From: an uncultured Christensenellaceae bacterium
GTDB lineage: Bacteria; Bacillota; Clostridia; Christensenellales; UBA3700
NCBI GenBank assembly: GCA_944381365.1
Contig: CALWKW010000001.1
Location: forward strand, 62,001-126,000
Length of the DNA: 64,000 nucleotides
Direction: 5' to 3'
The notes beneath the pieces are model-generated. The model had not been told where the DNA came from. It saw only the letters and a program-made list of their open reading frames with translations, and made no database searches. The position numbers and the translations under genes are program-made. Shown here one piece after another: positions 1 through 64,000 of this stretch (the first letter of the stretch is position 1; every line of letters begins with the position of its first letter).

Positions 1-1
1 T

Positions 2-685
2 GCCCACAACAATCATAAAATCACGGTCGTTGCTCCACAGAATCAAATGTCGGGAATGGGACATTCAATGACATTGTACGGTTATGTCAATTTTTCTAAA
101 ATCAATATATTGCAAGATATAGATTGCTATATCGTAAACGGCACTCCTGCCGATTGCGTAAAGGTTGCTATAAATTTGATTATGAAAGAATTGCCCGATT
201 TGATAATAAGCGGTATAAACAAAGGCTACAATCTCGGTACAGATATCGTTTATTCAGGTACGGTAAACAGTGCATTGGAAAGTGCTGTACACAATATCAA
301 GGCTATTGCCGTTTCGCAAGAATATTTTATAGAAGATTTTGAGTTTTCCAGCGATTTTATCATAAAAAATTTGTCATATCTTTATAAACTTTTGCCAGAA
401 GACGCTCAGACAATTTTAAATATCAATATACCAAGCGATAAAAAAGATATATTGAAAGGCATAAGATTTGCCAAAATCGGCAGAAAGATTTTTAAAGAAA
501 ATTATGCCTTTGAAGAAAATCTCGGATACAGAGCACATTGCAGAGCCACTTTGGCCGACAACAGCACTCAGGATGACGATGTATGGCTCTATGACAACGG
601 ATATATCACAATCTCTTTTGTGAAAAACGATTGGAATGACATAAAAGCTTTTTCTTGTGCCCCAAAAGGAGATTTGAAAATATGA
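2..685 (+). CDS. surE: 5'/3'-nucleotidase SurE (5' end outside window)
   Basis: The reading frame is open from base 2, so the N-terminus, including the Asp-Asp metal-binding pair, lies upstream of the window; 227 codons are visible. SurE is a metal-dependent survival phosphatase that removes phosphate from nucleoside 5'- and 3'-monophosphates. Visible family motifs are APQNQMSGMGHSMTL (the conserved Ser that binds the metal) and ISGINKGYNLGTDIVYSGTV (metal-binding Asn and the GTD..YSGTV block). The apparent ATG at 47 is internal and not the start. The stop overlaps the start of the next gene (ATGA), suggesting translational coupling. Confidence 0.93.
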   Translation, partial: AHNNHKITVVAPQNQMSGMGHSMTLYGYVNFSKINILQDIDCYIVNGTPADCVKVAINLIMKELPDLIISGINKGYNLGTDIVYSGTVNSALESAVHNIKAIAVSQEYFIEDFEFSSDFIIKNLSYLYKLLPEDAQTILNINIPSDKKDILKGIRFAKIGRKIFKENYAFEENLGYRAHCRATLADNSTQDDDVWLYDNGYITISFVKNDWNDIKAFSCAPKGDLKI

Positions 686-1914
686 GAATTGTCGTGGTAG
701 GTGGCGGTGCAAGCGGACTTATGTGTGCGTCATTGCTTTCAAAAGACGGACATAAGGTAATTTTAATAGAAAAAAATGAAAAGCTAGGCAAGAAATTGTT
801 TATTACGGGAAAGGGAAGATGCAATCTTACAAACGATTGCTCGATTCAGGACTTTTTGGCTAATGTGGTAGTAAACCCCAAATTTATAATGTCCGCCATA
901 AACAAGTTTAATTCTCAAGATACTATGAATTTTTTTGAAGATAATTCACTAAAATTAAAAGTGGAGAGAGGAAACAGAGTTTTTCCTTTGAGCGACAAAT
1001 CGAGCGATGTAATAAAGTGCTTTGAGAAGATTTTAAAAGCAAACAATGTAGAAATAATGCTCAATACAAAAGTCAAAGACATTATCATAAAAGATAATAC
1101 TGCGGTAGGAGTAATGACTTTTGATGACAAAATCATAACGGGAGATAAAGTCGTAATAGCCACAGGCGGAATATCATATTCTTCGACAGGAAGTACGGGG
1201 GACGGATATAAGTGGGCAAAAAAACTCGGACATAATATTGTGGAATTAAGACCTGCTTTGGTGCCGATATTGCTTCAAAATACATACGGATTGCAAGGAC
1301 TCAGTCTTAAGAATGTAAGTGCAAATATTTTAAGAGATGATAAAGTTCTCTATACTCAGTTCGGAGAAATGCTTTTTACTCACAACGGAGTAAGCGGTCC
1401 GATTATTTTGTCGCTTTCAAGTTTGATAAACAAGCATTACAACAACGGGAAATTCGATGCAAAATATATATTGACTATCGACTTAAAACCCGCACTTTCC
1501 TATGAGATATTAGAAAACAGACTTATAAGAGAATTTTCAGAGAGAAGCAACTGTGAGATAAAAAATATTTTACCTTCTCTTATGCCTAAAGCACTTGTTC
1601 AGATAGTTTTGTCTTTTGCCAAGATAAAGCCCACGCAAGTAGCCAATTCTGTCACGAAAGCTCAGAGAGAAAAACTTGCCCATGTAATAAAGAATCTTCC
1701 TTTTGATATAAAAGGTCTTGAAAATATAAATGCGGGTATAATTACAAGCGGCGGTGTGGATTGCAAGCAAATTAATCCCAAAGATATGATGAGCAAGATC
1801 GTAGACAATCTTTATTTTATAGGAGAAGTACTCGATATCGATGCTTTGACGGGAGGATTTAATCTCCAGATTGCTTTTTGCAGTGCCAATCAAATGGCTC
1901 AGAGTATAAATTAG
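682..1914 (+). CDS. BaiN/HI0933-family NAD(P)/FAD-dependent flavoprotein
   Basis: A 410-residue flavoprotein of the HI0933/BaiN (aminoacetone oxidase-like) family, cytoplasmic, probably an FAD-dependent oxidoreductase; the substrate cannot be read from the sequence. Residues 1-12 form the Rossmann dinucleotide-binding start (VVVGGGASG). A second block, GKKLFITGKGRCNLTN (about residues 34-49), is typical of this family, and the C-terminus has the INAGIITSGGVD and GGFNLQIAF blocks that close the FAD site. I chose ATG 682 rather than an upstream TTG because AGGAG at 667-671 is well placed and the start overlaps the surE stop. Function beyond the family level is unknown. Confidence 0.88.
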   Translation: MRIVVVGGGASGLMCASLLSKDGHKVILIEKNEKLGKKLFITGKGRCNLTNDCSIQDFLANVVVNPKFIMSAINKFNSQDTMNFFEDNSLKLKVERGNRVFPLSDKSSDVIKCFEKILKANNVEIMLNTKVKDIIIKDNTAVGVMTFDDKIITGDKVVIATGGISYSSTGSTGDGYKWAKKLGHNIVELRPALVPILLQNTYGLQGLSLKNVSANILRDDKVLYTQFGEMLFTHNGVSGPIILSLSSLINKHYNNGKFDAKYILTIDLKPALSYEILENRLIREFSERSNCEIKNILPSLMPKALVQIVLSFAKIKPTQVANSVTKAQREKLAHVIKNLPFDIKGLENINAGIITSGGVDCKQINPKDMMSKIVDNLYFIGEVLDIDALTGGFNLQIAFCSANQMAQSIN

Positions 1915-1924
1915 TATAATTATA

Positions 1925-1953
1925 TTGCAAAATAATAAATTATAGGTTAGAAT
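1925..1953 (+). promoter_or_regulatory. sigma-A type promoter of cmk-plsC
   Basis: TTGCAA (1925-1930), a 17-base spacer and TAGAAT (1948-1953) lie in the 68-base gap before the kinase fusion. The predicted start near 1960 leaves a short leader with a GAGAGG ribosome binding site. Confidence 0.6.
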
Positions 1954-1982
1954 GTTTATAGTTATTGTTTGAGAGGACATGA

Positions 1983-3440
1983 ATGATCAATATTGCCATT
2001 GACGGACCTTCAGGTGCCGGTAAAAGTACAATATCAAAAATTATTGCAAAAAAATTGGGCATAACTTATCTCGATACGGGTGCAATGTATCGTGCAGTAG
2101 CTCTATATACTATAAATAATCAAAAAAATCCTTCTGTGGCAGATGATGTCATTCCTTTGTTGAAGGATATAAAAATCTCCTATAAAAAAGTGGGAGAAGA
2201 CAACATAATATATCTCAATGATAAAGATGTGTCAGAAGATATAAGAAGACATGACATTTCAAAATGTGCTTCTGAAGTTTCTAAAATTCCCGAAGTCAGA
2301 ACTTTTTTGGTAAATATGCAAAGAGATATCGCAAAAAACAGCGATGTCGTACTTGACGGAAGAGATATTTGCAGCCATGTGCTTCCTGATACAAAATATA
2401 AATTTTATCTTACGGCAAAAGCAGAAGAAAGAGCAAAAAGAAGATGTTCTGAGCTTTTGCAAAAGGGACAAAATGTAGAATACAATCAAGTGCTTGCTGA
2501 TATCTTGGACAGAGATTATAACGATATGAACAGAGCGGTTTCGCCTTTGGTCAAGACGGCTGATTCTATTGAGATTGACAGCACAGAAATGACATTAGAA
2601 GAAGTAGCAAATACTATAATTTCTCATATAGAAAAAATAAAGAACAGCGAAGAAAATCAAAAAAATACTTCGCAAAAATTAAAAAAACAGGCAAAAGAAC
2701 TTACTCTCGATGCCAATAAAGTAATAAAGTGCAATACCAGAAAAACGGGTGGTTTTTATAGACTTCTCGCAGGTTTTGTAAGAAAAGTAATGGCTATTTT
2801 ATGGCCTACAAAAATTTATTTTAAAGACAATTTCCCCAAAAACACAAAGGCAGTGGTAATATGCAATCATTATACCGCACTTGATCCTTGTGTGATTATA
2901 TCCAAACTTTTAGGCAAAGACGGAAAAGTCCTCATGAAAGAAGAGGTAATGAAAAATCCCGTTGTAGCAAAAGTTGCGACAGAATTAGGATGTATTCCCG
3001 TAAAAAGAGGAGAGGCAGACCTCAATGCCATCAAAAAAATTCTCGGTGCTTTGGCAAAAAATCAACCTGTTCTTATTTTCCCCGAGGGAACGAGAAACAG
3101 AAGCGGAAGCAAAGAAATGTTGCCGCTCAAACAAGGCGTTTCTACCTTTGCTATAAGAGCAAAAGCTCCTATCGTCCCGATGCTTTATTATAAAAAAACA
3201 GGTCCTTTCAGACGAAATGTGCTTGTGATTGGTACACCTTTTTATCTCGATGAATTTTATGATCAAAAGCCCAATCTTGTAAAAGAAGAGGCAACTTTGC
3301 TTATAGAACAAAAAATGTCAGAATTGAGGACTGAGGTGGATATTCTGGTAGAAAAATGCAAAGGAAGCAAGAAGAAATATCTCAAGTATAAAAGAGAACA
3401 AAGTAAGGAGTTTGCATTGAATGAGTGTAGTCGTAGCTAA
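1983..3440 (+). CDS. cmk: Cytidylate kinase fused to 1-acyl-glycerol-3-phosphate acyltransferase
   Basis: This 485-residue protein joins two enzymes. Residues 1-220 are (d)CMP kinase, which phosphorylates CMP/dCMP from ATP: P-loop GPSGAGKS at 8-15, LDTGAMYRA at 30-38 and LDGRDI at 124-129. After a charged linker, residues about 255-450 are a PlsC acyltransferase that makes phosphatidic acid: catalytic HX4D (H296-D301) and FPEGTR (366-371). No membrane anchor is obvious, so the acyltransferase half probably acts peripherally at the membrane. The ATG follows GAGAGG. The last 20 bases overlap ispH-rpsA. Such fusions are known in Clostridia; here both active sites look intact. Confidence 0.92.
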   Translation: MINIAIDGPSGAGKSTISKIIAKKLGITYLDTGAMYRAVALYTINNQKNPSVADDVIPLLKDIKISYKKVGEDNIIYLNDKDVSEDIRRHDISKCASEVSKIPEVRTFLVNMQRDIAKNSDVVLDGRDICSHVLPDTKYKFYLTAKAEERAKRRCSELLQKGQNVEYNQVLADILDRDYNDMNRAVSPLVKTADSIEIDSTEMTLEEVANTIISHIEKIKNSEENQKNTSQKLKKQAKELTLDANKVIKCNTRKTGGFYRLLAGFVRKVMAILWPTKIYFKDNFPKNTKAVVICNHYTALDPCVIISKLLGKDGKVLMKEEVMKNPVVAKVATELGCIPVKRGEADLNAIKKILGALAKNQPVLIFPEGTRNRSGSKEMLPLKQGVSTFAIRAKAPIVPMLYYKKTGPFRRNVLVIGTPFYLDEFYDQKPNLVKEEATLLIEQKMSELRTEVDILVEKCKGSKKKYLKYKREQSKEFALNECSRS

Positions 3441-5616
3441 ATCAAGCGGTTTTTGTCAAGGCGTAAAAAGGGCTGTCAATGTCGCAATGAATATGTCTGA
3501 ACCAGCTGTTGTGTACGGAAAACTTATTCACAATGAAAATGTTTTGGACAAGCTTAAAGAAAAAGGCATAGATTATATTGACGATCTTAAAGAGGTAGGG
3601 GACAGGACTCTTATAATTCGCTCTCACGGTGTGGGCAAAGATGTATATGATTATCTTGAGAAAAACAATATAAGATATATCGATTGTACCTGCGTTTTTG
3701 TAAAAAAAATCCATGAAATCGTATATGAAAATTACAAAAAAGGCAAACAGATAATAATTATCGGAAACCCTAATCATCCTGAAGTAATAGGTATCAACGG
3801 TTGGTGCGATAATACGGCAATAATCTACAACGGCGAAGAGGATTTGACCTTTGATGATGAAAAGCAATATTGTCTTGTAGTTCAGACAACTTATGACCAT
3901 ATTAAAGTTGAAAAATTTATCAATTTTTTACAAAACAATATAAAAATGCTTGATAGAAATAATACAATATGCTATACTACACTATGCAGACAAGAGGAGT
4001 GTGATTCCTTGAGTAAAATCTGCGATTTAATGCTTGTTGTGGGCAGCAAAAACAGCTCTAATACTACTAAATTATTTGATATCAGTATTAAGAATTGCCC
4101 GAATACGCATCTTATTCAGACAATATCCGATTTAAAATCGGTAAATGTAGCAAAAAATACAAAAATCGGCATAGTAGCCGGTGCATCAACTCCACCCGAG
4201 TTGATTGAGGAGGTAAAAAATCTAATGAATGAATCTCAAGAAAATGTAAAAATTGAGAACGAAACTGCAAAGGAGGAGACTTTTGGCGAGCTTCTTGCTG
4301 CACAAAATGCTAAGTCAATGAATCTTAAGCCCGGTATGACTGTTGAATGTACTGTCATCACTGCGAATGAAGACGGCATTGTCGTTAATTTCCAAGGCAA
4401 AAAAGACGGTTTTGTGTGCAAAGACGATGCAGAAATGGACGGTGTAGAGTACAATCCCGAAAATTACAAAGCCGGTGATGTGTTCAAAGCCAAGGTTGTT
4501 GATAAGAGTTCTAAGTCCTTGTCCAAGGAATATATATATTTCTCAAAGAAAGAAATCGATAGATTCAACAAAGAAAAGAGCGATGCTATCGAAATGCTTT
4601 CTCAGCCTGAGTTTAAGTTGGAAATGAGAGAATGTGTCAATGGTGGTCTTAAGGGCTATTATGGCGGTTATTCTGTTTTTGTTCCTGCTTCTCAAATCAA
4701 GATTGCTTATGTTACAAATGCAGATTTGCCCAAGTATGTAGGCAAGACATTGAGACTCCGTCTTATCAAGTCAAACAAAGACGAATCCGATAAGGACATC
4801 GATTTGACTACAAAGAAGTCATTGATTGCTTCTCAAAAAGTAATTTTGGAAGAAGAGCAAAAGAAGAAAGAAGACGAGATGTGGGCTTTCTTTGAAAAAG
4901 ACAAAATCGTAAAAGGTAAAGTAAAGAGATTTGCTGATTTCGGAGCTTTCGTAAGCGTAAACGGATTTGATTGTCTTGTTCACAACAGCGATGCTTCTTA
5001 CAACAAGAATGTACCTGCAAGCGAAGTATTTGAAATAGGCAAGACTTATGAATTTATCGTTCGTTATGTAAGCAGAGAAAACAACAAGGTTAAGCTCGGA
5101 TATAAACAACTTCAGAAAAAGCCCTATGAAATAGCTTTTGAGAAGTATCCCGTAGGTAGCGTTATTACAGGTACTGTAAGAGATGTCAAAGATTATGGTG
5201 CGTTTGTTCTTATCGAAGACAATATCGATGGACTTGTTCCCGTATCAGAAATTTCTCACAGCTATACAAAGAATCCTGCTGATGTATTGAAAGTAGGTGA
5301 TCAAGTTACCGCTCAGATTATCAGATTTGAAGACAACAGAATTACTTTGTCAATGAAAGCTTTGATTCCTAAGGAAGAAAAGGTAGTTGATGAAGCAGTT
5401 GTAAGCGAAGACGATTATCAAGAAGCAAAGGAAAAGAGAGCAAAGAAGAATGCTAAGAAGTTTGAAAACGCAGCAGTTGCTTCTGCTCCCGCAAAGAAGG
5501 CAAGAGTAGCTAAGAAGGAAGAGGAAGAAGAAGTTTCTTCTTGGTCAAGCGATGAAAATGCTACTGCTACAATGGCTGATTTGTTCAAAGGTCTCAAGCT
5601 TGATATCAAAGATTAA
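3421..5616 (+). CDS. ispH: IspH (HMBPP reductase) fused to ribosomal protein S1
   Basis: This is a 731-residue bifunctional protein. Residues 1-270 are IspH, the 4Fe-4S enzyme that reduces HMBPP to IPP and DMAPP in the last MEP-pathway step; the cluster ligands are C12, C91 and C184, with H37, H69, the NHPEV block, SSNT and GASTPPE also present. Residues 300-645 carry four S1 RNA-binding domains (starting near 301, 395, 493 and 574); the second is degenerate. The tail is Lys/Glu/Ala-rich. The fusion is a recognised Clostridia feature. The MEP genes ispA and dxs also lie in this window. It overlaps the kinase fusion, so the two are probably cotranscribed. Confidence 0.94.
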   Translation: MSVVVAKSSGFCQGVKRAVNVAMNMSEPAVVYGKLIHNENVLDKLKEKGIDYIDDLKEVGDRTLIIRSHGVGKDVYDYLEKNNIRYIDCTCVFVKKIHEIVYENYKKGKQIIIIGNPNHPEVIGINGWCDNTAIIYNGEEDLTFDDEKQYCLVVQTTYDHIKVEKFINFLQNNIKMLDRNNTICYTTLCRQEECDSLSKICDLMLVVGSKNSSNTTKLFDISIKNCPNTHLIQTISDLKSVNVAKNTKIGIVAGASTPPELIEEVKNLMNESQENVKIENETAKEETFGELLAAQNAKSMNLKPGMTVECTVITANEDGIVVNFQGKKDGFVCKDDAEMDGVEYNPENYKAGDVFKAKVVDKSSKSLSKEYIYFSKKEIDRFNKEKSDAIEMLSQPEFKLEMRECVNGGLKGYYGGYSVFVPASQIKIAYVTNADLPKYVGKTLRLRLIKSNKDESDKDIDLTTKKSLIASQKVILEEEQKKKEDEMWAFFEKDKIVKGKVKRFADFGAFVSVNGFDCLVHNSDASYNKNVPASEVFEIGKTYEFIVRYVSRENNKVKLGYKQLQKKPYEIAFEKYPVGSVITGTVRDVKDYGAFVLIEDNIDGLVPVSEISHSYTKNPADVLKVGDQVTAQIIRFEDNRITLSMKALIPKEEKVVDEAVVSEDDYQEAKEKRAKKNAKKFENAAVASAPAKKARVAKKEEEEEVSSWSSDENATATMADLFKGLKLDIKD

Positions 5617-5633
5617 TAATATATAGATAAGTC

Positions 5634-5660
5634 TTTCGGGGCTTGAAAAAAGCCCCGAAA
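5634..5660 (+). terminator. Hairpin after ispH-rpsA, probable terminator
   Basis: Perfect 11-bp arms (5634-5644 and 5650-5660) with a GAAAA loop just after the stop codon. The 3' flank is A-rich rather than T-rich, so intrinsic termination on the + strand is not certain; it could also only protect the 3' end. Confidence 0.5.
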
Positions 5661-5688
5661 AAAATATCTCAAAATATAGAAAAATCTC

Positions 5689-5717
5689 TTGACAAATCTT
5701 TTTGGATATAGTATATT
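5689..5717 (+). promoter_or_regulatory. Promoter of the tRNA cluster
   Basis: A consensus TTGACA (5689-5694), 17-base spacer and TATATT (5712-5717) lie upstream of the first tRNA. It is the only clear promoter before five closely spaced tRNA genes, which are therefore likely one transcript. Confidence 0.7.
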
Positions 5718-5795
5718 TGAGTAGTCGCAAGAGTGCGAGAGATACGATAACAAAAGACAAATAAGTTGATTTTCTTTCTTATCTATCTACAATGT

Positions 5796-5872
5796 GGGCC
5801 ATTAGCTCAGTTGGTTAGAGCAACCGGCTCATAACCGGTCGGTCCAAGGTTCGAGTCCTTGATGGCCCACCA
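5796..5872 (+). tRNA. tRNA with CAT anticodon (elongator Met or Ile2)
   Basis: The cloverleaf is complete: acceptor GGGCCAT/ATGGCCC, T-loop GTTCGAGTC, and encoded CCA at 5870-5872. The anticodon loop is CTCATAA. It lacks initiator features (no three G-C pairs in the anticodon stem). A CAT anticodon may read AUG, or AUA if the C is modified to lysidine; the sequence alone does not settle this. Confidence 0.93.
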
Positions 5873-5887
5873 CAAACAAGATAATAT

Positions 5888-5964
5888 GGTTCGGTAGTTC
5901 AGCTGGTTAGAACGCTAGCCTGTCACGCTAGAGGTCGAGGGTTCGAGTCCCTTCCGAATCGCCA
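5888..5964 (+). tRNA. tRNA-Asp (GTC)
   Basis: Acceptor GGTTCGG/CCGAATC with G discriminator and encoded CCA; anticodon loop CTGTCAC within a CTAGC/GCTAG stem gives GTC. It is the second gene of the five-tRNA cluster. Confidence 0.96.
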
Positions 5965-6006
5965 AAATATCTTATGAGTGGTAGCGATATCACTCATAAA
6001 AAATAT

Positions 6007-6082
6007 GCCTCGGTAGCTCAGTCGGTAGAGCAGGGGACTGAAAATCCCCGTGTCGGTGGTTCGATTCCGCCCCGAGGCACCA
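6007..6082 (+). tRNA. tRNA-Phe (GAA)
   Basis: Acceptor GCCTCGG/CCGAGGC, A discriminator, encoded CCA; anticodon loop CTGAAAA in a GGGGA/TCCCC stem gives GAA. It is the ligand that the T-box upstream of pheS (11.5-11.75 kb) should sense. Confidence 0.96.
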
Positions 6083-6111
6083 TGAAAATGGTAAAAAAAA
6101 ATAGTAAATAT

Positions 6112-6187
6112 GCTGGTGTAGCTCAATAGGCAGAGCAGCTGATTTGTAATCAGCAGGTTGTTGGTTCGATTCCGATCACCAGCTCCA
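6112..6187 (+). tRNA. tRNA-Thr (TGT)
   Basis: Acceptor GCTGGTG/CACCAGC with T discriminator and encoded CCA at 6185-6187; anticodon loop TTTGTAA in a GCTGA/TCAGC stem gives TGT. Confidence 0.95.
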
Positions 6188-6192
6188 TAGAT

Positions 6193-6277
<85 letters not shown>

Positions 6278-6278
6278 C

Positions 6279-6313
6279 GATAGCACTCAAGAAATTGGGT
6301 GCTATCTTTTTTA
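6279..6313 (+). terminator. Rho-independent terminator of the tRNA cluster
   Basis: 12-bp arms (6279-6290 and 6295-6306, one T-G pair), GAAA tetraloop and a T6 run. It starts two bases after the tRNA-Tyr CCA. Confidence 0.92.
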
Positions 6314-6370
6314 TTAATTCAATCAACATATTCTATATGCTATATAGCAAATATTGTTATGAATTTTATA

Positions 6371-6410
6371 TTGTCGCCCTATACAAAGATATGATATAAT
6401 TATTTTATAA
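6371..6410 (+). promoter_or_regulatory. Distal promoter-like element with PerR-box-like sequence
   Basis: TTGTCG (6371-6376), 18-base spacer and TATAAT (6395-6400) form a possible distal promoter for rubrerythrin. Bases 6394-6408 match the PerR operator consensus TTATAATnATTATAA at 11 of 14 defined positions. In DNA this AT-rich such matches arise easily, so this is a weak call. A perfect 12-bp palindrome, TGCTATATAGCA, lies at 6338-6349. I see nothing else between the tRNA terminator and the rubrerythrin promoter. Confidence 0.3.
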
Positions 6411-6489
6411 AAGAGAAAATATAGATTAAGCATTTAAAAGTAAGTATAAACAATACATATAAATTTTATGTAAATAGTTTATTTTAGTA

Positions 6490-6518
6490 TTGATTTGTAT
6501 CTTATAAAATGCTATAAT
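6490..6518 (+). promoter_or_regulatory. Promoter of rubrerythrin
   Basis: TTGATT (6490-6495), 17-base spacer, TATAAT (6513-6518). The ribosome binding site GGAGGT (6546-6551) follows before ATG 6558. Confidence 0.7.
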
Positions 6519-6557
6519 CTTAGAGATAAAAACTTTTAATACTTTGGAGGTATTTTT

Positions 6558-7097
6558 ATGGCAAACAAATATAGTGGTACTAAAACAGAACAAAACTTGC
6601 TTGCTGCTTTTGCAGGTGAATCTCAGGCAAGAAATAAGTATACTTATTTCGCAAGCGTAGCAAAGAAAGAAGGCTATGAGCAAATCAGCGAATTGTTTAC
6701 AAAGACAGCTGACAATGAAAAAGAACATGCAAAACTTTGGTTTAAAGAGTTAAACGGAATTGGCAATACTGCACAAAACCTCGAGGAAGCAGCAAACGGC
6801 GAAAATTATGAATGGACTGATATGTACGAAGGCTTTGCAAAGACAGCTGAAGAAGAAGGTTTTAAGGAGCTTGCTTATAAGTTCAGAGCGGTAGCAGCTA
6901 TCGAAAAAGAACATGAAGAAAGATATAGAGCTTTGCTCAAGAATGTAGAAACAAAGCAAGTATTCGAAAAGAGCGAAGTTAAGGTATGGGAATGCAGAAA
7001 CTGCGGACATGTGGTTGTAGGTACAAAGGCTCCCGAAGTTTGTCCCGTATGTGCACATCCTCAAGCATTCTTTGAAGTAAAGAAAGCAAATTATTAA
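6558..7097 (+). CDS. rbr: Rubrerythrin
   Basis: A 179-residue cytoplasmic peroxide-scavenging protein of anaerobes that reduces hydrogen peroxide at a diiron site using electrons passed through a rubredoxin centre. The N-terminal ferritin-like four-helix domain carries the diiron ligands (E21, the EKEH motif at 54-57, E98-E100 region, the EKEHEER motif at 116-122). The C-terminus is a rubredoxin-type site with C146-x2-C149 and C162-x2-C165. Length and order are standard. It is a single-gene unit with its own promoter, a strong ribosome binding site and a terminator. Its presence indicates an anaerobic host coping with oxygen exposure. Confidence 0.97.
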
Positions 7098-7123
7098 TAT
7101 TAATTAATTAAAATTGTAAAAAA

Positions 7124-7149
7124 GACGATGCTCGGCATCGTCTTTTTTT
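7124..7149 (+). terminator. Terminator of rubrerythrin
   Basis: GACGATGC/GCATCGTC stem (7124-7131, 7135-7142) with TCG loop, extended by flanking A/T pairs, followed by T7. Confidence 0.92.
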
Positions 7150-7202
7150 ATGCCATTAATTCCGTTTTATATTCGTATTTTAAAGAGTTTTTTTGACAAT
7201 AT

Positions 7203-7228
7203 ATCTCAAAATGTTTGATTTTTGAGAT
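7203..7228. promoter_or_regulatory. 9-bp inverted repeat upstream of the sigma-F operon
   Basis: ATCTCAAAA (7203-7211) and TTTTGAGAT (7220-7228) are perfect arms separated by 8 bases. It lies 5 bases after a TTGACA (7193-7198) and 25 bases before the spoIIAA ribosome binding site, so it could be an operator. No convincing sigma-H promoter was found nearby by eye. Confidence 0.45.
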
Positions 7229-7264
7229 GCTAAAATAAATTTGACTATTCATAGGAGGCGATTT

Positions 7265-7576
7265 ATGCGATTAGAACTATTCAACAACTCAAGTTGTGGT
7301 GTAGCAAAACTTGAAGGTGAATTGGACGAAAGTTGTGTAAGTGAAATAAGACAAAAGATAGATTATTTTATAGATACAAACAATATTGCTCAATTCGTAT
7401 TCGATTTTTCAAGATTATCTTTTATGGACAGCACCGGTATAGGTATGCTGCTCGGAAGATACAAAAAGTTGAAACAAAGAAATATCCCCGTATATATAAA
7501 CAGAGCCAGCGGACATGTAGACTTTATTTTGTCTACTGCGGGTATATACACAATTATGCAGAAAATCAGTCAGTGA
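7265..7576 (+). CDS. spoIIAA: Anti-sigma F factor antagonist SpoIIAA
   Basis: A 103-residue STAS-domain protein. In the forespore, unphosphorylated SpoIIAA binds SpoIIAB and frees sigma F; SpoIIAB in turn phosphorylates it. The phosphorylated Ser lies in the conserved MDSTGIGMLLGRYK block. I chose ATG 7265 because AGGAGG (7253-7258) is six bases upstream; the frame extends further 5' without a better start. It is the first gene of a spoIIAA-spoIIAB-sigF operon with gaps of 7 bases and 1 base. Confidence 0.95.
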   Translation: MRLELFNNSSCGVAKLEGELDESCVSEIRQKIDYFIDTNNIAQFVFDFSRLSFMDSTGIGMLLGRYKKLKQRNIPVYINRASGHVDFILSTAGIYTIMQKISQ

Positions 7577-7583
7577 GGTATTT

Positions 7584-8006
7584 ATGAACAAATTCAGTAT
7601 GAAACTTTTATCAAAAAAAGGTAATGAAGGTTTTGCAAGAAGCTGTATATCGGCTTTTTGTGTCGAACTCGAGCCGTCATTGGAGCAAATCAATGACATA
7701 AAGACTGCCGTATCGGAAGCTATCACAAATTGTATTGTTCATGCCTATAACGGACAAAATGACAAATATATCGACATTATTGTCAGTTTGGACAATGGCA
7801 AAATGGAAATAATTATAGAAGACAGCGGATGTGGTATCGATGATGTAGAAAAGGCAAAACAGCCCTTTTTTACGACAAAACCCGAGCAGGAAAGAAGCGG
7901 TATGGGCTTTACGCTTATGCAGACGTTTATGGACAGCGTGGAAGTATTTTCTCAAAAAGGTAAAGGCACAAAAGTTGTCATGCAAAAAACAATAAAGAAG
8001 GATTGA
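7584..8006 (+). CDS. spoIIAB: Anti-sigma F factor / serine kinase SpoIIAB
   Basis: A 140-residue GHKL-type kinase that holds sigma F inactive before asymmetric division and phosphorylates SpoIIAA. The N-box (EAITNCIVHAY), G1 box (DSGCGIDD) and the glycine-rich lid (ERSGMGF) are all present, so ATP binding should be intact. The start is set by GAGGT overlapping the spoIIAA stop. Gene order and spacing suggest translational coupling to both neighbours, which would keep the partner ratio fixed. Confidence 0.96.
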   Translation: MNKFSMKLLSKKGNEGFARSCISAFCVELEPSLEQINDIKTAVSEAITNCIVHAYNGQNDKYIDIIVSLDNGKMEIIIEDSGCGIDDVEKAKQPFFTTKPEQERSGMGFTLMQTFMDSVEVFSQKGKGTKVVMQKTIKKD

Positions 8007-8007
8007 T

Positions 8008-8721
8008 ATGCTCGATTATCAAACAACATTGGAATTGCTCAAAAAAGCAAAAGACGGCGATGAAAACTCCAAAAGCATGCTTATTACCAACAATATGCCT
8101 CTTATCAAGAGCATTGCGAAAAGATATCGCAACAAACAGGTTGAGTATGATGATTTGTTGCAGCTCGGAGCACTTGGATTGGTAAAAGCAATAAATAATT
8201 TTGACTTGAATTTCAATGTCAAGTTTTCTACTTATGCCGTACCGATGATTGCGGGTGAGATAAAAAGGTTTATCCGAGATGACGGGACAATAAAGGTTTC
8301 TCGTGCGATGAAAAGTCTTTGCAACAAGATTCAGACTTTTATAAACGAGCGTACTCTCGAAGACAGAAAGCCTTCTATTAAGGAAATCGCTCAATACTTC
8401 GGTATAGACGAGCAGGAAGTCGTATTTGCTATGGACAGCAATAAATATCCGATATCCATTTTTGAAAAATACGATGACGACAACAATCAATGCGTATTGG
8501 ATAAATTGCCATCACATGAAAACAATGAAGACCTTATAAACAAAATACTTCTCAAAGATTATATAGACGCATTGCCTGAAAGAGAGAAAAAAGTCATAAT
8601 ATTGAGATATTATAGAGACAAAACTCAAAGCGAAATCGCACAGATGCTAGGAGTTTCGCAAGTGCAGATATCGAGAATAGAAAGCAAAGTCATTAATGCA
8701 TTAAAACAAGCTTTGGCTTGA
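8008..8721 (+). CDS. sigF: Sporulation sigma factor F
   Basis: A 237-residue sigma-70 family factor that directs RNA polymerase to the first forespore-specific genes. Region 2 is visible as DDLLQLGALGLVKAINNFD followed by the FSTYAVPMIAGEIKRFIRD core-binding/melting region; region 3 is DRKPSIKEIAQYFGI; region 4 helix-turn-helix is SEIAQMLGVSQVQISRIE near the C-terminus. It starts one base after the spoIIAB stop. It is followed after 54 bases by a small frame and the spoVA genes, as in many spore formers. Confidence 0.96.
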   Translation: MLDYQTTLELLKKAKDGDENSKSMLITNNMPLIKSIAKRYRNKQVEYDDLLQLGALGLVKAINNFDLNFNVKFSTYAVPMIAGEIKRFIRDDGTIKVSRAMKSLCNKIQTFINERTLEDRKPSIKEIAQYFGIDEQEVVFAMDSNKYPISIFEKYDDDNNQCVLDKLPSHENNEDLINKILLKDYIDALPEREKKVIILRYYRDKTQSEIAQMLGVSQVQISRIESKVINALKQALA

Positions 8722-8733
8722 CATAAGTATAAT

Positions 8734-8769
8734 TCACCCTCGTTTGGAAACAATTCTGAATGGGGGTGA
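8734..8769 (+). promoter_or_regulatory. Hairpin that covers a ribosome binding site
   Basis: TCACCC (8734-8739) can pair with GGGTGA (8764-8769), which is part of the GGGGGTGAT ribosome binding site of the following small frame. A GNRA-like TTG-GAAA-CAA mini-stem sits in the loop. This could limit translation of the small frame or simply be an attenuating stem. Confidence 0.35.
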
Positions 8770-8775
8770 TTTTTT

Positions 8776-8904
8776 ATGAAAAGTCAAATATTCAAAGATA
8801 ATGTAGAAGATAAAGAAATAAGATTCAAGGAGCCCAAAGAGCTATTTCTTGTCGTAAATCGCAGCAATACGCACAAAAATGCAGGAGATAATTATGGAAG
8901 ATAA
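8776..8904 (+). CDS. Putative 42-residue protein between sigF and spoVAC
   Basis: A short frame encoding a charged peptide that begins MKSQIFKDNVEDKE and ends NAGDNYGR. It has a strong ribosome binding site, GGGGGTGAT (8762-8770), five bases before ATG, and its stop overlaps the spoVAC start by 11 bases, so it may work as a translational leader for spoVAC. I recognise no family, and it is not similar to SpoVAA or SpoVAB, which are absent here. There is no signal peptide or membrane segment. Coding status rests only on the start signal and the overlap. Confidence 0.4.
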   Translation: MKSQIFKDNVEDKEIRFKEPKELFLVVNRSNTHKNAGDNYGR

Positions 8905-9340
8905 AGAATATCAGGAATATATACATTCGCATGCCCAAAAATCCAATGAGCTTTTGACTATCGTCTGGGCTTTTTGTGTGGGCGGAATAATATGTTGTAT
9001 AGGTCAAGGCATTACCGACTTGTATTCTTATTTGTTGAAAGATTGGGACGAGGATAAAATTGCATCTCTTACGAGTATGACTCTTATATTCTTGGGAGGC
9101 TTTTTGACGGCTATCGGCGTATATGACAAAATAGGAGCAAAAGCCGGAGGCGGTTCGATTGTTCCTATTACCGGATTTGCAAACTCTGTCGTATCTCCAG
9201 CAATGGAATTCAACAAAGAAGGTATTGTGCTAGGAATGATGGCAAAGATGTTTATAATAGCAGGACCGATAATTGTTACGGGTACGGTAGCATCAGTTGT
9301 ATTTGGTATAATTTATAGAATTATCGAAGTGGCAGGTTGA
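8894..9340 (+). CDS. spoVAC: Stage V sporulation protein SpoVAC
   Basis: A 148-residue membrane protein of the SpoVAC/SpoVAEb family, part of the spore inner-membrane channel that moves Ca-dipicolinic acid into the forespore and releases it at germination. After a charged N-terminus there are hydrophobic segments near residues 20-40, 52-75 and 115-140, and the conserved SIVPITGFANSVVSPAMEF block. ATG 8894 is chosen because AGGAG (8883-8887) is correctly spaced; an in-frame ATG at 8879 lies upstream of that site. It is the first of three spoVA genes in a compact operon. Confidence 0.93.
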   Translation: MEDKEYQEYIHSHAQKSNELLTIVWAFCVGGIICCIGQGITDLYSYLLKDWDEDKIASLTSMTLIFLGGFLTAIGVYDKIGAKAGGGSIVPITGFANSVVSPAMEFNKEGIVLGMMAKMFIIAGPIIVTGTVASVVFGIIYRIIEVAG

Positions 9341-9342
9341 GA

Positions 9343-10344
9343 ATGAAAAAGGGAAAACACACATACTTTTTGAATAATAATGTGTATATATCATCGGCTT
9401 ATTCTTTGGCAGGACCTTATGAATCTAAAGGTGCTTTCAGAGAATATTTCGATACTATTATGGAAGACGATGAATGGAAATGCAAGTCTCACGAAATGAC
9501 AGAGATTGAAATGCAAAGATTTACTATCGGAGAATGTCTTGACAGAGCCAGTATTAGTCCAAATGATTGCGATTTGATATTGGGCGGAGATTTGCTCAAT
9601 CAGATAGTGCCTACATCTTTTTCTGCAAGAGATTTTAATACTCCTTTTATGGGATTGTACAATGCTTGTGCAACATTCGGGGAAGCTATGGCAATAGGCT
9701 CGTCACTTGTAGACGGGGATTTTGAGAGAATAATATGCTGCACTAGTTCTCACTATGCTACTGCCGAAAGACAATATCGTTATCCTTTGGAGCTTGGCAC
9801 TCAGCCTACTCCCGAATCTCAGTGGACGGTGACAGGATGCGGAGCAATACTTCTTTCTAAAAAAGAGACAATTGCTCCTGTAATAAAAGGCTTTACTGTC
9901 GGAGAAGTCATAGATTTTGGACTTAGCGATGCAAACAATATGGGCGGAGCTATGGCTCCTGCCACAGCAAAAACCATAGTCAGACATTTTTTGGATACGG
10001 GACGGTCACCCGATTATTATGACATGATAATTACGGGCGATTTGGGAAGATTCGGCAGAGAAACATTGCATTATCTATGCAAAAAAGAAGGGTATGACCT
10101 TGACAATCTAAATGACTGCGGAAGCATGATTTATTCAGAAAAACAAAAAGCAGGACAAGGCGGCTCGGGAGCAGGATGCTGTTCGTTGGTGTTTACTTCT
10201 TATATATACAAAAATCTTTTGAAAGGCAATCTCAAAAGAGTATTGTTTGTGCCGACAGGAGCAATGTTGTCAAAAGACTCTGCATTGCAAGGCGAAAGCA
10301 TACCTGGTATCGCACATGCGATAATTATCGAATCAAAGGTGTAA
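9343..10344 (+). CDS. spoVAD: Stage V sporulation protein SpoVAD
   Basis: A 333-residue thiolase-fold protein that sits on the outer face of the spore inner membrane and binds dipicolinic acid for uptake. The N-terminus (YISSAYSLAGPYESKGAF), the LGGDLLNQ block and the NACATFGEAMAIGS block are characteristic. ATG 9343 lies two bases after the spoVAC stop; the upstream site is only a weak GGCAGG, so coupling to spoVAC is likely. The gene order spoVAC-spoVAD-spoVAE is the minimal spoVA set found in Clostridia. Confidence 0.95.
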   Translation: MKKGKHTYFLNNNVYISSAYSLAGPYESKGAFREYFDTIMEDDEWKCKSHEMTEIEMQRFTIGECLDRASISPNDCDLILGGDLLNQIVPTSFSARDFNTPFMGLYNACATFGEAMAIGSSLVDGDFERIICCTSSHYATAERQYRYPLELGTQPTPESQWTVTGCGAILLSKKETIAPVIKGFTVGEVIDFGLSDANNMGGAMAPATAKTIVRHFLDTGRSPDYYDMIITGDLGRFGRETLHYLCKKEGYDLDNLNDCGSMIYSEKQKAGQGGSGAGCCSLVFTSYIYKNLLKGNLKRVLFVPTGAMLSKDSALQGESIPGIAHAIIIESKV

Positions 10345-10345
10345 T

Positions 10346-10714
10346 ATGAGTATATTTTTGGATTATTTAAAAGTCTTTTCCATAGGCGGACTTATATGTA
10401 CTATTGCTCAGATACTTATAAACAGAACAAAAATGTCATCGGCAAGAATTCTTGTATTGTTTTTGCTGATAGGTATATTTTTGGAAGGTGTAGGGCTGTT
10501 TTCATATATTAAAGATTTTGCCGGAGCAGGCATAACCGTGCCAATTACAGGATTTGGCAGCACTCTTATCAAAGGAGCCAAGGAAGGTGCAAAAATCGGA
10601 CTTTTGGAAGCGGTGACATACGGCTTTAGAAATATGGCAAGCGGCTTGACTGCGGCGATATTTTTTGGTTTTTTATTCGCTTTGATATTCAAATCGCACT
10701 CCAAAAAGGCTTAA
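10346..10714 (+). CDS. spoVAE: Stage V sporulation protein SpoVAE
   Basis: A 122-residue membrane protein of the same fold as SpoVAC (SpoVAEb type), third component of the dipicolinate channel. It has about four hydrophobic stretches and the conserved ITVPITGFGSTLIKGAKEG block, parallel to the VPITGFANSV block in SpoVAC. It starts one base after the spoVAD stop. No terminator is evident before the next gene, but that gene has its own promoter-like sequence. Confidence 0.93.
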   Translation: MSIFLDYLKVFSIGGLICTIAQILINRTKMSSARILVLFLLIGIFLEGVGLFSYIKDFAGAGITVPITGFGSTLIKGAKEGAKIGLLEAVTYGFRNMASGLTAAIFFGFLFALIFKSHSKKA

Positions 10715-10746
10715 AAAAATAATGGTAAATTGACGCATCGCTATGG

Positions 10747-10754
10747 CATATAAT
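10747..10754 (+). promoter_or_regulatory. Possible sigma-E type -10 element before yunB
   Basis: CATATAAT resembles the sigma-E -10 consensus CATAcAaT and lies 5 bases before the yunB ATG, with no Shine-Dalgarno site. yunB belongs to the sigma-E regulon in Bacillus. The -35 match (GGTAAATT) is weak. If used, the transcript would be nearly leaderless. Confidence 0.35.
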
Positions 10755-10759
10755 GTAAT

Positions 10760-11413
10760 ATGCGAAAAAAGACTAAAAAAATAAAGGCTTTTATCATTCT
10801 TTGCGTCTTTATAGGTATAATTACGGCATGTTTTTTGTCTTTTAGACAAAACCTTATAAATTATACTGAAAAATATGCCAAAGGGCTTATTACTACAAGA
10901 GTAGTCGATGTGTTGAATAATTCTACGACTCAGGCACTTGAAGGGGAATGGTTTCAGGATAAATCCAATTTTTATGAAATCAGATATGACTCAGAAGGGA
11001 ATGTGACTCTTATAAGTGCCGATATGGTTGTTATCAACGCATTGATGCGTGATGTGGCGGCTTATTCTCAGACAAATGTCAATCAAATGTGTGCAAAAGA
11101 AGATGTTGAGGTGCCGTATTCTTCTATATTTGGTAGTGTGCTTTTGGGTAATTACGGCGGAAAATATACCTTTAATCTTGAGCTTTTGGGAAATATAAAA
11201 TGCAGTTATAGAACTACTTTTCAATCGGTAGGAGTAAATCAAACGCTTTTATGCATGTATATTGACTTGGATGTAGATATAAGCGTCATGCTGCCTCTTT
11301 ATGTAGACAATGTCAATGTCTCTACTTCAATGGTGGTATATCAGAATCTTATAGTAGGAAAAGTCCCTGATTTTTATTTTGACAGCGGAAACGGACTTGA
11401 CCTTATCGGATAA
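10760..11413 (+). CDS. yunB: Sporulation protein YunB
   Basis: A 217-residue protein with one N-terminal membrane anchor (about residues 10-30) and the rest probably outside the mother-cell membrane. Family signatures are the region after IPxxSxFGSVLLGNYGGKY-like sequence (PYSSIFGSVLLGNYGG) and SVGVNQTLLCMYIDLDVDI near residues 155-175. YunB is a sigma-E-dependent sporulation protein of unclear biochemical role in Bacillus. It follows the spoVA genes, which fits a sporulation island. The ATG has no Shine-Dalgarno site. Confidence 0.85.
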   Translation: MRKKTKKIKAFIILCVFIGIITACFLSFRQNLINYTEKYAKGLITTRVVDVLNNSTTQALEGEWFQDKSNFYEIRYDSEGNVTLISADMVVINALMRDVAAYSQTNVNQMCAKEDVEVPYSSIFGSVLLGNYGGKYTFNLELLGNIKCSYRTTFQSVGVNQTLLCMYIDLDVDISVMLPLYVDNVNVSTSMVVYQNLIVGKVPDFYFDSGNGLDLIG

Positions 11414-11483
11414 AATAAATTGATATAAGTACTTATAATATCTGTCAAAAACTCTTTGAGAAAAAATATATCAGCTAAATACT

Positions 11484-11511
11484 TGCAAAATATTATTATC
11501 AATGTTAGAAT
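11484..11511 (+). promoter_or_regulatory. Promoter of the pheS T-box transcript
   Basis: TTGCAA (11484-11489), 16-base spacer, TAGAAT (11506-11511), about 7 bases before the structured leader. Confidence 0.5.
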
Positions 11512-11517
11512 ATTGCT

Positions 11518-11752
11518 ATAAGCATTGAAAAGGAACATATCCTGAAAAATATTTGCGACAGAGATTTTACCTCGACAGGCTGAAAGGGTAATTTGCAGAT
11601 ATAGGAGAATTCGCCTTGGAGCTGTTTTGTTGAAATAAGTAGGCAAGACCGGTTGTCCCGTTATAACAAAATGAGGTCTTTTGTTTTTTATAAAAGACGA
11701 ATTTAGGTGGTACAGCGTTAATACGCCCTATTGATTTAGGGCGTATTTTTTT
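11518..11752 (+). ncRNA. T-box leader (Phe) with antiterminator and terminator
   Basis: The leader of pheST contains the diagnostic T-box AGGTGGTACAGCG (11705-11717), whose bulge pairs with the uncharged tRNA CCA end. A TTC codon (11610-11612) sits in the expected specifier region and fits tRNA-Phe (GAA). A strong terminator follows: arms 11720-11730 and 11737-11747, then a T run. With uncharged tRNA-Phe bound, the antiterminator forms and pheST is transcribed. The 5' boundary is inferred from the promoter. Confidence 0.9.
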
Positions 11753-11772
11753 ATTAACTTTAAGAGGTATAT

Positions 11773-12792
11773 ATGAAAGAAAAGATTGCAAAACTTATCG
11801 AAGAAGCAAAGCTTAACATTGAAAACAGCGATTCTTTGGCTGCTATAAACAATGTTAAGGTAAAGTATTTGGGCAAGAGCGGAGAATTGACTCAACTTTT
11901 GAGAGGTATGAAGGATTTGCCCCCTGAAGAGAGACCTTTGGTGGGTAAATATGTCAATGAAGCAAGAGATATCATCACTGAATTGACAGAAAAGAAAACA
12001 GAGACTCTCGCACAAGCCGAAATGGATAAAAAAATGATGGAAGAGAGTGTGGATATCACTTTGGACGGAAAGGCTACCGAAAGAGGCAGTTTGCATCCTT
12101 GCACGCTCGTAACAAATGAAATAGTAAATATTTTTACTTCCTTGGGCTTTACATTGGGAGACGGTCCCGAAATCGAGCTTGATAAGTTCTGCTTTCAGAT
12201 GCTGAATATACCTATGGACCATCCCGCAAGAGATATGCAGGATACTTTCTATATTACTGACGATATCTTGCTCAGAACGCAGACTTCCTCTGTTCAGGCA
12301 AGAACGATGATAAACACAAAGCCTCCTATAAGAATTGTTTGTCCCGGAAAAGTGTACAGACCTGACGATGATGCTACGCACTCTCCTATGTTCCAACAGA
12401 TAGAAGGTCTTGTAGTAGACGAAAATGTAAGTTTGTGCGATTTGAAAGGATTGCTCGAGACTTTTGCAAAGAGATTGTTTGATGAAAAAACAAAGGTAAG
12501 ATTCAGACCTTCATTTTTCCCTTTTACAGAGCCTAGCGTTGAGGTCGATGTCACATGTTCAGTTTGCCACGGCAAAGGTTGCAGAATATGCAAGGGCACA
12601 GGTTGGATAGAAATTCTCGGTGCTGGTGTCGTAAATCCTAAAGTCTTTGACAACTGCGGCATTGACAGTAAAAAATACAAAGGACTTGCATTCGGTTTGG
12701 GTGTAGAAAGAGTAGCTATGATAAAATACGGTATTCCCGATATGAGAATTCTTTTTGAAAACGATGTAAGATTTTTGAAGGAATTCAAATAA
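11773..12792 (+). CDS. pheS: Phenylalanyl-tRNA synthetase alpha subunit
   Basis: A 339-residue class II synthetase subunit, the catalytic half of the alpha2-beta2 enzyme that charges tRNA-Phe. The N-terminal coiled-coil arm (residues 1-85) contacts tRNA. Motif 2 region (GKVYRPDDDATHSPMFQQIEG) and motif 3 (GLGVERVAMIKYG) are present, and the Cys-rich loop CSVCHGKGCRICKGTGW near residue 260 is typical of Firmicutes PheS. Ribosome binding site AAGAGG. It is controlled by the Phe T-box upstream and followed 13 bases later by pheT. Confidence 0.97.
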   Translation: MKEKIAKLIEEAKLNIENSDSLAAINNVKVKYLGKSGELTQLLRGMKDLPPEERPLVGKYVNEARDIITELTEKKTETLAQAEMDKKMMEESVDITLDGKATERGSLHPCTLVTNEIVNIFTSLGFTLGDGPEIELDKFCFQMLNIPMDHPARDMQDTFYITDDILLRTQTSSVQARTMINTKPPIRIVCPGKVYRPDDDATHSPMFQQIEGLVVDENVSLCDLKGLLETFAKRLFDEKTKVRFRPSFFPFTEPSVEVDVTCSVCHGKGCRICKGTGWIEILGAGVVNPKVFDNCGIDSKKYKGLAFGLGVERVAMIKYGIPDMRILFENDVRFLKEFK

Positions 12793-12805
12793 GGAGGGTA
12801 GATAG

Positions 12806-15208
12806 ATGAAAGTTTCATTGAGTTGGTTGAAAGATTTTGTAGATATTGATGTAGATGTAAATACACTTGCTGATAAACTCGTAAGTGCGGGATTTGAAGT
12901 AGAAGAAATCATCGATGCCGGTGCGAACATGAAAAATGTCGTATTGGGAAAAATCGTAAAATTGGAAAAGCATCCCGATGCGGACAAGCTTCAGATATGT
13001 CAGATTGATGTAGGCAAAAGCGAATTGGTACAAATCGTTACAGGAGCTCAGAATGTCAAAGAAGGAGATCTTGTTCCCGTAGCTTTGGACAATTCATTGT
13101 TGCCCACAGGTCAGGAAATCAAAAAAGGTAAGTTGAGAGGCGTACCTTCAAACGGTATGTTGTGTTCAGGCGAAGAATTGAAACTTACTGAAGATGACTA
13201 TAAAGGTGCGAGCGTGTATGGCATTCTTATAATGAATGACGAAAAATATCCCTTGGGCACTGATATGAATGTAGTACTCGGCAATGATGAAATTGTGCTT
13301 GATATCGGCATTACGGCAAATAGACCTGATTGCAACAGTGTATTGGGTATAGCAAGAGAAGTGGCCACGGTATTGAAAAAGCCTTTGAAGATGCCTTATG
13401 TCTCATTCAAGACGGACAAATCTATAAAGGTAGAGGACTTTGTAAAAGTCGATGTTCAGGCTCCCGACCTTTGCCCCAGATATATGGCTGCGGCTGTAAA
13501 GGATATCAAAATAACAAAGAGTCCTGAAATCATTCAGAAGAGATTGAAATCCGTTGGAATTCGTCCTATAAACAACATTGTCGATATTACAAACTATGTT
13601 TTGATTGAGATAGGTCAGCCTATGCATGCTTTTGACAAAAACAATCTTTCGGGCGGAATGATTGTTCCCAGAAGAGCTAAAAACGGCGAAAAAATAGTTT
13701 GTCTTGACGAAAAAGAATACATTTTGGATGATACAATGCTCGTAATTTGCGATGAAAACAAGCCTTGTGCTGTCGGTGGTGTAATGGGTGGTCTCAACAG
13801 CGGAATAAATGAGAATACAAATACTATCGTATTTGAATCTGCAAAATTTCTCCGTGACAATATAAGAAGAACTTCCAGAAAGCTCAACTTGCGTTCTGAT
13901 TCATCTTTTAGATACGAAAGAGGTATTGATTTTGACAGCCAAAGATTGGGACTTATGAGAGCGTTGTCTTTGATAGACAAGTACAGCTGGGGAACAATAG
14001 CTGACGGTATAATTGATAAACTCAGCGGAAGCTTGGAGAGAAATGTCGTAAAGACAAGTATTGAAGAAATAAACAATATTTTGGGAATAGAAGTACCTGA
14101 AAAAGATGTTTTGGATATTCTCAACAATTTGCAGATTGAAAGCACATTGAAAGACGGAGTGCTTACTTGCATATGTCCTGCTTTCAGAGACGATATTGAG
14201 AATGCAAACGACCTAGCAGAAGAAGTGATAAGATTGTACGGTTATGACAAAATTACTTGCACGCTTCTCGATAAGGCACATCAGACATTGGGCGGAAAAT
14301 CTCAAAATCAACAGAATATCGATACAATCAAAGAAATTTGCGTAAGCCAAGGAATGAGCGAAACTTTGACATATTCGTTTACGACTCCCAAGAGTTTTGA
14401 TATTTTGAGAATGAGTGAAGATGACAGCAGAAGAAATTGTGTCAGACTTTTAAAGCCTCTTGGCGAAGATTTGTCTGTAATGCGTACTACATTGGCTTAT
14501 AGTACAATATCTATGCTTGCAAGCAACTTTATAAAAAGCAACAAAAAGGCAAAACTTTTTGAGATAGCAAAAGTATATCTTCCCAAAGACAATGATATGA
14601 AAGAACTTCCTGAAGAAGTAGTAATGCTTTCTATGGGAATGTATGGTCAGGATATTGATTTTTATACTATGAAGGGAGCAATCGAAGTGCTTCTAAAGAA
14701 ATTCGGTATAAAAGCAGAATACAGAAGAGCTGATATAAGTTATCTCCACAAGGGAAGAACGGCAGAGATTGTTGCGGGAAAGAATGTGATAGGTTATTTC
14801 GGAGAAGTACATCCAAAGGTGGCCGACTCATTCGATGTAAGCGAAAGAATGTATATTGCAGAAATCAATGTCGATGTAATCAACAAAATTGCGGATTATT
14901 CATATACCTTTGTGCCTATTGCTAAGTATCCTCCTATGGAAAGAGATATTGCAATCGTTGTGGATGAAAAAGTCTTGGCGGGAGATTTGCTCGCTTGCGT
15001 AAGAAAAGGCGGTGGAAGTTTGCTTGTAGATGCTTCGATATTCGATATTTACAGAAACAGCGAAGCTATCGGCAAAGACAAAAAGAGTGTGGCAATAAAT
15101 CTCGTATTCAGACTCAATGACAGAACTTTGACGGATGATGAAGTCAATTCGAAGATGAACAGAATTCTCACAAAACTTACAAGCGAATTTGGAGCTGTTC
15201 AGAGATAA
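12806..15208 (+). CDS. pheT: Phenylalanyl-tRNA synthetase beta subunit
   Basis: An 800-residue tRNA-binding and editing subunit. In order: an EMAP-type OB domain around residues 40-150 (HPDADKLQICQIDVG), the B3/B4 editing domain about 205-390 (RPINNIVDITNYVLIEIGQPMHAFD), the B5 domain about 400-480, a catalytic-like domain, and the C-terminal anticodon-binding FDX-ACB domain (about 705-800, with YPPMERDIAIVVD). Length is standard. GGAGGG precedes the ATG. It is cotranscribed with pheS under T-box control and ends at a terminator. Confidence 0.97.
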   Translation: MKVSLSWLKDFVDIDVDVNTLADKLVSAGFEVEEIIDAGANMKNVVLGKIVKLEKHPDADKLQICQIDVGKSELVQIVTGAQNVKEGDLVPVALDNSLLPTGQEIKKGKLRGVPSNGMLCSGEELKLTEDDYKGASVYGILIMNDEKYPLGTDMNVVLGNDEIVLDIGITANRPDCNSVLGIAREVATVLKKPLKMPYVSFKTDKSIKVEDFVKVDVQAPDLCPRYMAAAVKDIKITKSPEIIQKRLKSVGIRPINNIVDITNYVLIEIGQPMHAFDKNNLSGGMIVPRRAKNGEKIVCLDEKEYILDDTMLVICDENKPCAVGGVMGGLNSGINENTNTIVFESAKFLRDNIRRTSRKLNLRSDSSFRYERGIDFDSQRLGLMRALSLIDKYSWGTIADGIIDKLSGSLERNVVKTSIEEINNILGIEVPEKDVLDILNNLQIESTLKDGVLTCICPAFRDDIENANDLAEEVIRLYGYDKITCTLLDKAHQTLGGKSQNQQNIDTIKEICVSQGMSETLTYSFTTPKSFDILRMSEDDSRRNCVRLLKPLGEDLSVMRTTLAYSTISMLASNFIKSNKKAKLFEIAKVYLPKDNDMKELPEEVVMLSMGMYGQDIDFYTMKGAIEVLLKKFGIKAEYRRADISYLHKGRTAEIVAGKNVIGYFGEVHPKVADSFDVSERMYIAEINVDVINKIADYSYTFVPIAKYPPMERDIAIVVDEKVLAGDLLACVRKGGGSLLVDASIFDIYRNSEAIGKDKKSVAINLVFRLNDRTLTDDEVNSKMNRILTKLTSEFGAVQR

Positions 15209-15217
15209 CAAAACTTA

Positions 15218-15248
15218 GAAGCAGGCAAACAGCCTGCTTCATTATTTT
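15218..15248 (+). terminator. Terminator of pheST
   Basis: GAAGCAGGC/GCCTGCTTC perfect arms (15218-15226, 15232-15240) with AAACA loop and a following ATTATTTT. Confidence 0.85.
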
Positions 15249-15310
15249 GTCGGAGTTTATATTATATATAATATAAAAAACATATTTTTTTAGATTTATA
15301 GTCAATCAAC

Positions 15311-15339
15311 TTGACAAATTTTTTTGCATAAAATATATT
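15311..15339 (+). promoter_or_regulatory. Promoter of the permease leader transcript
   Basis: TTGACA (15311-15316), 17-base spacer, TATATT (15334-15339); transcription should begin near 15346, 113 bases before the ATG. Confidence 0.7.
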
Positions 15340-15345
15340 ATTATC

Positions 15346-15461
15346 GATATAAATTGTAGAAAATTATCGAAGATATGCAGGCAAGAATCCCCACCAAAAC
15401 GAGCGTTCAAATAAGTTCATTTTGATGAAAGGCTTACTTGAATATAAAGAGGCTTTATATG
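15346..15461 (+). promoter_or_regulatory. Structured leader with hairpin hiding the start site (candidate riboswitch)
   Basis: About 115 nt of leader. A stem pairs 15406-15415 with 15433-15442 (10 pairs, one A-C mismatch) and encloses a second hairpin TTCAT/ATGAA (15416-15420, 15425-15429). Directly after, ATATAAAG (15442-15449) and CTTTATAT (15453-15460) form a perfect 8-bp hairpin whose loop is AGG, so the Shine-Dalgarno AAGAGG and the AUG are both trapped. ATATAAA at 15347-15353, the predicted 5' end, could compete for the same TTTATAT. I could not match the 15365-15405 part to a riboswitch class I know. Confidence 0.6.
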
Positions 15462-16607
15462 TCAAAAGAAAAATTTAATTGTTTTATGTCAAAAGTATGG
15501 GGATTTACAAAGCAAAATGCAGTCATGCTTATTGCTTTGCTTGCTGCGATTATTACAAGTATAATTGTTCCTCCCGATAAAGAATATTTGGGATATTTTG
15601 ACTTTAAGACGCTTACATGCCTTTTTTGTGTACTTGCAGTAGTTTGTGCTTTAAAAAATATCAAATTTTTCTATATTTTAGCACTTAAGATTGTGCAGAT
15701 TTTTAAAAATGCCAGAATAAGCGTGTTGGCATTGGTATATATTACATTTATCGGCTCGATGTTAATAGCTAATGATATGGCTTTGCTTACATTTTTACCG
15801 CTCGGTTATTTGGTGTTGACCACTACGGGAAAAAGAAAATATATGGCTGTGACTTTTATATTACAGAATATTGCAGCCAATTTGGGCGGTATGTTGACTC
15901 CTTTCGGAAATCCTCAAAATTTGTATCTTTATACAAAATTTCAGATTCCTACGCTTGAATTTATGTCAATTATGGCACCGCCTTTTATCTTGTCTATATT
16001 GTTGATTACGATATGTTGTCTTATATTCATCAAGCCTGAGCCTTTGGAACTTCAAAAAGAAGATGTAAAACTCGATCCAAAACGCACTATATTGTATCTT
16101 ATATTGTTTTCGCTGTCTATCATAATTGTATTCAGAGTAATTCCTTATTGGATAGGGCTTATAATTATACCTGTTGTTCTTTTGATAGTGGATAGAAAAG
16201 CCCTTCTTATGGTAGATTATCCTTTATTGCTCACTTTTGTATTTTTCTTCATATTTGCAGGAAATATGGCAAGAATTGATGCTGTAAGGGAAGTATTTTC
16301 CAATTTACTTGAAAAAAACACATTGCTTGTAAGTGTATTTTCTTGTCAGATTATAAGCAATGTGCCTTCGGCAATACTATTGTCTCAATTTACGACAAAT
16401 TACAGAGATCTTTTGGTGGGTGTAAATATTGGAGGAGTAGGCACCTTGATATCATCGCTTGCAAGTCTTATCACATTTAAAGAATATACAAAACTCAACA
16501 AAGGAAAAGGAAAATGGTATATATTATTGTTTTCACTGTTTAATTTTGCGTTTTTAATCATTTTGACAGGATTTATGTCATTGTTGAATTATCTTGCAGC
16601 GGCTTAA
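15459..16607 (+). CDS. ArsB/NhaD-type (SLC13-like) membrane transporter
   Basis: A 382-residue integral membrane protein with about ten hydrophobic segments, of the ion transporter superfamily that includes ArsB, NhaD and dicarboxylate carriers. Family blocks include IANDMALLTFLPLGY (about residues 104-118) and AANLGGMLTPFGNPQNLYLY (about 141-160), the second matching the re-entrant substrate/ion loop; a second repeat has ISNVPSAILLSQF. The substrate (Na+, arsenite or an organic anion) cannot be assigned. ATG 15459 with AAGAGG is preferred over an upstream TTG. The start site lies in a hairpin of a structured leader, suggesting ligand or condition-dependent translation. Confidence 0.82.
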   Translation: MSKEKFNCFMSKVWGFTKQNAVMLIALLAAIITSIIVPPDKEYLGYFDFKTLTCLFCVLAVVCALKNIKFFYILALKIVQIFKNARISVLALVYITFIGSMLIANDMALLTFLPLGYLVLTTTGKRKYMAVTFILQNIAANLGGMLTPFGNPQNLYLYTKFQIPTLEFMSIMAPPFILSILLITICCLIFIKPEPLELQKEDVKLDPKRTILYLILFSLSIIIVFRVIPYWIGLIIIPVVLLIVDRKALLMVDYPLLLTFVFFFIFAGNMARIDAVREVFSNLLEKNTLLVSVFSCQIISNVPSAILLSQFTTNYRDLLVGVNIGGVGTLISSLASLITFKEYTKLNKGKGKWYILLFSLFNFAFLIILTGFMSLLNYLAAA

Positions 16608-16618
16608 AGAAAAATGCA

Positions 16619-16646
16619 AATTGACCTTGTAAAGGTCAATTTTTTA
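16619..16646 (+). terminator. Terminator of the permease gene
   Basis: AATTGACCTT/AAGGTCAATT arms (16619-16628, 16632-16641), GTA loop, T run. Confidence 0.9.
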
Positions 16647-16678
16647 TTGTCAAAATACTACAAAACAAAATTCATATA

Positions 16679-16687
16679 TGATATAAT
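16679..16687 (+). promoter_or_regulatory. Extended -10 promoter giving a leaderless mRNA (U32 gene)
   Basis: TGATATAAT is an extended -10 (TGnTATAAT); exactly six bases separate TATAAT (16682-16687) from ATG 16694. There is no Shine-Dalgarno site and the -35 (TACAAA, 17-base spacing) is weak. Confidence 0.6.
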
Positions 16688-16693
16688 TGAGTT

Positions 16694-18985
16694 ATGACAG
16701 AAGTTTTGGCACCGGTAGGTAGCATACAAGCATTGAAATCGGCAATTTATGCGGGGGCAGACGCTGTATATCTTGGCTTGGATTTGTTTAATGCGAGAAT
16801 AAAAGCCGATAATTTTACTTTGGACAACATAAAAGAATATGTTGAGTATTGCCACTTGTTTGGTGTAAAAGTTTATATTACATTCAATACATCCATAAAA
16901 GAAAAAGAAAGAGAAAAATTTGCAGAATATGTAGATATAGCCGCAAAATCAGGAGTAGACGCTTTTATTGTCACAGATTTGGGCTGTGTAGATATATTAA
17001 GAAAATATAATGTACCTTTGCACGGAAGCACACAAATTGGTGTACATAACTTGGCAGGAGCCATTGTCTTGGAAAAATTGGGTTTTACAAGAGTGGTAAT
17101 GGCAAGAGAAGCTTTGTTTGAGGACATAAAGGAAATTAAAGAGAATACAAATCTTGAAATAGAGTATTTTGTGCATGGTGCATTGTGCGTATGTTTTTCT
17201 GGCGGATGTTTGTTGTCATCAATAATGAGCGGCGATAGTGGAAACAGGGGAAGATGCAATCAGCCTTGTCGATTGAAATATTCTTCATCCTTTGATTCAA
17301 AAGAAAAATATTTGTTGTCGCCAAAGGATCAATGTTTTATCAATGATATAGCTAGATTGATAGAATTGGGTATAGATAGCTTTAAAATCGAAGGAAGGCT
17401 CAAACAGCCTCATTATGTGGGAGAAGTTGTCTCTCAATACAGAAAAGCTGTGGATAATGCTTTGTGTGGCAAAAATCAAGATATTGATATGTCATCTATA
17501 AAAAGAGCTTACAACAGAGGAAATTTTACAAGAGGATATAATTTTGAGAGCTCCAAGCAAATAATATTCGATGCTATAAACGGAAATATAGGCGAAGTTG
17601 TCGGCAAGGTAAAGGGAAACAGAAAAAGTGAATTGATAGTAGCTTTAAAAAAGCCTCTCAATATAGGAGATGGCATAAAGATTATCAATAAAGGCAAAGA
17701 GCTTGGCGGATTGAGCGTAAACTATATCAAAAAGTGCGGAAACGATTACTTAATCCCTTCAAATAAATATTTTGAAGAGGGAAGCGATATTTGTCTTACT
17801 TTGGATAATAATCAAGTCAATAAATATCAGAACATAAATCCCAAAATAAAAATCAGGCTTACTCTTCAGGCTTTTTTAAATCAGCCTGTAAAGATTATAG
17901 CTGAATATAAAAATATCAAAGCAGAAATCTATGGTGACATAGTCGAGAAAGCGGAGAATCGTAAGGCGGATAAGGATAGTATAAAAAAACAACTTTCAAG
18001 ACTTGGGGATAGTAATTTTGATGCAGATATAGATGTTTTGCTCGATGATAAAAATGATGTATTTTTGCCTTTGTCCGCTCTCAATAATCTACGAAGAGAA
18101 GTGTTAAAAGAATTGACGCAAAACATTCTTAATGAGTATTTGATGACTCAGCAAAGAGCAGAGTATAACAAAAGTTTGCAATGTTTTTATGAGCATGAAA
18201 ACACTGATTTTAGAAGTAAGTTTTTTGTCGAAATGGACGAAAAATATATAAGTCAAGATGTGTTTGATAATATTGACGAAAAAATCAGTTTAGTATTAAA
18301 TTATTCTTCTAAATTAGGTCAATTTATAGAAATAATTCTAAAAAATGGCTTAATTAAGAATAAAATAGAAGATATTTATCTAAAATTGCCTAAAGTAGCC
18401 AGAGGTGAGGATTATAGAATTTTAGATAAATTTTTGCAAAACCATGCAAATTTTTTTGACGGAATACTTGCAGATAATTTGTATGGAGTATATCTTGCGA
18501 AGAAGTATTCAAAACGATTGATTGGCGGAGCAGGACTCAATATCTATAATTCTAAAGCTAAAGACATTTTAGGGTTTGACAATCAAATTTCTTCAGTAGA
18601 GCTCAATAAAAACGAGCTTATAGAAAATTCGATAATTTATGCATATGGATTATTGCCCGTAATGACTTTATTGCATTGTCCCGTACAAGTGAATACGGGG
18701 TGCGATTGTGCAAGTTGTAAATATAATGGCGATTTTTATTATTATGATAAAAGAGGCCAATATTTGATAAAAAGGACAAAACTCAAATATTGTCAGTTTA
18801 CTCTTTTTAATCAGCAAAAAATGGATATAATAGCAAAATTGCCAAAAGGAAACTTTTCTTTTTATCTCAATCTTTTAGATTGTAATAAGAATAAGATAAT
18901 AGATGTTTTAAAAAAATATTCGATAAATTCAGGTGTGGCAGAACAAAACAGCACCTGCGGTCATCTGAACAGAGGAGTTAAGTGA
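16694..18985 (+). CDS. Peptidase U32-family protein with DUF3656-type extension
   Basis: A 763-residue member of the U32 'collagenase-like' family, whose bacterial members act in RNA hydroxylation; E. coli RlhA hydroxylates C2501 of 23S rRNA. The N-terminal TIM-barrel-like part starts MTEVLAPVGSIQALKSAI and carries the family signature EYFVHGALCVCFSGGC (about residues 157-172) plus GNRGRCNQPCR and SFKIEGRLKQPHYV. Residues about 290-460 match the DUF3656 region. The C-terminus has another Cys cluster (GCDCASCKYNG). Cys pairs may hold an Fe-S cluster. Exact substrate is inference. Predicted leaderless start. Confidence 0.85.
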   Translation: MTEVLAPVGSIQALKSAIYAGADAVYLGLDLFNARIKADNFTLDNIKEYVEYCHLFGVKVYITFNTSIKEKEREKFAEYVDIAAKSGVDAFIVTDLGCVDILRKYNVPLHGSTQIGVHNLAGAIVLEKLGFTRVVMAREALFEDIKEIKENTNLEIEYFVHGALCVCFSGGCLLSSIMSGDSGNRGRCNQPCRLKYSSSFDSKEKYLLSPKDQCFINDIARLIELGIDSFKIEGRLKQPHYVGEVVSQYRKAVDNALCGKNQDIDMSSIKRAYNRGNFTRGYNFESSKQIIFDAINGNIGEVVGKVKGNRKSELIVALKKPLNIGDGIKIINKGKELGGLSVNYIKKCGNDYLIPSNKYFEEGSDICLTLDNNQVNKYQNINPKIKIRLTLQAFLNQPVKIIAEYKNIKAEIYGDIVEKAENRKADKDSIKKQLSRLGDSNFDADIDVLLDDKNDVFLPLSALNNLRREVLKELTQNILNEYLMTQQRAEYNKSLQCFYEHENTDFRSKFFVEMDEKYISQDVFDNIDEKISLVLNYSSKLGQFIEIILKNGLIKNKIEDIYLKLPKVARGEDYRILDKFLQNHANFFDGILADNLYGVYLAKKYSKRLIGGAGLNIYNSKAKDILGFDNQISSVELNKNELIENSIIYAYGLLPVMTLLHCPVQVNTGCDCASCKYNGDFYYYDKRGQYLIKRTKLKYCQFTLFNQQKMDIIAKLPKGNFSFYLNLLDCNKNKIIDVLKKYSINSGVAEQNSTCGHLNRGVK

Positions 18986-18992
18986 TATTTTA

Positions 18993-21362
18993 ATGGCCAA
19001 TAAATATAATTTTATCAACAGGAAAAGTCTTAAAATCTTGGAATATGACAAAATCTTGTCAAGCATAGCAAACTATGCTTCTTCTGTGCCTGCTCAAAAA
19101 TATATTATGGCACTTAGACCTTCTTTGGATATTGACGAAGTCAATTATCAACTCGATCTTACAAGTCAGGCATACAGAATTATGTTTGATTTGTGCATGA
19201 CGCCGAGTTTTTCAATCGATGAAATCGAAGAAATACTTTCTATAGCAGAAAAACATGCGACTTTGTCTCCTTCTGATATTCTAAAAATAGGAAGACTTTT
19301 GAAATGCTCTAGAGTTTTGTCAAATAATATATTGTCATTGAATGACGAATCCATAATCGATATAAAATCTTTAGCTCAATCTTTATTTTTTGACTTAGAA
19401 CTAGAAAAAAGTATTTATGAAAGCATTCTTGGCGAAAACGAAATAAGCGACAATGCTTCTTCTGCACTCAAATCCATAAGACAGGGCATAAAAAATTGTA
19501 ATGAAAGAATAAGACAAAAACTTATGTCCTATATCACTTCATCGAGTTATAGCAATTATCTTCAGGATTCTCTCATTACTATGAGAAACAACAGATATGT
19601 TATTCCTTTGAAAAGCGAATATTCTCATCAGATAAAAGGTCTTGTTCACGACCAATCGGCATCGGGAGCAACGGTGTATGTAGAGCCTTTGGCGATTGTA
19701 GAATTGAACAATGAGCTTCGCACCCTTGTGGCGGAAGAAAACAATGAAATAGAAAGAATACTTCAATATTTTTCTCAAAAAATATCCTATATTTGCGAAA
19801 ATCTCAGAATAAGTTATGACTTGATAGCAAAATTGGATTGTATTTTTTCAAAAGCCAAATATGCTCAGGAGATAAAAGGCAAAAGAGTAAAAGTCAATAA
19901 AGACGGCTATGTCAATATCATAAAGGGCAGGCACCCTCTTATCGATAAAAACAAAGTGGTACCTGTGTCTATCAGCGTGGGCGGAGAATATAATACTTTG
20001 CTTATCACTGGTCCTAATACCGGCGGAAAGACGGTATGTCTTAAATTGGTAGGCATTTTGTCTTTAATGACAGCTAGCGGAATTTTCCCGCCTTGTGATG
20101 AGGAAAGCAGCATCGCTGTATTTGACAATGTATTTTGCGATATAGGCGATGAGCAAAATATCGAGCAAAACTTGTCTACTTTTTCTTCTCATCTCACAAA
20201 TCTTATATATATTTGCAATCACGTTACAAAAAATTGTCTTTTGCTTTTGGATGAATTGGGAGGAGGTACTGACCCCGCCGAAGGCAGTGCTTTGGCAATA
20301 AGCCTTATAGAATATTTTAAAAACAAAGGATGCAAAACTATCACAAGTACTCACTACAATGAACTTAAAGAATATTCTTTTGTAAACGATGATATTGCGA
20401 CCGCCGGTATGGATTTTGATCCTTTGAGCTTTGCTCCTACTTATAAGCTTATTATGGGACATACAAGTTCGTCAAATGCTTTGGAAATTGCTACGGCTTT
20501 GGGACTTAAGACGGAAATCGTAGACAATGCCAGAAAAAGACTCTCATCAGAAAAAGTCGCTTTTGACAATATCATAAAGGGTGCCGAAAAAGCAAGAAGA
20601 GAAGCTTTGGAGCTTGAAGAAAAAACAAGACAAAATTATATCGTGTCTCAAGAATCGGCTCAAAAAGCAAAAGATGTGCTGGACGAGCTTAATGACAAAA
20701 AAGCAAAGCTTGAAGAAAGAATGAGAAAATCGGCAAAAGAATTGCTGGGTGATTATCTCGATGAAGCGGAAGAATTGGTAGATGAATTGAAAGAATTGGT
20801 CAAAAAGGGAGATGAAAAGGCACTTTTTGAAGCCAGAAGAATAAAAAAGAAGCTTTCCGATATAGAAATATTTACCGAAAAGCCTACTACAAAAATTACT
20901 GAGCTCAACGGCGAGATAGAAGCCGGCGATAAAATCTATATCAAAAATCTCGATAAAATAGGAGAGGTAATATCCGTAAACGATAAGAAAAAAGAGTGTC
21001 TTGCAAAGGTAGGTATTCTTACTACGAGTATAAAACTCAAAGATTGCCAAAAAGTCAAGATCGAAGAGCCCAAGCCTCAACCTAAAGTTACCATAACAAA
21101 AGAGTTTTCAAACAAACCTTTTTCCTTTGAAATCAATCTTATCGGACAAAGAGTGGACGAGGCTTTGTACAATCTCGATAATTATATAAGTGAAGCGATT
21201 TTGCACAACTCAACAGAAATAAGAGTCGTACACGGAAAGGGAACGGGTATTTTGAGAAAAGCTGTTCAGGAATATTTAAGAACATGTCCATATGTCGATT
21301 CATACAGATTGGGAAAATACGGAGAAGGAGAAAGCGGAGTCACCATTGTTACGCTTAAATGA
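18993..21362 (+). CDS. mutS2: Endonuclease MutS2
   Basis: A 789-residue MutS2 protein. Known MutS2 proteins act on collided ribosomes and on recombination intermediates rather than in mismatch repair. The core and clamp regions (1-300) precede the ATPase: Walker A GPNTGGKT at 340-347 and LLDELGGGTDPAEGSAL near 425. A coiled coil (about 520-640) follows and the C-terminal Smr nuclease domain (about 715-789) has the EIRVVHGKGTGILR motif. It starts 8 bases after the U32 stop; AGAGGAG lies 15 bases upstream, longer than usual spacing. Confidence 0.96.
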   Translation: MANKYNFINRKSLKILEYDKILSSIANYASSVPAQKYIMALRPSLDIDEVNYQLDLTSQAYRIMFDLCMTPSFSIDEIEEILSIAEKHATLSPSDILKIGRLLKCSRVLSNNILSLNDESIIDIKSLAQSLFFDLELEKSIYESILGENEISDNASSALKSIRQGIKNCNERIRQKLMSYITSSSYSNYLQDSLITMRNNRYVIPLKSEYSHQIKGLVHDQSASGATVYVEPLAIVELNNELRTLVAEENNEIERILQYFSQKISYICENLRISYDLIAKLDCIFSKAKYAQEIKGKRVKVNKDGYVNIIKGRHPLIDKNKVVPVSISVGGEYNTLLITGPNTGGKTVCLKLVGILSLMTASGIFPPCDEESSIAVFDNVFCDIGDEQNIEQNLSTFSSHLTNLIYICNHVTKNCLLLLDELGGGTDPAEGSALAISLIEYFKNKGCKTITSTHYNELKEYSFVNDDIATAGMDFDPLSFAPTYKLIMGHTSSSNALEIATALGLKTEIVDNARKRLSSEKVAFDNIIKGAEKARREALELEEKTRQNYIVSQESAQKAKDVLDELNDKKAKLEERMRKSAKELLGDYLDEAEELVDELKELVKKGDEKALFEARRIKKKLSDIEIFTEKPTTKITELNGEIEAGDKIYIKNLDKIGEVISVNDKKKECLAKVGILTTSIKLKDCQKVKIEEPKPQPKVTITKEFSNKPFSFEINLIGQRVDEALYNLDNYISEAILHNSTEIRVVHGKGTGILRKAVQEYLRTCPYVDSYRLGKYGEGESGVTIVTLK

Positions 21363-21837
21363 CAAACAAAAATATTCTATTGAAATAGAAAACAACGACA
21401 AAGGAGCGCTTAAGATATTTACTCTTGCGTTGTGTATCATTGTGGATCTTATAATATTTGCAAGTATTATAGGTGCATTGTCCACGGCAAAATATCTTGA
21501 TATTTTGTGGTATGCGTTTGGATTTGTCGTGATTAGCTTTATACAATATATTGCTACTTTTCTTACACACAAAATTCATATAGAATTTGATGACGGAGTT
21601 TTTATAGTAAAAAAATTATATCCGCTAAAAACAAAAACAATTATAAACGCCTCTGCTTCTCAAATAAAAATTTATAATATCGAAGATAAAGACTTATTCG
21701 AGAATAATATCAAAAAAGCATACAGAATGTGTGTCAATACTTGCTCATATCCGATTTATGTGATAGAATTATCGGGAAAAAAGTATTTGTTGAATCTTGA
21801 TGATTATATGTATTCTATCGTGAAGGAGAGAGAATGA
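21346..21837 (+). CDS. Small membrane protein, unknown function
   Basis: About 163 residues with two adjacent hydrophobic segments (IFTLALCIIVDLIIFASIIG and the stretch around LDILWYAFGFVVISFIQYIA) followed by a soluble beta-rich part (IHIEFDDGVFIVKKLYPLKTKTI) that resembles bacterial PH-type domains in pattern only. I place the start at TTG 21346 because GGAG (21336-21339) is six bases upstream; an ATG at 21292 has no ribosome binding site and would overlap mutS2 by 71 bases. The stop overlaps the next gene (ATGA). I do not recognise a named family. Confidence 0.6.
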   Translation: MLRLNDKQKYSIEIENNDKGALKIFTLALCIIVDLIIFASIIGALSTAKYLDILWYAFGFVVISFIQYIATFLTHKIHIEFDDGVFIVKKLYPLKTKTIINASASQIKIYNIEDKDLFENNIKKAYRMCVNTCSYPIYVIELSGKKYLLNLDDYMYSIVKERE

Positions 21838-23018
21838 TTTATCTTGATAATGCAGCCACTACATGTTTGGACGAAAAGTGTTTTGATATAATAAGAGAAT
21901 ATAATATAGACAGATTTTATAATCCGTCAGCTTTATACAGAAAAGCTATGGAAAGTGCCAACGCAATCAAAGATGCGAGAAATATTATTGCAAAATCTTT
22001 GGGAGCGAAGGGAGAAGAAATCATATTTACGGCATCGGGAAGTGAAGGCGATAATATTGCCTTGTTTTGTTCAGTACGCTCAAAAAGCGGAAAAATAATA
22101 GTGGGTTCGAGCGAGCATAGTGCGATATATAATTCGGCTCTTGAATTGAAAGTGAGAGGTTTTGATGTGATTTTTGCTCCGTGCGATTGCTATGGCAGAA
22201 CAGATATAGAAAAGCTTGAAAAGCTTTTGGATGATAAAGTCGTATTAGTATCAATTATGCATGTTTGCAACGAAACAGGTGCTTTGAACGATTTGGCCAA
22301 AATATCAAAATTGATAAAATCAAAATGTCCTAGAGCAATTTTCCATTCTGACGGAGTTCAGGCTTATGGAAAAATACCTGTCAATGTCAAAGCCTTGGGA
22401 GTCGATTTGTACACAATAAGCGGTCATAAAGTGCATGCTCCCAAAGGTATCGGAGCTTTGTATTGCAGGAGCAATCTTTATCTGAAGACTTTTGTCTTTG
22501 GCGGCGGACAGGAAAACAACATAAGATCTGCTACGGAAAATTTGCCCTCTATTATGGCATTTTCGTATGTGGTCGACAATAATTTTAAAAACATTGCTCA
22601 AAATTATCAGAATATAAAAGAATTGAGGGATTATTTGTATTCTCAACTCTTACAAAATTTTGAAAATATAAAAATCAATACCGATATCAACAATTCTTCG
22701 CCTTATGTATTTTCTTTTGCTCTCAATAGTGCAAGAGGAGAAGTGCTTGTGCATTGTCTGGAGGATAAGGGAGTAATTGTCGGTACAGGCTCGGCATGTA
22801 ATTCCCAAAAATCCACAAAACGAATACCTTCGGCTTTGGGAATAGAAGAAGACTTTGCTCAAGGAATGATAAGAGTGAGCTTTAATGAGAAAAACACTAA
22901 GTCGGATGTCGATGAATTCATAAAAGCTCTCGGAGAAAGTCTAAGTGAATTAATTAAATATCAAAACAAGTCTGCATCCAAGGACGATTGTATTCTCAGC
23001 AGATTAAAATTGAGGTAA
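21834..23018 (+). CDS. Cysteine desulfurase (NifS/IscS-like, class V aminotransferase)
   Basis: A 394-residue PLP enzyme that removes sulfur from cysteine as a protein-bound persulfide. Evidence: N-terminal IYLDNAATTCLDE, the PLP-lysine motif SGHKVHAPKGIGALY (about residues 200-214), and the active-site loop GTGSACNSQKS (about 315-325) with the catalytic Cys. It directly precedes thiI, two bases apart, so it most likely supplies sulfur for 4-thiouridine in tRNA, as NifZ does in Bacillus, though other sulfur acceptors are possible. Its start overlaps the preceding small membrane protein. Confidence 0.92.
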   Translation: MIYLDNAATTCLDEKCFDIIREYNIDRFYNPSALYRKAMESANAIKDARNIIAKSLGAKGEEIIFTASGSEGDNIALFCSVRSKSGKIIVGSSEHSAIYNSALELKVRGFDVIFAPCDCYGRTDIEKLEKLLDDKVVLVSIMHVCNETGALNDLAKISKLIKSKCPRAIFHSDGVQAYGKIPVNVKALGVDLYTISGHKVHAPKGIGALYCRSNLYLKTFVFGGGQENNIRSATENLPSIMAFSYVVDNNFKNIAQNYQNIKELRDYLYSQLLQNFENIKINTDINNSSPYVFSFALNSARGEVLVHCLEDKGVIVGTGSACNSQKSTKRIPSALGIEEDFAQGMIRVSFNEKNTKSDVDEFIKALGESLSELIKYQNKSASKDDCILSRLKLR

Positions 23019-23020
23019 TT

Positions 23021-24196
23021 ATGGAAGAAAAGAAAGTAATATTATTGAGATACGGCGAAGTTTTTTTGAAAGGCAAAAACAGAAATGTTTTTGAAAAAAA
23101 ACTTATTGAAAATATAAAAAACTCTTTGTCGGGTATTGATTTTAAATTTATCCGTACTCAAAACAGATATTATATCGAAGACTATCAAGAATATGAGCAG
23201 GATGAAATTATAGACAGACTCACAAAAGTGTTTGGACTTCATTCATTGTCAGTTGCGACAAAAATCAAGACCGATTATGATAATCTAAAAAAAGCTATAC
23301 TCGAATTTATGCCTGAAGAAGGAACTTTCAGAGTAAGTGTCAAAAGAGCAGACAAGCGACTCGATATGACAAGTCCTCAGATAGGAGCTATGCTTGGCGG
23401 ATATTTATTGTCAAAAAACAAATCTTTGTCGGTTGATTTATATTATCCCAAGAGTGAAATTTTTGTAGATATAAGAGAAAGCGGATATTCATATCTCTTT
23501 AGGGATAAAATCGATTGTGCTCAAGGTATGCCTGTGGGTACGGCAGGAAGAGGCCTACTTCTTTTGAGCGGCGGATTTGATAGTCCTGTCGCCGGATACA
23601 GAATGGCAAGAAGAGGCATGGAAATTTATGCAATTCATTTTCATAGCTATCCTCATACAAGCGAGCTTGCACAGCAAAAGGTGATAGACCTTGCACAAAA
23701 ATTGACAAAATACTGCGGAAATATTAAGCTGTTTGTCGTCAAATTTACTGAAATTCAGCAGGCTATTCATGAGTTTTGCAGAGAAGATTTTATGATAACC
23801 ATTATGAGAAGAATAATGGTAGAGATTGCGGAAAGAATTGCCCAACAAAATAATTGCGGTGCATTGATTACAGGAGAAAGCCTCGGTCAGGTAGCAAGTC
23901 AGACCACTCAAAGCATTACCGTAACCAACGAAGCTGTAAAATTATTGCCCGTATTCAGACCTTTGATTGGCCTGGATAAATACGAAATAATGGACACAGC
24001 AGAGAAGATCGATACCTATAAAATCTCCGAACTTCCTTATGAAGATTGCTGCACGGTTTTTCTTCCTAAAAATCCTGTAATCAAACCTAATCTCGAAGTT
24101 GCCAAAAAAGAACAGAGCAAAATCGAAAATCTTGACAAGATGATTGATGAAGCGGTCAATGGTGCTGATATATTGGATATAAAAGTAGAGAGATAA
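23021..24196 (+). CDS. thiI: tRNA 4-thiouridine synthase ThiI
   Basis: A 391-residue enzyme that adenylates and thiolates U8 of tRNA. It contains an N-terminal ferredoxin-like/THUMP region (residues 1-165) and a PP-loop ATPase domain with LLLLSGGFDSPVAGYRM near 180. It lacks the C-terminal rhodanese domain of E. coli ThiI, as in other Firmicutes, so sulfur must come directly from a desulfurase, presumably the gene just upstream. ATG 23021 follows GAGGT (23012-23016). It converges with the PBP gene, 7 bases apart. Confidence 0.95.
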   Translation: MEEKKVILLRYGEVFLKGKNRNVFEKKLIENIKNSLSGIDFKFIRTQNRYYIEDYQEYEQDEIIDRLTKVFGLHSLSVATKIKTDYDNLKKAILEFMPEEGTFRVSVKRADKRLDMTSPQIGAMLGGYLLSKNKSLSVDLYYPKSEIFVDIRESGYSYLFRDKIDCAQGMPVGTAGRGLLLLSGGFDSPVAGYRMARRGMEIYAIHFHSYPHTSELAQQKVIDLAQKLTKYCGNIKLFVVKFTEIQQAIHEFCREDFMITIMRRIMVEIAERIAQQNNCGALITGESLGQVASQTTQSITVTNEAVKLLPVFRPLIGLDKYEIMDTAEKIDTYKISELPYEDCCTVFLPKNPVIKPNLEVAKKEQSKIENLDKMIDEAVNGADILDIKVER

Positions 24197-24203
24197 AAAA
24201 TCA

Positions 24204-26480
24204 TTATTTTAGCAATCGTTTTGCAAACGCCGTCGAATAGTATTTTGACGGCGTTCCTATTATCTCCTTGTTGTCATCGTCAATATAATAAGGAATTACT
24301 GTAATTTTGCTTCCCAAAAAGCTATCACTTTTTATGTTTATATCGGCGTGACCGCTTTGATTTTTTATATTATATATCAATTTTTCTCCTTCTATAAAAG
24401 TGCGTTGATATATTTTGTATGACAGCTTAGGATTGTAGTTAAAAGAAATGTTTATTATATCGCTTTCTTGAGAAAATGATAAGTTTTCTGCCATAAGTCT
24501 GTCATAAGTCAAATCTTTTTCATAAGGCATACATTTTTGAGACGCCATCATGGTTATGGTCGAGCTTTTGGGTGCATTATCACTTGCGATAATAATTTTG
24601 TCGAGATTTTCATAAGAATATCTGTCGATATTTATTTCTTTTACGCCTTGAGGTATGGCAAAATCTATCGGCTTTATATCTGAATAATATTTATCGAGAA
24701 AGTTTTTTGCCATAAGAGTGACAACTCCGCCGCCTGTATGACTTGCAGAAAGAGCATTATCTCCTTGCCAGAATAAGAATGTGTCAAGAGAAGTGTAGCC
24801 GACAGAGTAAATATCGCTGTTATAATCTTTATCAGACATCGATACTGTACCTGTCTTGCAGGCAATATCAAAGTCAATGCTATTGAGTTTCTTTGCGGTG
24901 CCTTCTTTTGCACATTTTTGAAGCATTGTCGTCATAAGATAAGAGCTTTGTTCGTCAAAAACTCGTCTGTCTACTGAATTATTGTGTTCATAAAGTATGT
25001 TGCCATCTTTATCTTTAATGCATCGTATGAATGACGGCTTTTTGAAAGAGCCGTAATTTGCAAGAGTAGTATATCCGCCCAAAAGGTCAATCATACTCAT
25101 TCCGTAAGTCATTCCGCCCAAAGCTAGTGCGAGATTGCTATCCTTTTCATCAGTAGGAATATCCATTTTGTTGAGATAATTTATACTTGTTTCGATGCCT
25201 AGGTTTTGCAATGTTTTGACTGCGGGGATATTTAAAGATTTTGCTACCGCATCTTCTATACTGATATTTCCGTAATATATATCATTGTAATTAGAAGGAG
25301 AGTAGTCTTTAAAATCCGTCTTCTCATCTAATATTCTTGTCAAAGGACTTATCAATCCCTGATCGAGAGCGGGAGCATAACAAGCCAATGGCTTTATGGT
25401 AGAGCCTACTTGTCTGAAATATTCAAAAAGATTGACATCTTTTCTAGAGCTAAAAGCTTTGATTCCTCGAGTGATGTTGTCGCACAATATACCCAATGAG
25501 TTTGTGTCTTGGTCATTATAATATGATGAATTATGAATAGAAGAGTGGAGTAGTTTTTGAGTATAAGAATCAAGGTAAGTGTATATCTTTATACCGTTTG
25601 CTCTCAATGAAAATTCATCTGTATCCAAAATCTTGCAAGCTTCATATATAGCATTTTTTAGATAATATTTGTCTGAACTATTCTCAATTAAGTCGGTTTT
25701 TATAGTAATATTTTTGTTTTTATAACTATTATAAATATCATCAGTAATATAACCTTGTTCGTGCATAAGTCTTAAAACAAGTCTTGCTCTTTCGATTGAA
25801 TTGTCATAATTGTTGATAGGATTGTATTTTGTAGGACTCTTTACAATACCTGCCAACATAGCACATTCCAAGATATTAAGTTCATTAAGTTCTTTGTCAA
25901 AAAATCTTTTGCTCGCATTTTTTACGCCATACTCTCCGCTTCCGAAATAGAGCATATTGAGATACTTTTCCATTATCTCGTCTTTTGACAATTTTCTCTC
26001 AAGCTTTATTGCCATTTGCATTTCTTTGAATTTTCTGTCAAATGTTTGCTCGCTTGAAAGATATGTGTTTTTTACTAATTGTTGAGTTATGGTAGATGCT
26101 CCCTGAGTGCGGTTTCCTTTTAAATTGTTTGCGATAGCTCCCGCAATTCTTGCATAATCAATGCCGTGATGCTTGTAAAATCTTTTGTCTTCTACCGCAA
26201 CAAATGCGTTGCTCAATGATTTGGGGATTTCTTGTATTTTTGCATATCCGCTTTCTTTTGTATTTTCTACGATTTTGTCTTCGTTATCGAATATTGAGAT
26301 ATCGTTTGAAGCATTTTTTAGCATTTGTATGTCGGGATTTGGACCACCTAAATACAATACGGCAAAAAAGATGCCCATGCTGAGAAAAACCGTCAGAATT
26401 ATGGTAAGCATTATCGCTAAAAATATTTTTTTTGCTGTGGTATGATTTTTGTTTGATACGGATAAAGTTTTTTCTTTCAT
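24204..26480 (-). CDS. Class A penicillin-binding protein (PBP1a-type)
   Basis: A 758-residue bifunctional murein synthase anchored by one N-terminal membrane segment (about 18-44). The GT51 glycosyltransferase domain has the catalytic VEDKRFY (E97) and GASTITQQLVKN (127-138) motifs. The transpeptidase domain has SxxK (S360-K363), SxN (S415-N417) and KTGT (542-545). A beta-rich tail of about 130 residues follows. It builds septal or spore/cell-wall peptidoglycan on the outer membrane face. It is the only - strand gene in the first 34 kb. The ATG lacks a Shine-Dalgarno site. Confidence 0.94.
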   Translation of the reverse strand: MKEKTLSVSNKNHTTAKKIFLAIMLTIILTVFLSMGIFFAVLYLGGPNPDIQMLKNASNDISIFDNEDKIVENTKESGYAKIQEIPKSLSNAFVAVEDKRFYKHHGIDYARIAGAIANNLKGNRTQGASTITQQLVKNTYLSSEQTFDRKFKEMQMAIKLERKLSKDEIMEKYLNMLYFGSGEYGVKNASKRFFDKELNELNILECAMLAGIVKSPTKYNPINNYDNSIERARLVLRLMHEQGYITDDIYNSYKNKNITIKTDLIENSSDKYYLKNAIYEACKILDTDEFSLRANGIKIYTYLDSYTQKLLHSSIHNSSYYNDQDTNSLGILCDNITRGIKAFSSRKDVNLFEYFRQVGSTIKPLACYAPALDQGLISPLTRILDEKTDFKDYSPSNYNDIYYGNISIEDAVAKSLNIPAVKTLQNLGIETSINYLNKMDIPTDEKDSNLALALGGMTYGMSMIDLLGGYTTLANYGSFKKPSFIRCIKDKDGNILYEHNNSVDRRVFDEQSSYLMTTMLQKCAKEGTAKKLNSIDFDIACKTGTVSMSDKDYNSDIYSVGYTSLDTFLFWQGDNALSASHTGGGVVTLMAKNFLDKYYSDIKPIDFAIPQGVKEINIDRYSYENLDKIIIASDNAPKSSTITMMASQKCMPYEKDLTYDRLMAENLSFSQESDIINISFNYNPKLSYKIYQRTFIEGEKLIYNIKNQSGHADINIKSDSFLGSKITVIPYYIDDDNKEIIGTPSKYYSTAFAKRLLK

Positions 26481-26500
26481 AATATTATATTTATATTTAC

Positions 26501-26529
26501 TTGTTTTTTTTAGGGTTTTTGATTATAAT
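26501..26529 (+). promoter_or_regulatory. Promoter of miaB, leaderless arrangement
   Basis: TTGTTT (26501-26506), 17-base spacer, TATAAT (26524-26529), then exactly six bases to ATG 26536. No Shine-Dalgarno site is present, so transcript and protein should start at the same base. Confidence 0.7.
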
Positions 26530-26549
26530 TGGTATATGCAAAAATACAA
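26522..26549 (-). promoter_or_regulatory. Candidate promoter of the PBP gene, facing miaB
   Basis: On the - strand, TTGTAT (26549-26544), 16-base spacer, TATAAT (26527-26522), 35 bases before the predicted leader end. Its -10 shares ATTATAAT with the miaB -10 on the other strand and its -35 lies inside miaB. Confidence 0.45.
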
Positions 26550-27858
26550 GATTATTACATACGGCTGTCAAATGAATATTCACGAATCCGAGAAGATTGC
26601 AGGTATTCTCGAAGATATGGGTTATGGTGAATGCAATGACGAAAATCAAGCCGACATTATTGTTTTCAATACCTGTTGTATAAGAGATAATGCCGAAAAG
26701 CGTGCTTTGGGCAATATCGGTGCTGTAAAGCATATCAAAAAGTCAAATCCTGATTTGATTGTAGCGGTTGTGGGTTGTATGACCCAGCAAGAAGGTGCAG
26801 GTCTGACTTTAAGACAAAAATATCCCTATGTGGATATAGTTTTGGGCACCAACAATCTTTTTGAACTTGAGAATTGTATTCTCAATTTGAGAAATCACAA
26901 GAAAAAGAGTGTAATTATCGATACAGACGAAAAACCTCAGATAAGAGAAGACGAAAAGTTTTATCGTACAAGCGGCACAAATGCTTGGCTCAACATAATG
27001 TATGGTTGCAACAACTTTTGCACTTATTGCATCGTGCCTTATGTAAGGGGCAGAGAGAGAAGCCGCAAGATGGTCAATGTTTTGGATGAATTCAAAAGAT
27101 TGCTCGATGAGGGATACAAAGAGATTACTTTGCTTGGTCAAAATGTCAATTCATACGGTCATGATTTGGATGACGGTAGCAATTTTGCAAAGCTTTTGGA
27201 AGAAATTTCCAAAATTCAAGGCAAGCATCGTGTAAGATTTATGACTTCACATCCGAAAGATCTCAATAGAGATGTAATCGATATAATCGCAAACTCGCCT
27301 AACATCTGCAACAATATCCATTTGCCTATTCAGTCAGGTTCAAACAAGATTTTAAAACTTATGAACAGACATTATACACGAGAATATTATCTCGATACTA
27401 TCGATGCCATAAAATCCAAAATTCCCGATTGCGGTATTACGACAGATCTTATGGTAGGATTTCCCTATGAAGAAGAAGAGGATTTTCAGGATACTTTGGA
27501 TATCGTAAGAAGAGTAAAATATTCAAGTGCGTTTACTTTTGTATATTCTATAAGAAGAGGTACCAAGGCTGCGACTATGCCTCAGGTCCCTCCCGAAGTC
27601 TCCAAAGACAGAATTACACGACTTATAGCAGAGCAAAACAAAATCACAAAACTTTTGTCAAAAGAATATGAGGGAAATGTCTATGAAGTTCTTTGTGAAG
27701 ACAAAGCTCCCAAAAAAGAAGGTTTTGTATGCGGTCGTACAGACAGCGGAAGACTTGTCACCTTTAAGGGCGAAGAAAGTCTTATCGGACAATTTGTCAA
27801 TGTAAAAATAAATAAATCGCAATCGGCATCGCTTTTCGGCGATATCGTGGAGGAATGA
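26536..27858 (+). CDS. miaB: tRNA-2-methylthio-N6-isopentenyladenosine synthase MiaB
   Basis: A 440-residue radical-SAM methylthiotransferase that converts i6A37 to ms2i6A37 in tRNA. The UPF0004 domain holds three Cys for the auxiliary cluster (ITYGCQMN, FNTCC, VVGCM); the radical-SAM triad is CNNFCTYCIVPYVRGRERSR near 157-176; a C-terminal TRAM domain follows. The frame extends upstream, but MQKYKIITYGCQMN is the family N-terminus and the promoter places +1 at that ATG. It leads the miaB-mutS-mutL-miaA operon; MiaA, four genes on, makes its substrate. Confidence 0.96.
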   Translation: MQKYKIITYGCQMNIHESEKIAGILEDMGYGECNDENQADIIVFNTCCIRDNAEKRALGNIGAVKHIKKSNPDLIVAVVGCMTQQEGAGLTLRQKYPYVDIVLGTNNLFELENCILNLRNHKKKSVIIDTDEKPQIREDEKFYRTSGTNAWLNIMYGCNNFCTYCIVPYVRGRERSRKMVNVLDEFKRLLDEGYKEITLLGQNVNSYGHDLDDGSNFAKLLEEISKIQGKHRVRFMTSHPKDLNRDVIDIIANSPNICNNIHLPIQSGSNKILKLMNRHYTREYYLDTIDAIKSKIPDCGITTDLMVGFPYEEEEDFQDTLDIVRRVKYSSAFTFVYSIRRGTKAATMPQVPPEVSKDRITRLIAEQNKITKLLSKEYEGNVYEVLCEDKAPKKEGFVCGRTDSGRLVTFKGEESLIGQFVNVKINKSQSASLFGDIVEE

Positions 27859-27861
27859 GTT

Positions 27862-30447
27862 ATGGCACTTTCACCAATGATGAAATTCTATCTAACACTC
27901 AAAGAAAAATACAATGATTCTTTGCTTTTTTTCAGATTGGGTGATTTTTATGAGATGTTTTTCGATGATGCAAAAATAGCCAGCAAAGAACTTGACCTTA
28001 CATTGACGGGAAGAGATTGCGGTCTTGAAGAGAGAGCTCCCATGTGCGGAGTGCCTTTTCATGCGGCTGACGGCTATATAGCAAAACTTGTGCAAAAAGG
28101 CTATAAGGTAGCTATATGCGAGCAGCTTACTGCTCCCGAGCAGGGAAAACTCGTGGAAAGAGATGTAATAAGAGTAGTCACTCCGGGTACCGTCATCGAA
28201 GATAATATTCTCGATGACAAAAAAAATAATTATCTCGCTTGTGTATTTGCAAACGAAAAATGTTATGCACTGTCATGGATAGATGTCTCAACAGGCGAAT
28301 TCAATACATTTCAATCCGAATATAAAGAATTTTCTTCAATAGAAGATATACTTTCCACTTTTGCTCCCAGCGAAATAATAGCAAACGAATTTGCTTATAA
28401 TCAATCAAAAGATTTATCCTCAGTCAGAGTAGGCAGATTGCCGAAATTTCAGAAATACTTTGATTGGGCTTTTGATTATGATACGGCATACAATGCTTTG
28501 TTAAAACAATTCAATATCTCTACTTTATCAAAATTTGAATTTGATGACAAAAAATTTGCCGTGAGTGCGGCAGGTGCTTTGATAAATTATGTCAACGATA
28601 CTCAAAAAAGGTCCTTGGCTCATATTTCATCGATAAGATATGTTCAGAACAACAAATATCTTATCATGGACAATAATTGCCGCAGGAATCTCGAAATTTG
28701 CGAAAACACTAGAGATTCTTCAAAAAAAGCTACGCTTTTGTGGGTACTTGACAAGACAAAAACAAATATGGGTGCAAGAAATCTTAGAAGGTGGCTGGAG
28801 CAGCCTTTGAGAGATTCAAAAGCTATCAATGACAGATTGGACAGTGTGGAAGAACTTGTGCAAAATACACGAATGAGAACTAATTTGGGCGAGTTTTTGT
28901 CAGATATAAGAGATATCGAAAGACTTACTTCAAAAGTGGCTTACGGCACTCCCACTCCTAAAGATTTGTTGGCTTTGGGATTGTCTTTGCAATCGCTTCC
29001 CAAAATCAAACAAATTCTTACGAATGCACAGACTTTGATGTTGGTAAATATCCAAAAAGATATATATTTGCTTGAAGATGTAGCAAAAAAACTTGTCGAT
29101 GCAATTTCTGAAAATGCTCCCGCTCTTATGAAAGACGGAGGATTCATAAAAGAAGGATATAATCATGAACTTGATGAATTGAGACATGCAGGTTCATTAG
29201 GAAAACAATGGCTTGCAAATCTCGAAACACAGGAAAAAGAGTCCACAGGAATTAAAAATCTTAAAGTAGGATACAACAAAGTTTTTGGTTATTACATAGA
29301 AGTAAGCAAGACAAATGTAGACAAAGTGCCGTATCGCTATCAAAGAAAGCAGACTTTGACGACAGGAGAACGATATATCACTCAAGAGCTCAAAGAAATA
29401 GAGGAAAAACTTCTCGGAGCAAAAGAAAATGCTTTGGAGATAGAAAATAAAATTTTTGAAGAACTCAAACTTGAGCTTTTGCAGGTAATACCCGAGCTTC
29501 AGTCTACATCGAGAGCAATAGCTTATTGCGACAGCTTGTTGTCTTTGGCGGTAGTGGCTATCGCTAATAACTATGTCAAACCCGTAATAAACGATACGAT
29601 AGAAGGCATTACTATAAAATCAGGAAGACACCCCGTAGTGGAAAGTCTTCTTAAAAGCAATGAATTTGTACCGAATGATACAGAACTCGATTGTTGTCAA
29701 AATCGTACGATGATAATTACAGGTCCGAATATGAGCGGTAAAAGTACTTATATGAGACAGGTTGCTTTGATTACACTTATGGCTCATATAGGCAGCTTTG
29801 TTCCCGCAAAAAGTGCTAATATCGCAATCACTGACAGAATATTTACGAGAATCGGTGCGAGCGATGACCTTGCTTACGGTCAAAGTACTTTTATGGTGGA
29901 AATGGTTGAAGTTGCTACTATTCTTCAGAACGCAACATTCAGAAGTCTTCTTATTCTTGACGAGATAGGAAGAGGTACTTCTACTTTTGACGGCATGTCA
30001 ATAGCAAGAGCAGTGCTTGAAGATGTCAACAATCGCATAAGGTGCAAAACTTTGTTTTCTACGCATTATCATGAGCTTACGGAAATGGAAGATACGCTTG
30101 ACGGCGTAAAGAATTTTAAAATACTTGCAAGCGAAATGGAAAAAGGCGTGGTATTTCTTCACAAAATAGCACGAGGCGGAACAAACAAAAGCTTTGGTAT
30201 AGAAGTAGCAAAATATGCAGGCATACCTCAGAATGTCATCAAAAGAGCCAAGGAAATAAGCAAACTTTTGGAGAGCAATCCTCTCACTATGCAGAAAAAA
30301 ACTGAAATCGATGACAACAATCTGTTTGAAATGAGCAAGGATGCCGAATTAAAAGATATTATTTCAAAAATCGATATCGAAAACATTACTCCTATGCAAG
30401 CGATAGGCAAGCTTGCAGAGCTTATAGAAGTCGCAAAGAGGAATTAA
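27862..30447 (+). CDS. mutS: DNA mismatch repair protein MutS
   Basis: An 861-residue mismatch-recognition ATPase. The N-terminal mismatch-binding domain has the RLGDFYEMFFDDA motif (Phe-x-Glu intercalating pair, FYE). Walker A GPNMSGKST starts at residue 621 and the Walker B/D-loop DEIGRGTSTFDG lies near 697; the helix-turn-helix end region has GIEVAKYAGIP. The start follows GGAGG three bases after miaB. Length is standard. It forms an operon with mutL and miaA, the usual Clostridia layout. Confidence 0.97.
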   Translation: MALSPMMKFYLTLKEKYNDSLLFFRLGDFYEMFFDDAKIASKELDLTLTGRDCGLEERAPMCGVPFHAADGYIAKLVQKGYKVAICEQLTAPEQGKLVERDVIRVVTPGTVIEDNILDDKKNNYLACVFANEKCYALSWIDVSTGEFNTFQSEYKEFSSIEDILSTFAPSEIIANEFAYNQSKDLSSVRVGRLPKFQKYFDWAFDYDTAYNALLKQFNISTLSKFEFDDKKFAVSAAGALINYVNDTQKRSLAHISSIRYVQNNKYLIMDNNCRRNLEICENTRDSSKKATLLWVLDKTKTNMGARNLRRWLEQPLRDSKAINDRLDSVEELVQNTRMRTNLGEFLSDIRDIERLTSKVAYGTPTPKDLLALGLSLQSLPKIKQILTNAQTLMLVNIQKDIYLLEDVAKKLVDAISENAPALMKDGGFIKEGYNHELDELRHAGSLGKQWLANLETQEKESTGIKNLKVGYNKVFGYYIEVSKTNVDKVPYRYQRKQTLTTGERYITQELKEIEEKLLGAKENALEIENKIFEELKLELLQVIPELQSTSRAIAYCDSLLSLAVVAIANNYVKPVINDTIEGITIKSGRHPVVESLLKSNEFVPNDTELDCCQNRTMIITGPNMSGKSTYMRQVALITLMAHIGSFVPAKSANIAITDRIFTRIGASDDLAYGQSTFMVEMVEVATILQNATFRSLLILDEIGRGTSTFDGMSIARAVLEDVNNRIRCKTLFSTHYHELTEMEDTLDGVKNFKILASEMEKGVVFLHKIARGGTNKSFGIEVAKYAGIPQNVIKRAKEISKLLESNPLTMQKKTEIDDNNLFEMSKDAELKDIISKIDIENITPMQAIGKLAELIEVAKRN

Positions 30448-30448
30448 T

Positions 30449-32440
30449 ATGGCAAAAATTAATGTTTTAGACCCGAGTATATTCAATCTTATCTCAGCAG
30501 GAGAGGTGGTGGAAAGACCTAGTTCTGTGGTAAAAGAGCTTGTCGAGAACAGCATCGATGCAGGAGCTAGCAATATATCAGTCGAGATAAAAGACGGCGG
30601 TATTTCTTCAATAATCATTACCGATGACGGATGCGGTATAGACAAAGAAAATATGAGATTGGCATTTTTGCCGCATGCTACATCAAAATTATCCAAAGCC
30701 GAGGATTTGGACAACATTGCCACATTGGGTTTTAGAGGCGAAGCTTTAGCATCTGTATCGGCGGTCGCTCAGGTCACGATGACTTCAAAAACACTTCAGG
30801 ACGATATAGGCAACTATATCGTATTGCATGCAGGCAAAGTCGTGGAAGAGGGTAAAAGAGCAATAACTCAAAGTACTTCCATTATGGTAGACAATTTGTT
30901 TTATAATACACCTGTCAGAAAAAAGTTTTTGAAAAAGCCAAAACAAGAAGAAGCGAATGTCACTGCTGTCATGACTCAGCTTGCTTTGGCAAATCCAGAT
31001 ATAAAGTTCAGATATGTGGTGGACAATAAGACTGTTTTTCAGACAAACGGCGGATTGGAGGAAGCCATTTATTCTGTCTACTCGAGCGATATCGCAAATG
31101 AGCTCATACCATTTGATTATCAATATGATAATTACAGAGTCTATGGATATACGGGCAATTATTCTTTGTCAAAACACAACAGAAATTATCAGACTATTAT
31201 AATAAACGGTAGAATTATCACAAATACTACGATTTCTACGGCTGTCGCTCAAGCTTATGGCAACAGACTCATGACTCGTACTTTTCCTGTATTTGTACTG
31301 AATATCATCATGCCTTTTGACGAAGTGGATGTAAATGTACATCCTACAAAAACCGATGTAAGATTTGAAGACAATCACAAGATTTTTTCATGTGTATATA
31401 AAGCCATATCATCGGCACTTTCAGAGCATGAGCACAATCTTTTGTTTGGAAAACAAAATGCTTCAGATACAGCCAAGATAACAGATGAAACAAGCAAGGA
31501 TATTAAGACCGATTCTTTGCCTTCCAAAAAGAAAATTATCGAAAACGATAATATTTTAAAAGATAGTGCAATAGATAAAAAAGAAAATAAAAAAGCTGAT
31601 ATATCAGATATAATCTACGAAAACAATACAAAACAAGAAAACTATGACGCTTTGATTGAAAAACAGAAAAAAGTCATAGAAGAATTGAAGTATTTTAAAG
31701 ACTTGCCAAAAAATAATTTTACGACAGTAAAAGAAAGCGGTCAGTATGTATCGAACAATATCGTAAAAAACACTCAAAATTCTGACAAAAAATATGATTT
31801 TTCTTCTCCCAAAAAAGAAGATAATATTCAATCCAATCTTTTGGATATGATAGATGAGCAATTAGAGAATCAATACACCGTAGTCGGACAAATATTCGAT
31901 ACCTATCTTATTATCGAAAGCGAAGGAAAAGTATATTTTATCGACCAACACGCATGTCACGAGAGATTTATTTATGACGGACTTTTAGAGCAGGTAAATG
32001 CAAAATCCGTAGATACTCAATATATGTTGGTGCCTTTTGTCGTGGATTGCAACAATTCTCAATACGAATTTATGCTTGCGATGCAAGAAAATTTCAAAGA
32101 GTTGGGATTTGACATGGAAGAGTTTGGCGGTATGAGCTTTAAAATAAACAGTGTGCCTTATATCTTGAGAGATATAAACTTAGCTGTATTTTTCAACAAT
32201 TTGTTTGCCGAAAAACAATCTGTACAAGCTCTAAAAAACAGCGACCTTATCAAAGATAAGCTTGCTCAGAAGGCTTGTAAATCGGCAATAAAAGCAGGAG
32301 AAAAGCTTGATGAAAAACAAATCAGAAAGCTTTTGGATAGTATGAAAGACGGAATTCCTTTGCAATGTCCTCACGGAAGGCCAGCCGTACTTGCTTATAG
32401 CAGGAAGGATTTTGACAAATTGTTTAAGAGGATAGTATGA
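30449..32440 (+). CDS. mutL: DNA mismatch repair endonuclease MutL
   Basis: A 663-residue GHKL ATPase with endonuclease C-terminus. N-terminal motifs: ELVENSIDAGA, DDGCGI and TLGFRGEAL. A disordered, Lys/Asn/Glu-rich linker runs about 335-465. The C-terminal endonuclease metal motif begins DQHACHERF at residue 499, and CPHGRPAV lies near the end. The last acidic position of DQHA(x)2E(x)4E is Asp here instead of Glu, a conservative change. The start lies one base after the mutS stop, with AGAGG. Confidence 0.96.
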   Translation: MAKINVLDPSIFNLISAGEVVERPSSVVKELVENSIDAGASNISVEIKDGGISSIIITDDGCGIDKENMRLAFLPHATSKLSKAEDLDNIATLGFRGEALASVSAVAQVTMTSKTLQDDIGNYIVLHAGKVVEEGKRAITQSTSIMVDNLFYNTPVRKKFLKKPKQEEANVTAVMTQLALANPDIKFRYVVDNKTVFQTNGGLEEAIYSVYSSDIANELIPFDYQYDNYRVYGYTGNYSLSKHNRNYQTIIINGRIITNTTISTAVAQAYGNRLMTRTFPVFVLNIIMPFDEVDVNVHPTKTDVRFEDNHKIFSCVYKAISSALSEHEHNLLFGKQNASDTAKITDETSKDIKTDSLPSKKKIIENDNILKDSAIDKKENKKADISDIIYENNTKQENYDALIEKQKKVIEELKYFKDLPKNNFTTVKESGQYVSNNIVKNTQNSDKKYDFSSPKKEDNIQSNLLDMIDEQLENQYTVVGQIFDTYLIIESEGKVYFIDQHACHERFIYDGLLEQVNAKSVDTQYMLVPFVVDCNNSQYEFMLAMQENFKELGFDMEEFGGMSFKINSVPYILRDINLAVFFNNLFAEKQSVQALKNSDLIKDKLAQKACKSAIKAGEKLDEKQIRKLLDSMKDGIPLQCPHGRPAVLAYSRKDFDKLFKRIV

Positions 32441-33363
32441 ACAAAATCATAATTATCGGCGGTGCGACAGCCAGCGGAAAGACAGCTTTTGGTGTAGAAA
32501 CAGCAAAGATGCTTGATACTTCCGTAATCTCCTGCGACAGCATGCAAATCTATAAGTATATGAATATAGGCACCGCAAAGGTCAGTGACGAAGAAACGCA
32601 GGGTGTTTGCCATTATATGGTCGATATTGCCAATCCTCAAGATGAATTCAGCGTAGGAGAATATTCTATTCAGGCTAAAAAACATATCGATTCTATCATA
32701 GCTCAAGGCAAAATCCCTGTAATTGTCGGCGGAACGGGATTGTATATAGATTCGATTTTGTATTCTTTTAGTTTTGGCGGAGAAAAGGATGAAAAGTTAA
32801 GAAGAGAACTAGAAGATCAACTTGAAAAATTCGGCAAAGACTATATGTACGATAAATTAAAAGAAATCGATATAGAAGATGCTAAAAAAATTCATCCAAA
32901 CAACACAAAAAGAGTCATAAGAGCATTGGAGATATATTATTCAACGGGAAAAAATAAATCTCAAATGAATAATAGCGAAAAAACTCTTTTATATAAGCCT
33001 TGTATGGTAGTTCTCAATCCTGATAGAGAAAAACTGTATGAAAGAATAAATAAAAGAGTTGATATAATGTTTGAAAAAGGGCTTGAAGAGGAAGTGAAAA
33101 GCCTTTTGGACATGAATGTAGGCTTTGATAAACAAAGCATGCAAGCCATAGGATATAAAGAATTCAAAGATTATTTTGAAAAAAAGATATCAAAAGATGA
33201 GCTTATTGAGAAGATAAAGCAAAATTCCAGAAATTATGCAAAAAGACAACTGACTTGGCTCAAAAGATATGATTTTGCAAAGTGGTTTGACCCGACAACT
33301 CAGAATGATGAATGTATAGAATATATCAAAGATTTTTGCAAAGGAGCAAATAATGAAATTTAG
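32437..33363 (+). CDS. miaA: tRNA dimethylallyltransferase MiaA
   Basis: A 308-residue enzyme that adds dimethylallyl from DMAPP to A37 of tRNAs reading UNN codons. The P-loop is GGATASGKTAF near residue 8; SCDSMQIYKYMNIGTAK and VGGTGLYI are family blocks, and the C-terminal NYAKRQLTWLK region binds tRNA. It overlaps the mutL stop by 4 bases. DMAPP comes from the IspH reaction, also encoded in this window. hfq, often next to miaA, is absent. Confidence 0.96.
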   Translation: MNKIIIIGGATASGKTAFGVETAKMLDTSVISCDSMQIYKYMNIGTAKVSDEETQGVCHYMVDIANPQDEFSVGEYSIQAKKHIDSIIAQGKIPVIVGGTGLYIDSILYSFSFGGEKDEKLRRELEDQLEKFGKDYMYDKLKEIDIEDAKKIHPNNTKRVIRALEIYYSTGKNKSQMNNSEKTLLYKPCMVVLNPDREKLYERINKRVDIMFEKGLEEEVKSLLDMNVGFDKQSMQAIGYKEFKDYFEKKISKDELIEKIKQNSRNYAKRQLTWLKRYDFAKWFDPTTQNDECIEYIKDFCKGANNEI

Positions 33364-34591
33364 TGAAAACACAAAAAAACTTATAGAAGAAGCTCAGAAA
33401 AAGCTTATAAATCAATTCAAAGAGATAGACGATATCGCTACTTTCAATCAATTGAAAGTACTCAATGCTTTTCAGGACAATTCAGTAGGATTGAGACATT
33501 TTTCTCAGACCAATGGCTATGGCTATGACGATATAGGAAGAGATACGCTATGCAAAATGTTTGCACAGATATTCAAGTGTGAAAGTGCTATTGTTTCGCC
33601 GTTGATTGTGAGCGGAACTCATGCGCTCACTTTGGCATTGTACGGAGTTTTAAGGCCTGGGGATGAAATGCTTGCTATTACGGGAAGTCCTTATGATACG
33701 CTCAAAGAAGTGATTGTAGGAGAAAACAATGGCTCATTAAAAGATTTTAAAGTAAGTTATAGACAACAAGAATTAAAGAATGGCAAAATCGATATCGATT
33801 CGCTATCCAAAAATATCAATGAAAAGACCAAACTTATTTTTATAGGAAGATCAAGAGGTTATGAATGGAGAGACGCTTTGTCTGTAGACGACATAAGAGT
33901 AGCAGTTGAGAGCATCCGAAAAATCAAAAAAGATGTTTGCATAATGGTAGACAACTGCTATGGCGAATTTATGGACTATATAGAGCCTACTGAAGTCGGA
34001 GTGGATTTGATGGCAGGTTCATTGATAAAAAATCCCGGTGGCGGACTTGCTCCTACGGGAGGCTATGTTCTCGGAAAGAGCAAATATATCGATTTGGTGG
34101 CAGGAAGATTGACATCTCCTTCGATAGGAATGGAAGTAGGATCGTATGCTTACGGATACAAAGATTTTTATCAAGGACTGTTTATGGCACCCCATATAGT
34201 AGCAAACGCAGTAAAAGGCTCTATGCTTTTGGGACAGGTATTCTATGACCTAGGATTTGAAACAATGCCTTTGCCCGGTTCGAAATGCTGTGATATAATC
34301 CGTTCGATAAAATTCGATACAAAAGAGCAGCTTATAGATTTTTGCAGAGCTATTCAAGAAGCTTCTCCTATTGATAGCAATGTAGTTCCGTTCCCTTGGG
34401 ATATGCCTGGATATGAAGATCAAGTCATTATGGCAGCAGGTACCTTTGTGGCAGGTGCGTCTATCGAATTGTCGGCAGATGCTCCTATAAAAGCTCCTTA
34501 TATCGCATATATGCAAGGGGGACTCACTTATGAACATGTAAAAATTGCGTGTATGTATTGTGTAGAGAAATTGGGGCTTGCAAATAATTAA
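33353..34591 (+). CDS. Methionine gamma-lyase-family protein (aluminium-resistance type)
   Basis: A 412-residue PLP-dependent enzyme of the Met_gamma_lyase (YnbB) family usually found next to miaA/hfq in Firmicutes; its physiological reaction is not established. The fold type I lysine region is MAGSLIKNPGGGLAPTGGYV (about residues 220-240) and SPLIVSGTHALTLAL is an N-terminal cofactor block. AAGGAG precedes the ATG, which overlaps the miaA end by 11 bases. It ends the operon at a bidirectional terminator shared with lexA. Confidence 0.9.
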   Translation: MKFSENTKKLIEEAQKKLINQFKEIDDIATFNQLKVLNAFQDNSVGLRHFSQTNGYGYDDIGRDTLCKMFAQIFKCESAIVSPLIVSGTHALTLALYGVLRPGDEMLAITGSPYDTLKEVIVGENNGSLKDFKVSYRQQELKNGKIDIDSLSKNINEKTKLIFIGRSRGYEWRDALSVDDIRVAVESIRKIKKDVCIMVDNCYGEFMDYIEPTEVGVDLMAGSLIKNPGGGLAPTGGYVLGKSKYIDLVAGRLTSPSIGMEVGSYAYGYKDFYQGLFMAPHIVANAVKGSMLLGQVFYDLGFETMPLPGSKCCDIIRSIKFDTKEQLIDFCRAIQEASPIDSNVVPFPWDMPGYEDQVIMAAGTFVAGASIELSADAPIKAPYIAYMQGGLTYEHVKIACMYCVEKLGLANN

Positions 34592-34620
34592 TGAGTATCA
34601 AAAAATGATTGTGAAGTATA

Positions 34621-34649
34621 AAAAAATGAGGGGATACCTCATTTTTTTT
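34621..34649. terminator. Bidirectional terminator between the miaB operon and lexA
   Basis: AATGAGG/CCTCATT stem with GGATA loop, flanked by A6 and T8, so it can stop transcription from both sides; the lexA stop lies 7 bases further. Confidence 0.88.
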
Positions 34650-34655
34650 GTTGTG

Positions 34656-35333
34656 TTAGAATATTTTGTTTCTCATAAGACCTGTCGCAATACCCAATAT
34701 CTTAAAATCTCTGTCGCTTGAGACGATTATATCGCTCATTTGGTCATTTTCGGGATGTAGTCTTATGTAAGAACCGCAGTGATAATATCTTTTTAGGGTC
34801 ACTTCATTATTATCTATTTGAGCTACGATTATATCTCCGTCTCTGGCAATTTCTTGTTGACGAACCAAAACCATATCTCCGTTGTATATTCCGATATTTT
34901 TCATACTTTCGCCTTTTACATTGAGCAAAAACATTCTTCCTTTGCAATTAAAATAATCGCTGGGGATAGCATAACTTGAATCATTTTCTACATCAGCATA
35001 AAGGGGAGCACCGGCAGCGACATTTCCGAGCATAGGAATTGTAATTGTATTATGGAAAACATCCTTCGGCAATTTTAATTCAGAGGGGAGAGAATCGCTC
35101 TCTTTATTGACTACTTCAATAGCACGATTTTTATTTCCGCCTTTTTTGATTGCTCCTTGTTCTTCTAATTTATCAAGATAATATTTTGCAGATGCAGTAG
35201 ATTTGAATCCCACTTGGCTGCAAATTTCTCTTACGGTAGGGGGATATCCGTTTGTTTCTACGAATTTTTTGATAAATTCGAGAGTTTTTGTGCATTTTTC
35301 AGCAGTTTTTTCTATAGTTTTTGTTGTTGCCAT
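34656..35333 (-). CDS. lexA: LexA SOS repressor
   Basis: A 225-residue repressor and self-cleaving protease. The N-terminal winged helix (about 10-75; YPPTVREICSQVGFKSTASAKYYL) binds SOS boxes. The C-terminal S24 domain has the Ala107-Gly108 cleavage site in NVAAGAP, catalytic S143 in VKGESMKN and K181 in NEVTLKRYY. GAGGT (35345-35341) sets the start. Its promoter contains a near-consensus LexA site, indicating autoregulation. Reading direction is the same as the recombinase upstream. Confidence 0.96.
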   Translation of the reverse strand: MATTKTIEKTAEKCTKTLEFIKKFVETNGYPPTVREICSQVGFKSTASAKYYLDKLEEQGAIKKGGNKNRAIEVVNKESDSLPSELKLPKDVFHNTITIPMLGNVAAGAPLYADVENDSSYAIPSDYFNCKGRMFLLNVKGESMKNIGIYNGDMVLVRQQEIARDGDIIVAQIDNNEVTLKRYYHCGSYIRLHPENDQMSDIIVSSDRDFKILGIATGLMRNKIF

Positions 35334-35363
35334 ATATTTACCTCAAAGCTTTATTGCAAATAA

Positions 35364-35392
35364 ATTTTAGCACAAATGTTCACATATTGCAA
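35364..35392 (-). promoter_or_regulatory. lexA promoter with LexA box between -35 and -10
   Basis: On the - strand: TTGCAA (35392-35387), 17-base spacer, TAAAAT (35369-35364). The spacer holds GAAC-ATTT-GTGC (35381-35370), which matches the Gram-positive LexA box GAAC-N4-GTTC at 7 of 8 positions. A 7-bp inverted repeat ATATTGC-AA-GCAATAT (35384-35399) overlaps the -35. Confidence 0.65.
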
Positions 35393-35394
35393 GC

Positions 35395-35419
35395 AATATT
35401 CAAAAAATTTTTGAATATT
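35395..35419. repeat. Perfect 12-bp inverted repeat upstream of lexA
   Basis: AATATTCAAAAA (35395-35406) and TTTTTGAATATT (35408-35419) flank a single A. It directly abuts the -35 of lexA, at a position where activators or a second repressor might bind; it may also form a cruciform. Confidence 0.6.
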
Positions 35420-35722
35420 TGTTTATATTTTTCCATAATAAGACAAATTTTGCAAACAAATTAATCTTAAAAATTCTGTTTTTCAATATCTAATATCGAT
35501 ATAAAATTATAAACATATATTTATAAAGTTTTAAAATAATAATTGAGAAATCCTTTTAATTTGATTAAATTATAAATATAAATATACTTTTATTTTAGTA
35601 AAAAGATATAATCTATACTTATCCTTAATTTGATAAATTTTCGATAATAAATATATGTGTTTTATATTAATTTATAAAAAACTTTTGTTTATTGAGTTTA
35701 TTGATTAAATAATATAAAATAA
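35420..35722. other. AT-rich stretch between lexA promoter and recombinase, no gene seen
   Basis: About 300 bases of roughly 85-90% A+T without a frame of convincing start signals, RNA gene or clear terminator. It holds only scattered TATAAT-like hexamers. Confidence 0.6.
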
Positions 35723-36790
35723 TTAATTTTCAGTATTTTCATCGTGATTTCTTAGCAATACTTTGCTTGCAGCTTTTCTTTTTATTTCATCACTTATTGC
35801 CGCATAATGCTTTTTGGTGGTATTTATATCTTTATGTCCAAGCACTTCGGCTACTACATATATATCATTTGTTTCTTTATACAAATTTGTGCCATAAGTA
35901 CTTCTCAATTTGTGTGGCGTAATATGTTTTAAAGGCGTGGTAATACTTGCATATTTTTTTACAAGATTTTGTACGGCTCTTACGGTAATTCGCTTGTTTT
36001 GCAATGAAAGGAAAAGAGCAGGTTCATTCTCGATATCTTTATTCTGATTTCTTTCTTCTATATAATCTGATAAAGCATTTGCTACTTCGTCAGAAAAATA
36101 TAAAATGGTTTGATTTCCGCCTTTTCTTGTGATTTTAAAGCCGTTTATATTAAAATCGATGTCATCTATATCGATGCCGACAAGCTCGCTTATTCTTATG
36201 CCTGTACCCAAAAACAAAGTGAGTATGGCAATATCCCTTTTTTTCGTCTTTTTTTGCAAAGCAAGCTGTTTTGGAGATAATCCGTTACCGGTCTCTACAT
36301 TATCCAGCAATTTGACCACTTCGTCTACTTCAAGTCTGATTATGGCTTTATCATGCAATTTAAGACTAAGCACTTTGGATGCCGGATCGGCAGGTATTCT
36401 GTCTTTGTTGTAATTGTACTTAAAAAATGATTTTATAGTAGCAAGTTTTCTTGCTTTGGTTTTTTCAGTATTGGTATATTCAATGCCGTCATGCGTAAAA
36501 GCCGTAAGAAAATTCAAAAACATTTCTATATGAAAAGTTTCTACTTTTTCTAGTTGTTCATAATCAAATTGTCTGATATCTTTGATATTTATAAATTCTG
36601 CACATTCTGTGGTGAGAAAATAAAAGAAAATCTTTAAATCCTGAGCATATCCCAATCGGGTAAGAATAGAAGTCCTGTTTTCGATACCGAGAAAATAGTC
36701 ATTGCAAATATAGGGCAATTCTTTGAGAAGTTGTCTTAATTTTATGGTATTTTCAAAGTTTCTTTGCTCAAAATAAGTTTTATCTGACAT
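35723..36790 (-). CDS. Tyrosine recombinase, Xer/phage-integrase family
   Basis: A 355-residue site-specific recombinase with an N-terminal SAM-like core-binding domain (about 15-135) and a catalytic domain with the full set R199 (GTGIRISEL), K223 (TRKGG), H293 and R296 (TPHKLRSTYG), H319 (VLGHK) and nucleophile Y329. It is about 50 residues longer than typical XerC/XerD. No other mobile-element gene is near, so a chromosomal role such as dimer resolution is more likely than a prophage integrase. It lies next to a 0.9 kb AT-rich region with a dif-like repeat, at the coding-strand switch. Predicted leaderless start. Confidence 0.88.
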   Translation of the reverse strand: MSDKTYFEQRNFENTIKLRQLLKELPYICNDYFLGIENRTSILTRLGYAQDLKIFFYFLTTECAEFINIKDIRQFDYEQLEKVETFHIEMFLNFLTAFTHDGIEYTNTEKTKARKLATIKSFFKYNYNKDRIPADPASKVLSLKLHDKAIIRLEVDEVVKLLDNVETGNGLSPKQLALQKKTKKRDIAILTLFLGTGIRISELVGIDIDDIDFNINGFKITRKGGNQTILYFSDEVANALSDYIEERNQNKDIENEPALFLSLQNKRITVRAVQNLVKKYASITTPLKHITPHKLRSTYGTNLYKETNDIYVVAEVLGHKDINTTKKHYAAISDEIKRKAASKVLLRNHDENTEN

Positions 36791-36796
36791 ATAAAT

Positions 36797-36825
36797 ATTA
36801 TATCATAAAATCTTTTATATTTCAA
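36797..36825 (-). promoter_or_regulatory. Promoter of the recombinase, leaderless arrangement
   Basis: On the - strand: TTGAAA (36825-36820), 17-base spacer, TATAAT (36802-36797, extended by TGA), exactly six bases, then ATG 36790. No Shine-Dalgarno site. Confidence 0.72.
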
Positions 36826-37256
36826 TTATTATTAGAAAATATATTCATATTATTTAAACTTATGTTCATATTTAATATGATGTATATTACATTTGACAGT
36901 GCATATATTTAGAAAATCTGATATTTGATAGTCATGAAATAATTAATATAAAATCTAAAATTTAATTATTTACAACTTATTGATCTTATTAATAAAGTGC
37001 AGCATAAGGATTTTAGAGTATTCAAATAATAATATGTATCAATAAATGAATTGGAAAAAATCTTTGTATTGAATATAATTGAATATCAAATATAATGTAG
37101 AAAAAATATAAAGTGAGATTAAAGTAAAATTATAAAAAATTTGAAAAATTTTTGAATTCGTAAAATTAAAGCCATTTAAATAAAAATAGATATAAGAAAA
37201 CGAAAGTCAATTATATAAGAACAAAATCGGCTAATTATAATAATTTTTATACAAAC

Positions 37257-37284
37257 TATTCGCAAAGCTATCGTTTTGCGAAGT
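37257..37284. other. Candidate Xer recombination (dif-like) site
   Basis: Perfect 8-bp arms TTCGCAAA (37259-37266) and TTTGCGAA (37275-37282). Taken as 28 bases it has the 11-6-11 layout of dif, and on the - strand it begins ACTTC, like Bacillus dif. It is the only GC-containing structured spot in the AT-rich region next to the recombinase gene. Overall identity to the Bacillus site is low, so this is an inference. Confidence 0.35.
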
Positions 37285-37520
37285 GATAAACAATGGTGCT
37301 CTTTAATAAAAATTTAGAAAATTCTGCCTGATTTTTGATTTTATGAAAAGAAGATGGATTAGGACAATTATGATATTTTTATTGTAGAGGTTAAAAAGGT
37401 ATCTATAAGTAAAGTATTTTGTATTTTCGGTATAACTATTTATTAAATCTCTTGATTCTAATTTTAAATTAAAAATCGTTTTACTTAATTTGAATTAGGA
37501 TAATTAAACAAAAATGATTT

Positions 37521-37548
37521 TGTTCATAAAATATAAAAAATATGAACA
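37521..37548. promoter_or_regulatory. 8-bp inverted repeat upstream of the PadR-type gene
   Basis: TGTTCATA (37521-37528) and TATGAACA (37541-37548), 12-base spacer, 138 bases before the PadR start; a possible operator for it. Confidence 0.35.
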
Positions 37549-37685
37549 CATGTTTAATAATACTCTGCTCTTTTGTTTTTATATTTGAAGATAGTTTTAA
37601 ATAAAGCTAATTTATAAAGTAATTTGTTGATTTTTTTATATTATTATTGTAAAATATAATTATTAATATAGGAGGGCTTGATAAA

Positions 37686-39350
37686 TTGGATAAAGATAAT
37701 TTTAATGCCAATGTGGACTTTGTTCGAGGACAAGCTGATATTATTGTTTTGTCTGCTCTTGCCGATAAAGACAAATACGGTCTTGAAATTCTCAACACTA
37801 TTCAGGAGCGAAGCAAAGGCACTTATACCCTCAAACAAGCTACTCTGTACAATAGTTTGAAAAGATTGGAAAAAAACGGATATGTCAAATCCTATGACGG
37901 AGATGTATCCAATGGTGCAAAAAGAGTTTATTACGGTCTTACGCCTCAAGGTCGAGAACATCTCAATAATGATAAGTCTTATTGGGAATTTTGCAATTTT
38001 TTGATGACAAATCTTGTCTCTAATAATGTTTTTGATCCCGAAACAGAGGAAAAACCTTTTGATCCGACTGAATTCAGACCTTTGACAAGAAGAAACAAGC
38101 CTGAACAAGAAAAAGAGAAAGAAGTAATTATCAAATATATCGAAGTTGTTCGTACTCCCGAGGAGATAGCTCAAAGAAACAGTCAGCAAAATGGCGATTC
38201 TCAGTACATAATCAGTGATAAGCCGATTGATAATAATGCTGTATTAAGAGAAGTAGACTCCCCTCAAATCATTGAGCATCAACCTGAAGAAGAAACTATT
38301 GATACTTCTTCGATTGAAGAAAATGACTTTAATACTCAAAATTTGCAAACTGAAGAAAATAAATCGGATTTTTCTGAAAACAATGCTTCTTTTAAGCAAT
38401 CTGCTCATGAAGAGTATGTGCAGCCTAGCTTTATTGAAGAAGATGGTGCTGAAGAATTAAATCAACAGGATTTTAATAATGTTCCAAATCTTTCTCAAGA
38501 TAATTTGGATAAAAACAATGAAATTCATGAAACCACTCCGGAATCAAATCAGCAAGACAATACTTCAGCTGCAAATACGGAAAGTGTCAACAATACTGAC
38601 ATAAATTCTGCAAATCAGTATCAACAACATATTGACTATCAGCAATATGCTATGCAGGAAAATAATGATATTCAATATCAACAACCTGTTCAGCAACAGC
38701 CTTCTCCACTATATCAATCAAACAATTATTTTGATGAAAACAATGAAGTCAATTATGTCACTTCATTTGCGGATTTGTTCAGAATAGAAGAAGATCAACC
38801 CAAAGAAGAACCCCCTGAATACGATTTTATGAGCATGAATGAAATGGTATTCAAGTTCCAAGCAAAAGGTGTCACGATAAAACCTTATAACAAGAAAAAC
38901 ACAATGGAGTTTTATATAAACAGATATTATTATTCAAACAAACTCCATCTACATACTGCTCTGATAATGTTTTTTATCGTAGCAATAGAAATAATCGCAG
39001 GACATTTTATCTGCAACAGGACAAATCCTATCAGTAATTATTGGTTGTTTTCTCTTATTGCGGTAGCAATATATCCTATTGTGAGAATTATTATGTATGC
39101 GATAGAGCCAAATAAAAAATCGCTGGCAAATTTCAATCCTAAATCAGCTCTATTGATATCGCTTTTGCCGGTAATTACACTGCCGATAGTAATAGCTCTT
39201 TTGGCTTTTGTTCAGTTTGGTGCAAATATCAATGACTATTCTTCAATGGAAAGAACAATTATATTGCCTTGTGTACTTCTGTTGAATATACCCTGTTATT
39301 TCTTCGTATTCGCACTAGAATATCGCACAAACAAATATCATATAAACTAA
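37686..39350 (+). CDS. PadR-type regulator fused to a four-helix membrane domain
   Basis: A 554-residue protein. Residues 15-95 are a PadR winged helix (YGLEILNTIQERSKGTYTL, TLYNSLKRLEKNGYVKSY, YYGLTPQGREHL). Residues 100-390 form an acidic, Asn/Gln-rich, low-complexity linker with QYQQ-type runs. Four membrane segments follow (about 424-443, 452-473, 488-512, 524-545). This suggests a DNA-binding domain tethered to the membrane. Start TTG 37686 follows GGAGGG with a 9-base spacing. The gene stands alone between an AT-rich region and a bidirectional terminator. Ligand and targets are unknown. Confidence 0.85.
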   Translation: MDKDNFNANVDFVRGQADIIVLSALADKDKYGLEILNTIQERSKGTYTLKQATLYNSLKRLEKNGYVKSYDGDVSNGAKRVYYGLTPQGREHLNNDKSYWEFCNFLMTNLVSNNVFDPETEEKPFDPTEFRPLTRRNKPEQEKEKEVIIKYIEVVRTPEEIAQRNSQQNGDSQYIISDKPIDNNAVLREVDSPQIIEHQPEEETIDTSSIEENDFNTQNLQTEENKSDFSENNASFKQSAHEEYVQPSFIEEDGAEELNQQDFNNVPNLSQDNLDKNNEIHETTPESNQQDNTSAANTESVNNTDINSANQYQQHIDYQQYAMQENNDIQYQQPVQQQPSPLYQSNNYFDENNEVNYVTSFADLFRIEEDQPKEEPPEYDFMSMNEMVFKFQAKGVTIKPYNKKNTMEFYINRYYYSNKLHLHTALIMFFIVAIEIIAGHFICNRTNPISNYWLFSLIAVAIYPIVRIIMYAIEPNKKSLANFNPKSALLISLLPVITLPIVIALLAFVQFGANINDYSSMERTIILPCVLLLNIPCYFFVFALEYRTNKYHIN

Positions 39351-39379
39351 AAATAAGAAGGCGATTGCCTTCTTATTTT
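39350..39379. terminator. Bidirectional terminator between PadR-type gene and TVP38 gene
   Basis: AAAATAAGAAGGC and GCCTTCTTATTTT arms (39350-39362, 39367-39379), GATT loop. It overlaps both stop regions and has A/T tracts for both directions. Confidence 0.85.
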
Positions 39380-40359
39380 ATATCGTCATTCAATCTCTTC
39401 TTATCATAAAAGCTTTTTGGTAAATCGGATTGAATATTTTTTTTGTTTTCTTTTTTCTTTAAAAATTTAGAAGTCAGTTTATTTGATATTTTTTCAAACA
39501 TATTCAATAGTTTATCTTCGATTGCGTGGCTGTATTTAAAAGCGATAATCACAACAATAAGACACAATGAAATAAGAGCTATCCAAATTGGTATTCCGTA
39601 TCCAGTAAGAGGTATTGAAGATATCCCCTTAAATGCCCCTTCCATGGCAAGAATGTTGAGTGGTCTTGAGATAAGCATAATTATAAAAAACTGAAAATAA
39701 GTCATATTTGTAAGACCTGCCGCTATGCACAATAAATCATCCGGAAACAAAGGAAAAATAAACATCATTGTCAGCACTATTTTATCCCTTCCCTTGCTTA
39801 AATGTTGGTATTTTTGATACATTTTGTCGCCCATAAGCCATACAAACAGCTTTATACCGTATTTTTTTCCCAAATAAAACGCTAAAAGTGAGCCTGCAAT
39901 TATTCCAATACAACTATACAAAAAAGTCTTCCATACACCGAACAGTGCTACACCCGCCATTGTTGTGATAGCTGTGGGTACAGGTATGAATGTGACTTGT
40001 AAAAATTGAATAACAATATATATCAATCCAGCAAAAGCACCGTATTTTGAGAGCAATGCTTGTATTTTTTGAGTACTATTGAATTTGGATATAAGATTAT
40101 ACTTTGTAATGATAAAATATATAATTCCGCAAAGCATAAGCAATACAGATATACACATCATCCATCTCATTAGCAATTTATAATTATAAATGACGCTAAT
40201 TAAACCTAAAAACAAAATAGGGATATTGAGTGCAAAAGCAAATATTTTTATATAAAAATTGACATCAAACAATCTTATAGTATACAAAAAAGCGATATTG
40301 TACACTATCAATGCCGATATTATTATGATAATTCCTATTACTCTTGTTTTTTTGCTCAT
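39373..40359 (-). CDS. TVP38/TMEM64 (DedA-like) membrane protein
   Basis: A 328-residue integral membrane protein with an N-terminal extra helical part (four segments, residues 5-115) before the VTT/SNARE-associated domain (about 115-270). Family blocks: FIPVPTAITTMAGVALFG and the glycine-rich GIIAGSLLAFYLGKKYG, plus the FPLFPDDLLCIAAGL re-entrant region. DedA-type proteins are linked to lipid flipping and envelope homeostasis; the exact role is unknown. The C-terminus is Lys-rich. ATG 40359 is preferred to an in-frame upstream codon because family similarity starts there; the only upstream signal is TATACT nine bases before it. Confidence 0.83.
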   Translation of the reverse strand: MSKKTRVIGIIIIISALIVYNIAFLYTIRLFDVNFYIKIFAFALNIPILFLGLISVIYNYKLLMRWMMCISVLLMLCGIIYFIITKYNLISKFNSTQKIQALLSKYGAFAGLIYIVIQFLQVTFIPVPTAITTMAGVALFGVWKTFLYSCIGIIAGSLLAFYLGKKYGIKLFVWLMGDKMYQKYQHLSKGRDKIVLTMMFIFPLFPDDLLCIAAGLTNMTYFQFFIIMLISRPLNILAMEGAFKGISSIPLTGYGIPIWIALISLCLIVVIIAFKYSHAIEDKLLNMFEKISNKLTSKFLKKKENKKNIQSDLPKSFYDKKRLNDDIK

Positions 40360-40401
40360 CTTATAAATAGTATAAGCATACTTTGGTGTAAAAATTACAA
40401 T

Positions 40402-40426
40402 AAAAAAAGGAGTTTTCACTCCTTTT
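40402..40426 (-). terminator. Terminator of rnhA
   Basis: AAAAGGAGT/ACTCCTTTT arms (40405-40413, 40418-40426) with a T run on the - strand side, three bases past the rnhA stop. Confidence 0.88.
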
Positions 40427-40429
40427 CGT

Positions 40430-40879
40430 TTATTGCATATTCTTTTTTACTCGTTTGATTTCATCAGTCGCCAATTTGTCACATCGGTTGTTGTATTCGT
40501 TGTCGGCATGTCCTTTTACTTTATTAAAAGATACTTTGTGTTTTTTTAATTGGATAAGCATAAGTTTCCACAAATCATCGTTTTTTACGGGACTCTTTCC
40601 TGCTGTTTTCCAATTATTGTTTGCCCAAAGCTCTACCCAGCCTTCTGTAAAAGCATTGCATACATAAGCCGAATCGCTATATACTTCTACTTCACAGGAT
40701 TCCTTCAATGCAGACAAACCTTGTATAATGGCAAACATTTCCATTCTGTTGTTTGTAGTATCCTTGTTGTAACCTACCAATTCTTTTTCATGTCCGTTGT
40801 AGATAAGAATAGCTGCCCAACCACCTATACCAGGATTGCCGGAACAAGCTCCATCTGTATATAATGTCACTTTTTTCAT
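40430..40879 (-). CDS. rnhA: Ribonuclease HI
   Basis: A 149-residue nuclease that cuts the RNA strand of RNA-DNA hybrids. Active-site carboxylates are visible in YTDGACSGNPG (Asp), NRMEMFAIIQGL (Glu), VYSDSAYV (Asp) and the C-terminal GHADNEYNNRCDKLA (His, Asp). No N-terminal hybrid-binding domain. ATG 40879 overlaps the proC stop (ATGA), and the GAGGAG site lies inside proC, so the two are coupled. Confidence 0.96.
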   Translation of the reverse strand: MKKVTLYTDGACSGNPGIGGWAAILIYNGHEKELVGYNKDTTNNRMEMFAIIQGLSALKESCEVEVYSDSAYVCNAFTEGWVELWANNNWKTAGKSPVKNDDLWKLMLIQLKKHKVSFNKVKGHADNEYNNRCDKLATDEIKRVKKNMQ

Positions 40880-41664
40880 GCTTTGCTCAACTCCTCGCTT
40901 CTTATGCGACATTTTTCAATACCGAGTTTTATGCTTTCGGACACTTGCTTTTCTTTAAAGGTATCGATAGCCTGAATTGTTGTACCGCCTTTTGAGCACA
41001 CTTTTTCTATAAGAGTATTGATATCTTCAGAAGAATTTTCGACCATTTTGCTTGCTCCGATCATTGTCTTTATCGTGAGCTCTTTGCTTTTTTGATAATC
41101 AAGTCCGCCCTTTACGCCTGCTTCAATCATAGATTGTATAAAATAATATACATAGGCAGGTCCGCTGCCGCTTATCGATGTGACGGCATTGAAGTATTTT
41201 TCTTCGACAAAGACTGTCTTCGATATTGTGCTGAATATGTCATTTATAAAGTCAACGCTTTCTTTGCTTGCTCCAAGGTAGGTAATGGCACTTACGCCTT
41301 CTTTAATCGAGCAAGGAGTGTTTGGCATAATTCTAATGATTTCTTTGCAATCGCTTGCAGTTTGGATAGTAGCCATATTTACGCCAGCCATAATAGAAAC
41401 CAGACATTTTGCCTTAGTATTTGCAAAAGTGTCGAGAATAGCTCTGAATATTTGAGGTTTGACTGCAATAATGACATATTCGCAAGAATTCAAAATAATT
41501 GAATTGTCATTGACAAAATCAATGCCCATATATTTTTCTTTGATGTTTGGTGTGGATATAAGAATTTGTTCTTTAGGCAAGAATTTGGACTCTAAAAGTC
41601 CGTTTATTATGGCTTTTGCCATATTTCCGCATCCGATAAAACCAAGTTTGTATTTATAATTCAT
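40876..41664 (-). CDS. proC: Pyrroline-5-carboxylate reductase
   Basis: A 262-residue NAD(P)H-dependent enzyme for the last step of proline synthesis. The Rossmann start is LGFIGCGNMAKAIINGLL; the C-terminal domain has SGSGPAYVYYFIQSMIEAGVK-type sequence (about 160-180) and the SKGGTTIQAIDTF block. GGAG six bases before ATG 41664 sets the start. Proline genes proA/proB are not in this window. Divergent from tRNA-Trp. Confidence 0.95.
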   Translation of the reverse strand: MNYKYKLGFIGCGNMAKAIINGLLESKFLPKEQILISTPNIKEKYMGIDFVNDNSIILNSCEYVIIAVKPQIFRAILDTFANTKAKCLVSIMAGVNMATIQTASDCKEIIRIMPNTPCSIKEGVSAITYLGASKESVDFINDIFSTISKTVFVEEKYFNAVTSISGSGPAYVYYFIQSMIEAGVKGGLDYQKSKELTIKTMIGASKMVENSSEDINTLIEKVCSKGGTTIQAIDTFKEKQVSESIKLGIEKCRIRSEELSKA

Positions 41665-41692
41665 AAATCGCTCCAAAATTATTGATAATTTG

Positions 41693-41721
41693 TTGACACT
41701 TCATAAAAGATTATATATAAT
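41693..41721 (+). promoter_or_regulatory. Promoter of tRNA-Trp
   Basis: Perfect consensus: TTGACA (41693-41698), 17 bases, TATAAT (41716-41721), 23 bases before the tRNA. Confidence 0.88.
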
Positions 41722-41744
41722 ATTTAAGAAGTTAATATGCTTTT

Positions 41745-41819
41745 AGGGGAGTGGCTCAACGGTAGAGTAGTGGTCTCCAAAACCATTGGTTGCGTGTTCG
41801 AATCGCGTCTCCCCTGCCA
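41745..41819 (+). tRNA. tRNA-Trp (CCA)
   Basis: Acceptor AGGGGAG/CTCCCCT with G discriminator and encoded CCA (41817-41819); anticodon loop CTCCAAA gives CCA. A single gene with its own promoter and terminator. Confidence 0.96.
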
Positions 41820-41848
41820 AGACTTGTTAAAAGACAAGTCTTTTTTTA
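41819..41848 (+). terminator. Terminator of tRNA-Trp
   Basis: GACTTGT/ACAAGTC arms (41821-41827, 41834-41840), TAAAAG loop, T7; the stem extends with flanking A-T pairs into the last base of the tRNA. Confidence 0.9.
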
Positions 41849-42008
41849 TTTGTTTAGTCATGTAAGTCGGATTCAACACGCAATGTTGTTTCATAAACAT
41901 TTGTTAGTGACGCTCACATTAGTTTACTTTTTAAAGATTGCCAATTTAAGATACTATCGCTTTAAAATAAATAGTCAATTTATTAAAAATAAAATTGTTT
42001 TTTTATCG

Positions 42009-43151
42009 TCAACTATTATTTTTTATTGTTATAGTATAGTTTTCTACAAACCCTTTAACCACATAATCATCTGAAGTCGAAGGATTTGTGATTGGAAAGT
42101 CTGTGGACATTAAATTACAGTTGCTGTTTATTGTGCTTTCTAAACTATCATAACTATGATATGGAAAGTTATCACATCTGCTTCTTATAAAATAATTATG
42201 CTCATAATACTCATTATATTGAACAGCTGTAACATAATTAGCTACCGCAAAACAAGTGTTGAATTTATATTCTTCAAAATCAACATTTTTGTCGACAGCT
42301 AAAAAAATTGCACTTTCATTAATAGATTGTCCAGAATAAATTTTGTTGTATTTGGAAGAAGGATGTAAAATTATCATTACCTTTCCAAGCAACTTGTCCA
42401 AAGTAGGCCATGAATCATTATTACGCATTTCCTCAAAATCTTTACTATCGCCTAGCATGTCATAAGGAGTAAATAATGAATCGCCGAAAATATTTTTGAT
42501 ACTTTCATCAAGTGCAATAAAGTCATTTAGACTCGGGCTTTTGCCCCAGATGGGAACAATCCACTCTTTGATCTCAAACAAAATAGTTATGGGCATATGG
42601 TTGGGATTATTTTGAGACCATAAAGCAATTTCCTTGAGTCCTAGAAGAAAATCTGCACAATTCGTAGCTGTATCTATGTATGGATGATGAGTTGTTTCCC
42701 AAAAACCATTTTTGTGCAACAATCCGTCCAACTCTAAAGATCTTATCCCTGAATTGAGTTGATCTGTTATACTTGCAAAACCATAATCATATGTATGAGG
42801 ATCTTCATCGGCAACCATCTCTACAATATTGTTCATAAAAGCACCTGTGCTTGTAGCCTTGGCTTTATATGAATTATGAGTGCCGATATACCTAGTATTA
42901 TTAAATTTATATTGATAAGCATCATTGATGTCAAAACTACAAAAATCCTGTTCATTTATCTTGACATACTCACCGCTATTATATTTGCTTTCTAATTGAT
43001 CAATATAATCTTTTTGTTGTTTTAAAAATTTGTTGTATTCAGAATGTAATACTCCTATAATACAACCGACTATCATAAAAAACAATAATATAACAATGGT
43101 TATAGAGATAATTATTGATGCTAAAATCTTTTTTTTGCGTACTTTTTCCAT
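42009..43151 (-). CDS. PI-PLC-like phosphodiesterase, membrane-anchored
   Basis: A 380-residue protein with one N-terminal membrane anchor (about 9-32) and an extracellular domain of the Ca2+-dependent phosphatidylinositol phospholipase C family. Seen motifs: catalytic His in GTHNSYK (H92), metal/catalytic ELD in SLELDG (E140, D142), TTHHPYID (H155/H156) and LWSQNNPNHMPITILFEIKEW (E193). The substrate could be a phospholipid or another phosphodiester; host-lipid use is only a guess. It lies 21 bases after purB without a Shine-Dalgarno site or promoter, so its expression is unclear, possibly by read-through and reinitiation. It is adjacent to tRNA-Trp, a common insertion spot. Confidence 0.8.
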   Translation of the reverse strand: MEKVRKKKILASIIISITIVILLFFMIVGCIIGVLHSEYNKFLKQQKDYIDQLESKYNSGEYVKINEQDFCSFDINDAYQYKFNNTRYIGTHNSYKAKATSTGAFMNNIVEMVADEDPHTYDYGFASITDQLNSGIRSLELDGLLHKNGFWETTHHPYIDTATNCADFLLGLKEIALWSQNNPNHMPITILFEIKEWIVPIWGKSPSLNDFIALDESIKNIFGDSLFTPYDMLGDSKDFEEMRNNDSWPTLDKLLGKVMIILHPSSKYNKIYSGQSINESAIFLAVDKNVDFEEYKFNTCFAVANYVTAVQYNEYYEHNYFIRSRCDNFPYHSYDSLESTINSNCNLMSTDFPITNPSTSDDYVVKGFVENYTITIKNNS

Positions 43152-43172
43152 AATGTCGGCTTAGTTGTTTGA

Positions 43173-44603
43173 TTAAACATTAACTTGTCCACTCTGACCT
43201 AAACAATCCTTGTTTTCTTGCAAGATAGGATTTATAACTTCATCGATAAATTCTATTGTCTGCTCTTTTGCTCGTCCAATAAAATTCTTGGGATCGAGGA
43301 TTTTGTCGATTTTGTCGTTTATAGCAGCAAAAGCATCGTCTTTTTTAATTCTTTCTATCAAATCGTTTTCTTTTCCGAATTGTTTTACCATTTTTGATGC
43401 TTCCATAGAGTGTACTCTGATTTTTTCATGAAGTTCTTGTCTGTTTCCGCCCGCTTTTACGCATTCCATTAGAATTACTTCAGTGGACATAAAAGGCAAT
43501 TCAGCCATTATATGTTTGTTTATAGTATTTTCATATACTACAAGTCCGTCAGCGACATTCATATAAATTTCGAGAATTGCGTCTATCGACAAGAATGCCT
43601 GAGCCATAACGAGTCTTCTGTTTGCAGAGTCATCGAGTGTACGCTCAAACCATTGTGTAGCAGCCGTATTTGCAGCATTTGTAGGCAAAGACATTACATA
43701 TCTTGAAAGTGAGCATATTCTTTCGCTTCTCATAGGATTACGCTTATATGCCATTGCCGATGAACCGATTTGATTTTTTTCAAAAGGCTCCTCTATTTCC
43801 TTCATATTTTGCAAAATTCTTATATCATTTGCAAATTTATAAGCACTTTGAGCAATTTGAGACAATACAGAAAGAATATTGTAATCATATTTTCTGCTAT
43901 AAGTCTGACCGCTTACTGCAAAAGTCTTTGTAAATCCCATTTTCTTTACAACCAATTCATTGAGTTTTTTTACTTTCTCATGGTCACCATCAAAAAGCTG
44001 AAGGAAACTTGCTTGAGTACCGGTAGTACCTTTCACGCCTCTGAGTCTTGTATTGTCCAAGACAAATTGAAGGTTTTCATAGTCCATTTGAAGTTCCTGA
44101 AGCCATAATGCTGCTCTTTTTCCTACCGTAACCAATTGTGCAGGTTGCAAATGAGTAAAGCCGAGTGTAGGCATATCTGCATACTTAAGAGCAAACTTTG
44201 CAAGCTTGTCCATTACATTTACGAGTTTCTTTTTTACAAGAACCAAAGCGTCATGATAAATAATAGCATCAGAGTTGTCTGTGACGAAACAGCTTGTAGC
44301 ACCAAGATGAATTATAGGCATAGCAGCGGGACATTGTTGTCCATAAGCATAAACATAAGCCATAACATCATGTCTTACAATTTTTTCTCTTTCTTTAGCT
44401 ACATCAAAATTAATATCTTCAAGATGAGCTCTCATTTGAGCGATTTGTTCGTCTGTGATATTGAGTCCTAATTCTTTTTCGCTCTCTGCCAATGCAAGCC
44501 AAAGTTTTCTCCACAAAATCATACGAGTTTTTTCGGCAAACTGCTCGAGCATAGGTTTTGTGGCATATCTGGTTGTTAAGGGGTCAACATATTCTATTGA
44601 CAT
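43173..44603 (-). CDS. purB: Adenylosuccinate lyase
   Basis: A 476-residue enzyme of the fumarase/aspartase fold that cleaves SAICAR and adenylosuccinate in purine synthesis. The signature loop with the catalytic Ser is GSSAMAYKRNPMRSE (about residues 290-304); the THLQPAQ block and the HDVMAYVYA block supply catalytic His residues. GGAGG precedes ATG 44603. The enzyme is the longer eukaryote/Clostridia-type variant. It occupies the place downstream of spoIVB where spo0A usually lies. Confidence 0.96.
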   Translation of the reverse strand: MSIEYVDPLTTRYATKPMLEQFAEKTRMILWRKLWLALAESEKELGLNITDEQIAQMRAHLEDINFDVAKEREKIVRHDVMAYVYAYGQQCPAAMPIIHLGATSCFVTDNSDAIIYHDALVLVKKKLVNVMDKLAKFALKYADMPTLGFTHLQPAQLVTVGKRAALWLQELQMDYENLQFVLDNTRLRGVKGTTGTQASFLQLFDGDHEKVKKLNELVVKKMGFTKTFAVSGQTYSRKYDYNILSVLSQIAQSAYKFANDIRILQNMKEIEEPFEKNQIGSSAMAYKRNPMRSERICSLSRYVMSLPTNAANTAATQWFERTLDDSANRRLVMAQAFLSIDAILEIYMNVADGLVVYENTINKHIMAELPFMSTEVILMECVKAGGNRQELHEKIRVHSMEASKMVKQFGKENDLIERIKKDDAFAAINDKIDKILDPKNFIGRAKEQTIEFIDEVINPILQENKDCLGQSGQVNV

Positions 44604-44633
44604 AAAAACCTCCAAAAAATTTAATACAAATAT

Positions 44634-44662
44634 ATTATAATATAATCATAATATTAAATCAA
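44634..44662 (-). promoter_or_regulatory. Promoter of purB
   Basis: On the - strand: TTGATT (44662-44657), 17 bases, TATAAT (44639-44634); 5' leader about 24 nt with GGAGG. Confidence 0.75.
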
Positions 44663-44806
44663 CAAAACTTCGGCATATTTATTTCTGCAATATTATCACC
44701 TGACTAATTTTATATGACTTTATACCTTAAATATATTCAATGTTTTGTGTTCTCGAAAGATAAATATATACAATAATTGACTCTTTTTATTTTTTTCAAT
44801 AAAATT
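44663..44806. other. Gene-free stretch between purB promoter and spoIVB terminator
   Basis: About 145 bases of AT-rich DNA, part of the 314-base gap between spoIVB and purB. No frame, RNA gene or repeat was recognised. Confidence 0.5.
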
Positions 44807-44866
44807 GTAAAAACAAAAAGAATAGTGAGATTTTAGAATTATATATTCTACAATACACACTATTCT
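44807..44866 (-). terminator. Terminator of spoIVB (compound hairpin)
   Basis: Outer arms AGAATAGTG (44819-44827) and CACTATTCT (44858-44866) enclose an inner stem TAGAAT/ATTCTA (44834-44839, 44845-44850). On the - strand the structure is followed by TTTTTGTTTTT. Confidence 0.75.
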
Positions 44867-44917
44867 TCTATAAATAGCTCTAAATTAGAATAATAAATGG
44901 CTTAATTTAGAAATATT

Positions 44918-46078
44918 TTATGGTTTCATCCAATCTATAAACACTCCATAACCTTTTGTAGGATCCGAAACAAACACATGAGTGACAGCTCCTATAAGTT
45001 TTCCATCCTGTACAATAGGACTTCCGCTCATACCCTGCACTATTCCTCCCGTTGTATCCAAAAGTCTTTTGTCGACTATTCTTAATACCATACTTTTTTC
45101 TTGCGGCGAAGATTGTTTTGACACCTTTATAATTTGTATCTCATATTTTTGAGGAGTATCTCCGTCAATAGTAGTATAGATATAAGCTGCACCAGGTTTT
45201 GCGTCATCCTTACTTCCAAGCAAAACCTTGTTTTCATCAATTGTATTATTTAGCTTTCCATACAATCCGTAATTGTTGTTTGCCGTAATTTCTCCCAAAG
45301 GATTGTCCATTGTGCTGAATGAACCATTGAGTTCTCCGGCTTTTCCTTTTTGACCTTTTGCGTACCCTATAATATTGGCATCAAAAATTTTGCCTTCTCT
45401 TGCTTTTATATCTTCTCCGTTCATGTCTTTTATCGTATGACCAAGTGCATAAAAATTTTCTCCGTCAGTATAGGTCATTGTTCCTATACCCTCTATTCCG
45501 TCTTGAAGCATTAGTCCCAGCTTTTTTTCGTTGGACAAAACATCTAATGCCGGAGTAATATTAAAATTTTTTAATTCACCATTGCGTTTTATCGTAATTT
45601 CGATATTTTCTTTATCTTTTATCAATTCTGATATTTGCTTTGCGTCATATATTTTTTCGCCGTTTATAGCGATAAGCATATCGCCTGCTTTTATATCTAT
45701 ATCTTCGACAGGACAGACCGCTCCTTCTTTTGTCACTACACTTACTTTGGATGTAATATACATACCATCGACTTTTATATCAATTCCAAGCGGATATCCG
45801 CCCAAACTTACATATTTTTGAATATTATTAGATTTTGATTGTGAGCCTATCGGAATAATACCGAATAATTTATATTCGATACTTTTATTGTCTATTGTGG
45901 CACTTACCGCCGAATCCAATGCTATATCTTGAGATGAATCTTGATTATTAATATAATTTACTACATAGGAATAATTGTTTTGTTGCAAAGAAAAAAGTGA
46001 AAATAAAGCTACTGACGAAAAAATCAGAGCCAATACAATCATCAATATACAAAAGTTCTTTTTTATCTGTGTTTTCAT
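44918..46078 (-). CDS. spoIVB: SpoIVB serine peptidase
   Basis: A 386-residue peptidase made in the forespore and secreted into the space between the two membranes, where it triggers pro-sigma-K processing. One N-terminal membrane segment (about 9-31), a PDZ domain (about 95-180; EDIDIKAGDMLIAINGEKI) and the S55 peptidase domain with H214 (ALGHT) and S351 (QGMSGSPI) are visible. ATG 46078 is chosen because AGAGG is well placed; an upstream in-frame codon is not needed. It has its own promoter and terminator. Confidence 0.95.
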   Translation of the reverse strand: MKTQIKKNFCILMIVLALIFSSVALFSLFSLQQNNYSYVVNYINNQDSSQDIALDSAVSATIDNKSIEYKLFGIIPIGSQSKSNNIQKYVSLGGYPLGIDIKVDGMYITSKVSVVTKEGAVCPVEDIDIKAGDMLIAINGEKIYDAKQISELIKDKENIEITIKRNGELKNFNITPALDVLSNEKKLGLMLQDGIEGIGTMTYTDGENFYALGHTIKDMNGEDIKAREGKIFDANIIGYAKGQKGKAGELNGSFSTMDNPLGEITANNNYGLYGKLNNTIDENKVLLGSKDDAKPGAAYIYTTIDGDTPQKYEIQIIKVSKQSSPQEKSMVLRIVDKRLLDTTGGIVQGMSGSPIVQDGKLIGAVTHVFVSDPTKGYGVFIDWMKP

Positions 46079-46095
46079 ATCAACCTCTCGAAATT

Positions 46096-46124
46096 TAGTT
46101 TGAGAGGAAAAAGGCATTTTATGC
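46096..46124 (-). promoter_or_regulatory. Forespore (sigma-G/F type) promoter of spoIVB
   Basis: On the - strand: GCATA (46124-46120), 17 bases, CAAACTA (46102-46096). This matches the sigma-G pattern GnATR and CATnnTA at all but one position, as expected for spoIVB. Confidence 0.5.
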
Positions 46125-46130
46125 ATAAAA

Positions 46131-46158
46131 TAAAAAAAAGAGGATAAAATCCTCTCTT
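46131..46158 (-). terminator. Terminator of the recN operon
   Basis: GAGGAT/ATCCTC stem with flanking A/T pairs and a T8 run on the - strand, downstream of the recN stop. Confidence 0.85.
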
Positions 46159-46174
46159 TTGATTATATCAAACA

Positions 46175-47878
46175 TCATATATTATTTTTTTTGTAATTTT
46201 CGGCATATTCTATCATTTCCTTAGCGTGAGGCAATGCAAAATTTGAATAATCTTTGCCTCCGATAAGCCTTGCAATCTCTTCTTCTCTTGCAGATTTGTT
46301 CAAAAACAGAAGATTTGTGTGAGTTTTGCCCTTTTCTGTGTTTTTTTCAATAAGATAATGATAATCCGCCATTGAAGCAAGCTGAGGCATGTGTGTAATT
46401 GCCAAAACTTGTTTATCTCTCGATATATCAGCCATTTTTTGTGCTACTATCTGAGCAATTTTGCCGCTTATGCCCGTATCGATTTCATCAAATACCATTG
46501 TAGATATTCCGTCAAGATTAGCGATAATCTTTTTCATTGCAAGCATAAATCTTGACAATTCACCGCCCGATATGACTTTTGACAATTCTTTTGCAGGTTG
46601 TCCGGCATTTGCACTGAACATAAACTCTACTTCGTCATATCCGTTTTGAGAAGGGGTAAAGTCTTCTAAAGAAGGAGCAGCATTAAATTTTGCATACAAC
46701 TGACATGAAGACATACCCAATTCTTTTAGCTCTTTTAAGATGTTGTCAGACAATTCTTTAGCGATTTCTTGTCTTGTGACCGATATTTTTTTAGAATTAT
46801 CATAAAGTTTTGTCAAAAGCAAGGTTTTGTCTTCTTCATATTGTTTTACCTTTTCTTCGCCTTCTGACAAAAATTCATACTGCTCTTTTATTTCACTAAG
46901 AAATTCATTTATCTCAGACACGCTATTGCCGTATTTTCTCTTTATTGAGCGAATCAACGCAAGTCTTTGTTCGCATTGTTCATATTCCTGTATATTAAAT
47001 TCACTGCTTTCGGCTATATCTTCGATAGTTGAGGCAATATCCTTAAGCTCCGTCTTTGAAGAATCGAGTCTTTCTACAATATCATTTATCTTTTCATCAT
47101 AATTGGATACTTTTGACAGCTGAGATATAGAATAATTGATTAAAGACAGAATATTTTGGTCATTATCGCCGTTTAAAAGATTATAGCTTTCGTTCAAAGA
47201 TGAAATTATAGTCTGAGAATTGTTCAATTTATGTCTTAAATTTATAAGCTCATCTTCTTCGTTTTCTTTTATATCTGCATTTTCTATTTCATTTATCTGA
47301 TATTCCAATATATCGATGTTTTTATTTACATCTTTTAGGCTACCGTATTTTGATAGTTTTGAACATATATCCTTATATTCTTTATATAAAGATTCTTGTG
47401 TATTCAAAACTAAAGAAAGTCGTTTTTCGCCATATTTATCAATAATATTCAAATGATTTGAGCTGTTGAGAACTGTTACATTTTCATGTTGACCATAAAT
47501 GTCAGCCAAAGTGTTTGCCACTTCTTTGAGCGTAGCCAATGTAACCCTTTGTCCGTTGACAGAACATGTATTTTTTCCGTCTAAGGTCATTGTTCTTTTT
47601 ATTATCAATTCATTTGAAGATTCTTCTATATCGTATTCATGCAATAAATTGATGGTATTTTCTCCGATATTGTCAAAAACAGCCGTTACGCTTGCCGTAT
47701 CTTCCCCGTATCTTATCAACGATTTATCGGCTCTTTTTCCTAATACAAAACTAAGGCTGTCAATGATAATTGACTTACCTGCACCTGTCTCTCCCGTCAA
47801 GACATTCAATCCGTCAGAGAAATTGACATCTATAAAGTCTATCAACGCAATGTTTTTTATACTTATATTTGAAAGCAT
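46175..47878 (-). CDS. recN: DNA repair protein RecN
   Basis: A 567-residue SMC-like ATPase for double-strand break repair. Walker A GETGAGKS at 29-36, long coiled coils (about 155-355), signature VISGGELSRFMLAMK and Walker B MVFDEIDTGISG in the C-terminal half. The start lies one base after the argR stop. Genes tlyA-nadK-argR-recN form the usual Firmicutes cluster. Confidence 0.97.
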   Translation of the reverse strand: MLSNISIKNIALIDFIDVNFSDGLNVLTGETGAGKSIIIDSLSFVLGKRADKSLIRYGEDTASVTAVFDNIGENTINLLHEYDIEESSNELIIKRTMTLDGKNTCSVNGQRVTLATLKEVANTLADIYGQHENVTVLNSSNHLNIIDKYGEKRLSLVLNTQESLYKEYKDICSKLSKYGSLKDVNKNIDILEYQINEIENADIKENEEDELINLRHKLNNSQTIISSLNESYNLLNGDNDQNILSLINYSISQLSKVSNYDEKINDIVERLDSSKTELKDIASTIEDIAESSEFNIQEYEQCEQRLALIRSIKRKYGNSVSEINEFLSEIKEQYEFLSEGEEKVKQYEEDKTLLLTKLYDNSKKISVTRQEIAKELSDNILKELKELGMSSCQLYAKFNAAPSLEDFTPSQNGYDEVEFMFSANAGQPAKELSKVISGGELSRFMLAMKKIIANLDGISTMVFDEIDTGISGKIAQIVAQKMADISRDKQVLAITHMPQLASMADYHYLIEKNTEKGKTHTNLLFLNKSAREEEIARLIGGKDYSNFALPHAKEMIEYAENYKKNNI

Positions 47879-47879
47879 C

Positions 47880-48329
47880 TTAACAATTTCCCTTTAGTAA
47901 ATCTACGACTTTTATTGCATTTTCTGTGGAATCAGCAACACAGAAAATAGTATCGTCTCCGGCTATTGAACCTAAAAGTTCAGGTATCATCATGTGATCG
48001 ATAAAAGCACATGCACTGTTTGCGGCACCGGAAACAGTCTTAATCACAATCATATTTTCGGCACTTTGAATACTCAAAACACTCTCTCTGAAAATATTGT
48101 CATACTTACTTTTGAGACCGTTTTCTTTATAATTTACTTGAATATATTTATATTTTTTGCTCTTTCCTGCTACTTTGACAAGTCCTAATTGCTTGATATC
48201 TCTCGATACAGTAGCTTGCGTGACATTATAGCCGCATTTTTGCAACATAGCTACGAGCTCTTCCTGTGTATCGAGCTCGTGCATACCGATTATATCTAAA
48301 ATTGCTTGCTGTCTGGGTTTTACTGCCAT
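47880..48329 (-). CDS. argR: Arginine repressor ArgR
   Basis: A 149-residue hexameric repressor/activator of arginine metabolism. The N-terminal winged helix (KPRQQAILDIIGMHELDTQEEL, TQATVSRDIKQLGLVKV) binds ARG boxes; the C-terminal domain has the arginine-binding GDDTIF block. A GGGGT site precedes the ATG. It starts one base after the nadK stop. Confidence 0.95.
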   Translation of the reverse strand: MAVKPRQQAILDIIGMHELDTQEELVAMLQKCGYNVTQATVSRDIKQLGLVKVAGKSKKYKYIQVNYKENGLKSKYDNIFRESVLSIQSAENMIVIKTVSGAANSACAFIDHMMIPELLGSIAGDDTIFCVADSTENAIKVVDLLKGNC

Positions 48330-48330
48330 A

Positions 48331-49158
48331 TTAATTACCCCAATAATTTAGTTTTTTTCTTAATTTAAGATAGAAGTTTTCGTCTTTTAATCTGATAAAC
48401 AAAGCACTTTTTTGTGCCTTTTCGATTACAAGCTCTATTCCTTTTTTGTCTTTGGCTATTACTTCTCCGTCTGCTATTACTCTAATATTGTCCGAATTTG
48501 TGCAAATCTTTATTTTCATATCATCATCGACAACAATCGGACAACTATGTAATGAATGAGGACATATCGCATTTATGATAAGAGCTTTTACCGTAGGACT
48601 TAGCACGGGGCCATTGCAAGACAATGAATATGCTGTCGAGCCTGTGGGCGTAGATACCAATATCCCGTCACTTCGACATGAATCAGCCTTTATGTTGTCA
48701 ATCTCGATATTAAAAGTGGAGATATGACAAGGGTCTTGTCTGTTTACGATAATTTCATTTAATGCAAAATATTCTTTATTGTCAATCTCAGTGCGTAAAA
48801 GCGTACGATTTTCTATTACATACTGATTAGATTTAAGGCATTTTATGGCAAAATCCAATTCACTTTCATCCAATTCAGTCAAAAAGCCTATTTTCCCCAT
48901 ATTGATTCCGAGTATTGGCAGATTTTTTTGCATTTTTCTTACGGTATCTAGCATTGTACCGTCTCCGCCAAATGCTACGACAATATCGCACCAATCGAAT
49001 ACTTCATTCATAGGAGCAATTTCTTTTGTAGAAAAATAAGCAGCCGCATTGTCGCAAACCAAAAAATCGATATTATTCTTTTTTAGTTTGCTACAAAAAG
49101 TGGAGCTAGCTTTTGCGTATATATCTCTGTTGAGATTTATGTTTATTCCTATTTTCAT
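48331..49158 (-). CDS. nadK: NAD kinase
   Basis: A 275-residue enzyme that makes NADP from NAD and ATP. Motifs: GGDGTML at 64-70, NEIIVNR, and the glycine-rich TPTGSTAYSLSCNGP region. No Shine-Dalgarno site; promoter elements put the first transcribed base at the A of ATG, although tlyA is only 27 bases upstream. Confidence 0.95.
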   Translation of the reverse strand: MKIGININLNRDIYAKASSTFCSKLKKNNIDFLVCDNAAAYFSTKEIAPMNEVFDWCDIVVAFGGDGTMLDTVRKMQKNLPILGINMGKIGFLTELDESELDFAIKCLKSNQYVIENRTLLRTEIDNKEYFALNEIIVNRQDPCHISTFNIEIDNIKADSCRSDGILVSTPTGSTAYSLSCNGPVLSPTVKALIINAICPHSLHSCPIVVDDDMKIKICTNSDNIRVIADGEVIAKDKKGIELVIEKAQKSALFIRLKDENFYLKLRKKLNYWGN

Positions 49159-49164
49159 ATTTTT

Positions 49165-49193
49165 ATTATAACTTTTTTTGCATATTTATTCAA
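49165..49193 (-). promoter_or_regulatory. Promoter of nadK, leaderless arrangement
   Basis: On the - strand: TTGAAT (49193-49188), 17 bases, TATAAT (49170-49165), six bases, ATG 49158. The -35 overlaps the end of tlyA, so nadK-argR-recN can be expressed apart from tlyA. Confidence 0.7.
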
Positions 49194-49908
49194 TACTTTT
49201 GTATAGATATATCAAAAATTCTTTATTTTTGCCTTCTTTTATTGGTGCAGTGGTAAGATTTTTGTATTCAAGTCCGATGCTATTTGCAAAGTTTTTTATG
49301 TCTTCACACACCTCTTTGTGTACTTTGGCATCCAAAACTATGCCTTTTTTGCTCAGATATTTACTTCCAGCTTCAAATTGAGGCTTAATTAAAGCAATAA
49401 TTTCGCCATTTTGTTTGAGAAGCTCTTTTACGCTAGGTAGAATTAATTTTAATGAAATAAAGCTTACATCAATACAAGCAAAGTCACATAGTTCTCCCAA
49501 GTCTTCAGATTTAATATATCTTGCATTTGTCTTGTCTTTGATGATTACTCTTTTATCGTTTTTAAGGTTTTCGTCAAAAGCACATTCTCCCACATCAACT
49601 GCATATACTTTTTTTGCTCCGTTTTGCAGCATACAATCCGTAAAACCGCCGTTAGATGCTCCGATATCGACACATATTTTGTCTTTGAGATTGTAATCAA
49701 AATCGTCAAGTGCTTTTTGAAGCTTATCTCCGCCCAAAGATGAAAATCTAAAATTGTTGATAATTTCAACATTTTCGTTGTCTTCAATCTCCAACGAAGG
49801 TTTTGAAATAATTTTGCCATTGACTTTGACAAAACCGCTTTGAATTAGCTGTTTTGCTTTTGTTCGTGTAATATTTTGTGTTTTTGATATATACAAATCC
49901 AATCTCAT
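49186..49908 (-). CDS. tlyA: TlyA-family rRNA 2'-O-methyltransferase
   Basis: A 240-residue protein with an N-terminal S4 RNA-binding domain (residues 1-60) and an FtsJ-like methyltransferase domain (SAM motif KICVDIGASNGGFTDCML near 76-93; DVGECAF). In other bacteria TlyA methylates 16S and/or 23S rRNA and affects capreomycin sensitivity and haemolysin-like phenotypes. It heads the tlyA-nadK-argR-recN group. No Shine-Dalgarno site; predicted leaderless. Confidence 0.92.
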   Translation of the reverse strand: MRLDLYISKTQNITRTKAKQLIQSGFVKVNGKIISKPSLEIEDNENVEIINNFRFSSLGGDKLQKALDDFDYNLKDKICVDIGASNGGFTDCMLQNGAKKVYAVDVGECAFDENLKNDKRVIIKDKTNARYIKSEDLGELCDFACIDVSFISLKLILPSVKELLKQNGEIIALIKPQFEAGSKYLSKKGIVLDAKVHKEVCEDIKNFANSIGLEYKNLTTAPIKEGKNKEFLIYLYKSIE

Positions 49909-49927
49909 AATTTGATTATATCAAATT
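49909..49927 (-). promoter_or_regulatory. tlyA extended -10 inside a perfect palindrome
   Basis: On the - strand TGATATAAT (extended -10; TATAAT 49920-49915) lies exactly six bases before ATG 49908. The same bases form the palindrome AATTTGAT-TAT-ATCAAATT. The -35 region is weak. Confidence 0.6.
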
Positions 49928-49963
49928 AAAAATCAAAATGCCATAAATTATAAGACACAAAAC

Positions 49964-49992
49964 AAAAAAAGTCGCAAATTGCGACTTTTTTT
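49964..49992. terminator. Terminator after dxs
   Basis: GTCGCAA/TTGCGAC stem (49971-49977, 49979-49985) inside an A7 and T7 flank; it ends the asp23-dxs operon and separates it from tlyA. Confidence 0.88.
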
Positions 49993-50014
49993 AATTTTTA
50001 AATATCTATATAAA

Positions 50015-51715
50015 TTAATTCTTGTCAAGATTTTTTTCTACAAAATCTACGATGCTATCCTTATCCAATCCCACAGAAGCTATCAACTCTTCTCTTGATG
50101 CGACCGCATAAGGCTTGTTTGGAACATTCCTACCAAAAAGCTTAACCTCTATATTATTGGTATTGAAATATTCAAGCATTTGAGAATATACAGAATTTGC
50201 TTCTATATATTCTTCAAATACAAATATAGTCTTGTTTTTGAAAGTTTTTATTAAATCGTAATCGATAGGTTTTATGAATCTTGCGTTTATTATATCAGTA
50301 GATATAGACTTATCTTGCAAAATTTCGCTTGCAGATACGACATTATTGAGCAATTCGCCGTTTGATATAAGAATTATATCAGAATTGTTGTTTTTGATAT
50401 ATTCCCATTTGCCAAACTCTATCGGCTTATGAACATTGTATTTGGCTGAGATTTGACTCTTTGGATATCTTATAGCAAAAGGCATTTTGACATTTTGCGA
50501 CCAATCCATTACCGATTCAAGTTCTTCGCCGTCTTTGGGCATAAATATTGACATGTTTGGCATAGTACCCAAATAAGAAACATCATAAAGACCTTGGTGA
50601 GTTTCTCCATCGCCCCCCACAAAGCCTGCTCTGTCTATACAAAAGACTGAAGGCAAGTTATTAAGCGAAATATCATGCAAAATATTGTCATAAGCTCTTT
50701 GTAAAAATGTAGAATAAATTGCTATATACGGCAATTTTCCTGTCAAAGACAATCCTGACGACATTGTGACTGCATGCTCTTCGGCAATGCCTACATCGAC
50801 AAATCTGTCTTTGAATGTCTCAGAGAAAAGTCCCAATCCTGTGCCGTCTGTCATAGCTGCGGTAATAGCAAAGATATCTTTGTTTGTCTTTGCCATTTCG
50901 ACTATTTTTTTGCCAAAAATATGACCATAACTATCGCCGCTGCCGGTTCCTACGCTCACGCTATGATATTTTGAAGGATTTACTTCTGCTTCTTTATATC
51001 CCTTTCCCTTTTTTGTGACGATATGCAATACGACCGTTTTACTCGAGTTTTTAGCATATTTGAGTTTTCCCACAAGATCTGGAATATTGTGTCCGTCAAT
51101 GTTTGTGAGTATATCTATATCAAGAAATGGTATATCCTCGCCGTATTGTCTTACAAAATGCAAGTATTTGTTTACAAAACCTACATTGTTGGATATAGAC
51201 ATATCGTTGTCATTTATAATAATTATTACTTTTTTGTTGAGAGTAAGCACATCGTTTAAAGCTTCATAAAACAATCCACCTGTCATTGCCCCGTCTCCGA
51301 TAAGACAAATTACCTCTCCGTTTTCTCCGCCTCTTGCCATACCGCATGCAATTGAAAGAGCTGTGGAAGCATGACCGCTGTTGGCAAAATCAAATTTACT
51401 CTCTTCTCTCTTGGGGAACCCGTTGAGTCCGCCTTTTTGTCTTAGGTGTTCAAAATCTTTGAGTCTCCCTGTAAGTATTTTATAAGCATAACATTGATGT
51501 CCTACATCAAAAATCAATTTATCCGTAGAAAAATCAAAAACATAAGAAAGTGCACACGATATATCGACTACACCGAGATTTGAAGCCAGATGACCGCCGT
51601 TTTTGAGCGAATATTCTGTAATAACTTCTCTTAAATCCTGCGACAAGTCCTCAAGATCTTTGAGTTCAAGGCTTTTGATGTCATCAGGTAGATTTAGTCT
51701 GTTAAGAATCTTCAT
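50015..51715 (-). CDS. dxs: 1-deoxy-D-xylulose-5-phosphate synthase
   Basis: A 566-residue thiamine-diphosphate enzyme, first step of the MEP isoprenoid pathway (pyruvate + glyceraldehyde-3-phosphate). Motifs: SGHASTALSIACGMA, thiamine/Mg block GDGAMTGGLFYEALND, and DRAGFVGGDGETHQG in the pyrimidine domain. At 566 residues it is 50-70 shorter than common Dxs but retains all domains. Together with IspH and IspA in this window it completes entry, exit and prenyl elongation of the pathway. Its start overlaps the preceding stop (ATGA). Confidence 0.96.
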   Translation of the reverse strand: MKILNRLNLPDDIKSLELKDLEDLSQDLREVITEYSLKNGGHLASNLGVVDISCALSYVFDFSTDKLIFDVGHQCYAYKILTGRLKDFEHLRQKGGLNGFPKREESKFDFANSGHASTALSIACGMARGGENGEVICLIGDGAMTGGLFYEALNDVLTLNKKVIIIINDNDMSISNNVGFVNKYLHFVRQYGEDIPFLDIDILTNIDGHNIPDLVGKLKYAKNSSKTVVLHIVTKKGKGYKEAEVNPSKYHSVSVGTGSGDSYGHIFGKKIVEMAKTNKDIFAITAAMTDGTGLGLFSETFKDRFVDVGIAEEHAVTMSSGLSLTGKLPYIAIYSTFLQRAYDNILHDISLNNLPSVFCIDRAGFVGGDGETHQGLYDVSYLGTMPNMSIFMPKDGEELESVMDWSQNVKMPFAIRYPKSQISAKYNVHKPIEFGKWEYIKNNNSDIILISNGELLNNVVSASEILQDKSISTDIINARFIKPIDYDLIKTFKNKTIFVFEEYIEANSVYSQMLEYFNTNNIEVKLFGRNVPNKPYAVASREELIASVGLDKDSIVDFVEKNLDKN

Positions 51716-52287
51716 TTTTTCCTCTTTTTGTTTTTTATAAAAATACTGATAATTCTAGCCGACATGAAGACAAACTCTTCACTGTTTTTTACGGCAATTT
51801 TTTTGAGTGATGCTTTTCCTCCGACCGTAACGGCAGCTATGATGCTGGAAACAACCATTGTCACTATATGTCCGTATTGCCCTTCCACGCTAAGCTGAAG
51901 CACTATTGAAGCACCGCATGCACCGCTTAGAATACCGCACATATCACCCACAACATCTGCACAGATATTGTTAACTTTTTCGGCATTTTTAATAAGTTTT
52001 TGAGCGATATAGTATTGTTTTTTGAAATTTTCGTATTTCTTTATTTTTTCATACGAACATGACGCAACGCTAAGTCCTATCCCGTCAAAAATAATACTTA
52101 TCAACAACATAAAAGCAAGCAGCATTATTGACACCGTAATATCACTTCTAGAAGTAGTGATTTGCGATACAAAACTGCAAGCCATTGCTCCTAAGAAAGT
52201 AAAAATGGTGATTTTTATTACCCATATTTCGGCGACATTGTGCTTTTTGCCATCTGTCGATTTGTTTGTCCTTTTATTGTTTGCCAT
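51712..52287 (-). CDS. Membrane protein with DUF21/CNNM-like region, unknown role
   Basis: A 191-residue protein with about four hydrophobic segments (about 24-45, 52-78, 118-135, 142-160) and basic ends. The stretch IIFDGIGLSVASC resembles the transmembrane part of CNNM/CorC-type proteins, but no CBS domains follow, so function is unclear. ATG 52287 is chosen over an upstream in-frame codon that would run into ispA. There is no Shine-Dalgarno site; it lies 41 bases after ispA. It is conserved in position between ispA and dxs as far as the operon layout suggests. Confidence 0.65.
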   Translation of the reverse strand: MANNKRTNKSTDGKKHNVAEIWVIKITIFTFLGAMACSFVSQITTSRSDITVSIMLLAFMLLISIIFDGIGLSVASCSYEKIKKYENFKKQYYIAQKLIKNAEKVNNICADVVGDMCGILSGACGASIVLQLSVEGQYGHIVTMVVSSIIAAVTVGGKASLKKIAVKNSEEFVFMSARIISIFIKNKKRKK

Positions 52288-52328
52288 ACTATAAAATATG
52301 GCAAAAATTATTGTTTTATGATTACGGC

Positions 52329-53204
52329 TTAATTGATTCTGCCTGTAAGATAAAGACACATATCTTTGAGATTATCTGCTCTTTTGCCGTATTTTTCTAT
52401 AAAGTTTATTGCCTCTTCTTGTAAATTTGATATATACTTTTTAGATTTTTCTATACCAAGAATATCGACTACGGTAATTTTGTCGTTTTTTTCGTCTTGT
52501 TTAGTATTTTTTCCGAGAATTTCGCTTGTTGAAGTCTTGTCCAAAATATCATCGACAATCTGAAAAATTTCTCCGACTTTAGAGGCATAATTTTCTATAT
52601 CTTTTATCTCTTCATCTGATGCACCGCATTTTATTATAGAACCAACCAAAGCGCTTTGCAAGAGACACGATGTCTTTAGTCTATTGAGATGTCTTATGTC
52701 TTCCAAAGAAAACATAGATTTACTTGTATTGCTCAAATCAATGCATTGTCCGCCAATCATGCCGTTTACACCGCTGTTTTTAGCGACATATTTGATAGCT
52801 TTTAAGGCATTTTCGTCAAATATAGGATCATCTAGAAATACTTCAAATGCCATGTTTAGCAAAGCGTCTCCCGCCAAAACAGCCATTCCTTCGCCATAAA
52901 CTTTATGAGTGGTAGGCTTTCCTCTTCTTAAATCATCGTTGTCCATACAAGGCAAATCGTCATGAACCAAAGAATAACTGTGAATCATCTCTATTCCAAT
53001 AGCAAAATTGCTTACATAGTCATGACTTTTTCCCATGAATTCGCTGCCTAAATAACAAAAAGCGGGACGAATACGCTTTCCGCCGTTTTCTATGCTGTAT
53101 TTTATTGCATCAAAAATTGGCTGAATATCGCATTTGTGAGTATCAAAATAATTCTGAAGTTGTGCTAGAAAAATTTCTTTATTTTTTTCTAAAGTCTTTT
53201 TCAT
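52329..53204 (-). CDS. ispA: Geranylgeranyl/farnesyl diphosphate synthase (IspA-type)
   Basis: A 291-residue short-chain prenyl diphosphate synthase that elongates DMAPP with IPP. The first aspartate-rich motif is LVHDDLPCMDNDDLRRGKPTTH and the second is FQIVDDILD. Product length cannot be fixed by eye, but the sequence fits farnesyl diphosphate synthases of the IspA group. Start overlaps the xseB stop by one base (TAATG). Confidence 0.94.
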   Translation of the reverse strand: MKKTLEKNKEIFLAQLQNYFDTHKCDIQPIFDAIKYSIENGGKRIRPAFCYLGSEFMGKSHDYVSNFAIGIEMIHSYSLVHDDLPCMDNDDLRRGKPTTHKVYGEGMAVLAGDALLNMAFEVFLDDPIFDENALKAIKYVAKNSGVNGMIGGQCIDLSNTSKSMFSLEDIRHLNRLKTSCLLQSALVGSIIKCGASDEEIKDIENYASKVGEIFQIVDDILDKTSTSEILGKNTKQDEKNDKITVVDILGIEKSKKYISNLQEEAINFIEKYGKRADNLKDMCLYLTGRIN

Positions 53205-53416
53205 TACTCTACTTCGACCTCTTTTTCTTTTAGTCCTTCGGCACTCTCTTCCAATAGTGAGATTTTACCTTTTACTTCGTTTAACTTTTTGTTGCATTCA
53301 TTGCAAAGTTTTATGCCTTTTGTATACAAATCTATACTCTCGTCAATTGATAATTTTCCGCTTTCCAATTTTTCTACGATTGTATCCAATTCTTTAAGAG
53401 AATCTTCAAATTTCAT
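53204..53416 (-). CDS. xseB: Exodeoxyribonuclease VII small subunit
   Basis: A 70-residue helical subunit with the family N-terminus FEDSLKELDTIVEKLESGKLSIDESIDLYTKG-like order (seen from residue 3). It binds XseA to form the single-strand exonuclease. It overlaps xseA by 11 bases. Confidence 0.94.
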   Translation of the reverse strand: MKFEDSLKELDTIVEKLESGKLSIDESIDLYTKGIKLCNECNKKLNEVKGKISLLEESAEGLKEKEVEVE

Positions 53417-54593
53417 TCACGACCTCCTTTACATTTGCCAAAACATATCCGTCAGATGTGCTGAGTTTTAATTCATCGTTTTTCTTCAGCTGTTTTGCAG
53501 ATGTGACGACTTTATTATCTTTGCTGACATACCAATATCCTTTTTTTAACACCGAAAGCGGACTATTTGCGTCCAATTTTGTAGTGAGGTTTGCAAGTCT
53601 ATGTTGAGACAAAACAAAAACATTCTGCATACTTACACTCATATTTGTCTTTATGGACTGCAATTTGTGCTCGAATTTAGTACTCATTAATTTCATTTGA
53701 GAAACAATTACTGATATTTTGTTTTTCAAATCTTTTTCGTCAGATTGAATTTGTTTTTCAAGATCTCTTTTCATTCTTGATTTTGCAAATTCAATCCTAT
53801 CTCTCAATTCTGAAGTATCGTATGCAATAAGTTCTGCAGCAGCCGTAGGTGTAGCGGCTCTGTAATCTGCCACATCATCGCACAATGTGACATCGCTTTC
53901 GTGTCCCACTGCGGAAATGATGGGAGTATTGCACTCATAAATTGCTCTTACAAGTTGCTCTTCATTGAATGGCATCAATTCTTCAAAAGAACCACCGCCT
54001 CTTGCGATTATGATGACATCAAAGCCCATTTTGTCGACCTTGTATAAAGCATCTATAATGTCTTTATGTGCATCCTTGCCTTGCACTTTGACATCTTTTA
54101 TAAATATATTTATAATTTCGTTTTTTCTTCTTATAGTCCTCTTTATATCTTTAATAACTGCCCCATTAAAAGATGTGACAACACAGACTTTTGAAGGAAA
54201 CAAAGGAATAGGCTTTTTGTGCTCGATTGCAAACAAACCTTCTTTGGCAAGCTTTTGTCTAAGCATCTGAAGTTTTAATGCCAGCATGCCTTGTCCTATT
54301 GCCACGATGCTGTCTACATTAAAATTGAGTTTTCCGCCTACTGCATAATAATCTACACTGCCTTTTACTATTACGCTTTCGCCGTCTTTGGGCTGATAAG
54401 TCTTTGCACAATTAAAACAGGTACAGCTTATCTGGCATTTTTCATCCTTTAATGTAAAATATGCATGTCCTTTGAATATTTTAAACCCCGATACCTCTCC
54501 TGCGACTTTAATGTCGTGAAGATGCTCTTCTGCTCTGAATATGGAGTTTATGACAGTATTGAGTGTAGTGACATTTATTATATTATCGTTCAT
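53406..54593 (-). CDS. xseA: Exodeoxyribonuclease VII large subunit
   Basis: A 395-residue catalytic subunit. N-terminal OB domain (GEVSGFKIFKGHAYFTLKD) then the catalytic domain with IIARGGGSFEELMPFNEE and ISAVGHESDVTLCDDVADYRAATPTAAAE. It degrades single-stranded DNA from both ends. Slightly shorter than average because the C-terminal coiled coil is short. It overlaps folD by 11 bases. Confidence 0.95.
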   Translation of the reverse strand: MNDNIINVTTLNTVINSIFRAEEHLHDIKVAGEVSGFKIFKGHAYFTLKDEKCQISCTCFNCAKTYQPKDGESVIVKGSVDYYAVGGKLNFNVDSIVAIGQGMLALKLQMLRQKLAKEGLFAIEHKKPIPLFPSKVCVVTSFNGAVIKDIKRTIRRKNEIINIFIKDVKVQGKDAHKDIIDALYKVDKMGFDVIIIARGGGSFEELMPFNEEQLVRAIYECNTPIISAVGHESDVTLCDDVADYRAATPTAAAELIAYDTSELRDRIEFAKSRMKRDLEKQIQSDEKDLKNKISVIVSQMKLMSTKFEHKLQSIKTNMSVSMQNVFVLSQHRLANLTTKLDANSPLSVLKKGYWYVSKDNKVVTSAKQLKKNDELKLSTSDGYVLANVKEVVNEI

Positions 54594-55440
54594 TTTCTCT
54601 GGCTATTGCCGACATAAGAGTATTATACAAAAGCATTGATATGGTCATAGGACCTACTCCGCCTGGTACGGGTGATATGTATGAAGCTTTTTTCTCGACA
54701 TTCTCAAAATCCACATCGCCTACCAATTTTCCGTCCACTCTGTTTATGCCTACATCGATTACGATAGCACTGTCTTTTACCATATCGGCAGTGACAAATT
54801 TGGGCTTTCCTATCGCTACGACAAGAATATCGGCTCTTTTAGTAAAATCGGACATATTCTGAGTCTTGCTGTGACAAACCGTAACAGTACAATTTGCATT
54901 GAGAAGCAACATTGCCATAGGCTTTCCTACCGTATTGCTTCGTCCAATTACCACGGCATTTTTTCCCGTCAAGTCTACGCCGGTAAACTCAAGCATGTGC
55001 ATTACTCCCAATGGAGTACAGGATACCGTGCGAGGTCTGTTGAGACAAAGACAGCCTATATTTGAAGCATTAAATCCGTCTACATCCTTGCTGTCAGGGA
55101 TATAAGACAATATTCTCTGTTCATTATAACCTTTCGGCAAAGGTAATTGTACCAATATTCCGTCCACATCTTTGTCTTCGGCAAGTTGTTTTATTTTATC
55201 TACTATCTCGTCTTCGGAAGTGCCGTCTTTATATTCATAAGACAGCGAATTAAAGCCTACTTGCTTGCATCCGTTTATTTTGTTTTTTACATAAGTCTGA
55301 GAAGCGGGATCCTCTCCTACGATGATTACTGCCAATGTAGGTCTTCTTTCGTACTTTTCAAAAAATTTATTTGTATCTGATGCAATTTTTTCCAAAGTCT
55401 TTGCTGCGACTTCTTTTCCGTATATCAACATGTTGGTCAT
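54583..55440 (-). CDS. folD: Methylene-THF dehydrogenase / cyclohydrolase FolD
   Basis: A 285-residue bifunctional enzyme interconverting 5,10-methylene-THF, methenyl-THF and 10-formyl-THF. Motifs: VGEDPASQTYVKNK (catalytic Lys), GILVQLPLPKG, and the NADP-binding VIGRSNTVGKPMAMLL plus PVPGGVGPMT. It supplies formyl-THF for purine synthesis (purB is also present). Start overlaps the nusB stop (ATGA). Confidence 0.97.
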   Translation of the reverse strand: MTNMLIYGKEVAAKTLEKIASDTNKFFEKYERRPTLAVIIVGEDPASQTYVKNKINGCKQVGFNSLSYEYKDGTSEDEIVDKIKQLAEDKDVDGILVQLPLPKGYNEQRILSYIPDSKDVDGFNASNIGCLCLNRPRTVSCTPLGVMHMLEFTGVDLTGKNAVVIGRSNTVGKPMAMLLLNANCTVTVCHSKTQNMSDFTKRADILVVAIGKPKFVTADMVKDSAIVIDVGINRVDGKLVGDVDFENVEKKASYISPVPGGVGPMTISMLLYNTLMSAIARENER

Positions 55441-55850
55441 ACCTCTTTTTTAGATAGTGTATTATAAACGCCTTTGAGAACACCGTTTACGAATTTATTG
55501 CTGTTTTCCGTAGAAAAAGTCTTGACGATATCGATAACTTCGCTGATAGAGACCGCCAAAGGGATATCATCGACATATTTCATTTCGTATGTTGCGAGCA
55601 ATAAAGCTGCGAGATCGGGCTTGTAAATTCTGTCCAATCTGAAGTTTTTGCTGTTTTGAGAAATAAGTTCTATCAAATCGTCATAATGCTCATTAACACC
55701 GCTTATGACATTTTTTATGTATTCTACATCGGCATCTGTAATGTCCTCTGCACCAATCATGGTATCATAAGCCTTTTTGTCAAGCTCTCTTGTAAATAAA
55801 TATTCAAAAACAAGCTGATAAGCGTTTAATCTTGCGGTTCTTCTGCTCAT
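55437..55850 (-). CDS. nusB: Transcription antitermination factor NusB
   Basis: A 137-residue all-helical RNA-binding protein that with NusE binds boxA in rRNA operons. RRTARLNAYQLVFEYLF at the N-terminus and the C-terminal STENSNKFVNGVLKGV block are typical. AGGA before ATG. Located between asp23 and folD as in Bacillus. Confidence 0.95.
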   Translation of the reverse strand: MSRRTARLNAYQLVFEYLFTRELDKKAYDTMIGAEDITDADVEYIKNVISGVNEHYDDLIELISQNSKNFRLDRIYKPDLAALLLATYEMKYVDDIPLAVSISEVIDIVKTFSTENSNKFVNGVLKGVYNTLSKKEV

Positions 55851-55859
55851 AGTAATTCC

Positions 55860-56198
55860 TTAATTGCTGGCAACGATGCCCACTACATTGACATTTACGC
55901 TGCTAACTTTATAAAATGTAGATTTTTCTATTTCTTGTTTGATTTTTTCCTGAAGTTTGCATACGACAACGGGAATAACATATCCGTAATAAATGTTGAC
56001 GGATATTTCAATTTTTACAAATCTGTTGTCATACAAAATGACATCAATAGCTTTATTTTTGTTCTTGCTGCCAAATCTGCTTTTTTTATCGCTGCCATAG
56101 TTGACGGATACTACGCCCTCAACCTGTGATGCAGCACTTCCCGTAATAGAAGAAATGATATTGATATAGGTCTCGTTTGGTCTAGCTTCTCGTGCCAT
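55860..56198 (-). CDS. Asp23/Gls24 family protein
   Basis: A 112-residue soluble protein of the Asp23/Gls24 (alkaline-shock) family, which in staphylococci sits at the membrane and supports envelope homeostasis. The family core VEGVVSVNYG and VKIEISVNIYYGYVIPVVVCKLQEKIKQEIE is visible. GGAGGT (56212-56207) sets ATG 56198. It is the first gene of the asp23-nusB-folD-xseA-xseB-ispA-dxs operon, in the place it has in Bacillus (yqhY), though accB-accC are missing next to it. Confidence 0.9.
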   Translation of the reverse strand: MAREARPNETYINIISSITGSAASQVEGVVSVNYGSDKKSRFGSKNKNKAIDVILYDNRFVKIEISVNIYYGYVIPVVVCKLQEKIKQEIEKSTFYKVSSVNVNVVGIVASN

Positions 56199-56224
56199 AA
56201 ACAAATACCTCCTTTGCCAATATT

Positions 56225-56253
56225 ATTCTAACATATCATAATCTTTTTGACAA
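56225..56253 (-). promoter_or_regulatory. Promoter of the asp23-dxs operon
   Basis: On the - strand: TTGTCA (56253-56248), 17 bases, TAGAAT (56230-56225), about 30 bases before ATG. Confidence 0.72.
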
Positions 56254-56292
56254 GTTATATATTAATTATTAATATTTATGATATCATTATAA

Positions 56293-56332
56293 TATAAAAA
56301 AAGAAAAATGTCGGCTTTTTGAACCGACATTT
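56293..56332 (-). terminator. Terminator of the spoIIIA operon
   Basis: AAATGTCGG/CCGACATTT arms (56306-56314, 56324-56332) followed on the - strand by a T-rich run, 28 bases past spoIIIAH. Confidence 0.88.
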
Positions 56333-56359
56333 ATTAATTAATTGCTATTTTTTTGACTA

Positions 56360-56890
56360 TCACGCTGTATAAGGTACGATATAAACCTGACTTGCTGTAT
56401 AATCTGTTTCTTCCATGATTACGCCCAAAATCTTAGAAACTTCTTCGCTTGTCAACTCAGCTTTGTTTATAATAACATTGAGATTGTTTGTGCTCATTGT
56501 CACTACTGCATCGTCATAACCTTTTGCCTTGATAAGACTTTCAAGTACAAGCTCGCTTTCGATAAAAGACAACAATTCTACTTGCTTTTCCTGAGCGGAA
56601 GCTTTTACTTCTTCGCTTACGCTTTCAGAATTCAAGATTGCATCGAGATAATTAAATTCTTCTGCTCTCGCTGTTTCACGATTGCTTCTGTACGAACTGA
56701 AAAATGTTTCGACAGCATTATCGCCGTTGTTGATAACATTTTGGTCATCCTGAGGCAAGCGAGTATTAAGTACATAATTGAGCACTCCCGTTACTACCAA
56801 AAGTGCAACCATACAACAAAGTACCAACACCTTTTTGCCGTTTGCTGAAAGTTTCTTTTTTGCCTTTTCGGCCTTTTCTGTTTTTGCCAT
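56360..56890 (-). CDS. spoIIIAH: Stage III sporulation protein AH
   Basis: A 176-residue mother-cell protein with one membrane segment (about 20-39) and an extracellular ring-forming domain of the YscJ/FliF type. It pairs with forespore SpoIIQ to form the feeding-tube channel across the intermembrane space. The SESVSEEVKASAQEKQVELLSFIESE-like region and the AELTSEEVSKI end match the family (B. subtilis SpoIIIAH about 218). ATG 56890 after GGAGG. Last gene of spoIIIA. Whether spoIIQ exists cannot be seen here. Confidence 0.92.
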   Translation of the reverse strand: MAKTEKAEKAKKKLSANGKKVLVLCCMVALLVVTGVLNYVLNTRLPQDDQNVINNGDNAVETFFSSYRSNRETARAEEFNYLDAILNSESVSEEVKASAQEKQVELLSFIESELVLESLIKAKGYDDAVVTMSTNNLNVIINKAELTSEEVSKILGVIMEETDYTASQVYIVPYTA

Positions 56891-56904
56891 ATAAACCTCC
56901 AAAA

Positions 56905-57324
56905 TTATTTCTTTTCAAAAATTTGTATATCACTCGCCTGAATATTCAGCAGCGTACACAAAGCGTTTGTAATTTTTATTTTTACAAGAACATCTTGCCC
57001 GCCTTCTGCTACCACCACAACTCCCTGTATATTGTCTGTTAAGTCAAGACCTGTGCTTGTTTCATCTTCTAAAGAAGGCTTGTATGTCACAAGGACATCG
57101 CACTTGCCTACTCCGTCTATTTGCGACAGAAGATTTTTTATGCTGTTGATAATTTTGCTGTCGCTGTCATAAGATACCGCCGGCGAATCGACTGTGTTCT
57201 TGTTTATTGCATTGACACTAAAATATATGCAAATTGCTATTACAGCTATGACTAAAGCACAAATTATTTCAAAACCTTTTATTTTTTTACATTTTTTTGC
57301 AAAACTGCTCAGCTTTTCAAACAT
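56905..57324 (-). CDS. spoIIIAG: Stage III sporulation protein AG
   Basis: A 139-residue protein with an N-terminal membrane segment (about 17-37) and a ring-building domain containing LLSQIDGVGKCDVLVTYKP and VVVVAEGGQDVLVKIKITNAL. It is considerably shorter than the Bacillus protein (about 229), mainly in the linker region. It forms a large ring in the mother-cell membrane within the SpoIIIA-SpoIIQ complex. GGAG in the end of spoIIIAF serves as ribosome binding site. Confidence 0.9.
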   Translation of the reverse strand: MFEKLSSFAKKCKKIKGFEIICALVIAVIAICIYFSVNAINKNTVDSPAVSYDSDSKIINSIKNLLSQIDGVGKCDVLVTYKPSLEDETSTGLDLTDNIQGVVVVAEGGQDVLVKIKITNALCTLLNIQASDIQIFEKK

Positions 57325-57328
57325 CTTA

Positions 57329-57781
57329 TCAACTCCTTATGACTTTTACATCTCCAAGATATTTTTCAATCAGGTCTTGCAATTTTTCCAATTCTTGCGT
57401 GCTCAAGTCATCCGATGACAATATAGTAATATTCTCGATATTATACATATATTCATCATCAAAATAAATTTTATATCGAATATTGTCAAAACCTTCCGAT
57501 TGAAGAATTTTATCAAAATTATCCTTTATTTTATTGTGATATTCTGTCTTGATTGACTCATAAGAACCTTCGTCCATTTCTATTTGAACGGATTCATTGC
57601 TGAAATAATTATTTACTCCGTCCGTTGTCATCAACTTGGGAAAAGGCGAAACAATGACGAAAACCACTATTATGGAAAAAATGCCTTTAATATATTTGCT
57701 GTGTTCGCCTTCAGGCATAATGATTTCTATCAAAACACCCAAAGACACTACGCCCACAATACCTAATAACCATGCCGTCAT
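57329..57781 (-). CDS. spoIIIAF: Stage III sporulation protein AF
   Basis: A 150-residue protein with two N-terminal membrane segments (about 3-20 and 30-46) separated by the conserved PEGEHSKYIKGIFSIIVVF block, and a soluble C-terminal ring-building domain. Part of the SpoIIIA secretion-like complex. Its start overlaps the spoIIIAE stop (TGATG). Confidence 0.92.
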   Translation of the reverse strand: MTAWLLGIVGVVSLGVLIEIIMPEGEHSKYIKGIFSIIVVFVIVSPFPKLMTTDGVNNYFSNESVQIEMDEGSYESIKTEYHNKIKDNFDKILQSEGFDNIRYKIYFDDEYMYNIENITILSSDDLSTQELEKLQDLIEKYLGDVKVIRS

Positions 57782-58998
57782 CAGATTATGCCTCCGTTTG
57801 ATGTATAAATAATAAGCATTATCGTAATCAAAAACATAAAACCTGCACCGACCAAAGAAATTATAAGAAGAGTCATGTTTGATGCAATATTTGAAAGCAT
57901 TTTGCTGAACTTATTGTCGCAAACAGGCTCTATTATTCCGCTTGCAAGTTTAAGCCCCAATGATAAGACTATTATTTTGATTGTAGGCAAAGCAATGATT
58001 GACAAAATCATTATAAGTCCAATAACACCGATTGAATTTTTTATAAGCACCAAACTTGCGAGCATAAGGTCAAATCCGTCTGACAAATATCCGCCCAATA
58101 CAGGTATATAGCTTTGCATGGCAAATTTTGCAGTCTTTATCGATATGCTGTCGATCACTCCGCCGGTCAGTCCCTGAAATGTCAAAAAGGCAACAAACAG
58201 CGAAAATACACCTCCCAGAATATATGTAGCTGATGATTTGAAAAACTCTGTAAGTTTGTCAAGTTTTACGCTTTTTGTAAGATTTCCCACTATACTGAAA
58301 GCTATCGCCGCGATAAACATCGGAATAATTATTTTGGAGATAAATACGGTAATTATTGTGACAAGTGTCGTCATCATAGGTTTGAATACCGCAGAAGTAG
58401 TCACTCCGCCCAAAAGCGTGGTCATAGTCAAAAGTATAGGAAATATCGCCTGCATTAGTATGCTTATATTTGAAATAGTATTCGTTGTGAGTTTTATCAC
58501 TTTGCCTACTTCCACCATGACAATCAAAATCATGGTGCTGTATGTGGCAAAATAAATGAGTTTTTCAGTAGGTTTTTGTACAAAACCCGATGTAAATCCG
58601 CCCAAAAGGCTATAAAGTATTGCGATTGCTACAATCGTGAGGATAGTAGGCAAAATATCGAGTATGCTTTTTGACAATCCTTTTAGCATTATGTTTAGAA
58701 AATCATCAAAACCGCCCTCGTACTTTCCATAAATTATTTGTTTTGCAGTGTCAACCACATCTTTGCCAAACAGCGTTTTGTAGTCTTCAGATATATTGTC
58801 AAACAACTCTTCTAATTTTGACATATCAATGTCAGATAGATTATTTTCTATATTTTCTTCGAGTATCTCTTCTGCATCTTTATCTGTTTTTGCAAAACAA
58901 ATCTTATTGTCAGATAAAATCGCACTCAATAACAAGATTAGAAAAATAATTATAATGATATAGATTTTCGCATGTTTTTTATAAATATATTTCGTCAT
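57781..58998 (-). CDS. spoIIIAE: Stage III sporulation protein AE
   Basis: A 405-residue polytopic protein: signal-like N-terminus (about 12-36), acidic soluble region (to about 110), then about seven membrane segments. Family blocks: TTSAVFKPMMTTLVTIITVF-type sequence, GGVFSLFVAFLTFQGLTGG and GGYLSDGFDLMLASLVLIKNSIG. It is the main membrane channel candidate of SpoIIIA. Start overlaps spoIIIAD by 4 bases. Confidence 0.94.
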   Translation of the reverse strand: MTKYIYKKHAKIYIIIIIFLILLLSAILSDNKICFAKTDKDAEEILEENIENNLSDIDMSKLEELFDNISEDYKTLFGKDVVDTAKQIIYGKYEGGFDDFLNIMLKGLSKSILDILPTILTIVAIAILYSLLGGFTSGFVQKPTEKLIYFATYSTMILIVMVEVGKVIKLTTNTISNISILMQAIFPILLTMTTLLGGVTTSAVFKPMMTTLVTIITVFISKIIIPMFIAAIAFSIVGNLTKSVKLDKLTEFFKSSATYILGGVFSLFVAFLTFQGLTGGVIDSISIKTAKFAMQSYIPVLGGYLSDGFDLMLASLVLIKNSIGVIGLIMILSIIALPTIKIIVLSLGLKLASGIIEPVCDNKFSKMLSNIASNMTLLIISLVGAGFMFLITIMLIIYTSNGGII

Positions 58999-59378
58999 AA
59001 GATTTCAATGATTACATTTATAAGACTTTCTATTATTGGAAGAGCCAATAAAAATATAGTGATTTTTCCTGCAAAAGATAGTTTTTTGCCAATGCTTGCA
59101 CACCCTAAGTCTTCACATACGCTCTGACTGTATTCAGTGAGATATCCTATGCCTATAATTTTCAGAAGGCTTGCAAATATCTTATTGTCTACACCCGTTT
59201 TGTCGATTATCGCTTGAAACGAAAGTATAACTTTCGTAAAAGACGACAATGCAATTATAAGTATTATAATTCCGGTAGCAAGAGTGGACAATGCGGCATA
59301 CTGAGATTGCGTATTTTTTAATATCAGAGTACAGACAGCTCCTATGATTGCTATGCCTATAATCTTAAAAATATCCAT
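58995..59378 (-). CDS. spoIIIAD: Stage III sporulation protein AD
   Basis: A 127-residue membrane protein with about four hydrophobic segments; FASLLKIIGIGYLTEYSQSVCEDLG is the family signature (central). Small SpoIIIA component of the export-like complex. It starts seven bases after spoIIIAC and its stop overlaps spoIIIAE. Confidence 0.93.
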   Translation of the reverse strand: MDIFKIIGIAIIGAVCTLILKNTQSQYAALSTLATGIIILIIALSSFTKVILSFQAIIDKTGVDNKIFASLLKIIGIGYLTEYSQSVCEDLGCASIGKKLSFAGKITIFLLALPIIESLINVIIEIL

Positions 59379-59385
59379 AAAACAC

Positions 59386-59583
59386 CTAATATAAATTGAG
59401 CAATGATTTTAGAGTATCAAACAATCCGCTCAGCATGTCCAATACCAAAACCAACACAAGCACAAGACCGGCTATCGTGACGAAGTTTGCGATTTCATCC
59501 TTATCGCTTTTTTTGAGAATAACATTGATAATAGCTGTCAAAAGTCCTATTCCTGCAATTTTAAAAATTATATCTATTTCCAT
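59386..59583 (-). CDS. spoIIIAC: Stage III sporulation protein AC
   Basis: A 65-residue protein with two membrane segments (about 5-21 and 34-52) and the conserved polar turn KKSDKDEIANFVTIAG. ATG 59583 is chosen because AAGAGGTG is nine bases upstream. Part of the SpoIIIA complex. Confidence 0.94.
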   Translation of the reverse strand: MEIDIIFKIAGIGLLTAIINVILKKSDKDEIANFVTIAGLVLVLVLVLDMLSGLFDTLKSLLNLY

Positions 59584-59593
59584 ACACACCTCT

Positions 59594-60094
59594 TTATGCC
59601 ATTATCAGCATTATGGCTATGCCGGCAAGCAATCCTAATTTTGATAATACCGCTCCCGTAGTTTTGCTGTCTTTTTCTGCTTTATCTCTTAGTTTTTCTG
59701 CCTGAACCATAGTAAGATTTACTTTTGCAATCTGATTATCATAATCCAATGTGCCTAAAGTAAGAAAAAATTCATTCACAAATGCCCTTTCGCCTTTTTT
59801 TAGATATTTATAATCAAAAATATCTTTTATGTTTTTTTCTGTATTTTCGCCTTTTGCCAGAATTTCTTTGTACAGGACAAGAGCTTTGCATATATCCCCC
59901 TTGTTTTGCTGTACGAATTTGTCAGCAATGGATATGAGATTATCTTTTGAATAAACCATGTTGTCCTTTAAGTCTTGCAAAAAAGCTACAAAATCTTTTA
60001 GAAATCTGTATCTTTTGTCATAATACAATTTTCCAGTAATTCCTATATATGTGCTGATAAAACATAGCATTCCGCCCAATATGAGATCCAGCAT
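59594..60094 (-). CDS. spoIIIAB: Stage III sporulation protein AB
   Basis: A 166-residue protein with an N-terminal membrane segment, a helical soluble part (RYRFLKDFVAFLQDLKDNMVYSKDNL and FFLTLGTLDYDNQIAKV) and a hydrophobic C-terminus. It resembles type II secretion GspF-like components. Starts one base after the spoIIIAA stop, with GAGGT. Confidence 0.93.
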   Translation of the reverse strand: MLDLILGGMLCFISTYIGITGKLYYDKRYRFLKDFVAFLQDLKDNMVYSKDNLISIADKFVQQNKGDICKALVLYKEILAKGENTEKNIKDIFDYKYLKKGERAFVNEFFLTLGTLDYDNQIAKVNLTMVQAEKLRDKAEKDSKTTGAVLSKLGLLAGIAIMLIMA

Positions 60095-60095
60095 A

Positions 60096-60953
60096 TCAAC
60101 CTCTTCTTAAGTCAATTATTTTATCTATATTTCCAATCCCTTTTATAAGGACTATATATCTGACATATTGCAGCAGCTTGTTGTAAATACTATTTTTTTT
60201 CAAAATTTCAGGATCGCCGCTATGAACGGTGGCGAGAATCTTTACGCCGCATCTTATGCAATCCAATATACATTCCACTTCTTTTTCTCCAAAAATTTCA
60301 TCGCTTGCTATAATGTCGGGACGCATGCTTCTCACTTGAGATGCGTATGCCTGAAGTTTTGGTATGCCAAGCACCGTATCGCTGCACTCTCCTAAGTTTA
60401 TATTTTCTTTGCCCATACTCATTCCCGACAATTCTCCTCTTTCGTCAAGCACTAGAATATTAAAGCCTTCATCGGATAAATGTCTTATCATATATCTTAA
60501 AAGAGTCGTCTTTCCCAAACCTGGTCTTGACAAAATCAAAGTATTGTCAAAATGATTTATTAATTCATTTATACGCACATCTTTTATGTCGATATAATGT
60601 GGTATCCTTATGCAAAGCGATGTAATATTTTTGATAGAAGACAGATTGCCGTTTTTGATTACGCCTTCGCCGCTTATACCTATTCTTATACCTCCGTCAT
60701 AAGATATAAATCCGTCCAAAATGCTTGAATTATAAGCATATAACGAAGATTTTGTAGCGACAGCCAATACGCTCTTTATGTCTTGATCGCTTACTATATA
60801 TTCAGGCAAAAGCTTTTGGTATCTGCCGTTTTCGGCAAAATACAATGGCTTTTGTGCTCTCAGTCTTATCTCTGTAAGCCTTGAAATATCGCATTTGGAC
60901 ACAAGCTCATTGAAGATAGATACAGGCAAAAGTCTCTCAATAAATTCTTCCAT
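60096..60953 (-). CDS. spoIIIAA: Stage III sporulation protein AA (ATPase)
   Basis: A 285-residue secretion-type ATPase that powers the SpoIIIA complex. Walker A SRPGLGKTTLLRYM (about 167-180), LVLDERGELSG (Walker B-like) and MRPDIIASDEIFG are visible. The frame extends about 25 codons further 5', but MEEFIERLLP is the usual family start. ATG 60953 has no Shine-Dalgarno site; TAATAT lies five bases upstream, and GCATAC 17 bases before that, so a sporulation promoter with nearly no leader is possible but unproven. First gene of spoIIIAA-AH. Confidence 0.92.
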   Translation of the reverse strand: MEEFIERLLPVSIFNELVSKCDISRLTEIRLRAQKPLYFAENGRYQKLLPEYIVSDQDIKSVLAVATKSSLYAYNSSILDGFISYDGGIRIGISGEGVIKNGNLSSIKNITSLCIRIPHYIDIKDVRINELINHFDNTLILSRPGLGKTTLLRYMIRHLSDEGFNILVLDERGELSGMSMGKENINLGECSDTVLGIPKLQAYASQVRSMRPDIIASDEIFGEKEVECILDCIRCGVKILATVHSGDPEILKKNSIYNKLLQYVRYIVLIKGIGNIDKIIDLRRG

Positions 60954-61041
60954 ACAATATATTAATGAGGATTTTCCATAGGTATGCGGAAAGTACAAAT
61001 CTATCTTTAAAACAGCTTTTTTCGACAAAAAGCATAAAAAA

Positions 61042-61061
61042 TAAGCCGAATATATCGGCTT
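61042..61061 (-). terminator. Terminator of the Cys-rich membrane protein gene
   Basis: AAGCCGA/TCGGCTT arms with ATATA loop, followed on the - strand by TATTTTTTAT. Confidence 0.78.
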
Positions 61062-61103
61062 TTAAATCAAATTTATTATAAAAAAAGATTATATATTTAT
61101 TGA

Positions 61104-61925
61104 TTACATAATCTTTTTTGTTTTTCTTTCTTCGTTGCAGATTTTTCCTTTTATTCTGCACCACTCCTCATTACAATCCTTGCAGGATAATGAGCAATTT
61201 GTATATTCGATAAATCTTTCGGGGTGTTTATAATATGTGATTTCCCATCTTACAAACACAATTATCGACAAAATCGTGAGAGATGTAGCATAAAAATTGG
61301 GAATATAAAACATTGGTACTTGTATCATAATAGCTCCCCAATCATAGATTCTGCATGTCTTACAACATTTATTGTGCATAAACCATTTTTGAAAAGGACA
61401 GAAAAATATAATACAAATAAAATCACTCAGATAGAAAAACATCTGAACGATTATTATGAGTTGACCGCCGTGTCCTCCGAAAATTTTGTGAGGAGAATAA
61501 GTGTCAATCATATAAAGGATAAATATGACAAGATTGAGTATGCCATAAGCAATACCCGTCAATATTGCACCTTTTTGATAAAATTTTTTGGTAAGTCTGA
61601 TTACTTCAGGATTGTTTCTTTGACTGGGAGAAAACTGCTTTGCAAATTTTTTTGTACTACCCTTCGATACGAATTTGATATTTATTAGATGCGACAACAT
61701 GTACAGCATCATAAAAGACCATACTATATGCAAAGGAGAAAAACCATGCCAAAATCCATCGGCTAAAATTCCGTCACGATAATAATTACTGTCAATTATG
61801 CGACTTATACCGAAAATCTCATTTCCCGTTATTATCTCGTATATAGTAAAAGAAGTCAGGACAATAAAAACTATTGCCCTAAACACAAATCTTATAAAAT
61901 ATGCATCGAATTTTTTTCTTTCCAC
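61104..61925 (-). CDS. Cys-rich polytopic membrane protein, unknown function
   Basis: 273 residues with about six membrane segments and Cys-rich cytoplasmic or outer loops: FCPFQKW, HNKCCKTCRIYDWG (about residues 185-198) and a C-terminal CSLSCKDCNEEWCRIKGKICN cluster (about 243-263). The pattern suggests metal or Fe-S binding. It resembles an uncharacterised family I have seen in Clostridia, but no function is known to me. It starts with GTG, has no clear Shine-Dalgarno site, and lies directly behind a 12-bp inverted repeat. It sits between efp and spoIIIAA, where Bacillus has the unrelated small yqhV. Confidence 0.7.
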   Translation of the reverse strand: MERKKFDAYFIRFVFRAIVFIVLTSFTIYEIITGNEIFGISRIIDSNYYRDGILADGFWHGFSPLHIVWSFMMLYMLSHLINIKFVSKGSTKKFAKQFSPSQRNNPEVIRLTKKFYQKGAILTGIAYGILNLVIFILYMIDTYSPHKIFGGHGGQLIIIVQMFFYLSDFICIIFFCPFQKWFMHNKCCKTCRIYDWGAIMIQVPMFYIPNFYATSLTILSIIVFVRWEITYYKHPERFIEYTNCSLSCKDCNEEWCRIKGKICNEERKTKKIM

Positions 61926-61935
61926 AATACAATCA

Positions 61936-61964
61936 TTTTGTAGCGGAACATGTCCGCTACAAAA
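61936..61964. repeat. 12-bp perfect inverted repeat between efp and the Cys-rich gene
   Basis: TTTTGTAGCGGA and TCCGCTACAAAA arms (61936-61947, 61953-61964) with a 5-base loop. It is GC-rich against its surroundings. It could end efp transcription, but no T run follows on the - strand. A TATAAT (61977-61972) overlaps the efp stop, so the hairpin would sit at the very 5' end of a transcript for the Cys-rich gene. Confidence 0.6.
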
Positions 61965-61972
61965 AGTTTATA

Positions 61973-62539
61973 TTATACTCTGGACATGTAAGAGCCTGTA
62001 CGAGTATCGACTCTTATTGTATCGCCTTCGTTTACAAACAAAGGAACTTGCAATGTATAACCTGTCTCCAAAGTAGCAGGTTTTGTAGCACCTTGAGCTG
62101 TATTACCCTTTGCACCGGGTTCGCAATGTGTGATAAGAAGTTCTACAAAGTTGGGAGCTTCTACTTCGAAAGGATTGCCGTTGTAGAAAGATACGGTAAC
62201 TTCGCCGTTCTCCATAACATACATCAAAGCATCTTCAGCATACTCCTTGTTGATAGGCAACATATCAAAAGTGTTGGGATCCATAAAGTAATAGAGATCC
62301 CCGTCATTGTATGAATATACCATTGTTTTATGCTCGATATGAGCAGTCTGGAACTTTGCTGTGGGGTTGAAAGTCATTTCTACGGTGCCACCATTGATAA
62401 CATCTCTCAACTTTGTACGAACAAAAGCCGCACCTTTACCGGGTTTTACATGCAAGAAATCAACGACAGTAACTACTTTGCCGTCCATCTCGAAAGTGAC
62501 GCCCTTTCTGAAATCACCCGCCAATACAAAATCAGCCAT
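61973..62539 (-). CDS. efp: Elongation factor P
   Basis: A 188-residue tRNA-shaped factor that relieves ribosome stalling at polyproline. Three beta-barrel domains; the KOW-like first domain has the modified-loop motif [15 protein letters not shown] with the tip Lys, and the C-terminal OB domain ends [23 protein letters not shown] precedes ATG. Follows the peptidase gene by 18 bases. It marks the start of the efp-spoIIIA block conserved with Bacillus. Confidence 0.97.
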
Positions 62540-62557
62540 AAAATACCTCCAATATAT

Positions 62558-63592
62558 TTAAAGAATAATTAATTGTTTATTAGCATTAGTCAATGATTTG
62601 ACTGAATTCTCTTTTATAAGAGCCATATCTTCGATACGGACTCCGAATTTTCCGTCAATATACAATCCTGGTTCTACCGTCACTATCATATTGTGCCTTA
62701 AGATATTCTCTTCTTTAGGTGTAAGTCCCGTACCTTCATGTATATCTATTCCCACTCCGTGTCCTAATGAGTGAGTAAAATACTTGTCCATAGAATATTT
62801 TTTGAAATAATCTCTTGCAAGTTTGTCACCGTCTTTTCCTGTCATACCTGCTTTTAGATTATCCAAAGCATAAAGCTGAGCACCCAAAACTATGTCATAC
62901 AAATCTTTTTGTTCTGACGAAGGATTGCCAAAACAAATTGTCCTTGTCATATCCGAACAATAACCATTGTATTTTGCTCCTATATCCATTGTGATAAAGT
63001 CGCCTTTTTTGAGCTTTTTATCGCTTCTGTGTGCATGAGGACTTGATGTATGTTCCCCAAAAGCCACAATACTGTCAAATGCTATGCCGCATCCGTTTTT
63101 GAGCATTTGATACTCGATGTATCCCGCAAGCTCATACTCTGTAATATCTTCTTTTATGAATTCAAGAGCTTTTTCGAAAGCAAGTTCTGTGACGGACTGA
63201 GCTTTTAATATATTGTCGATTTCATAATCAAATTTGATATCTCTTAAAAGATTTATCTCATTTGTTATGTCTACAAGGTTTTTGCCAAGACATAAATTCT
63301 GAAGATTTTTGTATTCAGAATATGTGATATTTTCTTCAAATCCTATGACATTGCCTTCGATAATATCGACATTTTCCTTTAAACTTCCGCAAATTACTTC
63401 AAATTTATCGCCAAGTTTTTGCTTTGCCTCAAAAAAATACCTCATATCCGTAAGAAAATATGATTTATCTTTTTTGATTACTATCTGACAATTTGTAGAA
63501 GAATATCCCGATAAATACAAAGTATTTGACGGCAAAAGCAAAATTATTGTATCGACTTTTGCACTATCATACAATTTTCTGCATATATCCAT
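62558..63592 (-). CDS. M24-family Xaa-Pro aminopeptidase
   Basis: A 344-residue dinuclear metallopeptidase that removes N-terminal residues before proline (YqhT/PepP/PepQ group). A creatinase-like N-terminal domain (1-125) precedes the pita-bread domain with metal ligands in TMDIGAKYNGYCSDMTRT (two Asp), HSLGHGVGIDIHEG (His), VTVEPGLYI (Glu) and VRIEDMALI (Glu). In Bacillus the same gene also precedes efp. Predicted leaderless start at ATG 63592. Confidence 0.93.
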   Translation of the reverse strand: MDICRKLYDSAKVDTIILLLPSNTLYLSGYSSTNCQIVIKKDKSYFLTDMRYFFEAKQKLGDKFEVICGSLKENVDIIEGNVIGFEENITYSEYKNLQNLCLGKNLVDITNEINLLRDIKFDYEIDNILKAQSVTELAFEKALEFIKEDITEYELAGYIEYQMLKNGCGIAFDSIVAFGEHTSSPHAHRSDKKLKKGDFITMDIGAKYNGYCSDMTRTICFGNPSSEQKDLYDIVLGAQLYALDNLKAGMTGKDGDKLARDYFKKYSMDKYFTHSLGHGVGIDIHEGTGLTPKEENILRHNMIVTVEPGLYIDGKFGVRIEDMALIKENSVKSLTNANKQLIIL

Positions 63593-63598
63593 AGTGTT

Positions 63599-63627
63599 AT
63601 TCTACCATAATTTTATTTGTATGTAAA
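63599..63627 (-). promoter_or_regulatory. Promoter of the M24 peptidase gene, leaderless arrangement
   Basis: On the - strand: TTTACA (63627-63622), 17 bases, TAGAAT (63604-63599), six bases, ATG 63592. No Shine-Dalgarno site is present. Confidence 0.7.
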
Positions 63628-63676
63628 GCCAAAATTTGCAGGACAGACCTCTTTTGACTAATTTTCATTATAAATT

Positions 63677-64000
63677 TTATTTATTTAAAGACATATAATA
63701 GGTTTTCATCGCCAAAGCGTCTCTTGTCTGAGTACCTGCCGATTCACATACAATATACGGATTGAGCTTATATTCTTTAAAGACTTCCAACAAAGGCTCA
63801 TAATCGGGTCCATATATATTATCGTCAAAAGTAAGATGTCTTAATTCGCCATTCGATGTATATTGAATTTTTGAAAAATGAACATGCATTCTGTCCACTT
63901 TACTCTCTCCGAGAGTATCTATCAATCTGTCAATCGTTTTTTTATAATCGTCTTTTGAATTATAAAGTCCGCATTCTCTGCTGTTGAGATGTCCGAAGTC
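63677..64000 (-). CDS. Endonuclease IV-like TIM-barrel protein (5' end outside window)
   Basis: The frame is open to the window edge; 107 codons of the C-terminal part are visible. Seen blocks are DFGHLNSRECG, RMHVHFSKIQYTSNGELRHL, and PYIVCESAGTQTRDALAM, which fit the xylose isomerase-like TIM barrel of deoxyribonuclease IV relatives with a metal-binding His (GHLN, HVHF) and a Glu (CESAG). It may be a true AP endonuclease or a paralogue; the N-terminal part is needed. It lies 84 bases before the peptidase gene, in the same direction. Confidence 0.8.
   Translation of the reverse strand, partial: DFGHLNSRECGLYNSKDDYKKTIDRLIDTLGESKVDRMHVHFSKIQYTSNGELRHLTFDDNIYGPDYEPLLEVFKEYKLNPYIVCESAGTQTRDALAMKTYYMSLNK

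Follow-up and report, generated by a model that had tools for sequence, protein, structure and literature searches.

We found that about two dozen genes in the examined part of this genome, dnaA included, carry a TATAAT-like -10 box exactly six bases ahead of the start codon and are without the usual Shine-Dalgarno (SD) sequence. In these genes, sigma-A RNA polymerase very probably initiates the mRNA at the A of the start codon, and ribosomes would enter at a 5'-terminal AUG, a less common route of translation. We denote by N6 (in a series from N0 to N12) the number of bases between the -10 hexamer and the start codon, the start codons in this genome being predicted ones. The N6 class makes up about 3 to 6% of the predicted genes, background not subtracted, and we infer from the sequence that its mRNAs are leaderless.

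The spacing was noticed in a sequence-only reading of six genes in the window, i.e., the whole 64,000-nucleotide stretch analyzed here. That observation was confirmed, and its interpretation as start-adjacent sigma-A promoters is largely supported. All six genes have TATAAT (TAGAAT in the M24 family peptidase gene), exactly six bases, and then ATG, and none has an SD match of at least 4 bases (Table 1). A -35 hexamer lies exactly 17 bp upstream of the box in miaB, nadK, and the recombinase and M24 genes, and the U32 gene and tlyA have an extended -10 with TGA ahead of the box. Besides, four of the six genes have an in-frame stop codon no more than 15 nt ahead of the ATG, which leaves little space for a different start. 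The window holds 5 exact sites, compared with 12 in the other 800 kb, an enrichment to be expected of a stretch picked for them.

Table 1. Predicted start-adjacent promoters in the window and the genes that they precede
Feature	Position	Strand	Remarks
U32 gene -10 TATAAT, extended (TGA)	16682..16687	+	N6 TGAGTT, ATG at 16694
U32 family gene, 763 aa	16694..18985	+	best NCBIfam match TrhP tRNA uridine hydroxylase, 194 bits, cut-off 534 not reached
miaB -35 TTGTTT	26501..26506	+	17 bp from -10
miaB -10 TATAAT	26524..26529	+	N6 TGGTAT, ATG at 26536
miaB, tRNA methylthiotransferase, 440 aa	26536..27858	+	TIGR01574, 500 bits, over cut-off
Tyrosine recombinase gene -35 TTGAAA	36820..36825	-	
Tyrosine recombinase gene -10 TATAAT	36797..36802	-	N6 ATTTAT, ATG at 36790
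Xer-like tyrosine recombinase gene, 355 aa	35723..36790	-	XerS model 176 bits, under cut-off 267
nadK -35 TTGAAT	49188..49193	-	overlaps last codons and stop codon of tlyA
nadK -10 TATAAT	49165..49170	-	N6 AAAAAT, ATG at 49158
nadK, NAD kinase family, 275 aa	48331..49158	-	matches under curated cut-offs
tlyA -10 TATAAT, extended (TGA)	49915..49920	-	N6 CAAATT, ATG at 49908
tlyA, TlyA family rRNA methyltransferase, 240 aa	49186..49908	-	TIGR00478 over cut-off
M24 gene -35 TTTACA	63622..63627	-	
M24 gene -10 TAGAAT, TGG ahead	63599..63604	-	N6 AACACT, ATG at 63592
M24 family peptidase gene, PepQ-like, 344 aa	62558..63592	-	under cut-off

A raw whole-genome count of TATAAT-N-ATG, which had been proposed as a check of the spacing, showed no N6 excess (64 at N5, 65 at N6, and 87 at N7), because matches away from gene starts swamp the count in this genome. 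We therefore counted boxes anchored at predicted starts. In the 800 kb of the same genome that remain when the window is left out, exact TATAAT precedes predicted ATG starts at N6 in 12 cases, and the twelve other spacings together account for 17 (mean, 1.4 per spacing; Poisson, 4e-8), as expected of the recurrent promoter class that the earlier reading had proposed. When a TTG -35 and the lack of an SD were required, 19 sites were found at N6 and 10 at the other twelve spacings (window included). Furthermore, N5 and N7 have 0 to 3 exact start-anchored sites, leaving N6 as the sole dominant spacing in two genera. It might be argued that an AT-rich genome holds many TATAAT boxes and that those near ATGs were simply picked out, as the raw counts and the reading of the window for such sites would allow. 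Chance of this kind is highly improbable, however, in view of the held-out excess, the -35 elements, the conservation in orthologues, and the recurrence of the class in a genus with 56% G+C.

We further characterized the 29 N6 sites of the genome, allowing one mismatch in the box, against 98 sites at the other spacings from N0 to N12. A TTG -35 element at 16 to 18 bp occurs in 20/29 N6 sites versus 11/98 others; 14 of the 29 have a TGn extension, and 25 have one or the other. An SD match of at least 4 bases is present at a single N6 site, versus 33/98 at other spacings. Promoter elements upstream of the box and a near-complete lack of SD sequences, as noted for the window genes, support a recurrent promoter class. 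In addition, T occupies position -1 in 27/29 N6 sites, versus 71/98 sites at other spacings and 536/938 ATG candidates generally, and the base directly before the ATG is T or C in all 29. A pyrimidine followed by A is a common transcription start-site step. Sigma-A RNA polymerase would likely recognize the -10 box with its -35 or extended -10 element and initiate at the first base of the start codon, where the exact 5' end is predicted to lie. Leaderless initiation at the AUG might then take place, for example, on 70S ribosomes. Such an arrangement would likely serve constitutive expression at a modest level, driven by a compact promoter. That the A/T-rich box acts instead in translation, through contact with the ribosome or S1, is extremely improbable: PMC5397173 discusses A/T-rich and U-rich upstream biases in non-SD genes as possible S1 sites, but the box found here is hexamer specific and has, in 25/29 sites, the upstream TTG or TG elements that fit sigma-A.

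Since the start codons come from prediction, the true ones might lie downstream, and the promoters would then give normal leaders inside the called coding sequences. We consider the chance of this very remote. Between -150 and +90 nt of the coding onset, 1 of the 29 genes offers another start preceded by an SD of at least 5 bases. A later start in miaB would cost the protein an important cysteine in its N-terminal TYGCQMN, and the orthologue alignments of miaB, nadK, and tlyA mostly begin at residue 1. The N6 genes are also not tight operon followers. None of 24 leaderless-type genes follows a same-strand neighbour at under 25 nt, versus 130/335 SD-led genes (P = 2e-5), and the figures are 0/9 versus 33/100 in G019, from a second genus of the family (P = 0.05), although this test is partly built into the definition, as a promoter needs upstream room.

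Conservation of the spacing in orthologues held for some genes and not for others. Counting our own genome, N6 was kept in 26/30 miaB, 22/27 nadK (21 by script and one by eye), and 12/21 dnaA orthologues, partly in the U32 gene (13/29, with one mismatch in the box allowed), and poorly in tlyA (5/30). In miaB, it was kept down to 65% protein identity, and a TTG lies 16 to 18 bp upstream of the box in 28/30 orthologues. In nadK, the -35 is visible in same-genus orthologues, and the bases between the box and the ATG vary, with 16 different hexamers in 21 orthologues. The dnaA spacing is kept within the genus, and the 12 sequences include one genome each from two other families of the order. The U32 orthologues with N6 are all of the same genus except that of G019, which also has an SD, and the boxes of tlyA and the U32 gene are lost beyond close relatives. 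Outside the family, inspection of miaB by eye in 20 order-level genomes revealed TATAAT-N6-ATG in G043, where the in-frame ATG concerned is located 45 nt before the aligned start; several others were SD led.

The promoters might be real and start adjacent without being strictly leaderless, either with a leader of 1 to 3 nt or with a longer second transcript that carries most of the translation. Sigma-A start sites generally vary by 1 to 2 nt, which would suit a short leader, as would the orthologues with N7 to N9 in nadK (5/27) and miaB (2/30), for which a leader of 1 to 3 nt is predicted, the shifted boxes in several of the 21 dnaA sequences, and the N7 spacing of miaB seen by eye in two other families (G057 and G047). 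We regard this possibility as unlikely, given that N6 dominates in two genera while N5 and N7 are nearly empty, and that 28 of the 29 sites lack an SD from which a longer transcript could be translated.

In G019, whose genus has 56% G+C, there are 12 exact start-anchored sites at N6 and 0 or 1 at each other spacing from N0 to N12 (mean, 0.33), and 3 of its 15 N6 sites have an SD match of at least 4 bases. Clostridium brassicae has no exact N6 site, and a single one was found among 77 further loci, most of them clostridial. Accordingly, 17/643 genes of our genome have an exact N6 box versus 1/438 in other clostridia (P = 0.001), or 12/588 versus 1/438 with the window removed (P = 0.01), the contrast of 438 genes being made up of one genome and of loci picked around tlyA. 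Within the order, the raw counts of 24 genomes from other families (811 at N6 and 808 at N7) gave no N6 excess over N7, raw N6 exceeded both N5 and N7 in only 37/59 genomes, and start-anchored N6 showed no excess over other spacings in the 200 kb taken from each of G636, G489, and G419. Genomes of the order hold on average 9.3 copies of the combined -35/-10/N6/ATG pattern, an enrichment over the mean of 2.0 for the phylum's other classes. It occurs at 1,863 sites in 200 genomes of the order versus 65 for the reversed pattern, reversal being the sole control and ATGs being counted whether or not they are gene starts. At least 10 such sites were found in 81/200 genomes of the order versus 0/383 of the other classes.

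A -10 box adjacent to the start codon is an arrangement of a known kind; the clade is new. In Deinococcus-Thermus, as described in PMC12340547, a motif about 6 to 7 bp before the ORF is the promoter -10, gives leaderless mRNA, and needs a certain spacing to the ORF. The distance to the ORF is shared with our sites. However, the Deinococcus motif is TANNNT, is found before nearly a third of the ORFs of D. radiodurans, and raised transcription when a -35 was added, whereas our sites have a near-consensus TATAAT, mostly with a TTG -35, in a Clostridia-like lineage. A 2011 survey (PMC3160421) places leaderless genes of Firmicutes mainly in Lactobacillales and Mycoplasma. As in our genome, a TAtAAT signal precedes the start codon in these low-G+C Firmicutes, and some of their genomes also show a TG peak upstream of the signal, but the present lineage is Clostridia-like.

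The premise that leaderless mRNAs are rare in clostridia needs softening, since published start-site maps report some: 15 candidates in C. difficile (PMC7438776), about 2 to 3% of transcripts in solventogenic clostridia (PMC9045289), 4% in C. phytofermentans, generally with another upstream start and an RBS kept (PMC5171806); for C. acetobutylicum, 212 have been claimed (PMC4533764). Most of these maps report few leaderless transcripts. A plan kept across genera, as in nadK, miaB, and partly dnaA, would add an old and selected leaderless class to Clostridia. It could help in calling gene starts and promoters in assemblies of the order, and it would allow SD-led housekeeping genes to be compared with leaderless ones in a natural setting, inside one cell.

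We annotated all 29 N6 proteins of our genome and 10/15 of those of G019. Considered by themselves, many of the N6 genes fall under genome upkeep (dnaA, recF, recG, uvrC, addB, and the xer-like gene), RNA modification (miaB, tlyA, mnmE, and tadA), and nucleotide or cofactor metabolism (nadK, dgt, and folA). It is conceivable, if rather unlikely, that genome upkeep across an order of Clostridia is served by a leaderless regulon, in which the start of replication (dnaA), recombination and repair (recF, recG, uvrC, and addB), and RNA modification (miaB, tlyA, and mnmE) all rely on 5'-terminal AUGs. Their joint output would be set by the acceptance of leaderless mRNAs by ribosomes. DNA replication and repair would then follow the condition of the translation apparatus and not a transcription factor.

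By a permissive measure, 488/643 genes have a start candidate with an SD of at least 4 bases near the onset, and a working anti-SD is therefore likely; a search of 278 loci gave no match to a 16S 3' end. Leaderless-type mRNAs were not found to be more weakly structured at their 5' ends, either in our genome (-2.78 versus -2.86 kcal/mol) or in G019 (-5.26 versus -5.09 kcal/mol).

Mycobacterial leaderless transcripts likewise have a start-adjacent promoter and no SD; mycobacteria have a larger share of leaderless genes and use GTG starts too. In our genome, by contrast, not one of the 217 GTG and 602 TTG candidates has an exact N6 box ahead of it. A dependence of the class on ATG is suggestive only, because GTG and TTG starts are rare among SD-led candidates too (48 versus 356 ATG with an SD of at least 5 bases). 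Elsewhere, exact N6 boxes ahead of such starts were observed once in C. brassicae (GTG) and once in G419 (TTG).

All six genes singled out in the sequence-only reading (the U32, miaB, recombinase, nadK, tlyA, and M24 peptidase genes of the window) carry a -10 box followed by exactly six bases (N6) and ATG, with no Shine-Dalgarno (SD) site, and the -35 hexamer at 17 bp in four of the sites and the extended -10 in the other two were confirmed. Because in-frame stops lie close upstream of the ATG (the nearest at 6 nt for U32, 93 for miaB, 15 for the recombinase, 30 for nadK, 15 for tlyA, and 12 for M24), alternative starts have little room in most of these genes.

The genome-wide count that had been proposed as a check did not single out N6: TATAAT-N-ATG occurred 64, 65, and 87 times at N5, N6, and N7, respectively, in the source genome. 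Sums over 59 genomes including this one were 1,987, 2,736, and 2,465, and N6 exceeded both neighbors in 37 of the 59; the excess was present in the genus (630, 872, and 761) and the family (667, 1,053, and 896) and absent from the order's other families (24 genomes; 690, 811, and 808). Since raw counts take in every match and thus mix start and non-start ATGs, we turned to counts anchored on predicted starts. Genes were predicted by a simple coding-potential script in 864 kb of the source genome (643 genes), and boxes were scored ahead of ATG candidates close to the predicted coding onset. Exact TATAAT was found 17 times at N6 versus 0 to 3 times at each other spacing from N0 to N12; with the 64-kb window held out, there were 12 boxes at N6 versus 17 in total over the twelve other spacings (Poisson, 4e-8).

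When one mismatch was allowed, 29 N6 sites and 98 sites at other spacings were obtained. TTG stood 16 to 18 bp upstream of the box in 20 of the 29 versus 11 of the 98, an SD site was present in 1 versus 33, and TTG without SD was seen in 19 versus 10. In the N6 sites, the A of the ATG lies 7 bases past the -10, a distance that suits a sigma-A start. T stood directly before the ATG at 27 of these sites and C at the other 2 (T precedes 57% of ATG candidates generally), and such a pyrimidine-A step fits transcription start on that A. A sigma-A transcript starting there would have no leader, and its translation would require recognition of the 5'-terminal AUG. The first 40 nt of the leaderless-type mRNAs were not less structured.

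Conservation of the spacing in orthologues, counted with the source genome included, was observed for miaB and nadK, within the genus for dnaA, in part for U32 (N6 in 13 of 29, all within the genus except G019, from another genus of the family), and poorly for tlyA (5 of 30); no box lay within 15 nt in 22 of 30 tlyA and 16 of 29 U32 orthologues. Of the 30 miaB orthologues, 26 kept N6, at protein identities as low as 65%, and 28 had TTG 16 to 18 bp ahead of a box. Outside the family, 20 miaB genes were read by eye: one (G043) had N6, before an ATG that precedes the aligned start by 45 nt, two had N7, several had an SD site, and the remainder were ambiguous. For nadK, the script found N6 in 21 of 27 orthologues and reading by eye found it in 22, the difference being one sequence with two boxes in which the script chose the other. 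Sixteen distinct hexamers separate box and ATG among the 21, so spacer length is conserved and spacer sequence is not. Unlike that of nadK, the miaB spacer is nearly fixed (5 hexamers in 26 orthologues), which suggests that a further constraint may act, e.g., an operator or overlap with a divergent promoter. The nadK -35 recurs in same-genus orthologues; because it overlaps the end of tlyA, its conservation partly reflects protein conservation.

Among relatives, G019 (56% G+C; 238 genes) had 12 exact boxes at N6 versus 4 in total over the twelve other spacings, and G588, from another family of the order (137 genes), had 3 versus at most 1 at any other spacing. No excess was seen in G636, G489, or G419 (1, 0, and 0 exact N6 boxes before start candidates). 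An exact N6 box preceded none of 193 ATG candidates in Clostridium brassicae and 1 of 383 in 77 tlyA-centered loci from other, mostly clostridial genomes. Pooled, these two sets gave 1 of 438 genes versus 17 of 643 in the source genome (P = 0.001) or 12 of 588 with the window held out (P = 0.01). A stringent pattern, TTG-N20-TATAAT-N6-ATG, counted whether or not its ATG is a start and controlled by the reversed pattern alone, occurred 15 versus 0 times in the source genome and 1,863 versus 65 times in 200 genomes from the order (mean, 9.3; at least 10 in 81). The mean was 2.04 versus 0.44 reversed in 383 genomes of the phylum's other classes, none reaching 10, and 4.5 in 14 genomes from the class's other orders. 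Family means were highest in f172 (21.4), f1 (19.8), and f14 (18.7), and counts in f4, f23, and f171 were near the phylum level. The outlier of the other orders, G419 (loci L309 to L318), has 18 stringent sites, matching genomes of the source family, yet 200 kb of it gave no exact N6 box before ATG candidates. In family f168, a mean of 9.3 sites in genomes of 0.8 to 1.3 Mb is a high density for the size.

The claim of a recurrent class of genes with start-adjacent promoters is borne out by the held-out N6 excess, by the -35 or extended -10 elements and the lack of SD sites, and by conservation in miaB, nadK, and dnaA orthologues. The N6 class is real and selected; sequence and conservation show it to be one of start-adjacent promoters, and we infer that its mRNAs are leaderless. 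The plan is similar in Deinococcus radiodurans, in which experiments showed that -10 motifs about 6 to 7 bp before open reading frames are promoter elements of leaderless genes (PMC12340547). The premise of the sequence-only reading that leaderless mRNAs are rare in Clostridium must be tempered: most clostridial start-site maps report few (PMC7438776, PMC9045289, and PMC5171806), and one claims 212 in C. acetobutylicum (PMC4533764). According to a 2011 survey, leaderless genes of Firmicutes concentrate in Lactobacillales and Mycoplasma (PMC3160421). Christensenella belongs to the Clostridia, Christensenellales (NCBI taxonomy), and our searches, which covered few subscription journals and no bioRxiv preprints, found no paper on leaderless mRNA in Christensenella or, with MiaB, in Clostridia, nor on transcription start sites in Christensenellales. 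As far as these searches show, the class is ordinary in kind and new in the clade.

All 29 N6 proteins of the source genome were compared with NCBIfam; several names rest on matches under the curated cutoff, and six proteins had no match. Those named include DNA upkeep proteins (DnaA, RecF, RecG, UvrC, AddB, and an Xer-like recombinase), RNA modification proteins (MiaB, TlyA, MnmE, and TadA), a U32/TrhP-like protein, NadK, a dGTPase, dihydrofolate reductase, HAD phosphatases, a PepQ-like M24 protein, the SCIFF maturase, another radical SAM protein, an FtsA-like protein, SpoIIGA, YlbJ, and a short protein resembling the Spo0A end. In G019, 10 of 15 sites were scanned, giving a NadD/YqeK fusion, a DEDDh exonuclease domain protein, RlmD, and MnmA, among others, and no match for two. 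The apparent lean toward genome upkeep and RNA modification recalls the same survey, in which genes for information storage and processing are more often leaderless and translation genes are less likely to be so (PMC3160421). A same-strand gene lay closely upstream of 0 of 24 leaderless-type versus 130 of 335 SD-led genes, and 11 of 24 versus 46 of 335 were divergent from their neighbor, a contrast partly built in because a promoter requires upstream room.

The most striking member is dnaA, identified by the NCBIfam search among the N6 sites of the source genome. Among the 21 genomes read, 12 have TATAAT-N6-ATG at its start (all 8 of the genus, 2 of the 9 from the family's other genera, and 2 of the 4 from outside the family, in f19 and f13), with TTG ahead of the N6 boxes by eye; in the other dnaA sequences the boxes are shifted, and one (G049) has an SD site. 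The dnaA loci of G018 and G023 (L353 and L354) read TATAAT-N2-ATG-CGT-ATG, with two ATGs six bases apart, either possible as the start. Among TTG start candidates of the 864 kb, exact TATAAT-N4-TTG precedes 6 of 602, the peak spacing from N0 to N12 for TTG, which may be a reading-frame chance.

Positions of individual features in the window, or in the locus named
Feature	Position	Description
tRNA cluster	5796-6277	Five genes (Met, Asp, Phe, Thr, Tyr)
T-box leader	11516-11733	103.8 bits (gathering score, 93); ahead of ORF at 11773
miaB spacer	26530-26535	Mostly TGTTAT in orthologues (loci L250-L276)
nadK -35	49186-49193	Hexamer TTGAAT (49188-49193); overlaps last codons and stop codon of tlyA
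recF and dnaA	L068:1254-3856	Divergent neighbors, each with a start-adjacent N6 box (TAAAAT and TATAAT, respectively)
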